Positions 1-54,877 of a stretch of DNA of 54,877 nt are shown piece by piece (the stretch's first letter is position 1; each line of letters begins with the position of its first letter). Below the pieces are notes generated by a model. It saw only the letters and a program-made list of their open reading frames with translations, was not told where the DNA came from and did not search any database. Source of the DNA: Mesorhizobium sp. 65-26 (GTDB lineage Bacteria > Pseudomonadota > Alphaproteobacteria > Rhizobiales > Rhizobiaceae); NCBI GenBank assembly GCA_001899205.1, contig MKVL01000032.1, positions 1 through 54,877 of the forward strand, given 5' to 3'. The position numbers and the translations under genes were made by a program.

Positions 1-835
1 TGCCGATCGCCACGCCCTCGCCATGCACCAGACGGGCGCCGTCATACTGCGTGGCGGCCTCCAGCGCGTGGCCGAAGGTGTGGCCGAGATTGAGCAGCGC
101 CCGGTCGCCGGTCTCGAATTCGTCGCGCGCGACGACGTCGGCCTTGGCGCGGCAAGCCTCGGCGATCGCCTCGGCGCGCGCCGGTCCGCCAGCGAAGACC
201 TCTTGCCAGTTCTCTTCCAGCCAGGCGAAGAAAGCCGGGCGGTCGATCAGCCCGTATTTGGCGAGTTCGGCATAGCCGGCGCGGAATTCGCGGATCGGCA
301 GCGTGTCGAGCACGCCGGTATCGGCCAGCACCAGCTTGGGCTGATGGAAGACGCCGACGAGATTCTTGCCGCGCGGGCTGTTGATGCCCGTCTTGCCGCC
401 GACAGAGGAATCCACCTGCGCCAGCAGCGAGGTCGGGATCTGCACGAAGTTCATGCCGCGCCGCACGATGCCCGCCGCGAAGCCGGTCAGGTCGCCGATC
501 ACGCCGCCGCCGAGCGCGATGACGACGTCGCCGCGCTCGAGCTTGGCCGCGAGCACACCGTCGACCACCTCTTCCAGATGCGCGAAGCTCTTGGTCTTTT
601 CGCCGGCCGGCAAGGTGATGACGGCCGGATTGACGCCGCCCTTCTCCAGTCCGGCCCGCAGCGTGGCCAGATGCGCGGCGGCCACATTGTCGTCGGTGAC
701 GACCGCGGCGCGCCTGCCCGGCAGGCGCTGGCCGATCTCGGCGCCGGCGCGCGCCAGCAGGCCCGGGCCGATCAATATGTCGTAGGCGCGCTCGCCCAAC
801 CCAACCTCGACGACGACAGGCGCGGCTTCACTCAT
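1..835 (-). CDS. aroB: 3-dehydroquinate synthase, 3' end cut by window edge
   Basis: The minus-strand frame opens [20 protein letters not shown] and continues through [11 protein letters not shown], the usual AroB N-terminus, and stays open to the window edge. AroB is the NAD- and metal-dependent cytosolic enzyme that cyclises DAHP to 3-dehydroquinate, step two of the shikimate pathway. About 278 residues are visible of the family's roughly 370-380, so the C-terminus is missing. The ATG overlaps the aroK stop codon as ATGA (832-835), implying translational coupling in an aroK-aroB operon. The identification rests on the N-terminal sequence plus the aroK neighbour, and I am confident of it. 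Confidence 0.93.
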
Positions 836-1443
836 GACTGTACCTCGCCCGTCGCGGCGGCGACGACGCCGAAATGGCCGCACAACGCCTCCAGGACCTC
901 GGCGGCGATCACTTCCTTGCGCTCATCCCTTGTCGGCACCGTAAGATCCGCCGTCGCATAGACAGGGTAGCGCTCGCCCATCAGGCGCTCGAGCACGGCG
1001 CGCGGGTCCGGATTCTTCAGCAGCGGCCGGTTCTGCTTCTTCGCGACGCGATCCATCAGCAGGTCGAGCTCGGCTTTCAGCCACACCGAAACGCCATGGC
1101 CGGCGATGGCCTCGCGCGTCTGGGCGTTCATGAAGGCGCCGCCTCCGGTCGACAGGATCTGCGGCCCGTTCTCCAGCACGCGCAGGATCACACGCTGCTC
1201 AAGTGCCCGAAATTCGGTCTCGCCGTAACGTTCGAATAGGTCCGGGATCGTCATGCGCGAGACGCTTTCGATCTCGTGGTCGCTGTCGACAAATGGCAGC
1301 GAAAGCACCGTCGCCACCTTGCGGCCGATCGCCGTCTTGCCGGCGCCCATCAGCCCGACGAACACGATGGAGCGGCCGCCGAGCCTGTCGAGAAGCGCGG
1401 CGTGACGTTCTTCGGGAGGACCTGCAGGGTGCGCGTTCATCAA
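832..1443 (-). CDS. aroK: Shikimate kinase
   Basis: 203 residues. AroK phosphorylates shikimate at the 3-hydroxyl with ATP (step five of the shikimate pathway, cytosol). Visible are the P-loop GLMGAGKT (residues 30-37), the shikimate-binding STGGGA segment in the middle, and the lid with RPLL. The roughly 20-residue N-terminal extension before the first beta strand is a little longer than in the E. coli enzyme; starts at residues 1 and 2 are both ATG. The stop overlaps the aroB start by 4 bp, the standard rhizobial aroK-aroB arrangement. The gene is divergent from the small membrane protein and xerD. Confidence 0.95.
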
Positions 1444-1633
1444 ACCGTGGCGTTTCGGGCCTTCTTCGCCGGCGTATCGACATCAAAAGCGCCCGTGCGT
1501 CAAGCACGGCGGATCCGGCGGACCGACGCGACTGGCCACGGGCCAGCCCGCCTTCCTCCTTGAATTGGCCGGACGGGCGTCCCATAAGGGGACAGGGTTT
1601 GGAAATGCCGTACAAGAAAATGAGCTGATATCG

Positions 1634-1786
1634 ATGCCGACGCTGTTCCGCTTTGTCGTGACGATCGCGGTACTGGCAGGCATCGTCTACGGCGCGATGT
1701 TCGCGCTGGCGATGTTCGTGGAGCCGAAGCGAGCGGAAATGACCGTTCGCATCCCGGCCGAGAAGCTGAACCCCAAGAAGAACTGA
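1634..1786 (+). CDS. Small single-pass membrane protein
   Basis: 50 residues beginning [20 protein letters not shown]. One hydrophobic segment (about residues 5-28) is followed by a charged tail ending AEKLNPKKN, suggesting an inner-membrane anchor with a short soluble tail. I chose the ATG at 1634 because the longer in-frame extension to 1565 runs into the aroK promoter region and has no hydrophobic or family character. The stop is 5 bp before the xerD ATG, so the two are probably cotranscribed. I recall a small protein commonly sitting between aroK and xerD in rhizobia, but its function is not known to me. Confidence 0.75.
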
Positions 1787-1791
1787 CCCGG

Positions 1792-2709
1792 ATGAGCAGC
1801 GCCGTCCGCATCGAGGCCTTTCTGGAAATGATGAGCGCCGAACGCGGCGCGGCTGCGAACACACTGTCCTCCTACCGCCGCGACCTCGAGGATGCGTCGG
1901 ACTCGATTCACGGCGGGCTGGCAGGCGCCGGCTCGGCCGATATCCGTGCCTATCTCGACGAGGTCGCCGCGCGTGGTTTCGCGCCGACCTCGCAGGCCCG
2001 CAAGCTTTCGGCGCTTCGCCAGTTCTTCAAGTTCCTCTACGCGGAGGGGCTGCGCGGCGACGATCCCACCGGCACGCTCGACGGTCCCCGCAAGGGCCGG
2101 CCGCTGCCCAAGACAATGAGCGAAGCCGAGACCGGCCGCTTGCTCGACCGCGCCGGGCTGGAAGCGGGCGAGGCCTCGCCCGAAACCGGCGACGGCCTGG
2201 CGGCCATGCGCCTCCACGCGTTGGTCGAGGTGCTTTACGCCACCGGCCTGCGCGTCTCCGAACTGGTCAGCCTGCCGGTCACGGTGGCGCAACGCGATGA
2301 TCGCTTCTTCATGGTGCGCGGCAAGGGCGGCAAGGAACGCATGGTGCCGCTTTCGGCGAAGGCGCGCGCCGCCATGCGCGCCTGGCTGGAACTCCGGGCA
2401 AAGGCACCGGCCCACGCCGCCAGCGCCTTCCTCTTCCCGGCCGCCTCCGACAGTGGCCATCTCCCGCGCCAGGTCTTCGCGCGCGACCTCAAGGGCCTCG
2501 CCGCGCGCGCTGGCATCGCCTCGGCGAAGATATCGCCGCACGTTCTTCGCCATGCTTTCGCCAGCCATCTCCTGCAGAACGGCGCCGACCTCAGGGCCGT
2601 CCAGCAACTGCTTGGCCATGCCGACATATCGACCACGCAGATATACACGCATGTGCTCGAGGAGCGGCTGGTGCGGCTCGTCAACGATCATCACCCGCTT
2701 GCCGACTAG
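1792..2709 (+). CDS. xerD: Site-specific tyrosine recombinase XerD
   Basis: 305 residues, the usual XerC/XerD length. It has an N-terminal SAM-like core-binding domain (about 1-100) and a C-terminal catalytic domain with the full tyrosine-recombinase set: R154 (ATGLRVSEL), K178 (GKGGKER), H250 and R253 ([10 protein letters not shown]), H276 (GHADIST) and nucleophile Y285 (IYTHV). XerD acts with XerC at dif to resolve chromosome dimers. The gene lies between aroK and accA, a housekeeping position, so it is not the integrase of a mobile element. XerD rather than XerC is inferred from this context and overall sequence. Confidence 0.92.
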
Positions 2710-2806
2710 ACCTCATATCGCTATGTGAGGGCGACGTTTCACCGCTTGCCCCTCCTTTTTCGGGGTCCGTCAGCCCTTGTCCCCCGGCGCATCGGTTCGC
2801 TCAAGA

Positions 2807-3757
2807 ATGTACAACTATCTCGATTTCGAAAAACCGGTCCAGGATCTCGAAGGCAAGATTCTCGAACTGAAGAAGCTCGCCGAGAACGGCGAGGCCGTCG
2901 ATGTCGCCGACGAGATCAGCCGCCTCGAAAAGCGCTCTCGCGACGCGCTGCGCGACGCCTACAAGGCGTTGACGCCATGGCAGAAGGTGCAGGTCGCGCG
3001 CCATCCCGACCGGCCGCACTGCGTCGACTACATCAAGACCCTGTTCAAGGACTTCACGCCGCTCGCCGGCGATCGCGGCTTCGGTGAGGACCAGGCGATT
3101 GTCGGCGGCTTTGCCCGCTTCCGTGGCGAGCCGGTGGCGATCATCGGCCAGGAGAAGGGTTCGGACACAGCCACCCGCCTGAAGCACAATTTCGGCTCGG
3201 TGCGCCCCGAGGGCTACCGCAAGGCGGTGCGGCTGATGGAACTCGCCGACCGCTTCAGGATCCCGCTGGTGACGCTGGTCGACACCGCCGGCGCCTATCC
3301 CGGCGTCGGCGCCGAGGAACGCGGCCAGGCGGAAGCCATCGCGCGCTCGACCTCGGCCTGCCTCTCTCTCAAGGTGCCGTCGATCTCCGTCGTCATCGGC
3401 GAGGGCGGCTCCGGCGGCGCCATCGCGATCGCCACCGCCAACCGCGTCTACATGCTCGAACACGCCATCTATTCCGTCATCTCGCCGGAGGGCGCCGCCT
3501 CGATCCTGTGGCGCGACACCACGCGGTCGAAGGATGCTGCGATCAACATGAAGATCACCGCCCAGGATCTTCTCGAAATGAAGGTCATCGACGCCATCAT
3601 CGCCGAGCCGCTCGGCGGCGCCCACCGCGCTCCCGAGGCGGTGATCGGCGCCACGGGCGACCTCATCGCCAAGACGATGAAGGAGTTCGCCAGCGCCAAT
3701 GTCGACTTCCGCGAGCAGCGCCGCGAGAAGTATCTGGCGATGGGACGCAGCCTTTGA
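2807..3757 (+). CDS. accA: Acetyl-CoA carboxylase carboxyltransferase subunit alpha
   Basis: 316 residues from the ATG at 2807 (MYNYLDFEKPVQDLEGKI); an in-frame upstream start at 2777 would add ten residues not seen in the family. AccA and AccD form the carboxyltransferase that moves CO2 from biotin-BCCP to acetyl-CoA, giving malonyl-CoA for fatty-acid synthesis. Characteristic segments are the N-terminal KLAENGEAVDVADEI helix, ARHPDRPHCVDYI, LVDTAGAYPGVGAEERGQ (crotonase-like CoA site) and IGEGGSGGAIAI. It is a complete housekeeping gene; about 95 bp separate it from xerD. Confidence 0.96.
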   Translation: MYNYLDFEKPVQDLEGKILELKKLAENGEAVDVADEISRLEKRSRDALRDAYKALTPWQKVQVARHPDRPHCVDYIKTLFKDFTPLAGDRGFGEDQAIVGGFARFRGEPVAIIGQEKGSDTATRLKHNFGSVRPEGYRKAVRLMELADRFRIPLVTLVDTAGAYPGVGAEERGQAEAIARSTSACLSLKVPSISVVIGEGGSGGAIAIATANRVYMLEHAIYSVISPEGAASILWRDTTRSKDAAINMKITAQDLLEMKVIDAIIAEPLGGAHRAPEAVIGATGDLIAKTMKEFASANVDFREQRREKYLAMGRSL

Positions 3758-3968
3758 ACGAAGCGCCGTTGGCGGCGCAATTGTGTCCGCCATCCGGTTC
3801 TGCCACAAAAATGCCGTCCGATTCGTCTCAATGGGATTGTCGTAAGGGGACGCGCGGGCGCTTGCGGTAAGGAATTTTCAAGGTTAACGGGCTTAGGGTC
3901 CGTCTGAATTCAGTGCAGCAGCCGTGGCGCGACCAGCCATGGCCCTAGGGAAAACGATAATCGCAGCC

Positions 3969-5267
3969 ATGCTTGCCAAGCTTGCCCGCACCGGAATGCT
4001 GATTGCCGCTATCGGCGTTGCCGGCTGCAATGATTCGTCGATGAAGGACTTCGCGCCGCAGGCAAACAAGCCCCTGCCGGACAAGATCCTGGCCGACATG
4101 CGGGCAAAGGGCATGGCCCGCACCTCCTCGGTGATGGCGCGGATCTTCAAGGAAGAAGGCAAGCTGGAGATCTGGAAGGCCAAGACGAACGGCCGTTACG
4201 ATCTCGTCGCCACCTACGACATCTGCAAATGGTCGGGCAAGCTTGGGCCGAAATACACCGAGGGCGACCGCCAGGCGCCGGAGGGCTTCTACACGGTGCG
4301 TCCGGCGCAGATGAACCCGCGCTCGAGTTACCACCTGTCCTTCAACATCGGCTTTCCCAACGCCTATGACCGCGCCAATGGCCGCACGGGCCAGAATCTC
4401 ATGGTGCATGGCGCCTGCTCGTCGTCGGGCTGCTACTCGATGACGGACGCGCAGATCGAGCAGATCTACGCCTTCGGTCGCGATGCCTTCCAGGGCGGAC
4501 AGACCGAGTTCCAGATCCAGGCCTTTCCGTTCCGCATGACGGCGGCCAACATGGCGCGCTATCGCAACGACCCGAACTACGAGTTCTGGAAGATGCTGAA
4601 GGTGGGCTACGACAATTTCGAGCTCACCAAGGTGCCGCCGAAGGTCGACGTCTGCGAGAAGCGCTACGTCTTCAACCAGGTCGCCGCCGATGGCCAGACC
4701 TTCAACCCGACCGGCCCCTGCCCCGCGACCACGCAGCCGGATTCGCTGAAGACCGCCTTTGCCGACTATGAGAAGAGCTATGACGCGGCCTTCAACTCGG
4801 CCGTCCGGTCGAGCACGCCGGCGCCCAAGCCGACCATTGCCGGCATCAAGGAAGCCAGCATCGTCTCCGACTGGTCCAAGCGCCGTGCGCGCGGCGAGCG
4901 CGTGCCGATCGAGCCGCCATCGCTGAATTCGGACGGCTCGGTGACCGAGACGACCCGCATGGGCCGCATCGATTCGCCACTGGGCCGCAAGATGGCGGCG
5001 CAGGACGCCGAGAAGGAGGCCAAGCGCAAGGCCGAGGAGCAGCGGCTTGCCGCCATCGAGGCCGCCAAGGCCGCGAAGGAAGCCGCCAAGGCGCAGGCGC
5101 TGGCCGAGAAGGAAGCGGCGAAAGCGGCCAAGGAGGCACCCGTCGCCACCGCGACCATTGCCGCGCCGTCTCAGACCGCCGAGGCGACCGAGACCCAGTC
5201 GGCCAATGCGGACGAAAGCACGACGACGAGGCTGAAGAGAAAGCTGCTCGGCATGTTCGGCGGCTGA
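3969..5267 (+). CDS. YafK-type murein L,D-transpeptidase lipoprotein
   Basis: About 432 residues. From the ATG at 3969 the protein begins with a short lipoprotein signal ending LIAAIGVAGC (C20 would be lipidated); earlier in-frame starts at 3924 (GTG) and 3939 are possible but weaken the signal peptide. The YkuD/YafK catalytic motif is HGACSSSGC with H147 and C155, preceded by GFYTVRPAQMNPRSSYHLSFNIGFPN, typical of the COG3034 branch. The last 120 residues are Ala/Lys/Glu-rich (about 340-410), a likely coiled coil, and end in a basic LKRKLLGMFGG tail. A role in cross-linking peptidoglycan or attaching proteins to it is inferred from the family. Confidence 0.85.
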   Translation: MLAKLARTGMLIAAIGVAGCNDSSMKDFAPQANKPLPDKILADMRAKGMARTSSVMARIFKEEGKLEIWKAKTNGRYDLVATYDICKWSGKLGPKYTEGDRQAPEGFYTVRPAQMNPRSSYHLSFNIGFPNAYDRANGRTGQNLMVHGACSSSGCYSMTDAQIEQIYAFGRDAFQGGQTEFQIQAFPFRMTAANMARYRNDPNYEFWKMLKVGYDNFELTKVPPKVDVCEKRYVFNQVAADGQTFNPTGPCPATTQPDSLKTAFADYEKSYDAAFNSAVRSSTPAPKPTIAGIKEASIVSDWSKRRARGERVPIEPPSLNSDGSVTETTRMGRIDSPLGRKMAAQDAEKEAKRKAEEQRLAAIEAAKAAKEAAKAQALAEKEAAKAAKEAPVATATIAAPSQTAEATETQSANADESTTTRLKRKLLGMFGG

Positions 5268-5276
5268 GCCCCGGAC

Positions 5277-5507
5277 TTGAGCAAGTCTCCCGCCACCTAT
5301 GACCTGAAGGGGCTGAACTGCCCCCTCCCGGTGCTCAAGGCGCGCAAGCGCCTTGCCGGCATGCGGACAGGCAGCCGGCTCTGGCTCGAAACCACCGACC
5401 CGCTCGCAGTCATCGATATTCCCGTCTTCTGCGCGGATGCCGGCCACCAATTGATCGAAACGGCGTCGGTCTCCGGCGGACACCGTTTTCTGGTCGAACG
5501 CGGCTGA
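5277..5507 (+). CDS. TusA/SirA-family sulfur-carrier-like protein
   Basis: 76 residues with a TTG start at 5277, nine bases after the stop of the transpeptidase. The protein shows the family fold pattern YDLKGLNCPLPVLKARK with the CPxP motif (C15-P18) that in TusA carries persulfide. The rest (LWLETTDPLAVIDIPVFCADAGHQL) matches the beta-alpha-beta layout, including a second Cys in FCADAGH as in many paralogues. It could serve tRNA thiolation or other sulfur relay; no tus or molybdopterin genes adjoin, so the exact role is open. Confidence 0.88.
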   Translation: MSKSPATYDLKGLNCPLPVLKARKRLAGMRTGSRLWLETTDPLAVIDIPVFCADAGHQLIETASVSGGHRFLVERG

Positions 5508-5519
5508 CGCCGCGCAATC

Positions 5520-5785
5520 GCCGGCGATCCATTCGACCCCCCTCCGGCCGCTTCGCGGCCCTCTCCTCAAGGGAGCAGGCCAATCGCATTTGGGGTTCCC
5601 CCACTCCGTCGCCGCTGCGCGGCGCCACCTCTCCACTTCCGGAGGGAGTGGAAAGGAGCCCGGTTCGGCAGGCTCGCGCCCCTCCTCTACTCCGTCGTTC
5701 GGGGGAGAGGTGGTCGGCATAGCCGACCGGCGTGGGGGTCGTGCCCACGTGCGATTGCCCTGCTCAAGGGAGAGGCTCTGCCGAG
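5520..5785. repeat. Degenerate intergenic mosaic repeat
   Basis: The roughly 300-bp gap between the TusA-like gene and cobW carries no convincing gene. It is built of short GC-rich blocks in both orientations: CTCAAGGGAG occurs near 5567 and again near 5763, and CACCTCTCC near 5625 is mirrored by GGGGAGAGGTGG near 5702. This composition (CTCAAGGGAG, CTCCCC, GGGGGAGAGG) is what I know from rhizobial intergenic mosaic elements. The boundaries are approximate. Confidence 0.6.
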
Positions 5786-5811
5786 GCGGCGGGCGCCACC
5801 TTTTCGAAGGC

Positions 5812-6936
5812 CTACAATCCGGCGATCGCCAGCGGATTGTTTTCGAGCGCCGCGCGATCCGGCGTGTCGATCGCCGGACGGTTGGTGAAGGCGGCAAACA
5901 GCCGCCGAGCATAGTCTTCCGGCATGTCGAGCGTGATCAGCACCAGCCGCGTGCCGCGCTGCCCGTCTGGCCATGAGGGCAATCGCGCTGGCGGATGCAG
6001 GATTTTCTGCACGCCGTGGATGACGAGCGGCCGCGACGGGTCCTCGGCGAGCTCGATGATGCCCTTCATGCGCAGCAGGCTGTCGCCGTGCGTGGAGCGC
6101 AGGAGATCGAGGAACATCTCGATCGTCGAATAAGGCACGGGCCGGTCATGCACCAGCGTGTGCGAACGCACGCGCTGGTCATGCCTGTGGTGATCGTGGT
6201 GGTGATGATGATGGGCGTGATCATGGTCGTGGTCGTGCCCATGATGATCGTGATGATGGTCGTGAGTCGCCTCTCCCAGCCAGCGACGCGCGTCGGCCGA
6301 CTTGGTGGCGGGATTGTAGAGGCCGCAATCGATCAGCGCCGCGGCACCGGCCTGGCCATCGTCGACGCCCAGCAGCTCCGCGCCCGGATTGATCCGCCGC
6401 AACCGGGCGCGCAGCGCCTCGACCTCGCCAGGGTCCGTCACCAGGTCGGCCTTGGTCAGGACGATGCGGTCCGCGACGGCCACCTGCTTGACGGCCTCGA
6501 CATGCGCATCCAGCGTGCCAGCGCCGTTCACCGCATCGACCAGCGTGATCACCCCGTCGAGCCGGAAGGCCTGCACCAGCGCAGGGTGCGCCATGATCGA
6601 TTGCAGCACCGGCGCCGGATCGGCGAGGCCGGTGGTTTCGACGACGACCCGCGCCAGGCGCGCGATGCGCCCGGTCTGCAACCGGTCGACCAGATCGGCC
6701 AGGGTGTCGACCAGTTCGCCGCGCACAGTGCAGCACAGGCAGCCGTCGGAAAGCTGGATGATGCCATCGGAGGACTGCTCGACCAGCAGATGGTCGATGG
6801 CCACCTCGCCGAACTCATTGATGATCACCGCCGTGTCGGCGAGCGCCGGATCCTTCAACAGCCGGTTGAGCAAGGTCGTCTTGCCGGCTCCGAGGAAGCC
6901 GGTGAGCACCGAGACGGGGATGGGAAAGCCGCTCAT
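5812..6936 (-). CDS. CobW/COG0523-family GTPase (metal chaperone type)
   Basis: 374 residues from the ATG at 6936. The G3E GTPase domain has a P-loop GFLGAGKT (13-20), the metal-binding CLCC motif (66-69, GCLCCTVRGEL) and NxxD-type TKADL. A histidine/aspartate-rich stretch (about residues 210-240, more than 15 His) links it to the C-terminal CobW domain. COG0523 proteins include the cobalamin factor CobW, zinc chaperones ZigA/YeiR and the nitrile hydratase activator. The His-rich loop and the absence of cob genes favour Zn or Ni handling over cobalamin synthesis. It starts 4 bp after the stop of the D,D-carboxypeptidase and is probably cotranscribed with it. Confidence 0.88.
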   Translation of the reverse strand: MSGFPIPVSVLTGFLGAGKTTLLNRLLKDPALADTAVIINEFGEVAIDHLLVEQSSDGIIQLSDGCLCCTVRGELVDTLADLVDRLQTGRIARLARVVVETTGLADPAPVLQSIMAHPALVQAFRLDGVITLVDAVNGAGTLDAHVEAVKQVAVADRIVLTKADLVTDPGEVEALRARLRRINPGAELLGVDDGQAGAAALIDCGLYNPATKSADARRWLGEATHDHHHDHHGHDHDHDHAHHHHHHDHHRHDQRVRSHTLVHDRPVPYSTIEMFLDLLRSTHGDSLLRMKGIIELAEDPSRPLVIHGVQKILHPPARLPSWPDGQRGTRLVLITLDMPEDYARRLFAAFTNRPAIDTPDRAALENNPLAIAGL

Positions 6937-6940
6937 CGGC

Positions 6941-8107
6941 TCAGTTCTTCGCCGCCTGGTCGCCCTGCGCGGCGTTGGCGCCGACCACGGCCGGGTCGGC
7001 TCCGGCCGGCGCCGGCCTGTCGGGGCGCCATGTCGGGATCGGCACGTCGGCGAATTCCTGGCCGGCATGGCCGAGCATGGCCTTCGGCGTCGGCCCGGTG
7101 GCGCCGCCGAGACCGACGGCGACAAGTGTCGGCGCGTGATCGAGCTTCTGCTGGTAGAGCGACTTCGGCGCATCCTTGCTGGCGACGGCCGGCGGCGCTT
7201 CCGACTGCTCCTCGGTCGTCGCCTTCTTCTTGCAGATCTCGTCCTGCAAGTCGTTGGGCGACTGGGTGTCGCCGTAGGACGGCAGCGTCGCCACGGTGGT
7301 CGAGCCGACGGCGGGGGTGTCGAAACCCTTGTCGAGGAGGTTTGCCGCCGTCTCGGCGCGGGCAACGGCCGACTTCTCGCCGAGCACCACCGCGACCAGC
7401 GTGCGGCCTTTGCGCGTCGCCGAGCCTATCATGTTGAAGCCGGAGGGGCAGACAAAGCCGGTCTTCATACCGTCGGCGCCGGGATAGCGGCCGATCAGCA
7501 AATTGTAGTTCGGGATGGCCTTCTTGCCGACCGCCAGCCCTTCGATCGAGAACCACGACGCATATTGCGGGAAATCCCGGCGGATCGCCATCACCAGCAG
7601 GCCGAGGTCGCGCGCGGTCGTGTACTGATCCGGCGAGAACAGCCCGTTGGGATTGACGTAGTGCGTGCCGGTCATGCCGAGCCTCTGCGCCTCGGCATTC
7701 ATCCGGTCGGCGAAGGCCGCCTGCGAGCCGCCGACATTTTCGCCCACGGCCATGGCGATGTCGTTGGCCGACTTGACCAGCATCATCTTCAGAGCGTTGT
7801 CGAGCCGCATCACCGAACCTGGCTTGAAGCCCATCTTGCTCGGCGGCTCGGCGGCGGAATGGCGCGTCACCTTGATCGGCGAATCAAGCTGCACCTCGCC
7901 GGCGGCGATCGCCCGGAACGTCACATAGGCGGTCATCAGCTTGGTCAGCGACGCCGGATACCAGCGGCTGAACGCATCCTGATGCTGCAGGATGCGGCCA
8001 TTGGAAAGGTCGAAAAGCATGACCGGGTTGGCCGTTGCCGGCTTTGCCAGCGCCGGCAGCGCCATCGCGCCGGCGATCAATAGAGTGAGGAAATGCCTGT
8101 GCCGCAT
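6941..8107 (-). CDS. D-alanyl-D-alanine carboxypeptidase (PBP5/6 type)
   Basis: 388 residues with a cleavable signal peptide (MRHRHFLTLLIAGAMALPALA). The three penicillin-binding motifs are present: SLTK with S53 and K56, SAN (113-115) and KTG (215-217). The enzyme trims the terminal D-Ala from muropeptides in the periplasm. The final part is Pro/Ala-rich and lacks the clear amphipathic membrane anchor helix of E. coli DacA, so it may be soluble or only weakly attached. It heads the minus-strand pair with the CobW-like gene, 4 bp downstream. Confidence 0.9.
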   Translation of the reverse strand: MRHRHFLTLLIAGAMALPALAKPATANPVMLFDLSNGRILQHQDAFSRWYPASLTKLMTAYVTFRAIAAGEVQLDSPIKVTRHSAAEPPSKMGFKPGSVMRLDNALKMMLVKSANDIAMAVGENVGGSQAAFADRMNAEAQRLGMTGTHYVNPNGLFSPDQYTTARDLGLLVMAIRRDFPQYASWFSIEGLAVGKKAIPNYNLLIGRYPGADGMKTGFVCPSGFNMIGSATRKGRTLVAVVLGEKSAVARAETAANLLDKGFDTPAVGSTTVATLPSYGDTQSPNDLQDEICKKKATTEEQSEAPPAVASKDAPKSLYQQKLDHAPTLVAVGLGGATGPTPKAMLGHAGQEFADVPIPTWRPDRPAPAGADPAVVGANAAQGDQAAKN

Positions 8108-8308
8108 GGTCGAATCCGAAATCGCCTCTTGCCGTAGTCGCCCCTGGCTCCGTAAGATTTCGTTACGTTGTCGCCAGCGTGATGGATCCGTCCCTCACTC
8201 CCCGGAGCCATCGGTGCCGTGCTATTTATCCTATGTGACGTCAAAATGGCAAAGTGCCCGACAATCACGATTGCAAGGCGACGCCATCAACAGCGAGATT
8301 GAACCCAC

Positions 8309-9472
8309 ATGCCGATCCTGAACCGAGCCGCCGAAATGCAGGATGAAGTCGCGGGCTGGCGCCGCCACCTGCACCAGACACCGGAACTGAATTTCGACGT
8401 ATTCCAGACCGCCGCCTTCGTCACCGACAAGCTGAAAGCCTTTGGCTGCGACGACGTGGTGACCGGCATCGGCAAGACCGGTGTCGTGGGCATCATCCAT
8501 GGCCGCAAGGGCGACGGCGCCACCATCGGCCTGCGCGCCGACATGGACGCGCTGCCGATCGAGGAGATCTCCGGCAAGCCCTACGCCTCGACCATTCCCG
8601 GCAAGATGCACGCCTGCGGCCATGACGGACACACCGCCATGCTGCTCGGCGCGGCGAAGTACCTCGCCGAGACGCGCAATTTCGCCGGCTCGGTGGCGGT
8701 CATCTTCCAGCCGGCCGAGGAAGGCGGCGGCGGCGGCAACGAGATGGTCAAGGAAGGCATGATGGAGCGTTTCGGCATCGGCAAGGTGTTCGGCATGCAC
8801 AACATGCCCGGCCTGCCGGTCGGCCAGTTCGCCATCAGGCCAGGCCCGATCATGGCGGCGACCGCCGAATTCACCATCACCGTCAAGGGCCGGGGCGGCC
8901 ATGCCGCCATGCCGCACGGCACGATCGACCCGATCGTCATCGCCAGCCAGCTCGTCGGCGCCCTGCAGACCATCGCCTCGCGCAGCACCGACCCGGTCGA
9001 GGCCGTCGTCGTGTCGGTGACCAAGTTCCACGCCGGCGATGCCTACAACGTCATTCCCGAGACGGCGGAGATCGCCGGAACCGTGCGCACGCTGAAGAAG
9101 GAAGTGGCCAAGAAGGCGGAAGAGCGCATGCGCGCGCTCTGCGACGGATTGTCCGCCGCCTACGGCGCCAAGATCGAGGTCGACTACGATTCCAACTACC
9201 CCGTGACCTTCAACCATCCGGAGGAAACCGTCTTCGCCAGCGATATCGCCGCGGCGGTGGCCGGCGACGCGCATGTCCATCGCGGCATCCAGCCGGTGAT
9301 GGGTGGCGAGGACTTCTCCTACATGCTGGAAGCGCGCCCCGGCGCCTTCATCTTCATCGGCAATGGCGAGACGGCGGGCCTTCACCATCCGGCCTACGAC
9401 TTCAACGACGAGGTCATTCCGCACGGCATGAGCTATTGGGTGAAGCTGGCCGAAACGGCGCTGGCGCGCTGA
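8309..9472 (+). CDS. M20 amidohydrolase (hippurate hydrolase/aminoacylase type)
   Basis: 387 residues, the standard M20D length. Metal and catalytic motifs are visible: LRADMDALPIEE, ACGHDGHTAMLLGAA, FQPAEEGGGGG and a C-terminal MGGEDFSYML. The dimerisation (lid) domain sits in the middle around TVKGRGGHAAMPH. Enzymes of this family remove acyl groups from N-acyl amino acids or related amides with a di-metal centre; substrate cannot be read from sequence. The gene is divergent from the D,D-carboxypeptidase and stands alone before the tRNA gene. Confidence 0.9.
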   Translation: MPILNRAAEMQDEVAGWRRHLHQTPELNFDVFQTAAFVTDKLKAFGCDDVVTGIGKTGVVGIIHGRKGDGATIGLRADMDALPIEEISGKPYASTIPGKMHACGHDGHTAMLLGAAKYLAETRNFAGSVAVIFQPAEEGGGGGNEMVKEGMMERFGIGKVFGMHNMPGLPVGQFAIRPGPIMAATAEFTITVKGRGGHAAMPHGTIDPIVIASQLVGALQTIASRSTDPVEAVVVSVTKFHAGDAYNVIPETAEIAGTVRTLKKEVAKKAEERMRALCDGLSAAYGAKIEVDYDSNYPVTFNHPEETVFASDIAAAVAGDAHVHRGIQPVMGGEDFSYMLEARPGAFIFIGNGETAGLHHPAYDFNDEVIPHGMSYWVKLAETALAR

Positions 9473-9561
9473 ATGACGACAACGACGGCAGGCAGGTGCG
9501 AATTGCATGCGCACCTGCCTCTTGGCGAAACCGTTCGAAGCGGCTATGTGTCTGCCCGCGT

Positions 9562-9638
9562 GGTCCCGTAGCTCAGTAGGATAGAGCGGCAGATTCCTAA
9601 TCTGTAGGTCACAGGTTCGATTCCTGTCGGGATCACCA
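9562..9638 (+). tRNA. tRNA-Arg (anticodon CCT)
   Basis: A complete cloverleaf of 77 nt with encoded CCA. The acceptor GGTCCCG pairs with CGGGATC (one G-U), D arm GCTC/GAGC, anticodon stem GCAGA/TCTGT with loop TTCCTAA giving anticodon CCT (reads AGG), and T arm ACAGG-TTCGATT-CCTGT. The discriminator base is A. tRNA genes of this type are common integration targets; no integrase is next to it in the window. Confidence 0.97.
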
Positions 9639-9668
9639 GCAAATTCAACCGATTGCCCGACAGGCCCC

Positions 9669-9812
9669 ATGCCGCGTCGTATTGCGTCGAACGTCATCGA
9701 GATCGACGCTTTTCACTGGCGCGTGGCCTGGCGACGCGACATGATCAGACCATGGAAACACTACGGACAGTCTCCGGTTCTTGCCGAAGCGGCCAGGCGC
9801 CCTTCAGGCTGA
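9669..9812 (+). CDS. Possible small ORF downstream of tRNA-Arg
   Basis: A 47-codon frame starting MPRRIASNVIEIDAFHWRVA and rich in Trp and Arg, between the tRNA and the GNAT gene. There is no clear ribosome binding site and I do not recognise a family. It may be a remnant or chance frame; it is listed only because nothing else occupies this 268-bp gap. Confidence 0.2.
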   Translation: MPRRIASNVIEIDAFHWRVAWRRDMIRPWKHYGQSPVLAEAARRPSG

Positions 9813-9906
9813 CCAGGCATGGCCTGAGGGGCGTGGCGGCCGCTGGAAGCCGGCTGCCCGCGACATCGGCCGGAACTTTGACAGCCACGGCGGTAAAGGG
9901 GGATGC

Positions 9907-10449
9907 ATGATGACGGCGGACCCGCTGGGCGCGATGAAGATCGATGTCCTGACGCCCGAGGTGGCAACCGATCACCTGGCCGAACTGGTCGAGCTTCTGG
10001 TTCAGGCCGTGGAGAACGGCGCCCTTGTCGGATTCGTCTGGCCTCTGGATGCGCCGACGGCCAACGACTTTTGGCAAGGAGCCATAGAATCGACCACAAC
10101 CGGCGACCACCTGTTGATCGGGGCTCTTGTGGATGGCCGCCTCATTGGCACGGTTCAGCTCTATCTCTCTCCCGAGCCAAATGCGCCTCACCGCGCGGAG
10201 GTTTACAAGCTTCTGGTCCATCGCGACTTTCAGAACCGTGGCGTCGGGGCCGCTTTGATGACCGAGGTGGAGGCACAAGCCAAGAACCACCGCCGCAGCC
10301 TGCTTCTTCTCGATACCGTGGAGGGCGGCGCCAGCGAGCGCCTGTACCGGCGGATGGGATGGCGAGAGGTCGGCACGGTGCCACACCACTTCAACGACCC
10401 TTACGGAAAACCGAAAGCCTCGATCTACTTCATGAAGCATCTCTCGTAG
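9907..10449 (+). CDS. GNAT-family N-acetyltransferase
   Basis: 180 residues from the ATG at 9907, preceded by an AAAGGGGG ribosome binding site; the longer frame to 9781 is not needed. The acetyl-CoA loop motif is in LLVHRDFQNRGVGAALMTEVE (Q/RxxGxG/A), followed by LLLLDTVEGGASERLYRRMGWREVGTVPHHF, a typical GNAT motif B. The substrate is unknown; the layout resembles small-molecule or antibiotic acetyltransferases. It stands alone on the plus strand. Confidence 0.85.
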   Translation: MMTADPLGAMKIDVLTPEVATDHLAELVELLVQAVENGALVGFVWPLDAPTANDFWQGAIESTTTGDHLLIGALVDGRLIGTVQLYLSPEPNAPHRAEVYKLLVHRDFQNRGVGAALMTEVEAQAKNHRRSLLLLDTVEGGASERLYRRMGWREVGTVPHHFNDPYGKPKASIYFMKHLS

Positions 10450-10506
10450 CCCGTAGGCCAACTGCCGTCCCGGCAGCCGCGCGAAGCTTCTGTCGCCGGG
10501 CTTGCT

Positions 10507-11415
10507 CTAGGTCAGCAGGCCGAACTGGTTCACCATGGCGTCGAGGGCCTTGGCCCGCGTGGCGATGCTGCCCTTCAACTTCTGCGCCACCCCGTCCAGC
10601 AGCAGGTTCGTGAGGCTCAGAAAGGCAGCCTGGCTATCCCAGAAAAGGCGCGTTTCGGTACTCACCAGGAGCACGTCGTCGGACACGTCGCTCGACCAGC
10701 CGCAATGCGGGTCGGAGATCATCACGACATAGTGGCCATGCTCTCGGGCCGACTGGGCAATCTTCTTGCTCAGCGCACCATAGCGCCGCATCTCGAACAG
10801 GATGAGGACGCTGCCGCGCGGCGCATCGTGGATCTCCGCCAGGCTTCCGTTCCTGGTGTCGATCCGGCGCACGCCCGGTCGCAGCAGCTGAAGCCTGATC
10901 TCGAAGATCGACGCTATGCCGTCCATCATCTGGAAGCCGGCCACGAGGACCTCCGGCGCGGAGCCGACGGCCTCGACGATCCGGTCCCACTGGGGCGTCA
11001 CGACGAGTTCGTAGACCTTGACCAGCGCCTCGATTTCCAGGTCCAGCGTCACCCGCAGCTTGTCGTCCTGGCTCTTGGCCTTCAGGAAGCGGTCGACGCG
11101 GTTGCTGACCTGGTAGTTGCCGATCGCGAATTTGCGGCGAAGCTCGCGCCGGACCTCGGCCAGCCCCTGATAGCCGTTCTTTCGCAGAAAGCGGCTGACC
11201 GTCATCTTGCTGGTGCCAACCGTGTCCGCGATGCTGCTCGCTGTTTCGAACGGAATGCGCTCGATGTTGGAGAGCATGTAACTGGCCAGCGCGCGTTCCG
11301 CGCGGGTGAACAGCGGTACGTTCCTTTGCAGCCTGGCCTGCAGGCTGTCTTCTCCCGAAGCGGGGTTTTCACTGGCTTTCTTCACCGAACCGGGCCCTCC
11401 GACCGAAGCCAACAA
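10507..11415 (-). CDS. RpiR/MurR-family transcriptional regulator
   Basis: 302 residues: an N-terminal HTH_6 domain (about 25-105, with ASSIADTVGTSKMTVSRFLRK as the recognition helix region) and a C-terminal SIS-like domain (about 125-285). The TTG start at 11415 has GAGG seven bases upstream; a GTG giving VKKASENP is an alternative. The usual Ser-rich sugar-phosphate loop of SIS domains is replaced by LFEMRRYG, so the effector is probably not a simple sugar phosphate. The gene is divergent from the binding protein at 11513 and probably controls it. Confidence 0.85.
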   Translation of the reverse strand: MLASVGGPGSVKKASENPASGEDSLQARLQRNVPLFTRAERALASYMLSNIERIPFETASSIADTVGTSKMTVSRFLRKNGYQGLAEVRRELRRKFAIGNYQVSNRVDRFLKAKSQDDKLRVTLDLEIEALVKVYELVVTPQWDRIVEAVGSAPEVLVAGFQMMDGIASIFEIRLQLLRPGVRRIDTRNGSLAEIHDAPRGSVLILFEMRRYGALSKKIAQSAREHGHYVVMISDPHCGWSSDVSDDVLLVSTETRLFWDSQAAFLSLTNLLLDGVAQKLKGSIATRAKALDAMVNQFGLLT

Positions 11416-11512
11416 AATGATACCTCATTAACGTAGACAGGAAAACGTCACATATTGCACCATTCCCCTGCGGCATTCTGGTCGCCAAGATTCAACATCC
11501 AGGGGGATTTAG

Positions 11513-13099
11513 ATGGCAGAGGTCACCCATGCCGGGGGAAACAAGGCACAGCTGATCGACATCAACCGGCGCTCGTTCCTATACGGGGCAGCGGCGTTGA
11601 GCGCGGGCGGGATCGTCAATTCGGTATTGCCGGGCAAGGCCTGGGCCGGCGGACCCAGGAAGGGAGGTATCCTCAAGGCAGGGCTTCAGGGCGGCGGCAC
11701 CACCGACTCTCTCGACCCGGCGAGCTACACGGGCCAGGTTCAGTTCCACCTTTCGCGGGTCTGGGGCGACTACCTCTTGAGGATAAAGGCGGATGGCAGC
11801 CTCGCCAACCTTGTCGCCGAGGAGGTCAAGCCCTCGGCCGACGCGAAAACCTGGACCGTCAAGATCAGAAAGGGCATCGAGTTTCACAATGGCAAGACAC
11901 TGACGCCGGACGACGTCGTCGCCACGGTGGAGCGCCATGCAGGACCCGGCTCGAAATCGGCGATCGTTGGAATGCTGGGCGGCATCGCCTCGATGAAAAC
12001 GGATGGCGACGAGGTCGTGTTCGGGCTCAAGGAGCCCAACGCCGACTTTCCCTATCTGCTGGCGGACTACCACCTCGTCCTCCAGCCCGATGGCGGCAGG
12101 GATGCCCCTGACGCGGCAATCGGATGTGGACCCTACAAGCTCACGGGCCGCCAGGCGGGCATCAGCTATGAGGGCGAGCGCTTCGCCAACTACTGGCAGG
12201 GCGATCAGACCGCGCATGCCGACCAGGTCCAGATACTTGTCATCAACGACAATACGGCCCGCACGTCCGCCCTGCAGAGTGGCCGGGTGGCCCTCATCAA
12301 CCAGATAAGCCCGAACATCGTCGAACTGCTTCGAAAGACGGGGGTGACCATCCGCAACATTTCGGGGCGCGGCTTCTACGAATTCGGCATGTTCTGCGAC
12401 ACGCCGCCCTTCGACAACAACGACCTGCGCATGGCCCTGAAGCTCGCCATCGATCGCGAGCAGATCGTGAAGAACATCCTGCGCGGCTTTGGTTCGGTCG
12501 GAAACGACTTTCCGATCAACAAGGTCTATCCCCTGTTCTCGGACGATATCGAGCAGCGGAAATTCGACCCGGAAGCCGCGGCAAGGGCCTACAAGAAGTC
12601 AGGCCATTCGGGGTCGATACTGCTGAAGACCGCCAACGCGGCGTTTCCCGGCGCGATCGAGGCGGCGGAGCTGTTCCAGCGCAGTTGCGCGCAATGCGGC
12701 ATCAAGATCGACGTTCAGCGCGTCCCGGACGACGGTTACTGGACCGGCGTCTGGAACAAGGAGCCGTTCACCGCGAACTTCTGGGGAGGAGCGCGTCCAA
12801 CGCAGGACCTGGAATACGCGACCATCTATTCCTCGCAATCGAGCTGGAACGATATTCGCTGGCGCCGGCCGGAGTTCGACAAGATGATCCTCGCCGCCAG
12901 GGGCGAACTCGATCAGGCCAAGCGCAAGAAGATCTATCGCGACATGGCTATCATGATGCGTGACGAGGGTGGCATCATCCTGCCCTGCTTCAACGACTTC
13001 ATCGACGCCACCGCAAAGCGTGTCGGCGGATACGAAGACGATCCGAACGGCGAGCTCATGAACGGCTACGCCTTGATCGATTGCTGGGTCGAGGCGTGA
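11513..13099 (+). CDS. ABC transporter substrate-binding protein, peptide/opine family 5
   Basis: 528 residues, the DppA/OppA (SBP_bac_5) length. The N-terminus has a Tat-type signal, NRRSFLYGAAALSAGG, so export folded is likely. Family landmarks are GGTTDSLDPASYTGQ, GIEFHNGKTLTPDDVVATVERH, AIGCGPYKL and the C-terminal YRDMAIMMRDEGGIILPCFNDFIDA. A good ribosome binding site (AGGGGGATTTAG) precedes the ATG. It should capture peptides or other amine-containing solutes in the periplasm. No permease or ATPase genes follow, so it is an orphan within this window and must share a transporter or have lost its partners. Confidence 0.9.
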   Translation: MAEVTHAGGNKAQLIDINRRSFLYGAAALSAGGIVNSVLPGKAWAGGPRKGGILKAGLQGGGTTDSLDPASYTGQVQFHLSRVWGDYLLRIKADGSLANLVAEEVKPSADAKTWTVKIRKGIEFHNGKTLTPDDVVATVERHAGPGSKSAIVGMLGGIASMKTDGDEVVFGLKEPNADFPYLLADYHLVLQPDGGRDAPDAAIGCGPYKLTGRQAGISYEGERFANYWQGDQTAHADQVQILVINDNTARTSALQSGRVALINQISPNIVELLRKTGVTIRNISGRGFYEFGMFCDTPPFDNNDLRMALKLAIDREQIVKNILRGFGSVGNDFPINKVYPLFSDDIEQRKFDPEAAARAYKKSGHSGSILLKTANAAFPGAIEAAELFQRSCAQCGIKIDVQRVPDDGYWTGVWNKEPFTANFWGGARPTQDLEYATIYSSQSSWNDIRWRRPEFDKMILAARGELDQAKRKKIYRDMAIMMRDEGGIILPCFNDFIDATAKRVGGYEDDPNGELMNGYALIDCWVEA

Positions 13100-13107
13100 C
13101 CTGCATG

Positions 13108-13127
13108 GCTCACCGGAAGCGGTGAGC
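13108..13127. terminator. Stem-loop after the binding-protein gene
   Basis: GCTCACC and GGTGAGC (7 bp each) flank a 6-nt loop nine bases after the stop codon. There is no T-run, so it is a weak or Rho-assisted terminator or an RNA-stability hairpin. Confidence 0.4.
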
Positions 13128-13138
13128 AACCTCCACCA

Positions 13139-13211
13139 GGGCATGATGCCGGAAAGCGAGACACGCTTTCTCTCCGGCAAATGCGTGATGCGCTTGCCTG
13201 ACATCATGCCC
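13139..13211. repeat. Rhizobial intergenic palindrome, copy 1
   Basis: Outer arms GGGCATGATG (13139-13148) and CATCATGCCC (13202-13211) enclose a second imperfect hairpin (GCCGGAAAGCG ... CGCTTTCTCTCCGGC). The arms match those of the copy at 51945-51996. This is the GCATGAT...ATCATGC type of dispersed palindrome that I know from Mesorhizobium and related genomes. Confidence 0.65.
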
Positions 13212-13264
13212 TGTCACTTCGATCGGGAAGCCGGCGACTCTCGGCGGCATCGGGAATGATCTGA

Positions 13265-14071
13265 ATGAGCATGGTTACAACGCATTCGGTGCCGGGCGAG
13301 CCGCGCCTGTCGGTTGATGCCGCGGGCGCGGGGGAGCTCGTTATCTTCCTGCACGGCATCGGCGGCAACAAGCGCAACTGGCACGACAATCTCCCCGAGT
13401 TCTCCAGGCACTTTCTGGCGGCGGCTCTGGACATCAGGGGATATGGGGAAAGTGACGACTACGAAGGACCGATGACCGACGAGGCCCTGGTCGACGACAT
13501 AGATCGCGTCATGGATTTCTTCGGCGCCGGCAAGGCTCACCTCGTCGGCCTGTCCATGGGCAGCGAGATCGCGCCCATTTACGCCCAAGCACGGCCGGAC
13601 AGGGTGATGAGCCTGACACTTTGCGCGGCCATGACCGGCTCCTCCGCCATGACGGATGAGGAAAAGCAGGATTTTGTAGGGTCGCGCAAAACCCCGCTCC
13701 TGAACGGCCGGGAACCCCGCGATATTGCGGGTCCGGTCGCCAGATCGCTCATTGGCGAAAAAGCCACGCAGGACGTGCTGTCCAAACTTGTTGACAGCAT
13801 GTCGCGGCTGCGCAAGGCAAGCTACATCAAGGCCATCGAGTGGGACATCGACGTCGACAACAGAAGCATCTTTCCGGGCATCGAAGTACCCGTCCATATC
13901 ATCGCCGGAAGCGACGATCGCCTGACGCCTCCGAGCATGGGGCGTGAGGTCAGCAAGCTTACGCCCGGGTCGGTCTTCTCCGTGGTGCGGGATTCCGGAC
14001 ATCTGATAAACATCGAAAAGCCGCTTGAATTCAACGAGCTTGCGATATCGTTCCTGAAGCGGCACCGGTAG
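13265..14071 (+). CDS. Alpha/beta hydrolase, enol-lactonase-like
   Basis: 268 residues with a full catalytic triad: nucleophile S97 in GLSMGS, acid D217 or D218 in AGSDDRLTP, and H246 in DSGHLIN. The oxyanion hole is in FLHGIGGNKRNW. The size and layout resemble 3-oxoadipate enol-lactonase (PcaD) and related C-C or ester hydrolases, but no other aromatic-catabolism genes adjoin. It follows the orphan binding protein after a palindromic repeat, so it may belong to the same transcription unit. The substrate is unknown. Confidence 0.83.
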   Translation: MSMVTTHSVPGEPRLSVDAAGAGELVIFLHGIGGNKRNWHDNLPEFSRHFLAAALDIRGYGESDDYEGPMTDEALVDDIDRVMDFFGAGKAHLVGLSMGSEIAPIYAQARPDRVMSLTLCAAMTGSSAMTDEEKQDFVGSRKTPLLNGREPRDIAGPVARSLIGEKATQDVLSKLVDSMSRLRKASYIKAIEWDIDVDNRSIFPGIEVPVHIIAGSDDRLTPPSMGREVSKLTPGSVFSVVRDSGHLINIEKPLEFNELAISFLKRHR

Positions 14072-14240
14072 AGGCCTCGAATCCGCTTGGCGGCGCTCAA
14101 AATGGCAAGAGTCCGGTCGGGATGAAGCCTAACGAGGCTTGGGCGAGGTCCGTTTCCCGAAAAACGAACGCTTCGTGAGGGATTGCGGGAACCGAAAACG
14201 TGGGTCGGAGTTATCGCCTATCAGGCTTTCGAGACCCCAC

Positions 14241-16616
14241 ATGGCGCGCGATTTTGCCCCTCCTGCCTCAGCTCCCGAAACTCCCAACTACCAGACCGAT
14301 ATCACCAAGCTAGCTGCCTGGCTGGTCAGCAGCAGCGTCCTGATCGCGGCGCTGTATCTGGGCAAGAATGTGCTGATCCCGCTGGCGATCGCCTTCCTGA
14401 TCAGCTTCGCCCTGAGCCCCCTCGTCGGGTGGCTCTATCGCCGGGGTTTGCCGCGGGCGCTCGCGGTGACGCTGGTCATGCTGATCGTCGCCATCCTGGT
14501 CGCCGGGCTTGGGCTGCTCGTGGCATCGCAGGTAAGGGTGCTCAGCACGCAATTGCCGACCTATCAGTCGACGATCCGCTCCAAGATCGATGATCTCGCC
14601 AAGAGCATGAAAGGCCCCGGCATTCTCGACGGCGCGCTACGCACGGTCGAGACCGTCCAGCAGGAGGTCGACGCCACCACGACCCCGGCCGCCACCACGC
14701 CGGTGCAACGCGTCGAGGTCGCCGCGCCGCCGGCCTCGCCCATCCAGACCGCCGTGTCATGGCTGGCTCCGATGGTCGAGCCGCTCGCGACGACCGGCAT
14801 CGTCCTGATCTTCGTCTTCCTGGCGCTGCTGGACAGCGGCGACCTGCGCGACCGCCTGATCAGGCTGCTTGGCGGAAACCTTCACCGCTCCACCGATGCG
14901 CTGGAGGAGGCCGGCAAGAGGATATCCCGATATCTGCTCATGCAGCTGGTGGTGAATGTCGGCTATGGCATCGCGATCGCCCTCGGGCTGCTGGTGATCG
15001 GCGTGCCGGGCTGGATCCTGTGGGGCGCGCTGGCCGCGCTCTTGCGGTTCATCCCCTTCATTGGCCCGGTCCTGTCGGCGTTGCTGCCCATCTCGCTCGC
15101 ATTCGCCGTCGACCCCGGCTGGAGCATGGTGATCTGGACGGTCGTGCTGTTCGTCGCCCTCGAACTCATCAGCGGCAATGTCGTCGAGCCCCTGCTCTAC
15201 GGCACCAGCACGGGGCTTTCGGCATTGTCGCTGATCGCCGCGGCCACGTTCTGGACGGCGCTGTGGGGACCGGTGGGCCTCATCCTGTCGACGCCGCTTT
15301 CGGTCTGCCTGCTCGTCGTCGGGCGGAACCTGCCGCAGCTCCATTTCCTCGACACGCTCCTGGGCTCGACGCCGGTGCTGGATATCCCGACGCGGATCTA
15401 CCAGCGCCTGCTTGCCGACGATGCCGATGAAGCGATCGAGATCGCCGAGGACGTCATCGACGATGACGGCAGCGTCACCGAGTTCTACAACGACTACGGC
15501 ATCGAGGTGCTGAAGCAGGCCAGCGACGACTTCATGGGCAATGCACGGGCCGAACACCGGCTGCGCGTGGCGAACGGCATCGATGCGCTTCTCGACAATC
15601 TGCGCGAGGAATATCCCCCGACGACAGAGCCGGGGAAACCCAGGATCGCCTGCATCGGCGGCAAATGGGAAATCGACAGCCTGGCTTGCGAAATGCTTGC
15701 GCATTCGCTTGCCCATGCCGGCATGGGCGCGCTGCTGCGCCGCGAGGGCGCCGTCACGCCGCGCTATGTCGAGAAGCTCGGCCTCGATGGGGTCGACATC
15801 GTCTGCCTCAGCTACTTCAGCCGCGAGCCGGAAGTGTCCGTTCGCACCTTCTGCCGTCGGCTGCGCCAGCGCTGGCCGGCCGTGAAGATCGTCCTGGCGT
15901 TGTGGAACGCCCCGCCGGACCTTCTCGACCCGGCCAAGATCAAGGCGCTCGATGTCGAGGCCGTCGTCACCTCGATCGACGAGGCGGTACGGCGCATGCA
16001 CCGGACGCTCGAGCCGGAAAAGGCTCTCGAGGCCCAGGTCGCGGAGATACCGGACAACGACGCGGAGCGTGTCGCCGCGCTTCTCGCTACCGACGTGCTC
16101 GACGGGCACGCGCGCGAGGAACTCGACGCGCTGGCCAAGCGGGCGGCCGAGATCTTCGACGTCAAGTTCGTCGTCATCTCGGCCATCGACGCCGACCGTG
16201 AGTTCATCATCGGGCAAAGCGTTGACCTGCCCGGCAAGCGCACGCGCGACGGCACCGAGATGATCACCATGCCGCGCGGCGAGGCGATCTGCAATCACGT
16301 GGTGGCTTCGGGCGAGACGCTGGTTGTCGGCGATACCGAGCGCGACCCCTACTTCGCCGATCATCCGGCTATCCGCCTCTGGCACACGCGCTTCTACGCG
16401 GGATCACCGCTGACCACGGCGGAGGGCCATGTGCTCGGGGCGCTGTGCCTGCTCGATGTAGAACCGCGCAAGCTCAACGAGGAGGAATTGCAGCTTCTCG
16501 ACACGATGGCCGCCGATGCTGTCTCGGTGATCATGGGAGAAGATGTGGAGGCCGCCGAAGCCGGGGACGAGAAGAGCGCCGCGTCCGCCACCGTCGGACA
16601 AAGGGTGCCTCGATAG
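14241..16616 (+). CDS. AI-2E/PerM-family membrane protein with C-terminal sensor domains
   Basis: 791 residues from the ATG at 14241 (MARDFAPPASAPETPNYQTD). Residues about 25-365 form the PerM/AI-2E transporter domain, with paired N-terminal helices (LAAWLVSSSVLIAALYLGKN, VLIPLAIAFLISFALSPLVG), a periplasmic-type loop and the conserved LRFIPFIGPVLSALLP segment. Residues about 465-590 (ACIGGKWEIDSLACEMLAHS onward) resemble a cobalamin-binding-type Rossmann fold but lack the DxHxxG cobalamin ligand motif. Residues about 610-765 are a GAF domain (FDVKFVVISAIDADREFIIG ... GSPLTTAEGHVLGALCLLD). Ordinary PerM proteins are about 350-400 residues, so more than half of this protein is an added cytosolic part. 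The transported solute is unknown. Confidence 0.85.
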   Translation: MARDFAPPASAPETPNYQTDITKLAAWLVSSSVLIAALYLGKNVLIPLAIAFLISFALSPLVGWLYRRGLPRALAVTLVMLIVAILVAGLGLLVASQVRVLSTQLPTYQSTIRSKIDDLAKSMKGPGILDGALRTVETVQQEVDATTTPAATTPVQRVEVAAPPASPIQTAVSWLAPMVEPLATTGIVLIFVFLALLDSGDLRDRLIRLLGGNLHRSTDALEEAGKRISRYLLMQLVVNVGYGIAIALGLLVIGVPGWILWGALAALLRFIPFIGPVLSALLPISLAFAVDPGWSMVIWTVVLFVALELISGNVVEPLLYGTSTGLSALSLIAAATFWTALWGPVGLILSTPLSVCLLVVGRNLPQLHFLDTLLGSTPVLDIPTRIYQRLLADDADEAIEIAEDVIDDDGSVTEFYNDYGIEVLKQASDDFMGNARAEHRLRVANGIDALLDNLREEYPPTTEPGKPRIACIGGKWEIDSLACEMLAHSLAHAGMGALLRREGAVTPRYVEKLGLDGVDIVCLSYFSREPEVSVRTFCRRLRQRWPAVKIVLALWNAPPDLLDPAKIKALDVEAVVTSIDEAVRRMHRTLEPEKALEAQVAEIPDNDAERVAALLATDVLDGHAREELDALAKRAAEIFDVKFVVISAIDADREFIIGQSVDLPGKRTRDGTEMITMPRGEAICNHVVASGETLVVGDTERDPYFADHPAIRLWHTRFYAGSPLTTAEGHVLGALCLLDVEPRKLNEEELQLLDTMAADAVSVIMGEDVEAAEAGDEKSAASATVGQRVPR

Positions 16617-16734
16617 TCCAGCCTGCCATCGGCGCCCCGACGCGGGGCGCCCGCAGATAGCAGTCGCCGCACGCGCCTTATGGGATATCCGATGAACGAT
16701 CAGGCCGGACGGATTTCCTGGGGCTGAACGGCGC

Positions 16735-17523
16735 CTATTGCGCCGTCCAGCCGCCATCCATCGGCAGGGTGGTGCCGGTCATCTGCTTGGCAGCGTCCGA
16801 GCACAGGAACAGCGCAAGGGCGGCAAGCTCCTCGACGGTGACGAACTCCTTGGTCGGCTGCGCCGCGAGCAGCACGTCGTGCTTGACCTGCTCCTCGGTC
16901 ATGCCGCGCGCCTTCATCGTGTCGGGGATCTGCTTCTCGACCAGCGGCGTCCAGACATAGCCGGGCGCGATCGCGTTGACCGTGACGCCATCCTGCGCGG
17001 CCTCCAGCGCCACCGTCTTGGTCAGGCCCGCTATGCCGTGCTTGGCCGACACATAGGCCGACTTGAAGGGCGAGGCGACCAGTGCGTGCGCCGAGGCCGT
17101 GTTGATGATGCGGCCCCATTTGCGCTGCTTCATGCCGGGCAGCGCCGCCTTGATGGCGTAGAAGGCGGCGAGCAGGTTGATCCGGATGATGGCCTCCCAC
17201 TTGTCGTCGGGAAATTCCTCGATCGGCGCCACATGCTGGATGCCGGCATTGTTGACCAGGATGTCGAGGCTCCCAAACGCCGCTTCTGCGTCATGGATCA
17301 TGGCGGTGACTGCGGCGCCGTCCATCATGTTGGCGTCCGAATAACGGCACTTGACGCCGAAATCCTTCTCGATGCCGGCGCGCTCCCGCTCGATATCGGC
17401 CGCGTCACCCAGTCCGTTGATGGTGACGTTGGCGCCTTCGGCGGCGAAGGCGCGCGCTATTGCCAGGCCGATACCGCTGGTCGAGCCGGTAACGAGGGCA
17501 TTCTTCGAGGACAGGGAAGCCAT
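16735..17523 (-). CDS. bdhA: D-3-hydroxybutyrate dehydrogenase
   Basis: 262 residues, the family length, from the ATG at 17523. It is a short-chain dehydrogenase with the cofactor motif [26 protein letters not shown], catalytic Ser in [17 protein letters not shown] followed by YVSAKHG (Tyr-x3-Lys), and the C-terminal DGGWTAQ typical of BdhA. It interconverts 3-hydroxybutyrate and acetoacetate with NAD in the cytosol. It is divergent from the acetoacetate decarboxylase family gene, which fits polyhydroxybutyrate and ketone-body turnover. Confidence 0.92.
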
Positions 17524-17739
17524 GGGGATCTCGCGACAAGAGGAGGGACGAAAGGACGGCGCCATTGTGCGTCGCAGCACGACAATGCCACGCCCGTATG
17601 TCGGCGCGATTACAGTCGTTCCAGGGGCGGCTCATGTGTCCAGGCGCCTCCGACCATGCTGACACGGCTCTGTCATGGTGCCGTGCAACATGATCCTGCG
17701 CGTCCGCGCGATCCTTCCTCAACCAACGGGGATACAGCC

Positions 17740-18486
17740 TTGGAAATCGCCGATGTCGTGAAGCGTGCCTATGCCATGCCGCTCACCAACCCATCCTTCC
17801 CGCCAGGCCCTTACCGCTTCTTCGACCGCGAATACGTCATCATCACCTACCGCACCACGCGCGAGGCACTCGAGGCCGTGGTGCCGGCGCCGCTGGAGAT
17901 CGACGAGCCGCTGGTGAAGTACGAATTCATCCGCATGCCCGATTCCACCGGCTTCGGCGACTACACCGAGACCGGCCAGGTCATTCCGGTGCGCTACAAG
18001 GGCGAGCACGGCGCCTATGTCCATTCCATGTATCTCGACGACGACGCGCCGATCGCCGGCGGCCGCGAGCTCTGGGGCTTTCCCAAGAAGCTCGCCAGCC
18101 CGAAGATCGTTCACGAAGGCGAGGTGATCGTCGGCACGCTGCACTATGGCAGCGTGCTCTGCGCCACCGGCACCATGGGCTACAAGCACAAGGCGGCCGA
18201 CCACGATCAGGTGCTGGCCTCGCTCGCCGCGCCCAATTTCCTGATCAAGATCATACCGCATGTCGACGGCGGCCCGCGCATCTGCGAGCTGGTCCGCTAC
18301 CACCTGACCGACGTGACGCTGAAGGAGGCCTGGACAGCTCCGGCCGCGCTCGACCTGCGACCGCACGTGATGGCCGACGTGGCGAAACTGCCCGTGCTCG
18401 AAATCGTTTCGGCTGTCCATTTCACCGCCGACCTCACGCTCGGGCTGGGCGAAGTGGTCCACGACTACCTCGCCGACCGCTCCTGA
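17740..18486 (+). CDS. adc: Acetoacetate decarboxylase family protein
   Basis: 248 residues with a TTG start at 17740 preceded by ACGGGGATACAGCC; the next in-frame ATG (AMPLTNPSF) would cut the usual short N-terminal helix. The family segments [17 protein letters not shown] and [13 protein letters not shown] are present; the first Lys of the FPKK motif is the expected Schiff-base residue. Acetoacetate decarboxylase releases acetone and CO2. It is transcribed divergently from bdhA and followed 30 bp later by a patatin gene. The enzyme activity is inferred from motifs and context. Confidence 0.9.
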
Positions 18487-18516
18487 CCGTCTTCACGCCA
18501 TCGGAGATACCGCATC

Positions 18517-19677
18517 GTGCTCGAACGCAACCGCAATGCGGCGGCCGCCGCCACCATCGAGGAAATTTCGGCGCAGTATGACCGCATCGCCCTCGTCTTC
18601 CAGGGCGGCGGCGCGCTGGGCGCCTACCAGGCAGGCGTCTACGAGGCGCTGTCGGACGCCGGCTGCGAGCCGAGCTGGCTGTCCGGCGTCTCGATCGGCG
18701 CCATCAACGCCGCCATCATCGCCGGCAATGAAGCGAGCCGCCGGCTGCAGCGTCTCGAGCAGTTCTGGCAGACCGTCTCCGGCCGCAAGATCTGGGCCTA
18801 CACGCCGGAAGGCGATATCTACCGCGACATCCGCAACCGCACCTCATCCTGGATGACGATGACCATGGGACAGCCCGGCTTCTTCAAGCCGCGCTTCCCC
18901 AATCCCTGGTTCGAGCAGCCTGGTGCCGAGGGCGCCACCAGCTTCTATGACACGGCCGAGCTCAAGGCCACGCTGGAGAGCCTGATCGACTTCGACGTGC
19001 TCAACGACGGCAAGAAACGGCTCAGTGTCGGCGCGGTCAATGTCAGGACCGGCAACTTCGTCTATTTCGACACCGACAAGGTCCGCATCGGCCCCGAGCA
19101 CATCATGGCCAGCGGCGCGCTGCCGCCGGCCTTTCCGGCCATCCGCATCGAAGGCGAATATTACTGGGATGGCGGCATCGTCTCCAACACGCCGCTGCAA
19201 TACCTGCTCGACCAGGAAGAGGACCGTTCGTCGCTGGTTTTCCAGGTCGACCTGTTCAGCGCGCGTGGCTCGCTGCCGCGCGGCATGGCCGACGTGCTGT
19301 CGCGCCACAAGGACATCATGTATTCCAGCCGCACGCGCCAGAACACCGACAATTTCCAGCGCATCCATGCCCTCAAGATGAAGCTGCTCGACGCATTGAA
19401 GCGCGTTCCCGCGGAAGCCCTGCGCGATGGGGAAAGGGAACTGATCGACGACTATTCCAACGCCGGCGTCGTCAACATCGTCCACCTCATCTACCAGCAC
19501 AAAGGCTATGAAGGTCACGCCAAGGACTATGAATTCTCCGGCACCTCGATGCGCGAGCATTGGGAGATGGGGCTGGAGGACACGCAGCGCACCTTGCGCC
19601 ACAAGCAGTGGCTGACGCTGCCCACCAATGCGGACGGCGTGACCATCCACGATCTGCACCGCGAAGACCCGACCTGA
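18517..19677 (+). CDS. Patatin-like phospholipase/hydrolase
   Basis: 386 residues from a GTG start. The patatin catalytic dyad and oxyanion hole are visible: GGGALGAYQAG (30-40), GVSIGA with S59, and the acid in YWDGGIVSNTPL (D218). A C-terminal region (about 290-386) follows the patatin core, as in the DUF3734-type branch. Patatin domains hydrolyse acyl esters. Its place after the decarboxylase and opposite bdhA suggests a role in polyhydroxybutyrate or lipid mobilisation, which is an inference from neighbourhood. Confidence 0.88.
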   Translation: MLERNRNAAAAATIEEISAQYDRIALVFQGGGALGAYQAGVYEALSDAGCEPSWLSGVSIGAINAAIIAGNEASRRLQRLEQFWQTVSGRKIWAYTPEGDIYRDIRNRTSSWMTMTMGQPGFFKPRFPNPWFEQPGAEGATSFYDTAELKATLESLIDFDVLNDGKKRLSVGAVNVRTGNFVYFDTDKVRIGPEHIMASGALPPAFPAIRIEGEYYWDGGIVSNTPLQYLLDQEEDRSSLVFQVDLFSARGSLPRGMADVLSRHKDIMYSSRTRQNTDNFQRIHALKMKLLDALKRVPAEALRDGERELIDDYSNAGVVNIVHLIYQHKGYEGHAKDYEFSGTSMREHWEMGLEDTQRTLRHKQWLTLPTNADGVTIHDLHREDPT

Positions 19678-19735
19678 TCCGGCATTCGCTCCCGGGGCAT
19701 CTCCGGGCGGGGCACCCACCGAGTAGCGAAAAGAA

Positions 19736-19761
19736 AAACGGCGCCGCATGCGGCGCCGTTT
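19736..19761. terminator. Bidirectional Rho-independent terminator
   Basis: A perfect 26-bp palindrome with arms AAACGGCGCCGCA / TGCGGCGCCGTTT, flanked by A-rich sequence on the left and CGCTTTT on the right. It lies between the convergent patatin and phosphate-transporter genes and can stop transcription from both. Confidence 0.88.
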
Positions 19762-19786
19762 CGCTTTTGGGGGAGAGCCTGTCCGC

Positions 19787-21388
19787 TCAGAACACCTGAC
19801 GGAAGACGATGAACAGCACGAAGGCCAGCGCGATCGAGCAAGGCAGCGTCAGCACCCAGGCCAGCAGCAGGTTGCGCACGGTCGACCATTGCAGGCCGGA
19901 GCCGTTCGCCGCCATCGTGCCGGCGACGCCGGAGGACAGGACGTGGGTGGTCGACACCGGCATGCCGAGGCGGTCGGCCATGCCGATGGTGACCATCGCC
20001 ACGAGTTCGGCGGCGGCGCCCTGGCCATAGGTCAGATGGCTCTTGCCGATCTTCTCGCCGACAGTGACGACGATGCGCTTCCAGCCGACCATGGTGCCGA
20101 GGCCGAGCGCCAGCGCGACGGCGATCTTCACCCACAGCGGGATGAACTTCGTCGCGTTGTCGACTGCCTTGTGATACTCGGTCACCGCCTTCAGGTCGTC
20201 GGCCTGCATCGGCAACAACTGCTTCTTGTCGATCAGCTTCAAGGCTTCGCCGATCAGGTAGATGTCATTGCGGGCGTTGCTGACCAGATCGGTCGGCACA
20301 TTGTCGACCGAGGCATAGGGCTGCAACCCGGCGGTCGTGTTGTGGATGAACGTCTGCAGCGCCAAGGTGGTCTGGTCGGTCCAGGTCCTGGTGCGAACGG
20401 CATCCTGCACCACCGCCTTGGCGTCCGCGACGGTCACGCCCGGCTTGACGTATTTGCCCAGCGACTGCTCGACGGCGACCGAGGCCGCCTTGTAGGCATC
20501 GAGATAGTTGATGTCGGGCGTGCGGTTGAGTGCGAAGGCGGTCGGCACCACGCCGATCAGGATGAGCATGATCAGGCCCATGCCCTTCTGGCCGTCATTG
20601 GAGCCGTGCGCGAAGCTGACGCCGGTGCAGGTGAAGATCAGCAGCCCGCGGATCCACCACGGCGGCGGCGTGTTGCCCTTCGGCGCCTCGTAAAGCGCCG
20701 GATTGCGGACCAGCAGCTTCATTGCATAGAGCAGGATGGCGGCGGCGAAGAAGCCGACGATCGGCGAGACCAGCAGCGTCGTGCCGACATTGGTCGCCTG
20801 GGACCAGTCGACGCCGCTCGTCGCGCTGCCGGCCGGCGCCGTAAACTGGTTGGCGAGGCCGACGCCGATGATCGAGCCGACCATCGTGTGCGAGCTGGAC
20901 GCCGGCAGGCCCATGAACCAGGTGCCGAGGTTCCACAGGATGGCGGCCACCAGCAATGCGAACACCATGGCGAAGCCGGACGAGGAACCGACCTGCAGGA
21001 TGAGCTCGACCGGCAGCAGCGACAGGATGCCGAAGGCCACGGCGCCGCTGGACGTCAGCACGCCGAGGAAGTTGAAGACACCCGACCACATGACGGCGAA
21101 TTCGGCCGGTAGCGAGCGCGTGTAGATGACTGTTGCCACAGCGTTGGCAGTATCGTGAAAACCATTGACGAACTCGAAGCCCAGCGCGATCAGCAGGGCG
21201 ATGCCAAGCAGTATCCATGGCACGCTCTTGGCGTTCGCCAGGTCCCGGCTCAGCGCATAGCCGACATAGACGATGCCGATCAGCACCAGCACGCCGAAGG
21301 CCGGCAGGAACCATTTCGCGCTGCTCGACTGCTCCAATGGGTGATCCGGCCTTGGAATGCCGGCCTCACTCGAAACCACGTCCACCAT
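19787..21388 (-). CDS. PiT-family inorganic phosphate transporter
   Basis: 533 residues from the ATG at 21388, which has AGGAG seven bases upstream; a TTG six codons earlier is less likely. Two PiT signatures are present: GFHDTANAVATVIY in the N-terminal half and SFAHGSNDGQKGMGL in the C-terminal half, with about 10-12 membrane helices. It imports phosphate with protons (or metal-phosphate) across the inner membrane. A long central soluble loop (about residues 300-430, NRTPDINYLDAYKAASV onward) separates the two halves. No phoU-like gene is adjacent. Confidence 0.93.
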   Translation of the reverse strand: MVDVVSSEAGIPRPDHPLEQSSSAKWFLPAFGVLVLIGIVYVGYALSRDLANAKSVPWILLGIALLIALGFEFVNGFHDTANAVATVIYTRSLPAEFAVMWSGVFNFLGVLTSSGAVAFGILSLLPVELILQVGSSSGFAMVFALLVAAILWNLGTWFMGLPASSSHTMVGSIIGVGLANQFTAPAGSATSGVDWSQATNVGTTLLVSPIVGFFAAAILLYAMKLLVRNPALYEAPKGNTPPPWWIRGLLIFTCTGVSFAHGSNDGQKGMGLIMLILIGVVPTAFALNRTPDINYLDAYKAASVAVEQSLGKYVKPGVTVADAKAVVQDAVRTRTWTDQTTLALQTFIHNTTAGLQPYASVDNVPTDLVSNARNDIYLIGEALKLIDKKQLLPMQADDLKAVTEYHKAVDNATKFIPLWVKIAVALALGLGTMVGWKRIVVTVGEKIGKSHLTYGQGAAAELVAMVTIGMADRLGMPVSTTHVLSSGVAGTMAANGSGLQWSTVRNLLLAWVLTLPCSIALAFVLFIVFRQVF

Positions 21389-21519
21389 CGTCCCGCTCCT
21401 GTTCAATTGCGGCAGAGAAACGGGAGGGACGCTAGGAGCGTAGAATGAAGCTGGTGTGACGGAATGGCGCGGCCGGCAACGCCCGGCGGGCCGGCGACAG
21501 ACCGCGTTCGCGATGCGTT

Positions 21520-22083
21520 TCAGGCTTCCCTGGGGCGGACGGGCGGCCTGTTGGCGATCTCCAGAAGGGTCGCGGTGAGCAGATGGCGTTCGTCATCCGA
21601 CAGCACGTCGGAATCGAACAGGCTCATGCTGCGCAAGCCTTCGATGGCGAGAAAGCAGACCAGCAGCGACCGCAGGTCCGGCGTGTCCTGTTTCAGACGA
21701 TCGAAGAGCTGCCGCTTGAACAGTTTGATCGGATCGAGGAAATCGGGATCCTCGGCGATGGCGGAAAATATCCAGGAGGCCGAGGGCTGCGTCCCCTCGC
21801 AGTCGCGGGCTGAAAGCCTGATGTAGACGGCAAGCGGGCTCTCGCCATTCGCCTCGTCGCTGTTGGCGGCATCCAGGGATTCGCCGAACTCGCGCAGGTA
21901 ACCTTCCACCAGGCCTTGCATCAATTTGGCCTTGGTCGGAAAATTATACAGCAAGCCTCCCTTGGAGACGCCGGCGCGGCTGGCCACCGCGTCCAGGGAC
22001 AGGCTTCCAGGCCCGGATTCCCGAGCGACATCGGCGGCCGCGGCAAGAATTTTCTCGCGCGAATTCCTTCGTTGGGCTTTCAT
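21520..22083 (-). CDS. TetR-family repressor of the RND efflux operon
   Basis: 187 residues from the ATG at 22083 (MKAQRRNSREKILAAAADVA); GGGAGG lies just upstream. The N-terminal HTH is SLDAVASRAGVSKGGLLYNFPTKAKL, and the C-terminal ligand domain contains RLSARDCEGTQPSASWIFSA. It is divergent from the efflux genes and a palindromic operator sits in the intergenic promoter, so repression of the pump relieved by a pump substrate is the likely mode. It probably also represses itself. Confidence 0.88.
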   Translation of the reverse strand: MKAQRRNSREKILAAAADVARESGPGSLSLDAVASRAGVSKGGLLYNFPTKAKLMQGLVEGYLREFGESLDAANSDEANGESPLAVYIRLSARDCEGTQPSASWIFSAIAEDPDFLDPIKLFKRQLFDRLKQDTPDLRSLLVCFLAIEGLRSMSLFDSDVLSDDERHLLTATLLEIANRPPVRPREA

Positions 22084-22112
22084 GGCGCCTCCCATGGCAA
22101 GCTTAGGCCCAA

Positions 22113-22141
22113 TTGACAAGACCGTCCAGACGGTACAGTAA
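22113..22141 (+). promoter_or_regulatory. Efflux promoter with TetR-type operator
   Basis: A TTGACA -35 element (22113-22118) and a TACAGT -10-like element (22134-22139, 15-bp spacing) flank a perfect palindrome ACCGTCCAGACGGT (22121-22134). The operator fills the spacer, so bound repressor would exclude RNA polymerase. It lies about 30 bp from the repressor start and about 90 bp from the efflux start. Confidence 0.68.
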
Positions 22142-22226
22142 GGCGCCGCCATTTGAAATCGGGACTCTTCGGCAATATCTGTCCCGACATCCGCGCGCTG
22201 CGCCGGACACTACTGAGGGGACATCC

Positions 22227-23450
22227 TTGATCAAGCGTTTCATCATCGCCTTCATTTTGCTCGTGCTGGTGTGCGGCGGCATCGTCGGCTGGAACCTGTT
22301 CCGGGACAAGATGATCCAGCAGTACTTCGCCACCATGAAGCCGCCGGCGGCGACCGTGTCGACGGTCGTCGTCAAGCCGAGCAGCTGGACACCCGGTGTC
22401 GAGGCTATCGGCACGGTAAGGGCCGTGCGCGGTGTCGACCTCACGGTCGAGACCACCGGCATCGTCAAGGACATCGCTTTCCACGCAAACCAGAAGGTGG
22501 CGGCCAACGACGTCCTGCTGCAGCTCGACGACGCCGTCGAGCGCGCGGACCTGCAGGCCCAGAAGGCGCAGGCGGCCTCGGACCAGGCGGCCTTGACCCG
22601 CGCCGTGGAGTTGCAGAGGCGCGGCGTCGGCACCGACGCGACGCTCGACGCCGCTCGCGCCGCCGCCACCGCTTCGGCCTCTCAGGTGAACAAGCTGCAG
22701 GCCGTGCTTGACCAGAAGCAGCTTTCGGCCCCGTTCGCCGGCACGGTGGGCATCCCGAGAATCGATCTCGGACAGTATCTCGCGCCCGGCACGTCGGTGG
22801 TGACGTTGCAGGACCTCGACACCATGCGGGTCGACTTCTCCATTCCCGAACAGCAGCTTCCGCTGCTCAAGATCGGCCAGACCGTGCGTCTGGGCACCGG
22901 CGACGCCGACATGCCGTTCGCCGGCTCCGTGCGTGGCATCGACCCCAAGATCGATTCGAGCAGCCGTCTCGTCAACATCCGCGCCGAAGTCGCCAACCCG
23001 GACGGCAAGCTGACCCCCGGCCAGTTCGTGCAGGTGAGGGTCGAACTGCCTGAGCAGCAGAACGTGCTGACGCTGCCGCAGACCGCGCTGACCTCCAGCC
23101 TCTACGGCGACTACATCTTCGTCGTGCACCCCAAGGGCGATGCGGGCGCGGCGCCTGCCGCCAAGCCCGCCGACGCGGCCAAGCCCGACGACAAGGCAGC
23201 CGCCGATCCGGCAAAGCCGGCGGCGGACCCGGCAAAGCCCGCGGCCGAACAGCAGCCCGAGCTCGTGCTCTCGCAGGTATTCGTCAAGCCCGGACGTCGC
23301 AACGCCGGCATGGTTGAGATCCTGGACGGACTTGCCGCAGGCGACGAGGTCGTCACCGCCGGCCAGAACCGGCTCTTCAACGGCATGTCCGTCAACGTCG
23401 ACAACACGATCGATCCGACCAAGTCGGCGAACAAGCAGGCTGCCCAGTAA
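22227..23450 (+). CDS. RND efflux periplasmic adaptor (membrane fusion protein)
   Basis: 407 residues from a TTG start with GAGGGG upstream. It has an N-terminal signal anchor (IIAFILLVLVCGGIVGW), a lipoyl half (TTGIVKDIAFHANQKVAANDVLLQLDD), an alpha-hairpin with Ala-rich helices, and the second lipoyl half SAPFAGTVGIPRIDLGQYLAPG. A Pro/Ala/Lys low-complexity insertion (about residues 313-348, with repeated DPAKPAA) interrupts the membrane-proximal domain. It links the inner-membrane pump to an outer-membrane channel, which is not encoded here. The stop codon overlaps the pump ATG by one base. Confidence 0.92.
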   Translation: MIKRFIIAFILLVLVCGGIVGWNLFRDKMIQQYFATMKPPAATVSTVVVKPSSWTPGVEAIGTVRAVRGVDLTVETTGIVKDIAFHANQKVAANDVLLQLDDAVERADLQAQKAQAASDQAALTRAVELQRRGVGTDATLDAARAAATASASQVNKLQAVLDQKQLSAPFAGTVGIPRIDLGQYLAPGTSVVTLQDLDTMRVDFSIPEQQLPLLKIGQTVRLGTGDADMPFAGSVRGIDPKIDSSSRLVNIRAEVANPDGKLTPGQFVQVRVELPEQQNVLTLPQTALTSSLYGDYIFVVHPKGDAGAAPAAKPADAAKPDDKAAADPAKPAADPAKPAAEQQPELVLSQVFVKPGRRNAGMVEILDGLAAGDEVVTAGQNRLFNGMSVNVDNTIDPTKSANKQAAQ

Positions 23451-26400
23451 TGAGCTTCTCCGATCTCTTTATCCGCAGGCCGGTCCTTTCGACCGTTCTC
23501 GCCTGTATGATCCTGCTCCTGGGTTTCCAGGGCATCTTCAACCTGTCGATCCGCCAGTATCCGAAGGTCGACGAGACGGCCATCACCATCACCACGGCGT
23601 ATCCGGGCGCCAGCGCCGACCTCATCCAGGGGTTCATTTCGGCGCCGATCGCCCGCGCCGTCGCCTCGACCGAGAACATCGACTACGTCACCTCGTCGAG
23701 CCGGCCGTCCTCCAGCACCGTGACGGTGCAGATGAAGCTCGGTTCCAATCCCGACGTGGCGCTGACCGAGGTGCTGTCGAAGGTGCAGGGCGTGCGCGGC
23801 ACCTTGCCTGATGCCGCCAAGGATCCGGTTATCGTCAAGGGTACCGGCCAGCAGTTCGCGATGATGTACATCTCGATGCAGAATCCGAACATGACGAAGG
23901 AGCAGCTGACCGAGTACATCGAACGCGTCGTGCGGCCGCGCATGTCGACGGTCGAGGGCGTTGCCGACGTGCAGATCTTCGGCGCCCAGGAATATTCCAT
24001 GCGCGTCTGGATCGATCCGGTGCGCCTCGCCGCGCGCGGCGTGACGGCGGCCGAAGTGCTGACGGCCATCAACAATTCCAACTTCCTGTCGGCGCCCGGC
24101 AACACCCAGAACGAATATGTGGTTTCCTCGATCACCGTGCGTTCGACATTGCAGACGCCGGAAGCCTTCTCCGAGCTTCCCCTCCGCTCGACGGACGGCA
24201 AGGTGGTGCGCCTGCGCGACGTGGCGCGCGTCGAGCTCGCCGCCGCCAGCACCGACACCCGGGTCTCCTTCAACGGCAAGCCCGGCACCTTCCTCGCGAT
24301 CTTCCCGACGCCGGCGGCCAACCCGCTCACCACGGCGGCGGCGATCCACAAGGTCGTGCCGCAGATCCAGGACACGCTGCCCAAGGGCATGACGATCGAG
24401 ATCGTCTACGACTCGACCGAGCAGATCAGCGCCTCGATTGACGAGGTGTTCAAGACCATCGCCGAGGCGGTCGCCATCGTCGTCGTGGTCATCCTGCTCT
24501 TCCTCGGCTCGTTCCGCTCCGTGATGATGCCGATCGTCACCATCCCGCTGTCGCTGATTGGCGTCTGCTTCCTGCTGTTCGCGGTGGGATATTCGATCAA
24601 TCTTCTATCCCTGCTGGCCATGGTGCTGGCGATCGGCCTCGTCGTCGACGACGCCATCGTGGTGGTGGAGAACATCCACCGTCACATGGAAGAAGATCAC
24701 ATGTCGCCGATGCAGGCGGCCTTCAACGGCATGCGCGAGATCGCCTCGGCCATCATCGCCATGACGATGACGCTGGCCGCCGTCTTCGCGCCGCTTGCCT
24801 TTACCGGGGGCCTGACGGGCGCCCTGTTCCGCGAGTTCGCAGTGACGCTCGCCGGCTCGGTCGTGCTTTCGGGCCTGATCGCCATCACCATCACGCCGAT
24901 GATGTCCGCCCGTATTCTGAAGGCGGGGTCGCATGGCCGCTTCCAGCGGATCGTCGACGGCACCTTCGGGCGTGTCGAGCATGTCTATGAAAAGCTGGTC
25001 GCCGGCTCGCTGAACTACCGTCCGGTGACGTTGATGATCGTGATCGCGCTTGTCGCCGTGACCGGCTTCATGTTCACCAAGACCTCGAGCGAACTGGCGC
25101 CGGAAGAGGATCAGGGCTTCCTGCTCTCGCTCGTGACGGCTCCGCGCTATGCCACTTCGGACTACACCGAGACCTATGTGAACCAGATCCTTGGCCTGGT
25201 GAAGGACATCCCGGAAACGCGGGCACAGTTCTCGGCCGTCGCCTTCGGCGGCGCCACCAACAGCGCCTTCGTCGGTTTCGCCTTCAAGGACTGGGCGGAA
25301 CGCAAGCGCAACTCCAAGCAATTGCAGGCCGACATCACCAACCGTCTCGCCAAGGTGGCGGGCGTGCAGGCCTTCGTCTTCGCGCCGCCGACCCTGCCCG
25401 GCTCGGGTGGCGGCCTGCCGATCTCCATGGTGGTCCGCTCGACCGGACCGGCTTCCGACGTCTTCGAGGCGGCCGAGCAGATCAAGAACAAGGCGCAGGC
25501 TTCCGGCCGCTTCATCGTGGTGCAAAACTCGATGTCCTTCGACGCGCCGCAGTCGACGGTGACGATCGACCGCGACCGCGCCGCGGCGCTGAACCTGCCG
25601 ATCTCCGAGATCGGCCGCACGCTGACGCTGCTCGTCGGCGGCGCCGAGGTGGCGCAGTTCGACCGTGACTCCAACAGCTATGACATCATCCCGCAGGTGC
25701 CGCAGGACTTCCGCGACAATCCCGAAAGGTTGGGCGAGTATTTCGTGCGCAGCGTGACGGGCGAAATGGTGCCTCTGTCGGCCGTGGTCAAGATATCGAC
25801 CAACGCCTCGCCGGCGGCGATCGAGCAGTTCAACCAGCTCAACTCGGCGACCATCTCGGCCCTGCCACTGCCGGGTGTCACCACCGGTGACGGGTTGAAG
25901 GTGCTGGAGGACCTCGCCAAGGAGAGCCTGCCCGACACCTTCTTCGTCGACTATTCCGGCCAGTCGCGGCAGGAGAAGGAGCAGGGCAACACCATCCTGA
26001 TTGCCTTCGCCGCGGCCGTCGTCGTCATCTACCTGGTGCTGGCAGCTCAGTTCGAAAGCTTCCGCGATCCGCTGATCATCATGATGTCGGTGCCGTTGTC
26101 GATCTTCGGGGCGATCGTGCCGCTCAACCTCGGGCTGGGTACGCTCAATATCTACACACAGGTGGGCCTGATCACACTCATAGGTCTGATCACTAAGCAC
26201 GGCATCCTGCTGGTCGAGTTCGCCAACCAGCAGCGAGAGTTGCACGGCATGCGCCGGCGCGATGCGATCATCGCCTCGGCCAAGGTCCGCCTTCGGCCGA
26301 TCCTTATGACGACGGCGGCGATGGCGCTGGGCGTCGTGCCGCTGATCATCTCCAGCGGCGCCGGCGCCGCGGCCCGCTACTCGATGGGCCTGGTGATCTT

Positions 26401-26533
26401 CACCGGCATCCTGGTGGGAACCATGTTCACACTGTTCGTGGTGCCGATGTTCTACACCTTCATTGCCAGCAAGGACCTGCCGCAGCATGCCGAGAAGCCG
26501 GACCCGAAGCTGATGCCGGCGCTGCAGGATTAA
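23450..26533 (+). CDS. RND multidrug efflux pump, HAE1 type
   Basis: 1027 residues, the AcrB/MexB/MexF class length, with 12 predicted membrane helices and two large periplasmic loops. The N-terminus MSFSDLFIRRPVLSTVLACM is typical. Proton-relay aspartates are D400-D401 in GLVVDDAIVVVENIHRHME, and the TM10 region carries GLITKHGILLVEFANQQ. It exports hydrophobic or amphiphilic compounds using the proton gradient. It is translationally coupled to the adaptor gene and controlled by the divergent TetR repressor. No outer-membrane factor follows, so it must use a shared TolC-like channel. Confidence 0.95.
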   Translation: MSFSDLFIRRPVLSTVLACMILLLGFQGIFNLSIRQYPKVDETAITITTAYPGASADLIQGFISAPIARAVASTENIDYVTSSSRPSSSTVTVQMKLGSNPDVALTEVLSKVQGVRGTLPDAAKDPVIVKGTGQQFAMMYISMQNPNMTKEQLTEYIERVVRPRMSTVEGVADVQIFGAQEYSMRVWIDPVRLAARGVTAAEVLTAINNSNFLSAPGNTQNEYVVSSITVRSTLQTPEAFSELPLRSTDGKVVRLRDVARVELAAASTDTRVSFNGKPGTFLAIFPTPAANPLTTAAAIHKVVPQIQDTLPKGMTIEIVYDSTEQISASIDEVFKTIAEAVAIVVVVILLFLGSFRSVMMPIVTIPLSLIGVCFLLFAVGYSINLLSLLAMVLAIGLVVDDAIVVVENIHRHMEEDHMSPMQAAFNGMREIASAIIAMTMTLAAVFAPLAFTGGLTGALFREFAVTLAGSVVLSGLIAITITPMMSARILKAGSHGRFQRIVDGTFGRVEHVYEKLVAGSLNYRPVTLMIVIALVAVTGFMFTKTSSELAPEEDQGFLLSLVTAPRYATSDYTETYVNQILGLVKDIPETRAQFSAVAFGGATNSAFVGFAFKDWAERKRNSKQLQADITNRLAKVAGVQAFVFAPPTLPGSGGGLPISMVVRSTGPASDVFEAAEQIKNKAQASGRFIVVQNSMSFDAPQSTVTIDRDRAAALNLPISEIGRTLTLLVGGAEVAQFDRDSNSYDIIPQVPQDFRDNPERLGEYFVRSVTGEMVPLSAVVKISTNASPAAIEQFNQLNSATISALPLPGVTTGDGLKVLEDLAKESLPDTFFVDYSGQSRQEKEQGNTILIAFAAAVVVIYLVLAAQFESFRDPLIIMMSVPLSIFGAIVPLNLGLGTLNIYTQVGLITLIGLITKHGILLVEFANQQRELHGMRRRDAIIASAKVRLRPILMTTAAMALGVVPLIISSGAGAAARYSMGLVIFTGILVGTMFTLFVVPMFYTFIASKDLPQHAEKPDPKLMPALQD

Positions 26534-26559
26534 GGCGCTTCCGGAAAGCTCCGAACGAG

Positions 26560-26592
26560 AAAAGGGCCGGTCTTTCCGGCCCTTTTTCTTTT
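26560..26592 (+). terminator. Rho-independent terminator after the RND operon
   Basis: A 10-bp stem AAAGGGCCGG / CCGGCCCTTT with a 5-nt loop is followed by TTCTTTT, about 27 bp after the pump stop codon. It also lies just beyond the 3' end of the minus-strand L,D-transpeptidase. Confidence 0.9.
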
Positions 26593-26620
26593 CCAGCCAC
26601 TTGCGGGTGACCGCTCGCGG

Positions 26621-27082
26621 CTATTCGCTAATGACGATGCGCGTGTTGGCCGGACCGAAGGTCTCGACCAGCCGATAGAAGTCGGCCGCGGCGGTGGGAT
26701 GCAGCCGCACGCAGCCATGCGAAGCAGGCCGGCCGAGGCGGCTGATGGCGTAGGTGGCGTGCACCGCGTAGCCGCCGTTGAAGAAGACAGAATGCGGCAT
26801 CGGCGCATTGTCGTATTTCTTCGAATACCACATCTCATGCAGCCGGGTGGGCTTGAAGGCGCCGGTCGGCGTCACATGTGCCCTGTCGCCCGTCGACACC
26901 TTCCATTCGAAGGTCGGTCGTCCGTCGACGGAAACTTCCATGACCTGCCGTGACAGCGAAACGCGCGCCACGACTTGGTTTGCGGCCTCGGCATTGGTCT
27001 TGCCGGCGCCGATGAGAAGCGCGACGCCGATCAGCGCCGCCGCGGTGATGTCGATCAGTCTGGCTTTAAGCGAAATGTTCAT
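26621..27082 (-). CDS. L,D-transpeptidase (YkuD domain)
   Basis: 153 residues: a signal sequence (LIDITAAALIGVALLIGAG) and a YkuD catalytic domain with H108 (GGYAVHAT) and the SHGCVRL motif containing C124. Such enzymes form 3-3 cross-links in peptidoglycan or attach outer-membrane proteins to it, which is common in rhizobia. It is one of several small ErfK/YbiS-type paralogues expected in this group and stands alone on the minus strand. Confidence 0.92.
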   Translation of the reverse strand: MNISLKARLIDITAAALIGVALLIGAGKTNAEAANQVVARVSLSRQVMEVSVDGRPTFEWKVSTGDRAHVTPTGAFKPTRLHEMWYSKKYDNAPMPHSVFFNGGYAVHATYAISRLGRPASHGCVRLHPTAAADFYRLVETFGPANTRIVISE

Positions 27083-27680
27083 GTTGATGCCCCCTGTCTG
27101 GTGATTTTTCGATGACTGCTTTTTTAACGATTTACGTTTCAGGGAGATTTCGATAGACTATCGTTTGTGTTTCGATTTTGTTTCATATTGGAAGGCATTT
27201 GGAATAAGAAATTGAAGGCCTCATCATTTGAGGAATAGCCTCGGCTCGGACGTTGACTCGTCGACCCGAAATCGAAGGTGCGATTCTTAACATACGAAAG
27301 ATTTTTTCGACTTTACGAAACCTAAATGCAACAAAACGCAGCTTCCGGCGGCATGATCTCGATACAGGGCTCGTCCAAAGTTGTTTCAACGAAAACAGCG
27401 GTTCGCCGCGAAAATGCCAGGACGCGGTTTTCGTTGCGGACAGGATTGCTTCCGGCCCGTGCATCGCTTCCCCGGGACTTACTGGCGGGTTGGTTCCGGC
27501 CCAAGGGCGATGCTTGGCCCCTCCGGTGACAATGTTACCGAGAGGACCGAAGGCCCGCGCCGCGCCGGGGGGCTCCACCGGCGGCGCGGGCGCTTCGGGG
27601 GTTTGGCGTTTCGCCACGGCATTTGCGACCGGGCCGGATCACCCGGCGCCGCCGCTGAAGTGCGGCCAGTTCAGACAGAT
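27083..27680. other. Long AT-richer intergenic region without a convincing gene
   Basis: About 600 bp between the L,D-transpeptidase start and the small-peptide leader. The first 250 bp are unusually AT-rich for this genome (for example TTTTTTAACGATTTACG) and probably hold the transpeptidase promoter. A GC-rich inverted repeat lies at 27553-27591 (GCCCGCGCCGC / GCGGCGCGGGC). Open frames here on either strand look non-coding in composition. Confidence 0.5.
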
Positions 27681-27719
27681 AGAGCGGGATGCCGACATCC
27701 GTCGGCTGCATCCCGCTCT
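27681..27719 (+). promoter_or_regulatory. Leader hairpin upstream of a small peptide gene
   Basis: A 12-bp stem AGAGCGGGATGC / GCATCCCGCTCT, extended by CGAC/GTCG around an ATCC loop with a 3-nt bulge, ends 12 bases before the GGAGG ribosome binding site of the small ORF at 27743. No T-run follows, so it looks like a structured leader rather than a terminator. Confidence 0.5.
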
Positions 27720-27742
27720 CGATATTTACCGGAGGACTTTCG

Positions 27743-27910
27743 ATGAAGACGAAATTTGCCGCTTCGGTGCTTTCGGCACTGCTCTACGCACAGGGACTGC
27801 TTGGTTTTGCCGGCCTGGCCAGCGTGCTCCTGAAGGACCGCGCTCATGCCGGCGAGATCGCCTCTGGCAGCGAGATGCCGTCCGGCCCCTCGCTCCTGCT
27901 CGTGCGCTGA
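27743..27910 (+). CDS. Small peptide with hydrophobic N-terminus, unknown function
   Basis: 55 residues, MKTKFAASVLSALLYAQGLL onward, with a strong ribosome binding site (GGAGGACTTTCG before the ATG). A basic start, a hydrophobic stretch (about 5-28) and an AHAGE site look like an exported or membrane-inserted peptide with a roughly 20-residue mature tail. It is convergent with the atypical response regulator at 27951. I do not recognise a family. Confidence 0.6.
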   Translation: MKTKFAASVLSALLYAQGLLGFAGLASVLLKDRAHAGEIASGSEMPSGPSLLLVR

Positions 27911-27950
27911 ACACCGGATGAGCGGCCAGGACGATCCGTTCGCCCAGACC

Positions 27951-28637
27951 CTAATCGGCGAAGCGTGTCGGCGGGTCGAACCGGTAACCAGCGCCACGGA
28001 TGGTGGTGATCGTTTCGGTGTCGAGCTTGCGCCGCAGGCGCACGATGCGCGAATCGATGGAACGATCGAAGGCCTCGGCGCTTTCGGCCGGCGCCGCGGC
28101 GATGATGTCGTCACGCGTCAGCACCTTGCGCGGACTGGCCAGGAACAACCTGAGCAGAGCCACTTGCCCCGGAGAGAGCTGCTCCTCGGTGCCCGAGCGG
28201 TGCATGACGATCGCGGACCTCAGATCGACGGTCGCGTTCTCCAGCACGATCAGTTCGCCGGTGTTTCTGCCGCGACGACCCAGAAGGCCGCCGATGCGGG
28301 CGGCGAGTTCGCGGACATTTATGGGGCTCTCGACGGCATCCGCGGCGCCAAGCTCGAGCGCCAGCACCTTGTCCACCAGGTCGCCCGGGCGGCAGATCAG
28401 GATGAAATCGGGTCCGCCCTCGCCACCATGACGCCTGAGCAGGTCTCGAGCCTCCGCCTGGGCCAGACCATCGCCGACGACGACGATATCGAGGTCGTCG
28501 GCCGAAAGCAGCGACTGCGCCTCCCAAGGATGCCGCGCCGAGCGCACGTCATGGCCGCGCCGTTCCAGGTGATCGGCAAGATCGGCCGACACGGTTTCCG
28601 CGACACAGGCAAGCGCCACAATGGACCGTGCGGCCAT
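27951..28637 (-). CDS. Atypical OmpR-type response regulator (degenerate receiver)
   Basis: 228 residues: a receiver-like domain (1-120) and a winged-helix Trans_Reg_C domain (about 130-225, ending IRGAGYRFDPPTRF). The receiver lacks the normal chemistry: the N-terminal acidic pair is absent (ALACVAETV), the phosphoacceptor position is Gly (G55 in DIVVVGDG, followed by D56) and the conserved Lys is Ser in ADAVESPINVREL. Phosphorylation-independent regulation is therefore likely. It is divergent from a canonical regulator, starting 92 bp away, and probably works with that pair or antagonises it. Confidence 0.83.
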   Translation of the reverse strand: MAARSIVALACVAETVSADLADHLERRGHDVRSARHPWEAQSLLSADDLDIVVVGDGLAQAEARDLLRRHGGEGGPDFILICRPGDLVDKVLALELGAADAVESPINVRELAARIGGLLGRRGRNTGELIVLENATVDLRSAIVMHRSGTEEQLSPGQVALLRLFLASPRKVLTRDDIIAAAPAESAEAFDRSIDSRIVRLRRKLDTETITTIRGAGYRFDPPTRFAD

Positions 28638-28729
28638 GTTTCTTCACCCCCGACAAGCATCCCAACATGAGTGCTGGCATAATGTTTACACCCAATCTAC
28701 CTTTGGCTGAAAGCAGGAGCGGGGGCGGC

Positions 28730-29455
28730 GTGCGGGCGCGTATCATCATAGTTGAGGACGAGCCGGATCTTCGCGATGCCGTGGCGGAGTATCTGGAAGC
28801 CAATGGCTACGACGTAGCGACGGCGGAAGACGCCGCCACGGCCCGGTCCATGCTGGAAAGCCAGCCGTTCCACCTGGCCATTCTCGATATCGCCATGCCC
28901 GGCGAGGACGGTCTGTCGCTCGGCCGCTGGCTGCGCGGCAAGATGCCGATCGGCATCATCTACGCCACAGCCGCCGGCACGGCGCTGGACCGCATCGTAG
29001 GCCTGGAGCTCGGCGCCGACGACTACATGGTCAAGCCCTATGAGCTGCGCGAGGTGCTGGCGCGCGTGCGCAGCGTGCTGCGCCGCGTTCCGCAACCCGC
29101 CGATCCAAGGGCGGCCGAAGCCGGCGCCAGCCGCCGCTCCGTCGCATTCGGCCCCTTCCAGGCCGATCTCGACGGCAGGCTTGTGACCGGTGTGAACGGC
29201 GCGGTGATCGATCTCGCGAAGAGCGAATTCGACGTCCTCGAAGTGTTCCTGACGCGCGCCAATCGGCTTCTTACGCGCAGCGCCATCTCCGAGGCGATCG
29301 GCTTCAAGGAAGATCCAGAATCCTCGCGCGCCGTCGACATCCGCATCATGAGGTTGCGCAAGAAGATCGAGGCGGACCCGGCCAATCCCCGGTTCCTGCG
29401 CACGGTGCGCGGCGAGGGCTATATCTTCTCGCTGCCGACCGATGAAGGCAAATGA
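28730..29455 (+). CDS. OmpR-family response regulator
   Basis: 241 residues from the GTG at 28730 (VRARIIIVEDEPDLRDAVAE), with AGGAG upstream; an earlier ATG at 28682 is possible. The receiver is canonical: acidic pair in VEDE, phosphoacceptor D53 in ILDIAMPGEDG, conserved K102 in VKPYELREV. The winged-helix output domain ends VRGEGYIFSLP. It lies about 130 bp upstream of a hybrid histidine kinase in the same direction, its likely partner. Confidence 0.9.
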   Translation: MRARIIIVEDEPDLRDAVAEYLEANGYDVATAEDAATARSMLESQPFHLAILDIAMPGEDGLSLGRWLRGKMPIGIIYATAAGTALDRIVGLELGADDYMVKPYELREVLARVRSVLRRVPQPADPRAAEAGASRRSVAFGPFQADLDGRLVTGVNGAVIDLAKSEFDVLEVFLTRANRLLTRSAISEAIGFKEDPESSRAVDIRIMRLRKKIEADPANPRFLRTVRGEGYIFSLPTDEGK

Positions 29456-29583
29456 CCGGCAAGGCCGCGGCATCTGAAGCGTCCGGCCGGCCGATGGCGA
29501 TGGGGCGGACACGACATTGCTGCTATGGTTGCCGGGCTCACGCATGCGAGCCCGGCGCCCGCGCCGCTCCGAGATAACGGTGG

Positions 29584-31686
29584 ATGATGACCGCTGAAAC
29601 GGCACGCCCGGACATGCAAGGCCTCAGGCAAGGCGCGGCGATGGCCGCTGTCCGGGTCGTGCGCCGCCTGCGCGAGGCCGGCGACTGGCAGCGCGAGATG
29701 GACGGCATCCTCGGTACGCTCTGCTCGACGCTGGAGTGCCAGCGCGGCATTCTGTTTCGCCTGCGCGAATTGCCCGGCCAGGGCTTCGCCCAGTCGGTCG
29801 CCGCCTATTGGACCGATCCGCTGTCCAACGGCAAGCTGGCGTCTCCCACCGTCATCATGCAGTCGATCATCAATTCCGACCCGCTGCTGGAGCGCCTTGC
29901 CGAGGACGAGCGCCAGGGCAAGATCTTCGCCGGGCACACGCGCGACCTCGAAGGCTTCCTGCGCGCCGACTTCGAGAAGCAGAGCATCAAGTCGTTCCTG
30001 TCGGTGTCGGTCTTCGCGCATGGCCACCTGTGGGGTACGCTGGCCGTCAACGACTGCGTCAACGAGCGCCAATGGACGGATGAGGAAGAGGCGACGCTGC
30101 ACATCATCGCGCTCGCCATCGGCGATGCCATAGAGCGCTCGCCGTCGGACGCTCATGCCAGCGAGGTCATCCGACGCACCATGCTGCAGGCATCGCTCGA
30201 TGCCATCATCGTTATCGACGAGACCGGCTCGATCATCGAGTTCAACCCCGCCGCCGAAAAGATGTTCGGCTTCATGCGCAGCGACATACTCGGCAAGGAC
30301 CTGCTCGACACCGTGGTGCCGGTCTATTACCGCAAGGGCTACTCCTCAGGAGCCGAGTACATGTCCGGGCGCGGCGCCCCGATGATCGGCCAGCGGCTGG
30401 AGACCGTGACCCAGAACGCGGCGGGCGAGATCTTCCCGATCGAGCTGACGGCAACCGAGATGCGGGTCGCCGACCGCCGCCTGATCTTCGGTTCGATCCG
30501 CGACCTGCGCGACAAGCTGCGCGCCGAGGAGGAGATCGACCGCCAGCGCGAGAAGCTGCATCAGAACGAGAAGATGGCGGCCATGGGATCGCTGCTGGCC
30601 GGCGTCTCGCATGAGCTCAACAACCCGCTTGCCGTGGTGGTCGCGCAATCGACGCTGCTGCACGAATTCGCGACCGACCCGCAGACCAAGGTCCGCGCGG
30701 AAAAGGTGCGTGCCGCCGCCGAACGCTGCGGCCGCATCGTCAAGAGCTTCCTGTCGATGGTGCGTCTGCATCCGACGACCCAGGCGGAGACCGACCTCAA
30801 CCAGGTGATCCGCGCGGCGCTCGAGCTCACCGCGTATGGCGCCCGGTCGACCGGCATCATCATCGACACCGATTTCTCCGCCGGTCCGCTGCTGGCCATG
30901 GCCGACGCCGACCACGTGACGCAGGTGGCCGCCAATTTCCTGATCAACAGCCAGCATGCGCTGGCCGGCGTCGCCAGCGACCGCGTAATCAAGGTCACGA
31001 CATTCCGCAACGAGCGCGGCAATCCCGGCTTCTCGGTCGAGGACAACGGCCCCGGCGTGCCGGAAGCCATCCGGGCCCGCATCTTCGAATCCTATTTCAC
31101 CACCAAGCCGGTCGGCGTCGGCACCGGCATCGGCCTTTCCATCTCGAAATCGATCATCGAGCGGCACAACGGCAATGTCTGGTTCGAGGAGGTACAGCCG
31201 CACGGTGCGCGTTTCGTCGTCGAATTGCCGGCGATCGCCGGTTCGGCCGTGGCAACCGGCGACGGGCCGGTGCGATCGAACAGCCTGCGCCACGCACTGA
31301 TCGTCGACGACGAGCCCGACGTTGCCGCCTCTCTCTCCGACATACTGGAATTGATGGGCATCAAGTCACGCATCGTTCCGGCCTGGACTTCGGCGGCCGA
31401 GGCGCTCTCCGGCTATACACCGCCCGACATCGTCTTTTCCGACCTGCGCATGCCGGGCGTCAGCGGCATCGCCATCTATCGCGCCCTGCTGGCGGAGCGA
31501 CCGGAACTGGCGCGGCGCTTCGTTCTGGTTACCGGTGACCTGATCGGCGCCAAGGCGGAGATCGACCAGTTACCGGCGCCGAACCGGCCGCAGGTCCTGG
31601 AGAAGCCATTCAGCACTCTGGACGTGCGCGGCGTGCTTTCGGCGGTTGCCGAGCAGGCCACGGCCGACAACGGCGCGCATATCTGA
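29584..31686 (+). CDS. Hybrid sensor histidine kinase (GAF-PAS-HisKA-HATPase-REC)
   Basis: 700 residues without membrane segments. Domains in order: GAF (about 35-185), PAS (about 195-305, DAIIVIDETGSIIEFNPAAEKMFG), a HisKA helix with H343 in GVSHELNNP, HATPase with the N box at N451 (NFLINSQHA), G box DNGPGVP and GTGIGLS, then a C-terminal receiver with D620 (VFSDLRMPG). It should sense a cytosolic signal and autophosphorylate, with internal relay to D620. It follows the OmpR-type regulator and probably forms a two-component system with it. The signal is unknown. Confidence 0.92.
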   Translation: MMTAETARPDMQGLRQGAAMAAVRVVRRLREAGDWQREMDGILGTLCSTLECQRGILFRLRELPGQGFAQSVAAYWTDPLSNGKLASPTVIMQSIINSDPLLERLAEDERQGKIFAGHTRDLEGFLRADFEKQSIKSFLSVSVFAHGHLWGTLAVNDCVNERQWTDEEEATLHIIALAIGDAIERSPSDAHASEVIRRTMLQASLDAIIVIDETGSIIEFNPAAEKMFGFMRSDILGKDLLDTVVPVYYRKGYSSGAEYMSGRGAPMIGQRLETVTQNAAGEIFPIELTATEMRVADRRLIFGSIRDLRDKLRAEEEIDRQREKLHQNEKMAAMGSLLAGVSHELNNPLAVVVAQSTLLHEFATDPQTKVRAEKVRAAAERCGRIVKSFLSMVRLHPTTQAETDLNQVIRAALELTAYGARSTGIIIDTDFSAGPLLAMADADHVTQVAANFLINSQHALAGVASDRVIKVTTFRNERGNPGFSVEDNGPGVPEAIRARIFESYFTTKPVGVGTGIGLSISKSIIERHNGNVWFEEVQPHGARFVVELPAIAGSAVATGDGPVRSNSLRHALIVDDEPDVAASLSDILELMGIKSRIVPAWTSAAEALSGYTPPDIVFSDLRMPGVSGIAIYRALLAERPELARRFVLVTGDLIGAKAEIDQLPAPNRPQVLEKPFSTLDVRGVLSAVAEQATADNGAHI

Positions 31687-31750
31687 CGGGCGGGCGGCAC
31701 AGCGGAGGCCGTGCGCGGAACCCCGCGACTGCCGGGCGCGCGAAAAAAAG

Positions 31751-31782
31751 AGGCTCCCGACCGACGATGCGATCGGGAGCCT
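31751..31782 (-). terminator. Rho-independent terminator for the small secreted-protein gene
   Basis: A 10-bp stem AGGCTCCCGA / TCGGGAGCCT with a 12-nt loop; read on the minus strand it is followed by CTTTTTTTCG. It lies about 100 bp beyond the stop of the gene at 31883-32293. Confidence 0.85.
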
Positions 31783-31882
31783 GACTTGAGCGCGGACGAG
31801 GCGCTCGGGGGAGGTTCCGGTGCGGTTCCAGGCAAGCCGGCCAAGGCATCCGGGACCGCGAAAAGCTGAAGCTTAAATCGCC

Positions 31883-32293
31883 CTAGAAGATGTTGGGCAC
31901 GTTCGTGAGTGGTGCGGCGTTGGCGATCATGCGGATGGCGCGGGCCCGGTGCTGGCCCGACTGCTCAGCAATGGCGCGCAGGCACGCGACGCTCTCGGCG
32001 CCCCAGCTCTGGCCCTTGCAGGCAAAGTTGATCTCCGGCTCGGGCAGGCGGGCCGTCTTGAGCGTGGTCGGCGCCCCCTGGACGACATTGGCCGGCGGGT
32101 TGAGCGACGCAAAGGCTGGTCCCGACGCGGGGGCCGCCACCATGCTGATCACCGCGCAGCTGCCGATCAGCATGAACATGGCCATCGGATGGTCGCTGGC
32201 GCGCTGGCGCAGGGCCAACTTCGGCCTGCGGTCACTGCGCTCCGGGCCGTTTAGGCGACGATCCTTAGCGACGGCATGGATTTTCGAAAACAT
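31883..32293 (-). CDS. Small exported protein, unknown function
   Basis: 136 residues with an AAGGGAACGAGCG ribosome binding site before the ATG at 32293. A basic N-terminal stretch of about 36 residues precedes a hydrophobic segment (MAMFMLIGSCAVISMVAA), so it is either an N-in membrane protein or is exported. The mature part has two cysteines in FACKGQSWGAESVACLRAIAEQSG that could form a disulfide. It has its own terminator. I do not recognise a named family. Confidence 0.7.
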   Translation of the reverse strand: MFSKIHAVAKDRRLNGPERSDRRPKLALRQRASDHPMAMFMLIGSCAVISMVAAPASGPAFASLNPPANVVQGAPTTLKTARLPEPEINFACKGQSWGAESVACLRAIAEQSGQHRARAIRMIANAAPLTNVPNIF

Positions 32294-32691
32294 CGCTCGT
32301 TCCCTTCGTTATCTTTCTTTTTGGAATGAAACGAACATAATCGCGCCAGGTAACAGCCGAATGATAAGGCGCGATAGCCTGTGTAACAGCATTGAAACAG
32401 GCGCCTCGGAGACGACATTTCATCCCTTTAGCGCCGAAATCCACCGCCAACAGCCGCCGCTCCGCGTCGATCCGCCGAGGGCGCGAAGCGCCTGCCGCAA
32501 CATCCCGAACCGGATGTCCGACGCCTTGCCCTGCCGCTTGGCGCAAACGCGAAATCAGCCGCTGGCGCGGCCGGTTTCCGCTCCGGGAGCAGCCATTTCA
32601 CGTTCCCTGTAAGGCCCGGATTTTCCGGGATTTTCTCGGCCAAAGGGGTCTCCATTTTCCTATCACGAAACCTCCACATCCTCACAAGCCA
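32294..32691. other. Intergenic region upstream of the Rieske gene
   Basis: About 400 bp, divergent between the small exported protein (minus) and the Rieske gene (plus). It holds the promoters of both; I see no gene, RNA or repeat in its central part. Confidence 0.5.
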
Positions 32692-32735
32692 TTGCATTTC
32701 AATGAAAAATATGCTTTTATTGAATGAGTATTCAA
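32692..32735 (+). promoter_or_regulatory. Rieske promoter with BetI-type operator, site A
   Basis: A TTGCAT -35 element (32692-32697), a 17-bp spacer and TTTTAT -10 element (32715-32720) run directly into the palindrome TTGAATGAGTATTCAA (32720-32735). The operator covers the expected start of transcription. The same palindrome type occurs at 35601 and 44530, at the other promoters of this gene cluster. Confidence 0.68.
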
Positions 32736-32754
32736 CAAAAAGAAGAGCACATCC

Positions 32755-33957
32755 ATGAACCCGCACCTCCGTGACGTGGCGATCCCGAACGATTGGGACC
32801 GGCGGGGCCTGCCGGGCTGGAGCTACCATTCCGACGCGCTTCTCGAGCTGGAGAAGGAGCACGTTTTCCGCAACCACTGGCAGATCGCCGGCCACGTCTC
32901 CGACGTGCCGAATGCGGGCGATTACCTGACCATGGATGTCATCGGCGAACGTGCGCTGATCGTGCGCGGCAAGGACGGCGTCGTGCGTGCCTTCAACAAC
33001 ATGTGCCGCCATCGCGGCAGCCGCGTCGTCGCCGACAGCCAGGGCAACTGCAAGAACGCGCTGGTGTGCCCCTTCCATGGCTGGGTCTACAATCTCGACG
33101 GCACGCTGCGGGGCGCGGCCCGTCCGCGCTCATTCCCCGACCTCGACAAGACCGAGTTCGGCCTGATGCCGCTCGACCTCGAAATCTGGATGGGTTTCAT
33201 CTTCATCCGCTTCCGCAAGGGCGGCCCACAGCCGTCGGTGGCCGAACTGCTGAAGCCGATCGAGGAGGAAATCGCCCATTACCGTGTCGCCGACATGGTG
33301 CCCTCCTGGGGCATCTGGACACAGAAGTCGCCGGTCAACTGGAAGTCGGTGCGCGACGTCGACAACGAGGGCTACCATGTCGCGATGGCGCACCCGGCGC
33401 TGCAGGACCTCTACGGCGCCACCTATTTCGACGAGCCCTTCATCAACGGCGTGTCGCGTTCCTTCGCCACCTACAACCCGCATGCCGGGCGGCGCTGGAG
33501 CGTCGGCAACTATGTCAGGATCGCGCCCGAGCCGACGCATCTGCCGGATTATCTGAAGAAGGCCTGGGTCTATTACGGCATCTTTCCCAACGCGGTCATC
33601 TCGGTGATGCCGGAATCGGTGCAATTCTATCAGGAATTCCCGCTATCGACCGGCGAGACCCTGCTGCGCGGCGCCATCTACCGCTACCGCGACGAAAGCC
33701 GCGCACAGGCGGCCGCCCGTTACCTGTCGTTCCGCATCGATCGCGACACGATGGCCGAGGACGTGCAGCTTTCGGTGTGGTCGAACGAATCCATGCTGTC
33801 GGAAGCTTTCGAGGGCTTTTATCTCTCCGACCTCGAATATGGCGTGCGCACCCACCACGACCACCTGCGCAGGCAGATCCCCGTGCTCAGCCTGGAGACG
33901 GCGCCGGAGGAAAAAGACATGTGGTCGCTCAACGACGCGCTGCGGTCGCGGGGGTAG
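32755..33957 (+). CDS. Rieske non-heme iron oxygenase, quaternary-amine demethylase-like
   Basis: 400 residues. The Rieske centre has C84-x-H86 (NNMCRHRGSR) and C105-x2-H108 (VCPFHGW). The mononuclear iron site is H208 and H213 in DVDNEGYHVAMAHP, with D336 in AEDVQLSVW as third ligand and D203 as the bridging acid. The overall sequence looks like the alpha subunits acting on quaternary amines (glycine betaine, carnitine, stachydrine or choline monooxygenases) rather than arene dioxygenases. Such enzymes need a reductase; none is encoded in the window. It is under operator site A. Substrate assignment is inference. Confidence 0.85.
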   Translation: MNPHLRDVAIPNDWDRRGLPGWSYHSDALLELEKEHVFRNHWQIAGHVSDVPNAGDYLTMDVIGERALIVRGKDGVVRAFNNMCRHRGSRVVADSQGNCKNALVCPFHGWVYNLDGTLRGAARPRSFPDLDKTEFGLMPLDLEIWMGFIFIRFRKGGPQPSVAELLKPIEEEIAHYRVADMVPSWGIWTQKSPVNWKSVRDVDNEGYHVAMAHPALQDLYGATYFDEPFINGVSRSFATYNPHAGRRWSVGNYVRIAPEPTHLPDYLKKAWVYYGIFPNAVISVMPESVQFYQEFPLSTGETLLRGAIYRYRDESRAQAAARYLSFRIDRDTMAEDVQLSVWSNESMLSEAFEGFYLSDLEYGVRTHHDHLRRQIPVLSLETAPEEKDMWSLNDALRSRG

Positions 33958-33960
33958 CCT

Positions 33961-34091
33961 CCCTCTCCCCGTTCACGGGGAGAGGATGCCGGCAGGCAGG
34001 TGAGGGGCAGCGCCTGACGGGCAATCGCCAGCGGCGGCGTCGCCCCTCATCCGCCCTTCGGGCACCTTCTCCCCGTGAACGGGGAGAAGGA
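33961..34091. repeat. RIME-like palindromic intergenic element
   Basis: A 131-bp element with self-complementary ends: CTCCCCGTTCACGGGGAG at the left and CTCCCCGTGAACGGGGAG at the right, and inner inverted blocks GTGAGGGGCAGCG / CGTCGCCCCTCAT. This is the classical form of rhizobial intergenic mosaic elements. It sits between the convergent Rieske and aminotransferase genes and may act as a bidirectional terminator. Confidence 0.85.
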
Positions 34092-34096
34092 AGAAA

Positions 34097-35515
34097 TCAC
34101 CCCCTCCAAACCCCTTCCTTCCTCAAATCGTCCATGGTGCGCGAGATGCCCTCGCGCAGGATACCCACCACGTCGTCGACCTGCTCGCGCGTGATGACCA
34201 GCGGCGGCGACATCACGCACATGTTGATCAGTGGCCGCACCAGCAGGCCGAGCTCATGGCAATGCGCGTCGATGCGCTTTCCGACATCCTTGTCGAGCTG
34301 CAGCGGGTTCTTGCTTTCGCGGTCGGCGACGCATTCGACGCAACCCATAAGCCCCATGCCGCGCACCTCGCCGACAAGCGGCAGTTCCTCGAGCGTCTTC
34401 AGCCGCGCCTGGAAATAGGGCGCGATATCGCGCGCATGGGCAAGCACACTCTCTTCCAGGAGATCGAGGTTCCTGAGCGCCACGGCGCAGCCGACCGGAT
34501 GGCTGGTGTAGGTCAGGCCGTGGCCGAACAGCGCGTCGGGATGGTTGGAGCGGCGCAACTCCTCCAGCAGCCGTTCCGAGATGATGACACCGCCGAGCGG
34601 AAAATAGCCCGAGGTGATGCCCTTGGCGAAGGTGATCATGTCGGGATCGATGCCGAACACATCGCCCGAGGCGAAGACATGGCCCAACCGCCCGAAGGCT
34701 GTCACCACCTCATCCGAGATGTAGAGGATGTCGTTTTCCCGGCAGATCTCGCGGATGCGCCTGAGATAGCCGTCCGGCGGGATGACGACGCCGCCGGAGG
34801 CCTGCACCGGCTCGCCGACGAAAGCGCCGATCCGATCGGCGCCGATGCGGTCGACGGTGTCGCGGAACTGATCGACAAGGAAATCGGCGAAGGCGGCGAC
34901 ATCCATGTCCTTCGGCCGCCGGAACGGGTCGGGCGAGGCAAGCTTGACCACCAGTTCGTCGGCGCCGTCCATCCAGTCGCGTTCGCGCGGGCGTCCGTTG
35001 AGCGAGGCCGACAGATAGGTCGAGCCGTGATAGGCCCCGCCCCGGCTCAGGATCAGCTTCTTCTCCTGACGGCCGCGCACATTGTTGTAGAACTGCATGA
35101 AGCGCAGCGCCGTCTCCACCGCGGAGGAACCGCCGGTGGTGTAGAAGACATGGCTGAGGTCGCCCGGCGCGTGCTCCGCGATGCGACGGGCAAGCTCCGC
35201 CGACGGCGCGTTCATCGTGTACCAGGGCGTGTTGTAGGACAGTGCCATCGCCTGGTCGTACATCACCTGGGCCAGCTCCTGCCGGCGATGGCCGACATTG
35301 ACGCACCACATGCCGGCCGGCCCGTCGATCAGCCGCTTGCCCTCGCCATCGGTGATGTAGATGCCCTCGCCCTCGCCGATCAGCGCGCGCGCTTCCGCGC
35401 CCACCGAGCCGGCGACCGGCCAGGGTTGGACGAGGTGCCGCCTGGCGAGCGCCACGGCGTCGTCCTCACCGGCACCGCGCATCTCGCTCGTCTTCATTTC
35501 CCTTGCGGCCGCCAT
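34097..35515 (-). CDS. Class III PLP-dependent aminotransferase
   Basis: 472 residues from an ATG preceded by AGGTGAGG. Landmarks of omega-amino acid:pyruvate or diamine aminotransferases are visible: TTGGSSAVETALRF, GAYHGSTYLSASLNG, cofactor aspartate D268 in ISDEVVTAFGR and the PLP lysine K298 in FAKGITSGYFPLGG. It would move an amino group from an amine or omega-amino acid to pyruvate or 2-oxoglutarate. It is divergent from the transporter operon and shares operator site B with it, which ties it to degradation of the imported compound. Confidence 0.9.
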   Translation of the reverse strand: MAAAREMKTSEMRGAGEDDAVALARRHLVQPWPVAGSVGAEARALIGEGEGIYITDGEGKRLIDGPAGMWCVNVGHRRQELAQVMYDQAMALSYNTPWYTMNAPSAELARRIAEHAPGDLSHVFYTTGGSSAVETALRFMQFYNNVRGRQEKKLILSRGGAYHGSTYLSASLNGRPRERDWMDGADELVVKLASPDPFRRPKDMDVAAFADFLVDQFRDTVDRIGADRIGAFVGEPVQASGGVVIPPDGYLRRIREICRENDILYISDEVVTAFGRLGHVFASGDVFGIDPDMITFAKGITSGYFPLGGVIISERLLEELRRSNHPDALFGHGLTYTSHPVGCAVALRNLDLLEESVLAHARDIAPYFQARLKTLEELPLVGEVRGMGLMGCVECVADRESKNPLQLDKDVGKRIDAHCHELGLLVRPLINMCVMSPPLVITREQVDDVVGILREGISRTMDDLRKEGVWRG

Positions 35516-35600
35516 CGTCGCCTCACCTCGTCCCGATTATTTTCACCGACCTCGAAGCGTGTCGCCGACCCCCGGAAAAGCTGGCTTCCTTCACTTCATT

Positions 35601-35620
35601 TTGAATGGTCGTTCAGTCAA
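35601..35620. promoter_or_regulatory. BetI-type operator, site B, in a divergent promoter region
   Basis: TTGAATGGTCGTTCAG (35601-35616) is a one-to-two-mismatch version of the palindrome at sites A and C. It lies between the divergent aminotransferase and transporter operons. On the minus strand a TTGACT -35-like element (35614-35619) overlaps its right edge. Confidence 0.6.
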
Positions 35621-35838
35621 TATCGCAGAAATACCGCTTGATTTCAATCTGCGGATGCGTTCATGATGAAAGAAAGCCGGCAAGCTTGGAGCGCGGCGGG
35701 CAAAACGGGTCATCCGCCCTGCCTTCAACCGCGCCCCAGGCATGAAAAATCGGGAACATGCCGCCGGAACACAGCAATGGGATGCCGCATGGCGGGACAG
35801 TCCAAGCCAGCAACCGAGATCACACCCGGAGCCCTGCA

Positions 35839-36756
35839 ATGACAGCGGCCGCGGAAGGGTCGCCCCCGTTGCGCATGACGCGGGCCCGAAGAAATGCCCT
35901 TCTGCAGTCCGACCCCATCCAGGGCATGGCCCTGATCAGCCCGACCTTCCTCTATGCGCTCATCCTGCTGGTTCTGCCCATCCTGGTGGTCATCGCCCAC
36001 TCGTTCTGGACGCAGGACTACCTCACCATCGACCACACCTTCACGCTGGAGAACTACCGCCTCGCGCTGACCGAGCCGATCTACCGCGAACTGCTGTGGC
36101 GCTCGCTCTACATCTCGCTCACGGTCAGCCTGTTCACCGTGGTGCTGGCCTATCCCATCGCCTACTTCATTTCCTTCCACGGCGGCCGCCACAAGAGCCT
36201 GTGGCTGTTCCTCATCACCATTCCGTTCTGGACCAGCTACCTGCTGCGCGTGATGTCGTGGAAGGTCATCCTCGGCTACAATGGCGTGCTCAATTCCGGC
36301 CTGATGGGACTTGGCATACTGAGCGAGCCTTCGACGGCGCTGCTCTACAACTCCAGCGCCGTCATCATCACGCTCACCCATGCATGGGCCGCCTTCGCCA
36401 TCCTGCCGATCTTCGTCTCGCTGGAGAAGATCGACCGCACGCTGGTCGAGGCGGCGACCGATCTCGGCGACGGTCCCCTGCGCTCCTTCCTGCGCGTGAC
36501 CTTGCCGCTTTCGGCGCCGGGCATCATCTCTGCGACGCTGATCGTCATGATCCCGACGGTGGGTGACTACGTCACGCCGAAGCTCGTCGGCGGCAAGGAC
36601 GGCGTCATGATCGCCAACGCCATCCAGGCGCAGTTCGGCAAGGCTTCCAACTGGCCGCTCGGCGCGGCGCTGTCGGTCACCACCATGGTCATCGTGACCT
36701 TGATGGCCGGCGCCACCGTGCTCGTCATCCGTACCGCCGCGAGGCTGTCACGATGA
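35839..36756 (+). CDS. ABC transporter permease, PotB-like
   Basis: 305 residues from the ATG at 35839, with GGAG upstream; an earlier in-frame ATG at 35758 lacks support. It has six hydrophobic segments and the permease EAA loop in VEAATDLGDGPLRSFLRVTLPLSAPGII. The sequence is of the spermidine/putrescine (PotB) branch of ABC importers. It is the first gene of a permease-permease-ATPase operon under operator site B; its binding proteins are encoded in the opposite-strand operon at 39989 and 41804. Its stop overlaps the next ATG by 4 bp. Confidence 0.92.
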   Translation: MTAAAEGSPPLRMTRARRNALLQSDPIQGMALISPTFLYALILLVLPILVVIAHSFWTQDYLTIDHTFTLENYRLALTEPIYRELLWRSLYISLTVSLFTVVLAYPIAYFISFHGGRHKSLWLFLITIPFWTSYLLRVMSWKVILGYNGVLNSGLMGLGILSEPSTALLYNSSAVIITLTHAWAAFAILPIFVSLEKIDRTLVEAATDLGDGPLRSFLRVTLPLSAPGIISATLIVMIPTVGDYVTPKLVGGKDGVMIANAIQAQFGKASNWPLGAALSVTTMVIVTLMAGATVLVIRTAARLSR

Positions 36757-37577
36757 AGACGGGACGACGCTTCCTGCCGCGCAACTGGCTGTCGGTCTAC
36801 GCCTTTCTCTACATCGTCTTCCTCTACCTGCCCGTAATCTTCCTGCCGATCTTCTCGGTCAACACGGCCGCGACGCCCAAATTCCCGCTCTCGGGCTTCA
36901 CCCTGAAATGGTACGAGGATCTGCCCAACACGCCGGCGCTGATCGACGCGACCTGGAACAGCCTGCTGGTCGCCGTCTCCGCCTCGATCCTTGCCACGGT
37001 GCTCGGCATCCTCGCCGCGCGCTCCATCACCCGCTACCGCTACCCCGGCCGCCGCGCCGTCAACGGCCTGATCATGGCACCGCTGGTGCTGCCCGAGGTC
37101 ATCGTCGCCATCTCGATGCTGCTGGTGATGCTGCAGCTTGGGCTGAGCCTCTCGCTGTTCACCGTCGTGCTCGGCCATGTCCTCGTTTGCATCCCCTATT
37201 CGATGACCGTGCTGACCTCGGGCTTCGAGGGCTTCGACCGCAGCCTCGAGGAAGCCTCCGCCGACCTCGGCGAGAGTGCCTTCGGCACCTTCCGCCGCGT
37301 GACGCTGCCGATGGTGGCGCCGGCCATCATCTCCAGCCTGCTCGTCTGCTTCACCATCTCGCTCGACGAGTTCATCATCGCCTTCTTCCTGACCGGCACC
37401 GAGGCGACGCTGCCGATCTACATCTGGGGCCAGTTGCGCTTCGCGGCCAAGCTGCCCGGCGTGCTGGCGCTGGGCACGCTCCTGCTGGTCGCCTCATTCC
37501 TGCTGATGACCGTTGCCGAAGTCCTGCGCCGCCGCGCGGCCAGGCGCACCCAGAACGAGGGAGGGCTCTATGCCTGA
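36753..37577 (+). CDS. ABC transporter permease, PotC-like
   Basis: 274 residues, with the start overlapping the previous stop as ATGA. It has six predicted membrane helices and the EAA loop LEEASADLGESAFGTFRRVTLPMVAPAI. The sequence belongs to the PotC branch, which pairs with PotB in polyamine, betaine-like and related importers. It overlaps the ATPase start by 8 bp, so the three genes are translationally coupled. Confidence 0.92.
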   Translation: MKTGRRFLPRNWLSVYAFLYIVFLYLPVIFLPIFSVNTAATPKFPLSGFTLKWYEDLPNTPALIDATWNSLLVAVSASILATVLGILAARSITRYRYPGRRAVNGLIMAPLVLPEVIVAISMLLVMLQLGLSLSLFTVVLGHVLVCIPYSMTVLTSGFEGFDRSLEEASADLGESAFGTFRRVTLPMVAPAIISSLLVCFTISLDEFIIAFFLTGTEATLPIYIWGQLRFAAKLPGVLALGTLLLVASFLLMTVAEVLRRRAARRTQNEGGLYA

Positions 37578-38688
37578 GCGGCCCCATTCCGATCGCACGG
37601 TGGCCGACCGCGCGATGATCGAGATCCGCGACGTCACCCGCAGCTACGGGGCCTTCAAGGCGCTGGACGATGCCTCGCTGAGCATCCGCGAGGGCGAGTT
37701 CTTTTCCCTCCTCGGCCCCTCCGGTTGCGGCAAGACCACGCTGCTCAGGATGATCGCCGGCTTCGACAATCCGACCAGCGGATCGATCGCCGTCGATGGT
37801 CAGCCGATGGAAGGCATCCCCGCCAACCGCCGGCCGACCAACATGGTCTTTCAGAGCTACGCCATCTTCCCGCATCTCAATGTCGAGCAGAACGTCGCCT
37901 ACGGCCTGAAGCGGCTGAAGCTTGAGCGTGGCGAGGAACGGCGCCGGGTCGAGGAGGCGCTTGTTCAGGTGTCGCTCACCGGTCTTGGCAAGCGCCTTGC
38001 CAACGAGCTCTCCGGCGGCCAGCGCCAGCGCGTGGCGCTGGCCCGCGCGCTCGTCATGCGCCCGAAAGTGCTTCTGCTCGACGAGCCGCTGTCGGCGCTC
38101 GACAAGAAGCTGCGCGAGCAGATGCAGGTCGAACTGCGCCGCCTGCAACAGGCGGTCGGCATCACCTTCGTGCTGGTCACACACGACCAGTATGAGGCGC
38201 TGGCCATGTCGGACCGCATCGCGGTGATGTTCGGCGGCCGCATCGCGCAGGTCGCCTCGCCCAAGGAAATCTACCAGCGCCCGGTCAACCGCCAGGTCGC
38301 CGACTTCCTCGGCGGCATGAATTTCGTCAAGGCCGAGATCGTCGAGGAGAACGGCGCCTCGCTGGTGGTCGACACGCTGGGCTTCGGCCGGGTGAAGACG
38401 GACAAGCCGAAGGCCTTCGTGCGCAATGGCGGCGCGGCCACGCTCGGCATCCGACCGGAGCGGCTGCGCGTCCTGTGGGATAATGCGTCGGCCAAGTTCG
38501 AGGTCGCCGGCAAGGTGGTGGAGCGCCACTATTTCGGCGAGATCACCCACCTGATCGTCGAGATACCGGGGCTCGAAAAGCCGCTATCCGTCACCGAAAC
38601 CAATGATTTCGGCGCCGACGATATCCCGGTCGGCGCACCGATCCGCCTGGCCTACGATCCGGACGCGCTGGTGGCGATGGCCGACTGA
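37570..38688 (+). CDS. ABC transporter ATPase, PotA-like
   Basis: 372 residues from the ATG at 37570. Walker A is GPSGCGKTT (49-57), the Q loop is in NMVFQSYAIFPHLNV, the signature is LSGGQRQRVALARAL and Walker B is VLLLDEPLSALD, followed by an H loop in LVTHDQYEALAMSD. A C-terminal TOBE domain (about 285-370, GIRPERLRV onward) marks the PotA/MalK class. Its 3' end overlaps the convergent flavoprotein gene by 37 bp. Confidence 0.93.
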   Translation: MPERPHSDRTVADRAMIEIRDVTRSYGAFKALDDASLSIREGEFFSLLGPSGCGKTTLLRMIAGFDNPTSGSIAVDGQPMEGIPANRRPTNMVFQSYAIFPHLNVEQNVAYGLKRLKLERGEERRRVEEALVQVSLTGLGKRLANELSGGQRQRVALARALVMRPKVLLLDEPLSALDKKLREQMQVELRRLQQAVGITFVLVTHDQYEALAMSDRIAVMFGGRIAQVASPKEIYQRPVNRQVADFLGGMNFVKAEIVEENGASLVVDTLGFGRVKTDKPKAFVRNGGAATLGIRPERLRVLWDNASAKFEVAGKVVERHYFGEITHLIVEIPGLEKPLSVTETNDFGADDIPVGAPIRLAYDPDALVAMAD

Positions 38689-39992
38689 ATCGCGGTCGCG
38701 GCGATCCGCCCTGCGACGATCGCGCCTTCGACATAGCCGGGGAAAGAGGGCGACACTTCCGACGCGGCGAAATGGACAGGTGGCGCGCCGGCACGAATGA
38801 TGTTCTCCGCATCCCGCGCAGTGGCATCGACGATGAGATCGCAATAGGCGCCGCCGCTCCAGCGGTCCTGTGTCCAGTCCCTCTGATTGAAATCGACGAT
38901 CTCCAAAGCGTCCGGCCCGAGCGTTTCCGCCAGCCTTGCCATGACCTCGGCACGCAACGCCGACGGGCCGAGTCCGCGCCAGCGCAGCGCAAGCGGCCCG
39001 CCGACGAAGACGACGAGCGCCGCATGGCCCCCGTCCTTGCTGGCGTCGCAGGCGAACAGGCCCGGCAGGTCGCGCCACATCACCATGCCGCTCAGCCCCT
39101 TGTCACGCCAGAACGGCCTGGCGTAGCGCACCAGGATCTTGATCACCGCGCCGCTTTCCCAGACGCCCAATGCTCGTGCCAGGGGGGATGGCAAGGCCGG
39201 CGCGAAGTCGAGTTTCGCGGCCATGGCCGGAGGCAGCGCGACGAGCACGGCGCGCGCCTCCACGACGCCGCCGGCCGAGGCCGCGCGCACGCCCGCCGGA
39301 CCATGCTCGATGCGCGTGACCGGCGTGTTCAGCCGCAAACGATCGCCGAGATCGCCGGCAAGATCGTCGGCGAGCGACTGCATGGTCTCGCGCAGGAAAT
39401 ATTGCAGCTCGGGCACCTCGTTGGTGATGCGCCGATCATTGTCGATCAGATGCCAGAGCGGGACCTTGTCCAGCGCCAGGCACCACAGGCCTTCGATCAT
39501 AGAGCGGAAGGCGGCCTTGGCATCGGATGTGTCGGCCTGACGGTCGAGCCAGGCGGCGACGCTAAACCCGGCAATCGCTGGATCATCCGGATCGATCCCG
39601 TTCATGCGTTCGCGGATCGCCATCGAGGCATGATAGGTCCGATCCGCCCGGATAGCCGGCATCGACGGATGGGTGGTGAAATCGCCCTCGACATAGGTCT
39701 CGACGAATGTCTTGCCGCGCGCCTTCGCCAACGCCATCACCTGCGGCATGTCCTCGCACAGGAACTGGCCGCCGCTGTCGATCCATTCGCCGAGCCCGTT
39801 GCGCATGGCTTCCACGCGGCCGCCGACGCGCTCGCGCGCTTCAAGCAGCATGAAATCGATACCGGCGCGCTTCAGTTCAATCGCGGCGGACAGGCCGGTG
39901 AACCCGGCGCCCACGATGATGACATCGGTCCTTTCGACCCCGTCACCCGATGACCCTGCGCTGGTCTTCAATGGCCCTGCTTTGCTCTTCAA
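38652..39992 (-). CDS. Flavin monoamine oxidase-like FAD enzyme
   Basis: 446 residues. The N-terminal dinucleotide fold is TDVIIVGAGFTGLSAAIELK, followed by EARERVGGRVEAM, the arrangement of the amine-oxidase family (monoamine oxidase, polyamine oxidase). The C-terminal FAD segment is PSFPGYVEGAIVAGRIAA. It should oxidise a primary or secondary amine to an aldehyde or imine with release of hydrogen peroxide. Its start overlaps the stop of the preceding binding-protein gene by 4 bp and it is the last gene of the minus-strand operon from operator site C. Confidence 0.87.
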   Translation of the reverse strand: MKSKAGPLKTSAGSSGDGVERTDVIIVGAGFTGLSAAIELKRAGIDFMLLEARERVGGRVEAMRNGLGEWIDSGGQFLCEDMPQVMALAKARGKTFVETYVEGDFTTHPSMPAIRADRTYHASMAIRERMNGIDPDDPAIAGFSVAAWLDRQADTSDAKAAFRSMIEGLWCLALDKVPLWHLIDNDRRITNEVPELQYFLRETMQSLADDLAGDLGDRLRLNTPVTRIEHGPAGVRAASAGGVVEARAVLVALPPAMAAKLDFAPALPSPLARALGVWESGAVIKILVRYARPFWRDKGLSGMVMWRDLPGLFACDASKDGGHAALVVFVGGPLALRWRGLGPSALRAEVMARLAETLGPDALEIVDFNQRDWTQDRWSGGAYCDLIVDATARDAENIIRAGAPPVHFAASEVSPSFPGYVEGAIVAGRIAATAIQSAIATSASGS

Positions 39993-41065
39993 TAGCCAGC
40001 CTTGATCTTCTCGAACTCGGTGACCATGCGGCGCTTCAGCTCCGGCGGCACCGGCTGCTGGAACAAGGTCTTGTCGAGGAACTTGTCGAGGCCGTCAAAG
40101 CCGCGCTCGACCAGCAGCTTGTGGTCCATCGCCGCCATGCCGGCGGCGTTGCCATGGCCATAGCCGAAGGTCTTGACCATGTGTTCGGAAACGCCGGGCG
40201 CATTGACCGCGTTGAGGAAATCATAGGCCTGGTCGAGCTTGCCCGGCGCGTCCTTCATCAGCACATAGCCGCACACCCAGGTCGAGATGCCTTCCTGGGT
40301 GTCACGGTTCATCTCGATCGGCACGCCCTGGCCCTTGAGCGTCACATAGGTCTCGTTCCAGCCCCAGACCAGGTCGACCTCGTTGCCGGAAACGGCCTGG
40401 TTGAGATCGGTGTCGTCGGTCCAGTAGAAACGCACGTTCTTGTGCACGTCGCGCAGGAAGGCGGAGGCTTCCTTGAACTGCGCGTCCGTCATCCCCGTCC
40501 AGTCCTTCAGGCCGATGACCAGGCTCGCCAGCGCATAGGCATCGTCGACATTGTCGCCGATGGTGACGCGGCCCTTGAACTTCGGATCGGCGAAGACGCG
40601 CAGCGACTGCGCCTCGTCTCTGGTGACGTTGTCGGTGCGGTAGAGAAGCGAGGTGTTGCCCCAGTCGAACGGCATGAACCACGCCTTGCCGTCCGCCGTG
40701 GTGGCGAGATCCTTCATCGCCATGATGCCGGGGTTGAGGTCCTTCCAGCCGGCGATCCTCGACGTGTCGAGCGGCTGCAGCAGGCCTGCCTCGCGCCACT
40801 TCACCACGCTCTGCGAGCAGGGATGCGCGATGTCGGCCTTGAAGCCGGCGCGCATCTTCTCGAAGGCCTCGTCCTCGTCGCCGAAGAAGGAGAAGCTCGG
40901 ATCGGCGCCGTATTTGGCGGTATAGGCCGGATGCAGCATCGGATCCTCATAGCCCGACCAGTCGAACACGACGAGATCGCCACCGGCCTCGGCAAGCGTG
41001 TAGACCGTGCCCGCGCCCAGCATGACGGTGGCGGCCAGGACAAGGCGAGAAAGCATGGATTTCAT
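39989..41065 (-). CDS. Polyamine-type ABC substrate-binding protein, paralogue 1
   Basis: 358 residues with a signal peptide (MKSMLSRLVLAATVMLGAGT). The mature start GGDLVVFDWSGYEDPMLHPAYTAKYG and AGWKDLNPGIMAMKDLATTADGK are of the PotD/SBP_bac_8 type. By eye about two thirds of positions match the paralogue at 41804; the ones that differ cluster in likely ligand-contact segments (FDWGNTSLLYRTDN against WDWGDTQLTFNSEK). It probably feeds the permeases at 35839-37577 with a somewhat different solute. It is translationally coupled to the amine oxidase. Confidence 0.9.
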   Translation of the reverse strand: MKSMLSRLVLAATVMLGAGTVYTLAEAGGDLVVFDWSGYEDPMLHPAYTAKYGADPSFSFFGDEDEAFEKMRAGFKADIAHPCSQSVVKWREAGLLQPLDTSRIAGWKDLNPGIMAMKDLATTADGKAWFMPFDWGNTSLLYRTDNVTRDEAQSLRVFADPKFKGRVTIGDNVDDAYALASLVIGLKDWTGMTDAQFKEASAFLRDVHKNVRFYWTDDTDLNQAVSGNEVDLVWGWNETYVTLKGQGVPIEMNRDTQEGISTWVCGYVLMKDAPGKLDQAYDFLNAVNAPGVSEHMVKTFGYGHGNAAGMAAMDHKLLVERGFDGLDKFLDKTLFQQPVPPELKRRMVTEFEKIKAGY

Positions 41066-41155
41066 GGCGCGATGACTCCCCCGGTCGCGAACATCGGGGC
41101 AAAGTTAGGAGAATTCCCGGGCTTTGGCGAGCCCGCCGGGCTCGCGCGATCGCGC

Positions 41156-41734
41156 CTAGATCAACCCACGTCGACCGTTCAGGCGACGGTAGGCCGCGAG
41201 ACGGTTGGGGTTGGCATTTCTGTAGCGCTCGAGCTCGGTCACCAGCAGCCGCTCGCGTCCGAGAATCTCATCGGCAAGGCGCACCACATGGATGTTCGGC
41301 CATGGCTTGTTGGTGATGCGCAGCAGGTCCGCGAAGGCCGCGGCCTCGCCCTTGTCGCCGTGCGCGATGGCGAGCGCGACGAGGGCGACCGCCGTGCTGC
41401 GGCTGGCGCCCATGTGGCAGTGCACCAACAGCCGCGCGGCCTCGCCCGATCTCAGCCGGTCGTGCCAGTCCCGGAGGAATTCGACGATCTCCGCCATCAG
41501 GGCCGGCGTCAGCGGAAACTCCGCCGGCGCGTCACCGTCGTTGAAGCGACGCTGCAATGTCCTCGTCCCGGCGAAGCTCGGAACCTTGGCCGGGTCTATG
41601 GCGGGATCGAGCAAGGAGACGACATGGGTCGGGCGATAGTCGATCACATCCGCATGGATGCGGCCGGCAAAGAGCGCCGAGACGCGCAGGGCCTGCGCCG
41701 GGTTCCATTGCGACATCGCCGCACCCTCATCCAT
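41156..41734 (-). CDS. Tyrosine/dual-specificity phosphatase-like protein
   Basis: 192 residues. The cysteine-phosphatase signature is VHCHMGASRSTA with nucleophile C106 and R112, and a possible general acid in RFNDGDAPAEF upstream. The start at 41734 has GGAGGAAGG upstream; a second ATG at 41716 is possible. It is inserted between two paralogous transporter binding-protein genes, an unusual partner. It could dephosphorylate a protein or a small phosphate ester; the target is unknown. Confidence 0.85.
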   Translation of the reverse strand: MDEGAAMSQWNPAQALRVSALFAGRIHADVIDYRPTHVVSLLDPAIDPAKVPSFAGTRTLQRRFNDGDAPAEFPLTPALMAEIVEFLRDWHDRLRSGEAARLLVHCHMGASRSTAVALVALAIAHGDKGEAAAFADLLRITNKPWPNIHVVRLADEILGRERLLVTELERYRNANPNRLAAYRRLNGRRGLI

Positions 41735-41803
41735 CCGGCCTTCCTCCCACGGGCAAAGCCGAGCGATGGACGCCCGGATTTGTCGTCAACAACAGCTGTG
41801 GCC

Positions 41804-42886
41804 TCAATAGCCGGCTTTGATCTTCTCGAACTCGGCGATCATCTTGAGCTTCAGCGCCGACGGCACGGGTGACTGGAACAGCGTCTTGTCGACGAATTTT
41901 CCGACATCGTCATAGCCCTTCTGCTTCAGCACCGCCGGGTCGACGCCGGCCATGCCCTTGGCGTTGGCCTGGCCATAGCCCCAGTCCTTCACCAGCACCT
42001 TGGCGACTTCAGGATCGTTGACCGCGTTGAGATAGTCATATGCCTTGTCGACATTGCCGGGCGCGTCCTTGAACAGCACGTAGCCGCACACCCAGGTCGA
42101 GATGCCTTCGTTCGTATCCTTCTTCGACTTGATCGGCACGCCGGCCGCCACCGACTGCACGGCGGCATCGTTCCAGGCCCAGGCGAGATCGACCTCGCCG
42201 CCGGAGAGCAACTGCACGATGTCGGTGGTGTCGGTCCAGTAGGAGCGCACGTTCTTGTGCACCTGGCGCAGGAAGTCGGACGCCTGCTTGAACTGGTCGT
42301 CCGTCATCTTGGTCCAGTCCTTGAGGCCGATGGCCAGGCTGGCGAGCGCGTAGGCGTCGTCGACATTGTCGCCGATCGAGACGCGCCCCTTGAATTTCGG
42401 ATCGGCGAAGGCCTTCAGCGACTGAACGTCTTTCTCGTCGACCTTCTCGGAATTGAAGGTGAGCTGCGTATCGCCCCAGTCCCATGGCATGAACCACACC
42501 TTGCCGTCGGGCGTGGTGGCCAGGTCCTTCATCGCCATGATGCCAGGATTAAGATCCTTCCAGCCGGTGATCTTCGATGGATCGAGCGGCTGGAGCAGAC
42601 CGGCCTCGCGCCACTTCACCACGCTCTGCGAGCAGGGGTGGCCGAGATCGGCCTTGAAGCCGGAGCGCACCTTCTCGAACGCCTCGTCCTCGTCGCCGAA
42701 GAAGGCAAAGGTCGGGGAATCGCCATTCTTCTCGACATATTTGGGATGGAAGTTGGGGGCCTCGTAGCCCGACCAGTCGAACACGACGAGATCCTTGTCG
42801 GCGGCGATCGCCAGCGCCGCCGCCGAAGCCGCGAGGGTTCCGGCCAGCGCCAGCGTCAATGTCAGGCGTCGGGTCATCTTCTTCAT
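41804..42886 (-). CDS. Polyamine-type ABC substrate-binding protein, paralogue 2
   Basis: 360 residues with a signal peptide (TRRLTLTLALAGTLAASAAALA). It is the close paralogue of the protein at 39989, sharing for example ADPKFKGR, GDNVDDAYALASL, EGISTWVCGYVL and the C-terminal EFEKIKAGY. AGAGGATGG precedes the ATG. It should bind the transported amine in the periplasm. Two such proteins for one PotABC transporter imply broadened substrate range. Confidence 0.92.
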   Translation of the reverse strand: MKKMTRRLTLTLALAGTLAASAAALAIAADKDLVVFDWSGYEAPNFHPKYVEKNGDSPTFAFFGDEDEAFEKVRSGFKADLGHPCSQSVVKWREAGLLQPLDPSKITGWKDLNPGIMAMKDLATTPDGKVWFMPWDWGDTQLTFNSEKVDEKDVQSLKAFADPKFKGRVSIGDNVDDAYALASLAIGLKDWTKMTDDQFKQASDFLRQVHKNVRSYWTDTTDIVQLLSGGEVDLAWAWNDAAVQSVAAGVPIKSKKDTNEGISTWVCGYVLFKDAPGNVDKAYDYLNAVNDPEVAKVLVKDWGYGQANAKGMAGVDPAVLKQKGYDDVGKFVDKTLFQSPVPSALKLKMIAEFEKIKAGY

Positions 42887-42927
42887 CGGTGTTCCATCCT
42901 CTTTTGTTTCGTTGGTTTAGGTCCGCG

Positions 42928-43644
42928 TCATGCCTCGCGCGGTTTGCCCGCCGGTGTCAGCGGGTAATGCTTGGGGAAGGCCGACGCCAGGAACTCGTTG
43001 GCCGCCTGCAGCGCCGTCTCGCGCGTGGTGTCTTCCGTTCCCATCATCAGGCGCAGCCACAGGCCTTCGAGCATCGCGCTCAGCGCCAGCGCCAGGCCTT
43101 GCGGATCGAAGCCGTAGCCGCCATCGGCCTTCAGCGCCTGGCAAAGCGCGACGAAATGGTTCTGGTAGGCCGCGTCGCGCGATCCGCTCAACGCCTGATA
43201 GGTCGGCCGCGACTTGGCCTCGCCCCAGAAGGCGCACCATGCCGCCAGCTTGCGCTTGTTACAGATCGAGCGGTCGAAGTCGGCCGCCACCAGCGCCTGC
43301 AACTGCCGGGCGGGATCGTCGCCAGCCTTCTGCAGCGCGCCGCGCCAATGCGCGGAGTACTCGTCGTACATATGCTGGAGGGTGGCGACGAGGAGCTTTT
43401 CCTTGCTCTCGAAATGGAAGTTGACGATGCCGCGCGACAGGCCGGCACCGTCGGCCACGTCGGCCATCGTCGTTTCGGAGTAACCGCGCTTGGCGAGGGA
43501 ATCGATCGTCGCCTCGATGAGCTGAAGCTGCCGGACCTCCTTCGAGGCCTTGCGTCCGCGCTTTTCGGCGTCCCCCTTCTGCGCCGGTTCGGGGAAGCTC
43601 TCCCCGGCCTGTGCTGTCTTCATGAGCGTGACTGTCTCCGCCAT
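42928..43644 (-). CDS. BetI-type TetR-family regulator
   Basis: 238 residues. After a charged leader of about 35 residues the protein has RQLQLIEATIDSLAKRGYSETTMADVADGAGLSRGIVNFHFESKEKLLVATLQHM, a TetR HTH of the BetI subfamily (choline/betaine-responsive repressors), and a C-terminal domain with DFDRSICNKRKLAAWCAFWGEAKSRPTYQ, conserved among BetI relatives. It starts 6 bp after the methyltransferase stop and lies in the operon below operator site C, so it probably autoregulates. The likely effector is a quaternary amine or its aldehyde. Confidence 0.88.
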   Translation of the reverse strand: MAETVTLMKTAQAGESFPEPAQKGDAEKRGRKASKEVRQLQLIEATIDSLAKRGYSETTMADVADGAGLSRGIVNFHFESKEKLLVATLQHMYDEYSAHWRGALQKAGDDPARQLQALVAADFDRSICNKRKLAAWCAFWGEAKSRPTYQALSGSRDAAYQNHFVALCQALKADGGYGFDPQGLALALSAMLEGLWLRLMMGTEDTTRETALQAANEFLASAFPKHYPLTPAGKPREA

Positions 43645-43650
43645 CGCCGG

Positions 43651-44523
43651 CTACCCCACCGGCTTCCAACCGCGCAGATGAGTGGGACGGTGCTCGCCAC
43701 TGTCAAGCACCTTCTGCATGGCCTCCCAGGTCCTGATGTTCTTGTCGACATAGGCCGCGCCGACCACGGCGGCGACAGCGCCGTAGAGCGGTCCCTTGAG
43801 GCGCGCGAGTTCCTCGCGCGCGACCTCGCGGTACCACGGGTTACGGTCGCGCGCGCCGACATCGCGAAAGCCGGCACCGCGCATCGCATCGACGTAGCGC
43901 GCCGGCGAGGCCATGGCGAAGGAAAGGCCCTCGGCCGCGACATAGGCCTTCATCTGCGGCGACGGCTCGCCATCATGCGCGATCATCCAGTTCGACGCCG
44001 CGAAGACTCCGCCCGGCTTCAGCACGCGGAAGATCTCGGCGAACAGCGCGTCCTTGTCGGGCACGTGCAGCAGCGCGTCCTTGGAGAAGACGACGTCGAA
44101 GGAAGCGTCGGTAAAAGGCAGCCGCCCCGGCGGTGCCTGGACGAAGCTGGCGCGCTCGGCGAGCCCTTGCGCCTCGGCCCGGCGCCTGGCCGCTTCCACG
44201 ACCGGCCGCTCGACATCGAAGCCGATGGCACTGGCGGCGCCATGGCTGGCGACCAGATGCAGCGTTATCCCTCCCGAGCCGCAGCCTATGTCGAGGATGG
44301 TCTTGCCCTGGAGCGGCAGGCCCTCGACCACGCGATCCACTTCGTCGGGACCGCCGGGCGAGAGATAACCCTCGCCCCACAGCGCTTCGAGGAAGCGGAT
44401 GGCTGTGTCGTCATACTCCGGTTCGGCATGCGCGATCTCGATCATCGCATCTCGCTCTTCGGCGCCGGCTATCCATTCGGAAAGGCTGCCAAAGCCTAGC
44501 GCATGCGCGCGAAAACGCAACAT
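43651..44523 (-). CDS. Class I SAM-dependent methyltransferase
   Basis: 290 residues from the ATG at 44523 ([20 protein letters not shown]); another ATG at 44541 would lie inside the operator. The SAM motif is [16 protein letters not shown], with the acidic motif II residue in AIGFDVERP and post-motif [25 protein letters not shown]. The fold resembles small-molecule N- or C-methyltransferases. It heads the minus-strand operon at operator site C, so it methylates or demethylates an intermediate of the pathway, or detoxifies one. The substrate is unknown. Confidence 0.87.
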
Positions 44524-44529
44524 AGTTTG

Positions 44530-44545
44530 TTGAACATTCATTCAA
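44530..44545. promoter_or_regulatory. BetI-type operator, site C, in a divergent promoter region
   Basis: TTGAACATTCATTCAA is a palindrome with the same TTGAAY-n4-RTTCAA form as sites A and B. It lies between the methyltransferase-led minus-strand operon and the flavoprotein-led plus-strand operon, 7 bases from the methyltransferase start at 44523. It would control both directions. Confidence 0.7.
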
Positions 44546-44644
44546 AATCTCTGGACAGACCGACGGCCCTCATGCCAGATTTCCCGCGATCGGAAGCCGA
44601 CCGCGCATAGGAAGAGGGTGGACCCGCATGAAGGCCGGACCGAA

Positions 44645-46264
44645 ATGAAAGCCTGGGATGCGATCGTCATCGGCGGCGGCCACAATGGCCTGGTCAATGC
44701 CTGCTACCTGCAGCGCGCCGGGCTCGACGTGCTGGTTGTCGAGAAGAACGAATGGGTCGGCGGCGCCGCCACCAGCCGCGAACTGACACCGGGCTTCCTC
44801 TACTCCAACTGCTCCTATGTCTGCTCGCTGTTCCGGCCCGAGATCATGCGCGACCTGGAACTGCCCCGCTTCGGCCTGCAGGTGATCTCCTATGAAGGCG
44901 GCGCCGTGTTCACGCGCGACGGCGACTATCTCGCCAACTACCGCGACCACCACGCGCATCGCCGCGAATTCGCGCGCTTCTCCAGGCGCGACGCCGAGGC
45001 CTACGACCGCTATTCGCGCGACGTCACGCGGCAATGCCGCTTCATCCAGCCTCTGCTGATGCGCACCGCGCCCGACCCGACCAGCTTCAGGCCGCGCGAC
45101 CTCGGCGAGCTGCTCTATCTCGGCAGGAAGTTCGCCGGCCTGTCGGCCGAGGAGATGGCGCTGACCCTGCGCTTCTGGACGATGTCGATCTCCGATTTCC
45201 TCGACGAGTATTTCGAGACCGACGTCATCAAGGCGAACTTCGCGCTCTCCGGCATCATCGGCACCGCGCTCGGGCCGATGTCGCCCGGCACCGCCTATGT
45301 CCTGCTCCACCACTATATGGGCGAGGTCGACGGCTCGGTCGGCGCCTGGGGCTATGCGCGCGGCGGCATGGGCGCGGTGACCAGGGCGCTGGCCGCCTCC
45401 TTCAGGGCCTCCGGCGGCACCATCCGCACCGGCGCGGAAGTCGACCATGTGCTGGTCAGGAACGGCAAGGCAAGAGGCGTGGTGCTGGCCGGCGGCGAGG
45501 AGATTCCCGGCAAGCTCGTCGTCTCCAACGCCGACGTCAAGCGCACCTTCCTGAAGCTGGTCGAGGAGAAGGAACTGCCCGACATCTTCCTGCGCCGGGT
45601 CCGGAACTTCAAGATCCGCGGCTCGTCCGGCAAGGTCAACATCGCGCTCGACTCCTTGCCGGAATTTCCTGCCCTGCCGAAGGATTCGCCCGTCTATCGA
45701 GGTGACATGCATTTCACCGATTCCATGGAGCGTATGGAGCGCGCCTATGACGACTGGAAGGCCGGCCGCTGGTCCGCCGACCCTTTCCTCGACATGGTCA
45801 TCCCGACGACGCTCGACCCGACGATGGCGCCGCCGGGCAAGCACTTCATGAGCTGCTTCGTGCAGTACGCGCCACCCAAGGTGAACGGCCGCGACTGGAC
45901 GGATGCCGACCGCGACGGCTTCGCCGAAAGCGTGATCTCGCAGATCGCGGAATATTCACCAGGCTTCCGCGACCGCATCGTCCACATGGAGGTGCGCACG
46001 CCGCGCGAGCTCGAGGCGGAAGTCGGCCTCACCGAAGGCAACATCTTCCAGGGCGAACTCACCTTCGACCAGTTGCTGTTCAACCGCCCCGTACCCGGCT
46101 ACGCGCAATATCGCTCGCCGGTCGGCGGGCTCTATATGTGCGGCTCCTCCACCCATCCCGGAGGCGGCGTCATGGGCGCGCCGGGACGCAACGCCGCCGT
46201 AGAGATCCTTCGCGATCTCGCCAAGTCCACATCCCATATGAGCCCGGCCCATGACGTCATCTAG
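44645..46264 (+). CDS. CrtI/PYROXD2-like FAD oxidoreductase, paralogue 1
   Basis: 539 residues from the ATG at 44645; a GTG 27 bp upstream is an alternative. The FAD fold is MKAWDAIVIGGGHNGLVNAC with VEKNEWVGGAATSRELTPGF, and the C-terminal FAD segment is GGLYMCGSSTHPGGGVMGAPGRNAA, as in phytoene-dehydrogenase-like and human PYROXD2 proteins. No carotenoid genes adjoin. It would dehydrogenate or isomerise an intermediate. The reading frame overlaps the next gene by 14 bp, so the two are translationally coupled. Confidence 0.9.
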   Translation: MKAWDAIVIGGGHNGLVNACYLQRAGLDVLVVEKNEWVGGAATSRELTPGFLYSNCSYVCSLFRPEIMRDLELPRFGLQVISYEGGAVFTRDGDYLANYRDHHAHRREFARFSRRDAEAYDRYSRDVTRQCRFIQPLLMRTAPDPTSFRPRDLGELLYLGRKFAGLSAEEMALTLRFWTMSISDFLDEYFETDVIKANFALSGIIGTALGPMSPGTAYVLLHHYMGEVDGSVGAWGYARGGMGAVTRALAASFRASGGTIRTGAEVDHVLVRNGKARGVVLAGGEEIPGKLVVSNADVKRTFLKLVEEKELPDIFLRRVRNFKIRGSSGKVNIALDSLPEFPALPKDSPVYRGDMHFTDSMERMERAYDDWKAGRWSADPFLDMVIPTTLDPTMAPPGKHFMSCFVQYAPPKVNGRDWTDADRDGFAESVISQIAEYSPGFRDRIVHMEVRTPRELEAEVGLTEGNIFQGELTFDQLLFNRPVPGYAQYRSPVGGLYMCGSSTHPGGGVMGAPGRNAAVEILRDLAKSTSHMSPAHDVI

Positions 46265-47825
46265 CCCGACATGGGACGCCATCGTCATCGGCGGCGGCCA
46301 CAACGGCCTTGTCGCCGCGGCCACCCTGGCGAAATCGGGGCGCAAGGTTCTGCTTCTCGAAGCCGGCAGTGACCTCGGCGGTGCCGCGCGCACCGAGGAA
46401 TTCGCGCCGGGTTTCCGCGTCTCGGTGCTGGCGCATGTGCTCAACCGCCTGCATCCCGATGTCGTCAGGACGCTTGAGCTCGAACGCCACGGGCTCACCA
46501 TCGAACGCGGCGATTTCGCGCCGTCCGTCGCCTTGTCGAAGGACGGCGCGCTCGTCCTGCATGGCGCCTATGGCGAAGTGCTGACGGGGGCGGCCCCTTC
46601 CGAACAGTCGGCGTGGAAGGAGCTGCGCGCGCAGTTGCTGCGCTATGCCGGTATCCTGAAGCCGTTCCTCGCGCGCCGGCCGCCCGATCTCTCCGGCATG
46701 TCGATGGCCGAGATGGCGGGGCTCGGCCAGACCGCGCTCGCCCTGAAAAAGCTTGGCAAGGAAGACATGCGCGATTTCCTGCGCGTGCTTTTGATGAATG
46801 TCGCCGATCTGCTCGACGAACAACTCGCCGACGACAGGCTGAAGGGGCTGCTCGCCTTCGACGCGACGCTCGGCTCCCATCTCGGGCCGCGTTCGCCGAC
46901 ATCGCTGCTCGGCCTCTACTACCGGCTGGCGGGCGAGGCCGGCGGAGCCGCCGGCGCGCAGGTGATCCCGAGGGGCGGCATGGGCGCTGTCGCCGCCGCC
47001 ATCCGCGCCGCCGCCGACAAGGCCGGCGTCTCGATCCGCCCGGCTTCGGCCGTTGCCCGGATCATTGTCGAGAAGACCCGCGCCGTCGGTGTGACGCTGG
47101 CGGGCGGCGAGGAGCTGCGCGCGCGGGCGATCGTCTCGGCCATCAACCCCGCCACCACCTTCCTCGACCTCGTCGGCCCGAGCGAGGTCGACACCGGCTT
47201 CGTGCGCAAGGTGAGGAACATCCGCATGAAGGGCGACGCGGCGAAGTTGCACCTGGCGCTCGACCGGCCGCCGCAATTCACCGGCGTCGATGCGGTTGAC
47301 CACAAGGGACGGCTGGTGATCGCCCCCTCGCCCGACCATGTCGAGCGCGCCTTCAACCCGTCGAAATATGGCGAGTTCTCGCCCGAGCCGGTGATGGAGA
47401 TCACGCTGCCCAGCCTCACGGATGCCTCGCTCGCGCCGTCCGGCGCCTGCGTGCTCTCGGCGGTGGTGCAATACGCGCCCTACGCGCTGAAACAGGGCTG
47501 GACCGCCGGCAAGCCGCAATTCCTCGCGGCGATCATGGCGCAGCTCGAAACCCATGCCCCCGGCATCGGCTCGACCGTTCGCCATGCCGAGTTGCTGACG
47601 CCCGCCGACATCGAAGCACGCTACCGCGTGCCCGGTGGCCATTGGCACCATGGCGAGCTGCAGGCCGACCAGATGCTGATGTCGCGACCCGTGGCAGGCT
47701 GGGCTGGCTATGACACGCCGATCGAGGGCCTGTTTCTTGCCGGCGCCGGCTCGCATCCGGGCGGCGGCGTTTCCGGCGCGCCCGGCCTCAACGCGGCGCG
47801 ACGCATCATCGCGATGAAGGTATGA
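46251..47825 (+). CDS. CrtI/PYROXD2-like FAD oxidoreductase, paralogue 2
   Basis: 524 residues. It has the same N-terminal FAD fold (DAIVIGGGHNGLVAAATLAKSG, EAGSDLGGAARTEEFAPGF) and C-terminal GLFLAGAGSHPGGGVSGAPGLNAARR as its upstream neighbour, but the middle differs. Tandem, overlapping genes of this kind suggest a heterodimer or two consecutive oxidations. It overlaps the GcvT-like start by 4 bp. Confidence 0.9.
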   Translation: MTSSSPTWDAIVIGGGHNGLVAAATLAKSGRKVLLLEAGSDLGGAARTEEFAPGFRVSVLAHVLNRLHPDVVRTLELERHGLTIERGDFAPSVALSKDGALVLHGAYGEVLTGAAPSEQSAWKELRAQLLRYAGILKPFLARRPPDLSGMSMAEMAGLGQTALALKKLGKEDMRDFLRVLLMNVADLLDEQLADDRLKGLLAFDATLGSHLGPRSPTSLLGLYYRLAGEAGGAAGAQVIPRGGMGAVAAAIRAAADKAGVSIRPASAVARIIVEKTRAVGVTLAGGEELRARAIVSAINPATTFLDLVGPSEVDTGFVRKVRNIRMKGDAAKLHLALDRPPQFTGVDAVDHKGRLVIAPSPDHVERAFNPSKYGEFSPEPVMEITLPSLTDASLAPSGACVLSAVVQYAPYALKQGWTAGKPQFLAAIMAQLETHAPGIGSTVRHAELLTPADIEARYRVPGGHWHHGELQADQMLMSRPVAGWAGYDTPIEGLFLAGAGSHPGGGVSGAPGLNAARRIIAMKV

Positions 47826-49069
47826 CCATGATCCCGCAAAGCGCCGAAGCCGCACCCCAGGGCAATTCCCGCGCCGCCGCGCAATCGCATTTCCGCACGC
47901 TGCGCCCCGGCACGCCGTTCCAGCCACGCATCGACGCGCTGGCGCTGAAGAACGACTGGTACGACTGGGCAGGCTACCGCGCGCCGCATTCGCTGTGGGA
48001 CGAGGAGCTCGAGTATTTCGCCATACGCAGCCAGGCAGCGCTCTTCGACATCTCGCCGATGACCAAATACCGCATCGAGGGCCCGGACGCCGAAGCGTAT
48101 CTCGATCGGGTCACGCTGCGCGACGTGACCAGGCTGAAGCCGGGCCGCGTGCACTACACGGCGTGGTGCGACGACGAAGGCTTCGTTCTCGACGACGGCA
48201 CATTGTTCCGGCTGTCGCCGACTCGTTTCCGGCTCTGTTCGCAGGAGCGGCACCTTCCCTGGTTGCTCGACAGCGCCTTCCGGTTCGACGTCACGGTCGA
48301 GGAGGAGACGGAGGCCATCGCTGGCCTGGCGCTGCAGGGCCCGACCTCTTCCGCGATCCTGCGCGACGCGGGCTTTGCCGGCGTCGAACGGCTCAAGGTC
48401 TTCGATCTCGCCGCGTTCGACCATGACGGCGCCAGCGTTGTCATCTCGCGCACCGGCTTCACCGGCGATCTTGGCTACGAATTGTTCGTGCCGGCTGGAA
48501 AAGCGCTGGGCCTGTGGGACAGGCTGATGGTCGCGGGCGCGCCGCGCGGCATCCGCGCCATCGGCTACACCGCCTTGAACCGCGCGCGGCTGGAGGCTGG
48601 GCTGATCGTCGCCAATGCCGATTTCACGACATCGGAGCATGCCATCCGCGCCGATCGCACGCGCATGCCGGACGAGATCGGCCTCGGCTTCATGGTCGAT
48701 CCGGAAAAGGGCAATTTCAATGGCCGCCGCGCCATCCTCGAGGCACGCGCCGGCCGCAAGCTACGTCATGTCCTCGTCGGACTGGAGATCGAAGGCAACA
48801 TCCCCGCCGAACATGCCATCGTCTATCACAAGAAGAGCCAGGAGGTCGGCCTGGTGAGCGCGGCGATGTGGTCGCCCATGGCCAAGCGCAACATCGCGAT
48901 CGCCTCGCTGGCGCGCCCATATGGTGATACCATCGTGGACGACCTGTGGGTCGAGATCTACGCCATGCGCGAACTGCAGTACCAGAAGCTGATGAAACGG
49001 GCCAAGGTGGTGCCCCGGCCCTTCATCAAGCTCGACCGCCGCACCGCCAGCCCGCCGGCGGATTTCTGA
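47822..49069 (+). CDS. GcvT-like folate-dependent aminomethyltransferase
   Basis: 415 residues. The folate-binding GcvT fold is visible: an N-terminal YDWAGYRAPHSLWDEELEYFAIRSQAALFDISPM segment, AYLDRVTLRDV, a mid-protein SRTGFTGDLGYELFVP and C-terminal barrel (RKLRHVLVGLEIEGNIPAEHAI). Relatives transfer a one-carbon unit from an amine or sulfonium to tetrahydrofolate (glycine cleavage T protein, dimethylglycine/sarcosine enzymes, DmdA). It starts within the stop of the preceding FAD gene (ATGA). A role capturing the C1 unit released by demethylation is inferred. Confidence 0.9.
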   Translation: MTMIPQSAEAAPQGNSRAAAQSHFRTLRPGTPFQPRIDALALKNDWYDWAGYRAPHSLWDEELEYFAIRSQAALFDISPMTKYRIEGPDAEAYLDRVTLRDVTRLKPGRVHYTAWCDDEGFVLDDGTLFRLSPTRFRLCSQERHLPWLLDSAFRFDVTVEEETEAIAGLALQGPTSSAILRDAGFAGVERLKVFDLAAFDHDGASVVISRTGFTGDLGYELFVPAGKALGLWDRLMVAGAPRGIRAIGYTALNRARLEAGLIVANADFTTSEHAIRADRTRMPDEIGLGFMVDPEKGNFNGRRAILEARAGRKLRHVLVGLEIEGNIPAEHAIVYHKKSQEVGLVSAAMWSPMAKRNIAIASLARPYGDTIVDDLWVEIYAMRELQYQKLMKRAKVVPRPFIKLDRRTASPPADF

Positions 49070-49070
49070 G

Positions 49071-49331
49071 ATGGCCAGCGAAGCGGACGACAGGGAAGCC
49101 GAGGCGGAAGCCGCTGAGCAGTGGGGATTGATCAACACCCCGCTCGGCGAGAAATGGTCGGGCCGCACGCGCTATGCCGCCGCCATGTATTTCTACAAGC
49201 GTGACGAGATGAACGCGGAGACGCTGGAGGTCTACCGCATCTGCGCGCGGCTGGATAACGAGGACCCGCTGCCGATCATCCGCGACCGTGGCGTCGGCAA
49301 GGATTGGCTGAAGCGCATGGGCTACAGATAG
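49071..49331 (+). CDS. 86-residue conserved-looking small protein, unknown function
   Basis: 86 residues (MASEADDREAEAEAAEQWGL onward), starting one base after the GcvT-like stop and so clearly part of the operon. It is soluble, acidic at the N-terminus, and has AAMYFYKRDEMNAETLEVYRICARLDNEDPLP in the middle. I do not recognise a named family. Its strict coupling to a folate enzyme suggests a subunit or accessory. Confidence 0.75.
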   Translation: MASEADDREAEAEAAEQWGLINTPLGEKWSGRTRYAAAMYFYKRDEMNAETLEVYRICARLDNEDPLPIIRDRGVGKDWLKRMGYR

Positions 49332-49332
49332 C

Positions 49333-49356
49333 CACGCCGGCGACATCGCCGGCGTG
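49333..49356. terminator. Stem-loop at the end of the flavoprotein operon
   Basis: CACGCCGGCG and CGCCGGCGTG form a 10-bp stem with a 4-nt loop directly after the stop of the small gene. There is no T-run; it lies between convergent genes, so it may slow transcription from both sides. Confidence 0.55.
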
Positions 49357-49377
49357 ATGCTCCAGAGCGTTGAAGGC

Positions 49378-50055
49378 CTAGAACTTGTAATTCAGCCCGA
49401 TGCGGACAGCATCAAACTTGGCGTCCGACTTGAAGAAGCCGTTCGAAAGGCCTGTCCATCCCAGATCGACGTGCAGGTATTCCAGCTTGGCCGTCCAGTT
49501 CTGGTTGAACGCGTATTCGACGCCGCCGCCCGCCGTCCATCCAACGTTGGTGCTGCTTGCCTGGTAGGAGGAGGAATTATCGATCCCGGACTTCACATGG
49601 CCAACAGCCAGGCCCCCGGTACCGTAGACAAGGATATTGTCGAATGCGTAGCCGATCCTGCCGCGCACGGTAGAGTACCAGTCCACCTTCGTTACACAGG
49701 CACCGGATCCGCAGGTCCAGCTGCCACCGCCCGGTTCGCCAAGATTGCCCGGTCCGAAGCTCCCCTTGATTCCGGAGTAGGACAGGTCTGCTTCGATGCC
49801 CGCGACCCAGTTCTGATTGAACTGATAGTTGTAGCCAACCGTCACGCCGCCAATGAAGCCCTTGATGTCAAAGGGATTTGATTCGCCACCGTCATTGAAT
49901 TTGCTGTCACCCCAGCCATAGCCGGCGGTGAGGCCCACATAGCCACCTGACCAGTTGTATGTCGATGCCACCGGAAGCTCGGCCACCGCGTCGGCCGCGA
50001 ATGCGCTGCCGCCCGCGGCAAACAGGAAAGCGGTTGCCAGAAGAAGTGCTCTCAT
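49378..50055 (-). CDS. Outer-membrane beta-barrel protein (Omp25/31 type)
   Basis: 225 residues with a signal peptide (MRALLLATAFLFAAGGSAFAA) and a ribosome binding site AAGGGGC. The mature part is an eight-strand barrel: alternating aromatic/hydrophobic strands such as YNWSGGYVGLTAGYGWGDS, GVTVGYNYQFNQNWVAGIEA, WTAKLEYLHVDLG, ending in the C-terminal GLNYKF with a final Phe. Two Cys (WTCGSGACVTK) may form a disulfide in a loop. The role is structural, as in Brucella and rhizobial Omp25 homologues. Confidence 0.92.
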   Translation of the reverse strand: MRALLLATAFLFAAGGSAFAADAVAELPVASTYNWSGGYVGLTAGYGWGDSKFNDGGESNPFDIKGFIGGVTVGYNYQFNQNWVAGIEADLSYSGIKGSFGPGNLGEPGGGSWTCGSGACVTKVDWYSTVRGRIGYAFDNILVYGTGGLAVGHVKSGIDNSSSYQASSTNVGWTAGGGVEYAFNQNWTAKLEYLHVDLGWTGLSNGFFKSDAKFDAVRIGLNYKF

Positions 50056-50405
50056 CGCCGAAGCCCCTTTGTAGACAGCTCAGACAATAGGTTATGTCCG
50101 CTAAGGTTGTGAACCGCCCGCAACACCCCCATAAGAAGAATGCCACTTGATGTTGCTTCGCCGCCACAACGAAGGCGGGCGAAAACGTCGCCCGCCTTCA
50201 GACCTCGGATACCTCCGAAGCTCACCAGCGTGCTACCGCAAACCGCGGCGACAGCTGGAGCGCTCCCGTTGAAACGGAACCCTCAGAACCAATACATCTG
50301 ATTGTTTTTGCTGAATTTTTCAGGAGCCAAATGTCTCCATTTGGCTGCGAAATACTCAAGATGCGAGTCCTGATTGAAGCATCCTTCAGCATGCTGTCCG
50401 CCGGC
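50056..50405. other. Intergenic region with two hairpins
   Basis: About 350 bp with no gene. It holds the Omp promoter and two stem-loops: a 12-bp perfect stem GAAGGCGGGCGA / TCGCCCGCCTTC (50171-50199), and AGCCAAATG / CATTTGGCT (50325-50346). Neither has a T-run, so their role is unclear. Confidence 0.5.
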
Positions 50406-51464
50406 TCAGCCGATCGTCTTTTCCAGCATGCCGATCCAGTTCCGATAGGCGATCTTCTCGATCAACGCGGAACCGAAACCGCGCGCGGCGAAGGCATCGA
50501 TCAGCCTCGGCAGGCCGGCAACGTCGCCGATGGCAGCGGGGATCATGGCGCCGTCGAAATCCGAGCCGAGGCCGACACCGTCCTCGCCGAGCTTCTGCAG
50601 CAGCGACTCGACATGGCGCACCATGATGTCGAGGCTGGTATCGGCATTCATGCGGCCGTCCTCGCGCAGGAAGCCGGTGGCGAAGTTCAGCCCCACCATG
50701 CCGCCCGTGTCACGGATGGCGTCGAGCTGCCAGTCGATCAGGTTGCGCGAATGGCCGCAGATCGCGTGGACGTTGGAATGGGTGGCGACCAGCGGCGCGT
50801 CGCTGATCGCGGCAACGTCGCGGAACCCTTTCTCGTTGAGATGAGAAAGGTCGATCATGATCCGGAGCTGGTTGCAGGCCTTGACCAGAGCCTTGCCGGC
50901 TTCGGTGAGGCCAGGCCCGGTGTCGGGCGAAGAGGGAAAGCGGAACGGCACGCCATGGCCGAAGACATTCGGACGGCTCCATACGATGCCCAGCGAGCGC
51001 AGGCCAGCCGCGTACAGCACGTCGAGCATCGTAAGCTCGGGATCGATGGCCTCGGCGCCCTCGATATGAAAGACGGCGGCGAGCGAGCCCTTGGCCATGG
51101 CCGAACGCACGTCGGCGGCGCTGCGGCAGACGGTCAGCGCCGACGCCCGCTCCAGCCGGAACAGGATCGAGGCCATGGCGATGGTGGAGGTGAGCGCGTC
51201 GGCGCGCGGTACCTCGTTGGCCAACGGCTCGGTGTCGGTTGGCGACGTCGGCACGGCGCTGCGCTTCGACTTTTCGACCGGCGGCGGAAAGATGGCGAAC
51301 ATGCCGCCCGCGAATCCGCCCTGCCTGGCGCGCGGCAGGTCGATATGGCCGCCCCTTTGTCCCTCGATGAAGAGCTTTTCGACGTCCGCGTCCTTCGACT
51401 GGTACAGTCTCAACAACGTGTCGTTGTGCCCGTCGAAGACGGGAACGAGTTTGGAATCGCTCAT
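50406..51464 (-). CDS. Membrane dipeptidase (M19 family)
   Basis: 352 residues. The M19 zinc site begins with VFDGHNDTLLRLYQS; further landmarks are the IEGAEAIDPELTMLDVLYAAGLR helix, FPSSPDTGPGLTEAGKALVKACNQ, DLSHLNEKGFRDVAAISDAPLVATHSNVHAICGHSRN (zinc histidines) and GLGSDFDGAM. Relatives cleave dipeptides, beta-lactam ring amides and in some cases D-Ala-D-Ala. There is no signal peptide, so it is cytosolic here. The gene stands alone. Confidence 0.93.
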   Translation of the reverse strand: MSDSKLVPVFDGHNDTLLRLYQSKDADVEKLFIEGQRGGHIDLPRARQGGFAGGMFAIFPPPVEKSKRSAVPTSPTDTEPLANEVPRADALTSTIAMASILFRLERASALTVCRSAADVRSAMAKGSLAAVFHIEGAEAIDPELTMLDVLYAAGLRSLGIVWSRPNVFGHGVPFRFPSSPDTGPGLTEAGKALVKACNQLRIMIDLSHLNEKGFRDVAAISDAPLVATHSNVHAICGHSRNLIDWQLDAIRDTGGMVGLNFATGFLREDGRMNADTSLDIMVRHVESLLQKLGEDGVGLGSDFDGAMIPAAIGDVAGLPRLIDAFAARGFGSALIEKIAYRNWIGMLEKTIG

Positions 51465-51521
51465 CAGGAGTTCATTCGGCTCGAGAGTCGGCGGCTTTGC
51501 CTGTCTGTCTGCCTACTTAGA

Positions 51522-51563
51522 GCATTTCGCGCCTAAGTGGAATTCTTCGCCTGGCGCAAATGC
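51522..51563. repeat. Rhizobial intergenic inverted repeat
   Basis: GCATTTCGCGCC (51522-51533) and GGCGCAAATGC (51553-51563) form a stem around TAAGTGGAATTCTTC. TTAGAGCATTTCGCGCCTAA is a word I associate with dispersed rhizobial elements. It lies in the gap between the dipeptidase and GNAT genes. Confidence 0.5.
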
Positions 51564-51594
51564 CGGCAAAACATTACGGCCAAAACAAAGGGAT

Positions 51595-51628
51595 AAACGG
51601 CGGTCCCGGCACTGCGGGACCGCCGTTT
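51595..51628 (-). terminator. Terminator downstream of the small GNAT gene
   Basis: A 14-bp perfect stem (AAACGGCGGTCCCG paired with CGGGACCGCCGTTT) with a 6-nt loop, two bases beyond the GNAT stop. On the minus strand it is followed by ATCCCTTTGTTTT, a weak T-rich tail. Confidence 0.75.
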
Positions 51629-51630
51629 GG

Positions 51631-51930
51631 CTATTGCTTCAACACGTCGGCCCATTCCGGATGCCGGCGGAACTGGGCATTCGCGAAGGGACAGAGCGGG
51701 ATGATCTTCTTGCCCGCCGTCCGCGCATCCTCGACCGCGCGGGTCACCAGCCGCAGGCCGGCGCCCTGGCCACGAAAGGCGTCCGGCACCTCCGTGTGGT
51801 CGATGATGATCTGGTGCTCGCCGATCTTGGTGAACGTCATCTCCGCCACCGCGCCATCGGGCCCGCGCAGCAGATAGCGTCCCTTCGAGCCACGATCCTC
51901 GAGTTCGACCTCAGGCAATTGATCAGGCAT
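51631..51930 (-). CDS. Small GNAT-fold acetyltransferase (YjdJ type)
   Basis: 99 residues from an ATG with GGGAGC upstream. The minimal GNAT motif is HTEVPDAFRGQGAGLRLVTRAVEDARTAG, and the C-terminal CPFANAQFRRHPEWADVL is typical of the COG2388 group of one-domain acetyltransferases. The acceptor is unknown. It lies downstream of the esterase gene on the same strand and may be cotranscribed with it. Confidence 0.87.
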   Translation of the reverse strand: MPDQLPEVELEDRGSKGRYLLRGPDGAVAEMTFTKIGEHQIIIDHTEVPDAFRGQGAGLRLVTRAVEDARTAGKKIIPLCPFANAQFRRHPEWADVLKQ

Positions 51931-51944
51931 CTTTCATGCTCCCT

Positions 51945-51996
51945 GGAGCCATGATGCCGAAAAGTGCGAAGCGGTTTTCGGACAACATCATGCTCC
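51945..51996. repeat. Rhizobial intergenic palindrome, copy 2
   Basis: GGAGCCATGATG (51945-51956) and CATCATGCTCC (51986-51996) frame CCGAAAAGTGCGAAGCGG and TTTTCGGA, giving a long imperfect hairpin. This is the well-known CCGAAAAGTGN...GGTTTTCGG dispersed palindrome of rhizobia. Its right arm includes the esterase stop codon. Confidence 0.8.
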
Positions 51997-52620
51997 ATCT
52001 CCTTGATTGAGAGACGCGCCGGCGAGGAACCGTCGCGCCGCTTCGATTTCATTCGGCCGTACCTCGTGGCCGCCCTCGTGCCATTCCACTGTGACATCCG
52101 CGCCATCGGCGCGCAAATACGCCTCCAGCCGCGTCGTCATCACAGGCGGGCATATCGGGTCGCGCCTGCCGGCGGTGACCAGTATGCGCCGGCCGGCAAG
52201 GCTGCCCTGCACCCGTGGTTCGAACGGGATGAGCGGGTGCATCAGCACCGTCGCGTCGAACAGGTCGGGCGCCGCGAACACCAACGACGCCAGTATATTG
52301 GCACCGTTGGAGTAGCCTAGACCAAGCACAAGCGAGGGTTTCGACGCCTCGACATGCGCTCTGACGAAGCCTGCCATCTTGGCGGTCGCCCGCGCCAGGT
52401 CGTCCATGTCGTAGACGCCCTCACCGGTGCGGCGGAAGAAGCGCGCGGCGCCGTGCTCCGAAACATCGCCGCGCGGCGAGACGATCGTCGCCCCGGGCAC
52501 CAGTTCGCGCCCGAGCGAAAGCAACTGGCTCTCATCGCCGCCCGTGCCGTGGAAGAGGAAGAGCAGCGGGCTGCCCGGCGAACCGGGCAGCCCCTTGCTG
52601 ACGTAACTTTCCCTGCTCAT
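51988..52620 (-). CDS. Alpha/beta hydrolase, phospholipase/carboxylesterase type (MhqD-like)
   Basis: 210 residues. The nucleophile is the Ser in GLGYSNGAN, the oxyanion hole is FLFHGTGGDESQ, and D and H of the triad lie in TAGRRDPICP and EWHEGGHEV. The length and motifs fit the phospholipase/carboxylesterase family that contains MhqD. It starts 6 bp after the stop of a VOC dioxygenase gene, the pairing seen in quinone-response operons. The last residues and stop codon are provided by a palindromic repeat. Confidence 0.88.
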   Translation of the reverse strand: MSRESYVSKGLPGSPGSPLLFLFHGTGGDESQLLSLGRELVPGATIVSPRGDVSEHGAARFFRRTGEGVYDMDDLARATAKMAGFVRAHVEASKPSLVLGLGYSNGANILASLVFAAPDLFDATVLMHPLIPFEPRVQGSLAGRRILVTAGRRDPICPPVMTTRLEAYLRADGADVTVEWHEGGHEVRPNEIEAARRFLAGASLNQGDGA

Positions 52621-52626
52621 GGCGCC

Positions 52627-53559
52627 TCAATCCTCCAGCTTCTGCAGATGCTGCTCGAGATAGGGCCGCAGATGCTGGTGCTGCGTCGGCAGCTTCAACG
52701 CCTCGCCCAGATGCGCCGTATCCTCGTCACGATCGAAGCCGGGTTCATTGGTGGCGACCTCGAACAGCACGCCGCCAGGCGTGCGGAAATAGATCGCCCA
52801 GAAGTAGTCGCGATCGATCACCGGGGTGACATGGTAGCCGGTGTCCATCAGCGCCTTGCGCACCTCGAGCTGCTTGGCCCGGTTTTCGACGGCGAAGGCG
52901 ACGTGGTGGACCGAGCCCGCGCCGAGATCGGCGAAATTGGCGCCAGGCAGCGTCTCGATGTCGATGACGTCGGCGCCGTTGCCGTTCTTGACCGCAAGCC
53001 GCCGGACGTTGCCCGACTTGTCGACTTCCTCATAGCCCATGAACTTCAGCAACTCCTCGGTGGCGCCGCCGTCCTTCAGGCGCAGCGCCACCGAATGGAA
53101 GCCTCGGATCGCCTCATCGGCCGGCACGCCGCCCTTCACCCAGGGCGCCCGCTTGTCCGCCTTGTCCTCGACGAGGGCAAAGCCGTCGCCATCCGGACCG
53201 GCGAAGACAAGCCTGTTCTGGCCGAAGGTCTCTTCGCGGGAGAGGCCCTGGACGCCCTCGTCGGCGAAGCGCTTTTCCCAGTAGCCGAGCGTGCCTTCGG
53301 GCACCGAGAACACGGTGGTGCCAACCTCGCCCACCCCGTGCCGGCCCTTGCCGATGTTGGGGAACGGGAAATAGGTCATCACCGAACCGGGCGTGCCAAC
53401 CTCGTCGGCATAGTAGAGGTGATAGACGTCGGGCGCGTCGAAATTGACTGTCTTCTTGACCCGGCGCAGACCGAGCTTGCCGGTGAAGAACTGGTTGTTC
53501 TGGCGTGCATCCCTGGCCATGGACGTGACGTGGTGCAGGCCCTTGATCTGGTCGAGCAT
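52627..53559 (-). CDS. VOC-family ring-cleaving dioxygenase (MhqO-like)
   Basis: 310 residues made of two glyoxalase/VOC modules: KGLHHVTSMARDARQNNQFF at the N-terminus (metal His in LHHVT) and IRGFHSVALRLKDG plus GSVHHVAFAVENRAKQ in the second half, with TPGGVLFEVATNEPGF carrying the metal Glu. Homologues annotated as ring-cleaving dioxygenases include MhqO, which is induced by quinones. It probably opens a hydroquinone-like ring or removes an electrophile. It is operonic with the MhqD-like esterase; no MarR regulator is visible beside it. Confidence 0.88.
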   Translation of the reverse strand: MLDQIKGLHHVTSMARDARQNNQFFTGKLGLRRVKKTVNFDAPDVYHLYYADEVGTPGSVMTYFPFPNIGKGRHGVGEVGTTVFSVPEGTLGYWEKRFADEGVQGLSREETFGQNRLVFAGPDGDGFALVEDKADKRAPWVKGGVPADEAIRGFHSVALRLKDGGATEELLKFMGYEEVDKSGNVRRLAVKNGNGADVIDIETLPGANFADLGAGSVHHVAFAVENRAKQLEVRKALMDTGYHVTPVIDRDYFWAIYFRTPGGVLFEVATNEPGFDRDEDTAHLGEALKLPTQHQHLRPYLEQHLQKLED

Positions 53560-53807
53560 GATTTCTCTCCCTTGCCTTTCTCTGTGCGGCCCCTGCCGCC
53601 TTCCACGTCAATATGAGCATCGCGGAGGGGCCGGCAAAGACGGCAAACACAGAATGGACTGTGCTGTATTATTGAACAATTGATGTCTATTCGTTCACTA
53701 TTACAGCAAGAAAACAATCTTGCGCCGGGATCGGAATTCGGTTCCATGGAGCGGCGTTCCGGGCCGGGCCGGCCAGGCGCACGTCAGGAAGCGAGGGGAC
53801 CGGGATC

Positions 53808-54877
53808 TTGGCCGACGCACGACCGAACGTACTCCTCATCACCTGCGACCAGTGGCGCGGCGATTGCCTGTCGGCGGCCGGCCATCCCGTGGTGAAGACC
53901 CCCAATGTCGACGCGCTGGCTGCCGAGGCCGTGCTCTTTCGCAGCCACTATGCCGGGGCCGCGCCCTGTTCGCCGGCGCGCGCCTGCCTCTATACCGGCC
54001 TCTACCAGATGAACAACCGGGTCTGCCGCAACGGCACGCCGCTCGATGCCCGTCACGGCAATCTGGCGCTCGCCGTGCGCGCCCTCGGCTACGACCCCAC
54101 GCTGTTCGGCTACACCGATGTTTCGCTCGATCCGCGCACGCTGTCGCCGGGCGATCCGAGGCTCACCAGCTACGAAGGCGTGCTGCCGGGCTTCAGCGTG
54201 CGCCGGCTGCTTCCCGAACACCAGCGCCCCTGGCTGTCCTGGCTTGCCGAGCGCGGCATCGATGCCAGCGCGGGTTTTCCCGACATCCACCGACCGGTAG
54301 GCCGGCACGACGATGGCGTCAGCAACGCGCCGCCTGTCTACTCCCGCGACGAGACGCCGACGGCTTTCCTGGCCGGCGAATTCATCCGCTGGCTGGGCGA
54401 GCAGCAGCGCGGCACACCGTGGTTCGCGCATCTTTCCTTTATCAGCCCGCATCCGCCCTTCATCGTGCCGGAACCGTACAACGCCATGTACGAGCCGGAG
54501 CAGGGACCCGCCTTCCGACGCGCCGACGACTGGCGAACGGAAGCGGCCGCGCATCCCTATCTCGCCTACGACCTTGGCCGGCAGAAGCGATCATCGTTCC
54601 GCCCAGGGGCTGGCGGGACCGTGCGCGACTGGGGCGATGACAATTTCCGACGCATCCGCGCGATCTACTATGGCATGATCTCGGAAGTGGATGCGCAACT
54701 CGGCCGGGTCTTCGCGGCGCTGAAGGCGGCGGGTGCCTGGGAGGATACGATCCTTGTCCTGACCTCCGACCATGCCGAGATGATGGGCGACCATTTCATG
54801 CTCGGCAAGGGCGGCTTCTTCGACGGCAGTTACCATGTCCCGCTGATACTGCGCGATCCTCGCATCGGCGGAACGGC
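53808..54877 (+). CDS. Sulfatase / phosphonate monoester hydrolase, 3' end cut by window edge
   Basis: At least 356 codons from a TTG at 53808 with GAGGGGAC upstream. It opens LADARPNVLLITCDQWRGDC, the metal-binding start of the alkaline-phosphatase superfamily, and has the formylglycine motif CSPAR within GAAPCSPARACLYTGLYQ, whose Cys should be converted to formylglycine. Further on are HLSFISPHPPFIVPEPYN and LTSDHAEMMGDHFMLGKGGF. The CSPAR-type site and layout fit arylsulfatases and phosphonate monoester hydrolases. It is divergent from the dioxygenase gene and continues beyond the window. Confidence 0.88.
   Translation, partial: MADARPNVLLITCDQWRGDCLSAAGHPVVKTPNVDALAAEAVLFRSHYAGAAPCSPARACLYTGLYQMNNRVCRNGTPLDARHGNLALAVRALGYDPTLFGYTDVSLDPRTLSPGDPRLTSYEGVLPGFSVRRLLPEHQRPWLSWLAERGIDASAGFPDIHRPVGRHDDGVSNAPPVYSRDETPTAFLAGEFIRWLGEQQRGTPWFAHLSFISPHPPFIVPEPYNAMYEPEQGPAFRRADDWRTEAAAHPYLAYDLGRQKRSSFRPGAGGTVRDWGDDNFRRIRAIYYGMISEVDAQLGRVFAALKAAGAWEDTILVLTSDHAEMMGDHFMLGKGGFFDGSYHVPLILRDPRIGGT

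Follow-up and report, generated by a model that had tools for sequence, protein, structure and literature searches.

The window analyzed here, i.e., the whole stretch of 54,877 nucleotides from contig MKVL01000032.1 of Mesorhizobium sp. 65-26, contains a cluster of 15 genes, running from a Rieske-type oxygenase gene to that of an 86-residue protein, all of which lie downstream of one of three regions bearing a 16-bp palindrome (sites A, B and C; Table 1). This agrees with the preliminary description of this DNA, according to which these three regions feed every gene of the set. Five units were predicted, with site A preceding the Rieske gene, site B lying between the aminotransferase gene and potBCA, and site C between MT-TetR-SBP2-DSP-SBP1-AMO and FAD1-FAD2-GcvT-P86; from the layout, we infer that each unit is a single transcript. 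Besides Mesorhizobium, the genera with this cluster, as named in the sequence records, include Phyllobacterium, Rhizobium and Shinella.

Table 1. Genes and predicted regulatory features of the cluster (positions in the window).
Feature	Position	Strand	Remarks
Operator A (predicted), TTGAATGAGTATTCAA	32720..32735	.	Exact pattern match; 19 bases from palindrome end to Rieske ATG
Rieske ring-hydroxylating-type oxygenase	32755..33957	+	Nearest solved relative, carnitine monooxygenase
Class III aminotransferase	34097..35515	-	NF005447, above cut-off
Operator B (predicted), TTGAATGGTCGTTCAG	35601..35616	.	One mismatch; between aminotransferase (-) and potB (+)
Putative aminotransferase promoter, TTGAAA-17-GATATT	35619..35647	-	9/12 consensus matches; 2-base gap, then operator B
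PotB-like ABC permease	35758..36756	+	
PotC-like ABC permease	36753..37577	+	
PotA-like ABC ATPase	37570..38688	+	Longest ORF from 37513; ATG 37570 assumed
Flavin amine oxidase (MAO/putrescine-oxidase-like; AMO)	38652..39992	-	
PotD-like solute-binding protein 1 (SBP1)	39989..41065	-	
Tyrosine/dual-specificity phosphatase-like protein (DSP)	41156..41734	-	Weak, below cut-offs
PotD-like solute-binding protein 2 (SBP2)	41804..42886	-	
TetR regulator, BetI-type C-terminal domain	42928..43644	-	PF13977, PF00440
SAM methyltransferase (MT)	43651..44445	-	ORF open to 44541; ATG 44445 likelier start
Operator C (predicted), TTGAACATTCATTCAA	44530..44545	.	Exact match; between methyltransferase (-) and FAD1 (+)
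FAD1, CrtO-like FAD oxidoreductase	44645..46264	+	
FAD2, CrtO-like FAD oxidoreductase	46251..47825	+	
GcvT-like aminomethyltransferase	47822..49069	+	Nearest, C-terminal part of TMAO demethylase
86-residue protein (P86)	49071..49331	+	Co-conserved with cluster

The long form of the methyltransferase ORF would start inside site C. Since alignments with homologues often begin at residues 24-43 (20/32, with 11/32 beginning at residues 1-19), the internal ATG is the likelier start, albeit not a certain one. The 86-residue protein had no family match in the profile search. At one orthologous locus (L159), genes for a lipase, a phosphoesterase, a methyltransferase and a sulfatase follow the aminotransferase gene, which suggested a lipid head group as substrate; this idea was dropped, given that these extra genes are matched at 0/58 other loci and not in the window.

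All three 16-mers of the preliminary description were recovered at their positions, and the form attributed to them, TTGAAYnnnnRTTCAA, applies strictly to A and C, while B departs from it at one base. Counted in the window by itself, the motif shows only mild enrichment, with six matches at up to two mismatches against 2.1 expected, a number reached in 3 of 100 shuffles. Its specificity comes from its genome-wide rarity, as the exact form occurs at only three places in the whole 6.84-Mb genome, two of them in the cluster. When one mismatch was allowed, 16 places were found in the genome (nine for the reversed-pattern control) and four in the window, namely the three sites and a match at 49505; given these 16, the presence of three sites within 16.64 kb has a Poisson P of about 1e-5. 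A scoring matrix built from 81 sites, all from other genomes, was then applied to the whole window and yielded 27.6 for C, 24.7 for A and 23.4 for B. The next score, 8.5, belongs to the match at 49505; it falls within the gene of an outer-membrane protein (49378-50055) and was rejected as a fourth operator. No further good match was found at other promoters of the window, in line with what had earlier been noted by eye. The genome-wide scan that had been proposed gave few good matches: scored with a matrix built on other genomes alone, A, B and C ranked first among the 55 near-matches that were listed. The next of these, an exact match at C17:62480 with a score of 19.8, is a candidate extra member of the regulon; the 287-residue ORF adjoining it had no Pfam match.

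Comparison with related genomes, likewise proposed beforehand, showed that the palindromes are kept, with some exceptions, where the genes and the regulator are kept. Across 36 orthologous loci, 78 matches with at most one mismatch were observed (none for the reversed pattern), repeatedly at the promoters of the Rieske, aminotransferase/potB and methyltransferase/FAD genes. Specifically, such a site was present at 18/21 testable Rieske starts, where it usually lies 15-20 bases 5' of the start, at 25/28 aminotransferase starts in loci with that gene, and at 27/30 FAD1 starts. Information content was 1.65-1.72 bits per column in the motif, compared with 0.41-0.91 in the 40-bp flanks, and Rieske genes relocated about 30 kb away or to another contig keep their site. 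Among 151 family genomes, exact sites were found in 35 of the 36 with an orthologue of the TetR regulator and in 28 of the 115 without it (Fisher, 7e-16). At order level, the Rieske promoter had a site in 12/12 genomes whose TetR is at least 55% identical, and in 1/8 of those whose TetR is at most 48% identical or absent. FAD1 orthologues at least 65% identical all occurred in TetR-positive genomes (31/31); none was found without the regulator in the family sample, which thus offers no regulator-free cluster for comparison. Two TetR-negative genomes have an exact site 5' of a different TetR gene, and cross-binding by paralogues is therefore possible.

The regulator encoded at 42928-43644 matched TetR_N (49.9, gathering score 24) and the BetI-type C-terminal domain TetR_C_6 (70.4 vs. 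27 bits). It scored 123.7 against TIGR03384, the choline BetI equivalog model, below the cut-off of 201.3 bits, and 122.3 against the looser NF001978, above the cut-off of 118. The earlier label of BetI-type TetR thus stands with regard to the C-terminal domain and NF001978, but not to choline BetI proper. On these grounds, the protein is classed as BetI-like and distinct from choline BetI, since canonical BetI is encoded elsewhere in the genome with a box of its own, ATTGACGCGTCAAT.

Residues 69-78 of the regulator (LSRGIVNFHF) are presumably its recognition helix, judging by the position of this helix in the TetR fold. The operator type is tied to this helix: TTGAA-type sites were present at 47/53 loci with an SR helix and at 0/10 loci with an SH helix, whereas TTGAC-type sites were present at 0/53 and 10/10, respectively. 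The last figure is so by construction, because the SH-type form, TTGACnnnnnnGTCAA, was read off 15 SH loci that include the ten scored ones; the actual test therefore consists of the two zero counts (TTGAC in SR, TTGAA in SH), together with zero matches in the reversed controls. An earlier guess at the SH-type operator, TTGAYTGnnCARTCAA, fitted only 2/7 SH loci and was discarded. As the SH rows form one clade of 16 plus one stray, the pairing as read from these alignments is the product of one or two evolutionary events. With windows of ±1.5 kb, the order-level subset showed no significant association with the helix (6/13 vs. 3/10, P 0.67). In that range, no site was found at 9/52 SR loci, of which four (L144, L150-L152) come from a single family, and a TTGAA-type match with one mismatch was found at one SH locus (L148). 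Neither type of site was found at the two loci with an SQ helix.

Taken together, these observations make it very probable that A, B and C are operators of the 42928-43644 TetR protein, which would switch the whole cluster, most likely as a ligand-released repressor. Operator-like sites are common to the regulator's own operon and the neighboring catabolic operons, as in a local autoregulated regulon, and co-occurrence together with helix pairing points to this protein as the likely binder. The proposal of a BetI-type regulon with an internal regulator is hence supported by rarity, conservation, co-occurrence and helix pairing, all of them, like the sites and their positions, derived from sequence; from these we infer binding and repression, while the ligand and the pathway chemistry are deduced from the enzymes. 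At the three regulatory regions, a TetR dimer would recognize 16-bp TTGAAYRnnYRTTCAA sites with somewhat variable ends, and would thereby govern uptake and catabolism and, through site C, its own operon. In the absence of the pathway substrate, or of one of its metabolites, the protein would most likely repress, and it would leave the DNA upon binding that ligand. Going by the encoded enzymes, the ligand would be a methylated or quaternary amine, imported by the PotABCD-type system, N-demethylated or hydroxylated by the Rieske enzyme and oxidized by the flavoproteins; the GcvT-like protein would transfer a one-carbon unit to folate, and transamination would be the last step.

The promoters beside the sites bear on the sign of this control. 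At site A, which had been thought to overlap a -10 element and start, a sigma-70 consensus scan reported no promoter, and that claim was not upheld. Operator B would cover the start of the putative aminotransferase promoter, as expected for repression. This promoter is weak evidence by itself, since four promoter-like sites were found in the scanned region against 2.2 expected; by eye, a similar promoter is present in most rows of the orthologue alignment. Operator C is flanked by two blocks that look like divergent promoters; it precedes the -35 element of each and overlaps neither promoter, a position that fits simple repression less well. TetR could then activate at some sites, notably C, and repress at others such as B; LuxR of Vibrio harveyi, a TetR-type protein, reportedly does both. 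Nevertheless, the promoters beside C are our own reading of conserved blocks and are not reported by the consensus scan, and TetR proteins are mostly repressors, so that we regard such dual control as unlikely.

Still less probable is that A-C are bound by another regulator, for instance the canonical choline BetI of this genome or its BetI-like paralogue linked to MTTB, with the local TetR having a different target. The genome does contain 32 matches to TIGR03384, two of them above the cut-off, and the paralogue at C25:360848 is flanked by two related palindromes, CTTGTTGTACGAACGTTCAACAAG and CTTGTTGAACGATCGTACAACAAG. However, canonical BetI has a different box, site presence tracks the local TetR orthologue over the 151 genomes, and half-site identity tracks its recognition helix; choline BetI in particular is disfavored by the presence of its own box at its own locus. 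Finally, chance or inherited sequence without function has next to no credibility, given that, despite the merely mild enrichment in the window, the same positions are kept across many genera while flanks diverge, relocated genes keep their site, and conservation extends over orthologous loci and family genomes.

Beyond this locus, we lean slightly towards the view that a BetI-related TetR clade of the Hyphomicrobiales and relatives has its own conserved operator and governs a widespread, undescribed methylated-amine pathway (Rieske plus split flavoprotein/GcvT demethylation), in which Arg or His at helix position 71, with neighboring changes such as Ile or Leu at position 73, would correspond to the TTGAA-to-TTGAC change as a natural specificity switch. 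The pairing of TTGAA and TTGAC half-sites with SR and SH helices provides a directly testable specificity rule. With a probable operator, regulator and gene set named for a catabolic cluster of several genera, the substrate can be sought via inducers or release of the regulator. The clade is also set apart from choline BetI; automatic annotation can mistake the one for the other, as the regulator exceeds the cut-off of one BetI model out of the two applied.

By title or abstract opening, no description of the operator or cluster was found in a literature coverage outside which most subscription papers fall. Among known enzymes, GbcA and CntA, the Rieske monooxygenases of glycine betaine and carnitine, are relatives of the cluster Rieske protein, which scored 131.7 against the GbcA model NF058607, far below its cut-off of 670 bits; the GcvT-like protein is a relative of TMAO demethylase (NF053776, 249.6, far below 1100) over profile positions 387-727 of 763 only. 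The cluster regulator shares with canonical BetI, the regulator of choline and choline-O-sulfate genes, the TetR family, the BetI-type C-terminal domain, a (here predicted) palindromic operator with TTGA...TCAA ends and control of methylated-amine catabolism, although here the ligand is deduced from the enzymes. In contrast, the true BetI and its box lie at a separate betI-betC-betA locus of the same genome, this box was not found at the three cluster regions, which have TTGAAY....RTTCAA instead, and the cluster links Rieske, FAD, GcvT and Pot-type genes, with no betA, betB, betC or betT among its 15 genes. BetI2 of Ruegeria pomeroyi DSS-3 controls betI2-betTA, answers to choline and has boxes that depart from the betI box consensus, with the common stretch AAACTTGAAC (PMC12442346). 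It is, like the cluster regulator, a BetI-like paralogue with boxes of its own, but the cluster differs in its gene set and in having three separate predicted operators. A further parallel within the genome, the BetI-like TetR found with MTTB and OYE-type genes at C25:353-368 kb, likewise has a BetI-type C-terminal domain, is linked to a trimethylamine-methyltransferase-family gene, and lies between two palindromes whose half-sites read TTGTTGnAC, like those of site C; it is 28% identical to the cluster regulator, with the helix VSRGLINHHF, and its operators, TTGTAC/TTGAAC, have longer arms.

Three 16-bp palindromes of the form TTGAAYnnnnRTTCAA (operators A, B and C), which the preliminary description had located in the window, were all present at the positions given in the table, A and C matching the pattern exactly and B with one mismatch. 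The whole-genome scan that it had proposed returned few matches, the exact pattern occurring at three places in the 6.84-Mb assembly: two in the window cluster and one at C17:62480 (C17 and C25 denote places in this same genome). With up to one mismatch allowed, 16 places were found compared with 9 for the reversed pattern used as a control, and 3 of these 16 fell inside 16.64 kb (Poisson probability ~1e-5). When up to two mismatches were accepted in the window alone, the count was unremarkable (6 vs 2.1 expected). A scoring matrix built from 81 sites, all of other genomes, gave 27.6 for C, 24.7 for A and 23.4 for B, the next best score in the window being 8.5; among the 55 places listed for the genome, C, A and B ranked at the top, followed by 19.8 (C17:62480) and 17.3. 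Elsewhere in the genome, near-palindromes TTGAACCGATAGTCAA and TTGAATCGCTAGTCAA were observed at C25:147865 and C25:148062, spaced by 197 bp.

Palindromes and genes of the cluster, with two further BetI-like loci of the same genome
Feature	Position	Strand	Remark
Operator A	32720		before Rieske gene
Rieske oxygenase	32755-33957	+	
Operator B	35601		aminotransferase/potB
Class III aminotransferase		-	NF005447 passed
PotB-, PotC-, PotA-like transporter genes		+	
Flavin amine oxidase		-	
Solute-binding protein		-	
Weakly phosphatase-like protein		-	
Second solute-binding protein		-	
TetR	42928-43644	-	BetI-like regulator
Methyltransferase	43651-44541	-	longest ORF
Operator C	44530		methyltransferase/FAD1
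Two CrtO-like FAD oxidoreductases	44645-46264 (FAD1)	+	
GcvT-like protein		+	
86-residue protein		+	
Canonical betI locus	C25:654572-655138 (L094 4552-5262; box at 5177)		perfect betI box ATTGACGCGTCAAT
Second BetI-like TetR locus	L097 229-244, 7771-8460, 12117-12132		near-palindromes and TetR gene

The gene layout agreed with the earlier proposal that three promoter regions feed the whole set, every gene having A, B or C on its upstream side. For the methyltransferase, the longest ORF begins within operator C; the ATG at 44445 is the likelier true start, because 20 of 32 homologue alignments start between residues 24 and 43, compared with 11 at residues 1-19 and one at 215. The nearest solved relative of the Rieske protein was carnitine monooxygenase, followed by 3vca, which we take to be the stachydrine enzyme Stc2, and 4qup, listed as a demethylase; the GcvT-like protein was closest to the C-terminal part of TMAO demethylase. 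Taken together, the enzymes point to a pathway that takes up a quaternary or methylated amine and demethylates it stepwise. On a Fuscovulum plasmid (L106), the relative of the 86-residue protein (41%) aligns with the start of a gene product that carries a DMSP-lyase Pfam domain (25647-26498) and sits within the same gene set. In L159 (2802-7567), alone among the loci searched, lipase, phosphoesterase, methyltransferase and sulfatase genes lie 3' of the aminotransferase gene.

At a threshold of E ≤ 1e-40, 36 of the 151 family genomes, including that of the window, had a relative of the TetR. We took 36 loci (680 kb in total) from the other 35 and mapped the 15 window proteins onto them. The palindromes proved to be retained in these related genomes, as had been proposed for examination, with 78 matches at up to one mismatch vs zero for the reversed control; matches with exactly two mismatches showed no excess (35 and 37). 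Leaving aside loci in which the gene was absent or beyond the end of the stretch, 18 of 21 loci had such a site ahead of the Rieske gene (the exceptions, L088-L090, having a TetR of only 46-52% identity), 25 of 28 ahead of the aminotransferase gene (exceptions L085, L091 and L090, the last with two mismatches) and 27 of 30 ahead of FAD1 (exceptions L077, with two mismatches, L088 and L089). In L088 and L089, an exact site was located instead between the methyltransferase gene and a second TetR gene. Information content per column was 1.65-1.72 bits in the motif vs 0.41-0.91 in the 40-bp flanks. Ten more Rieske genes, most on stretches picked for holding a site, all carried it 17-20 bases upstream.

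The exact site TTGAAYRNNYRTTCAA was found in 35 of the 36 family genomes with the TetR (69 sites), including all 33 in which its identity was ≥52%, vs 28 of 115 without it (39 sites; Fisher P 7e-16, kinship ignored), the reversed pattern giving 4 and 10, respectively. The only genome with a TetR relative that lacked the exact site, G087, has an SH-type helix (SH at protein residues 70-71, in the recognition helix), and its TetR gene is preceded by TTGACTGATCAGTCAA, a perfect palindrome. Among the 28 site-bearing genomes without the TetR, sites were viewed in five: a Rieske gene lay behind the site in G089 (on a 5.2-kb contig), a TetR gene whose product is 27-31% identical to the window TetR followed it in G079 and G025, and neither gene was seen at the sites viewed in G017 and G020. 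Every one of the 31 FAD1 orthologues with an identity of ≥65% came from a genome with the TetR.

At the order level, a Rieske gene (E ≤ 1e-100) was present in 21 of 297 genomes, and 13 of the 20 with a readable upstream region had a site with up to one mismatch within ~80 bases of its start: 12 of 12 where TetR identity was 55% or more vs 1 of 8 where it was 48% or less or no match at E ≤ 1e-35 existed. The site persisted where ~30 kb separated the Rieske and TetR genes (G394, G411) and where the two were on different contigs of drafts (G186, G227, G253, G374, G393). Several of the 12 genomes are of the genus that the window comes from, and the Rieske gene seems to lie directly behind an upstream reading frame in some of the seven siteless ones (by eye L119-L121); the two groups therefore differ beyond the regulator alone.

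The window TetR carries the helix LSRGIVNFHF at residues 69-78, presumably the recognition helix, going by its position in the TetR fold. Of 80 named FAD1 loci, 65 had a detectable TetR. With up to one mismatch allowed, SR loci showed TTGAA-type palindromes in 47 of 53 and TTGAC-type in 0 of 53, SH loci showed 0 of 10 and 10 of 10, and neither type was found in the two SQ loci; reversed controls were zero. Since the TTGAC pattern was derived from SH loci, these ten among them, the 10/10 is true by construction and the zeros constitute the test. The six remaining SR loci held two-mismatch forms, e.g., CTGAATGATCATTCAG, and where an upstream region was available and the TetR absent from the stretch, 2 of 13 had a site. 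On the tree, SH requires two changes (a clade of 16 and, apart from it, L092; bootstrap unsettled), so the pairing is clean but represents few independent events. A coarser test with ±1.5-kb windows gave 43/52 (SR) vs 3/16 overall and 6/13 vs 3/10 (P 0.67) in its order-level part; the SH locus L148 had a one-mismatch TTGAA-type match there. Relatives with the helix SHGLV, many from Rhodobacterales, were seen in L106 (12834-13478), L236, L238, L241, L244-L248, L250 and L251, where TTGACnnnnnnGTCAA-like palindromes replace the TTGAA ones.

With regard to mechanism, a putative aminotransferase promoter (TTGAAA-17-GATATT, 35647-35619) is followed two bases on by operator B, so that the transcription start would fall within the palindrome, the arrangement expected of a repressor. 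A similar pair was visible by eye in most aligned orthologous rows; the promoter scan found 4 promoter-like sites overall vs 2.2 expected, and is therefore weak evidence alone. Operator A ends 19 bases upstream of the Rieske ATG. Operator C lies between conserved blocks that we read as methyltransferase (TTGCAA-16-TAGGMT) and FAD1 (TGGACA...) promoters. Because these blocks were not among the promoters reported by the scan, a repressing role for C is less evident, and the regulator may act as an activator there. As the TetR gene sits behind C, the TetR would also regulate itself if the assignment is right.

Collectively, the cluster is probably a conserved local regulon with the TetR as its cognate regulator, a reading well supported at the sequence level. 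The label BetI-type held in part: the TetR passed NF001978, but it failed TIGR03384 and its operator differs from the betI box. The genome has its own betI (254.6 bits), alongside choline-sulfatase and choline dehydrogenase genes, all three above cut-off, so that the window regulator, judged by these comparisons, is not the choline BetI. A second BetI-like TetR gene (C25:353000-368000), surrounded by two 24-bp near-palindromes, CTTGTTGTACGAACGTTCAACAAG and CTTGTTGAACGATCGTACAACAAG, adjoins S15 peptidase, Opp-type transporter, MTTB and OYE-type genes, and this is probably a sister regulon. The canonical box of the genome has exactly the sequence of the palindrome that was footprinted for BetI1 of Ruegeria pomeroyi (PMC12442346). 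According to the same paper, the BetI2 of that species uses sites that depart from the betI box, AAACTTGAAC being common to its two boxes. The operators of BetI2, as described there, and of the window TetR thus both deviate from the betI box. With BetI2, there is already a precedent for BetI-like paralogues that have their own operators, and the predicted window regulon is a new instance of this type.
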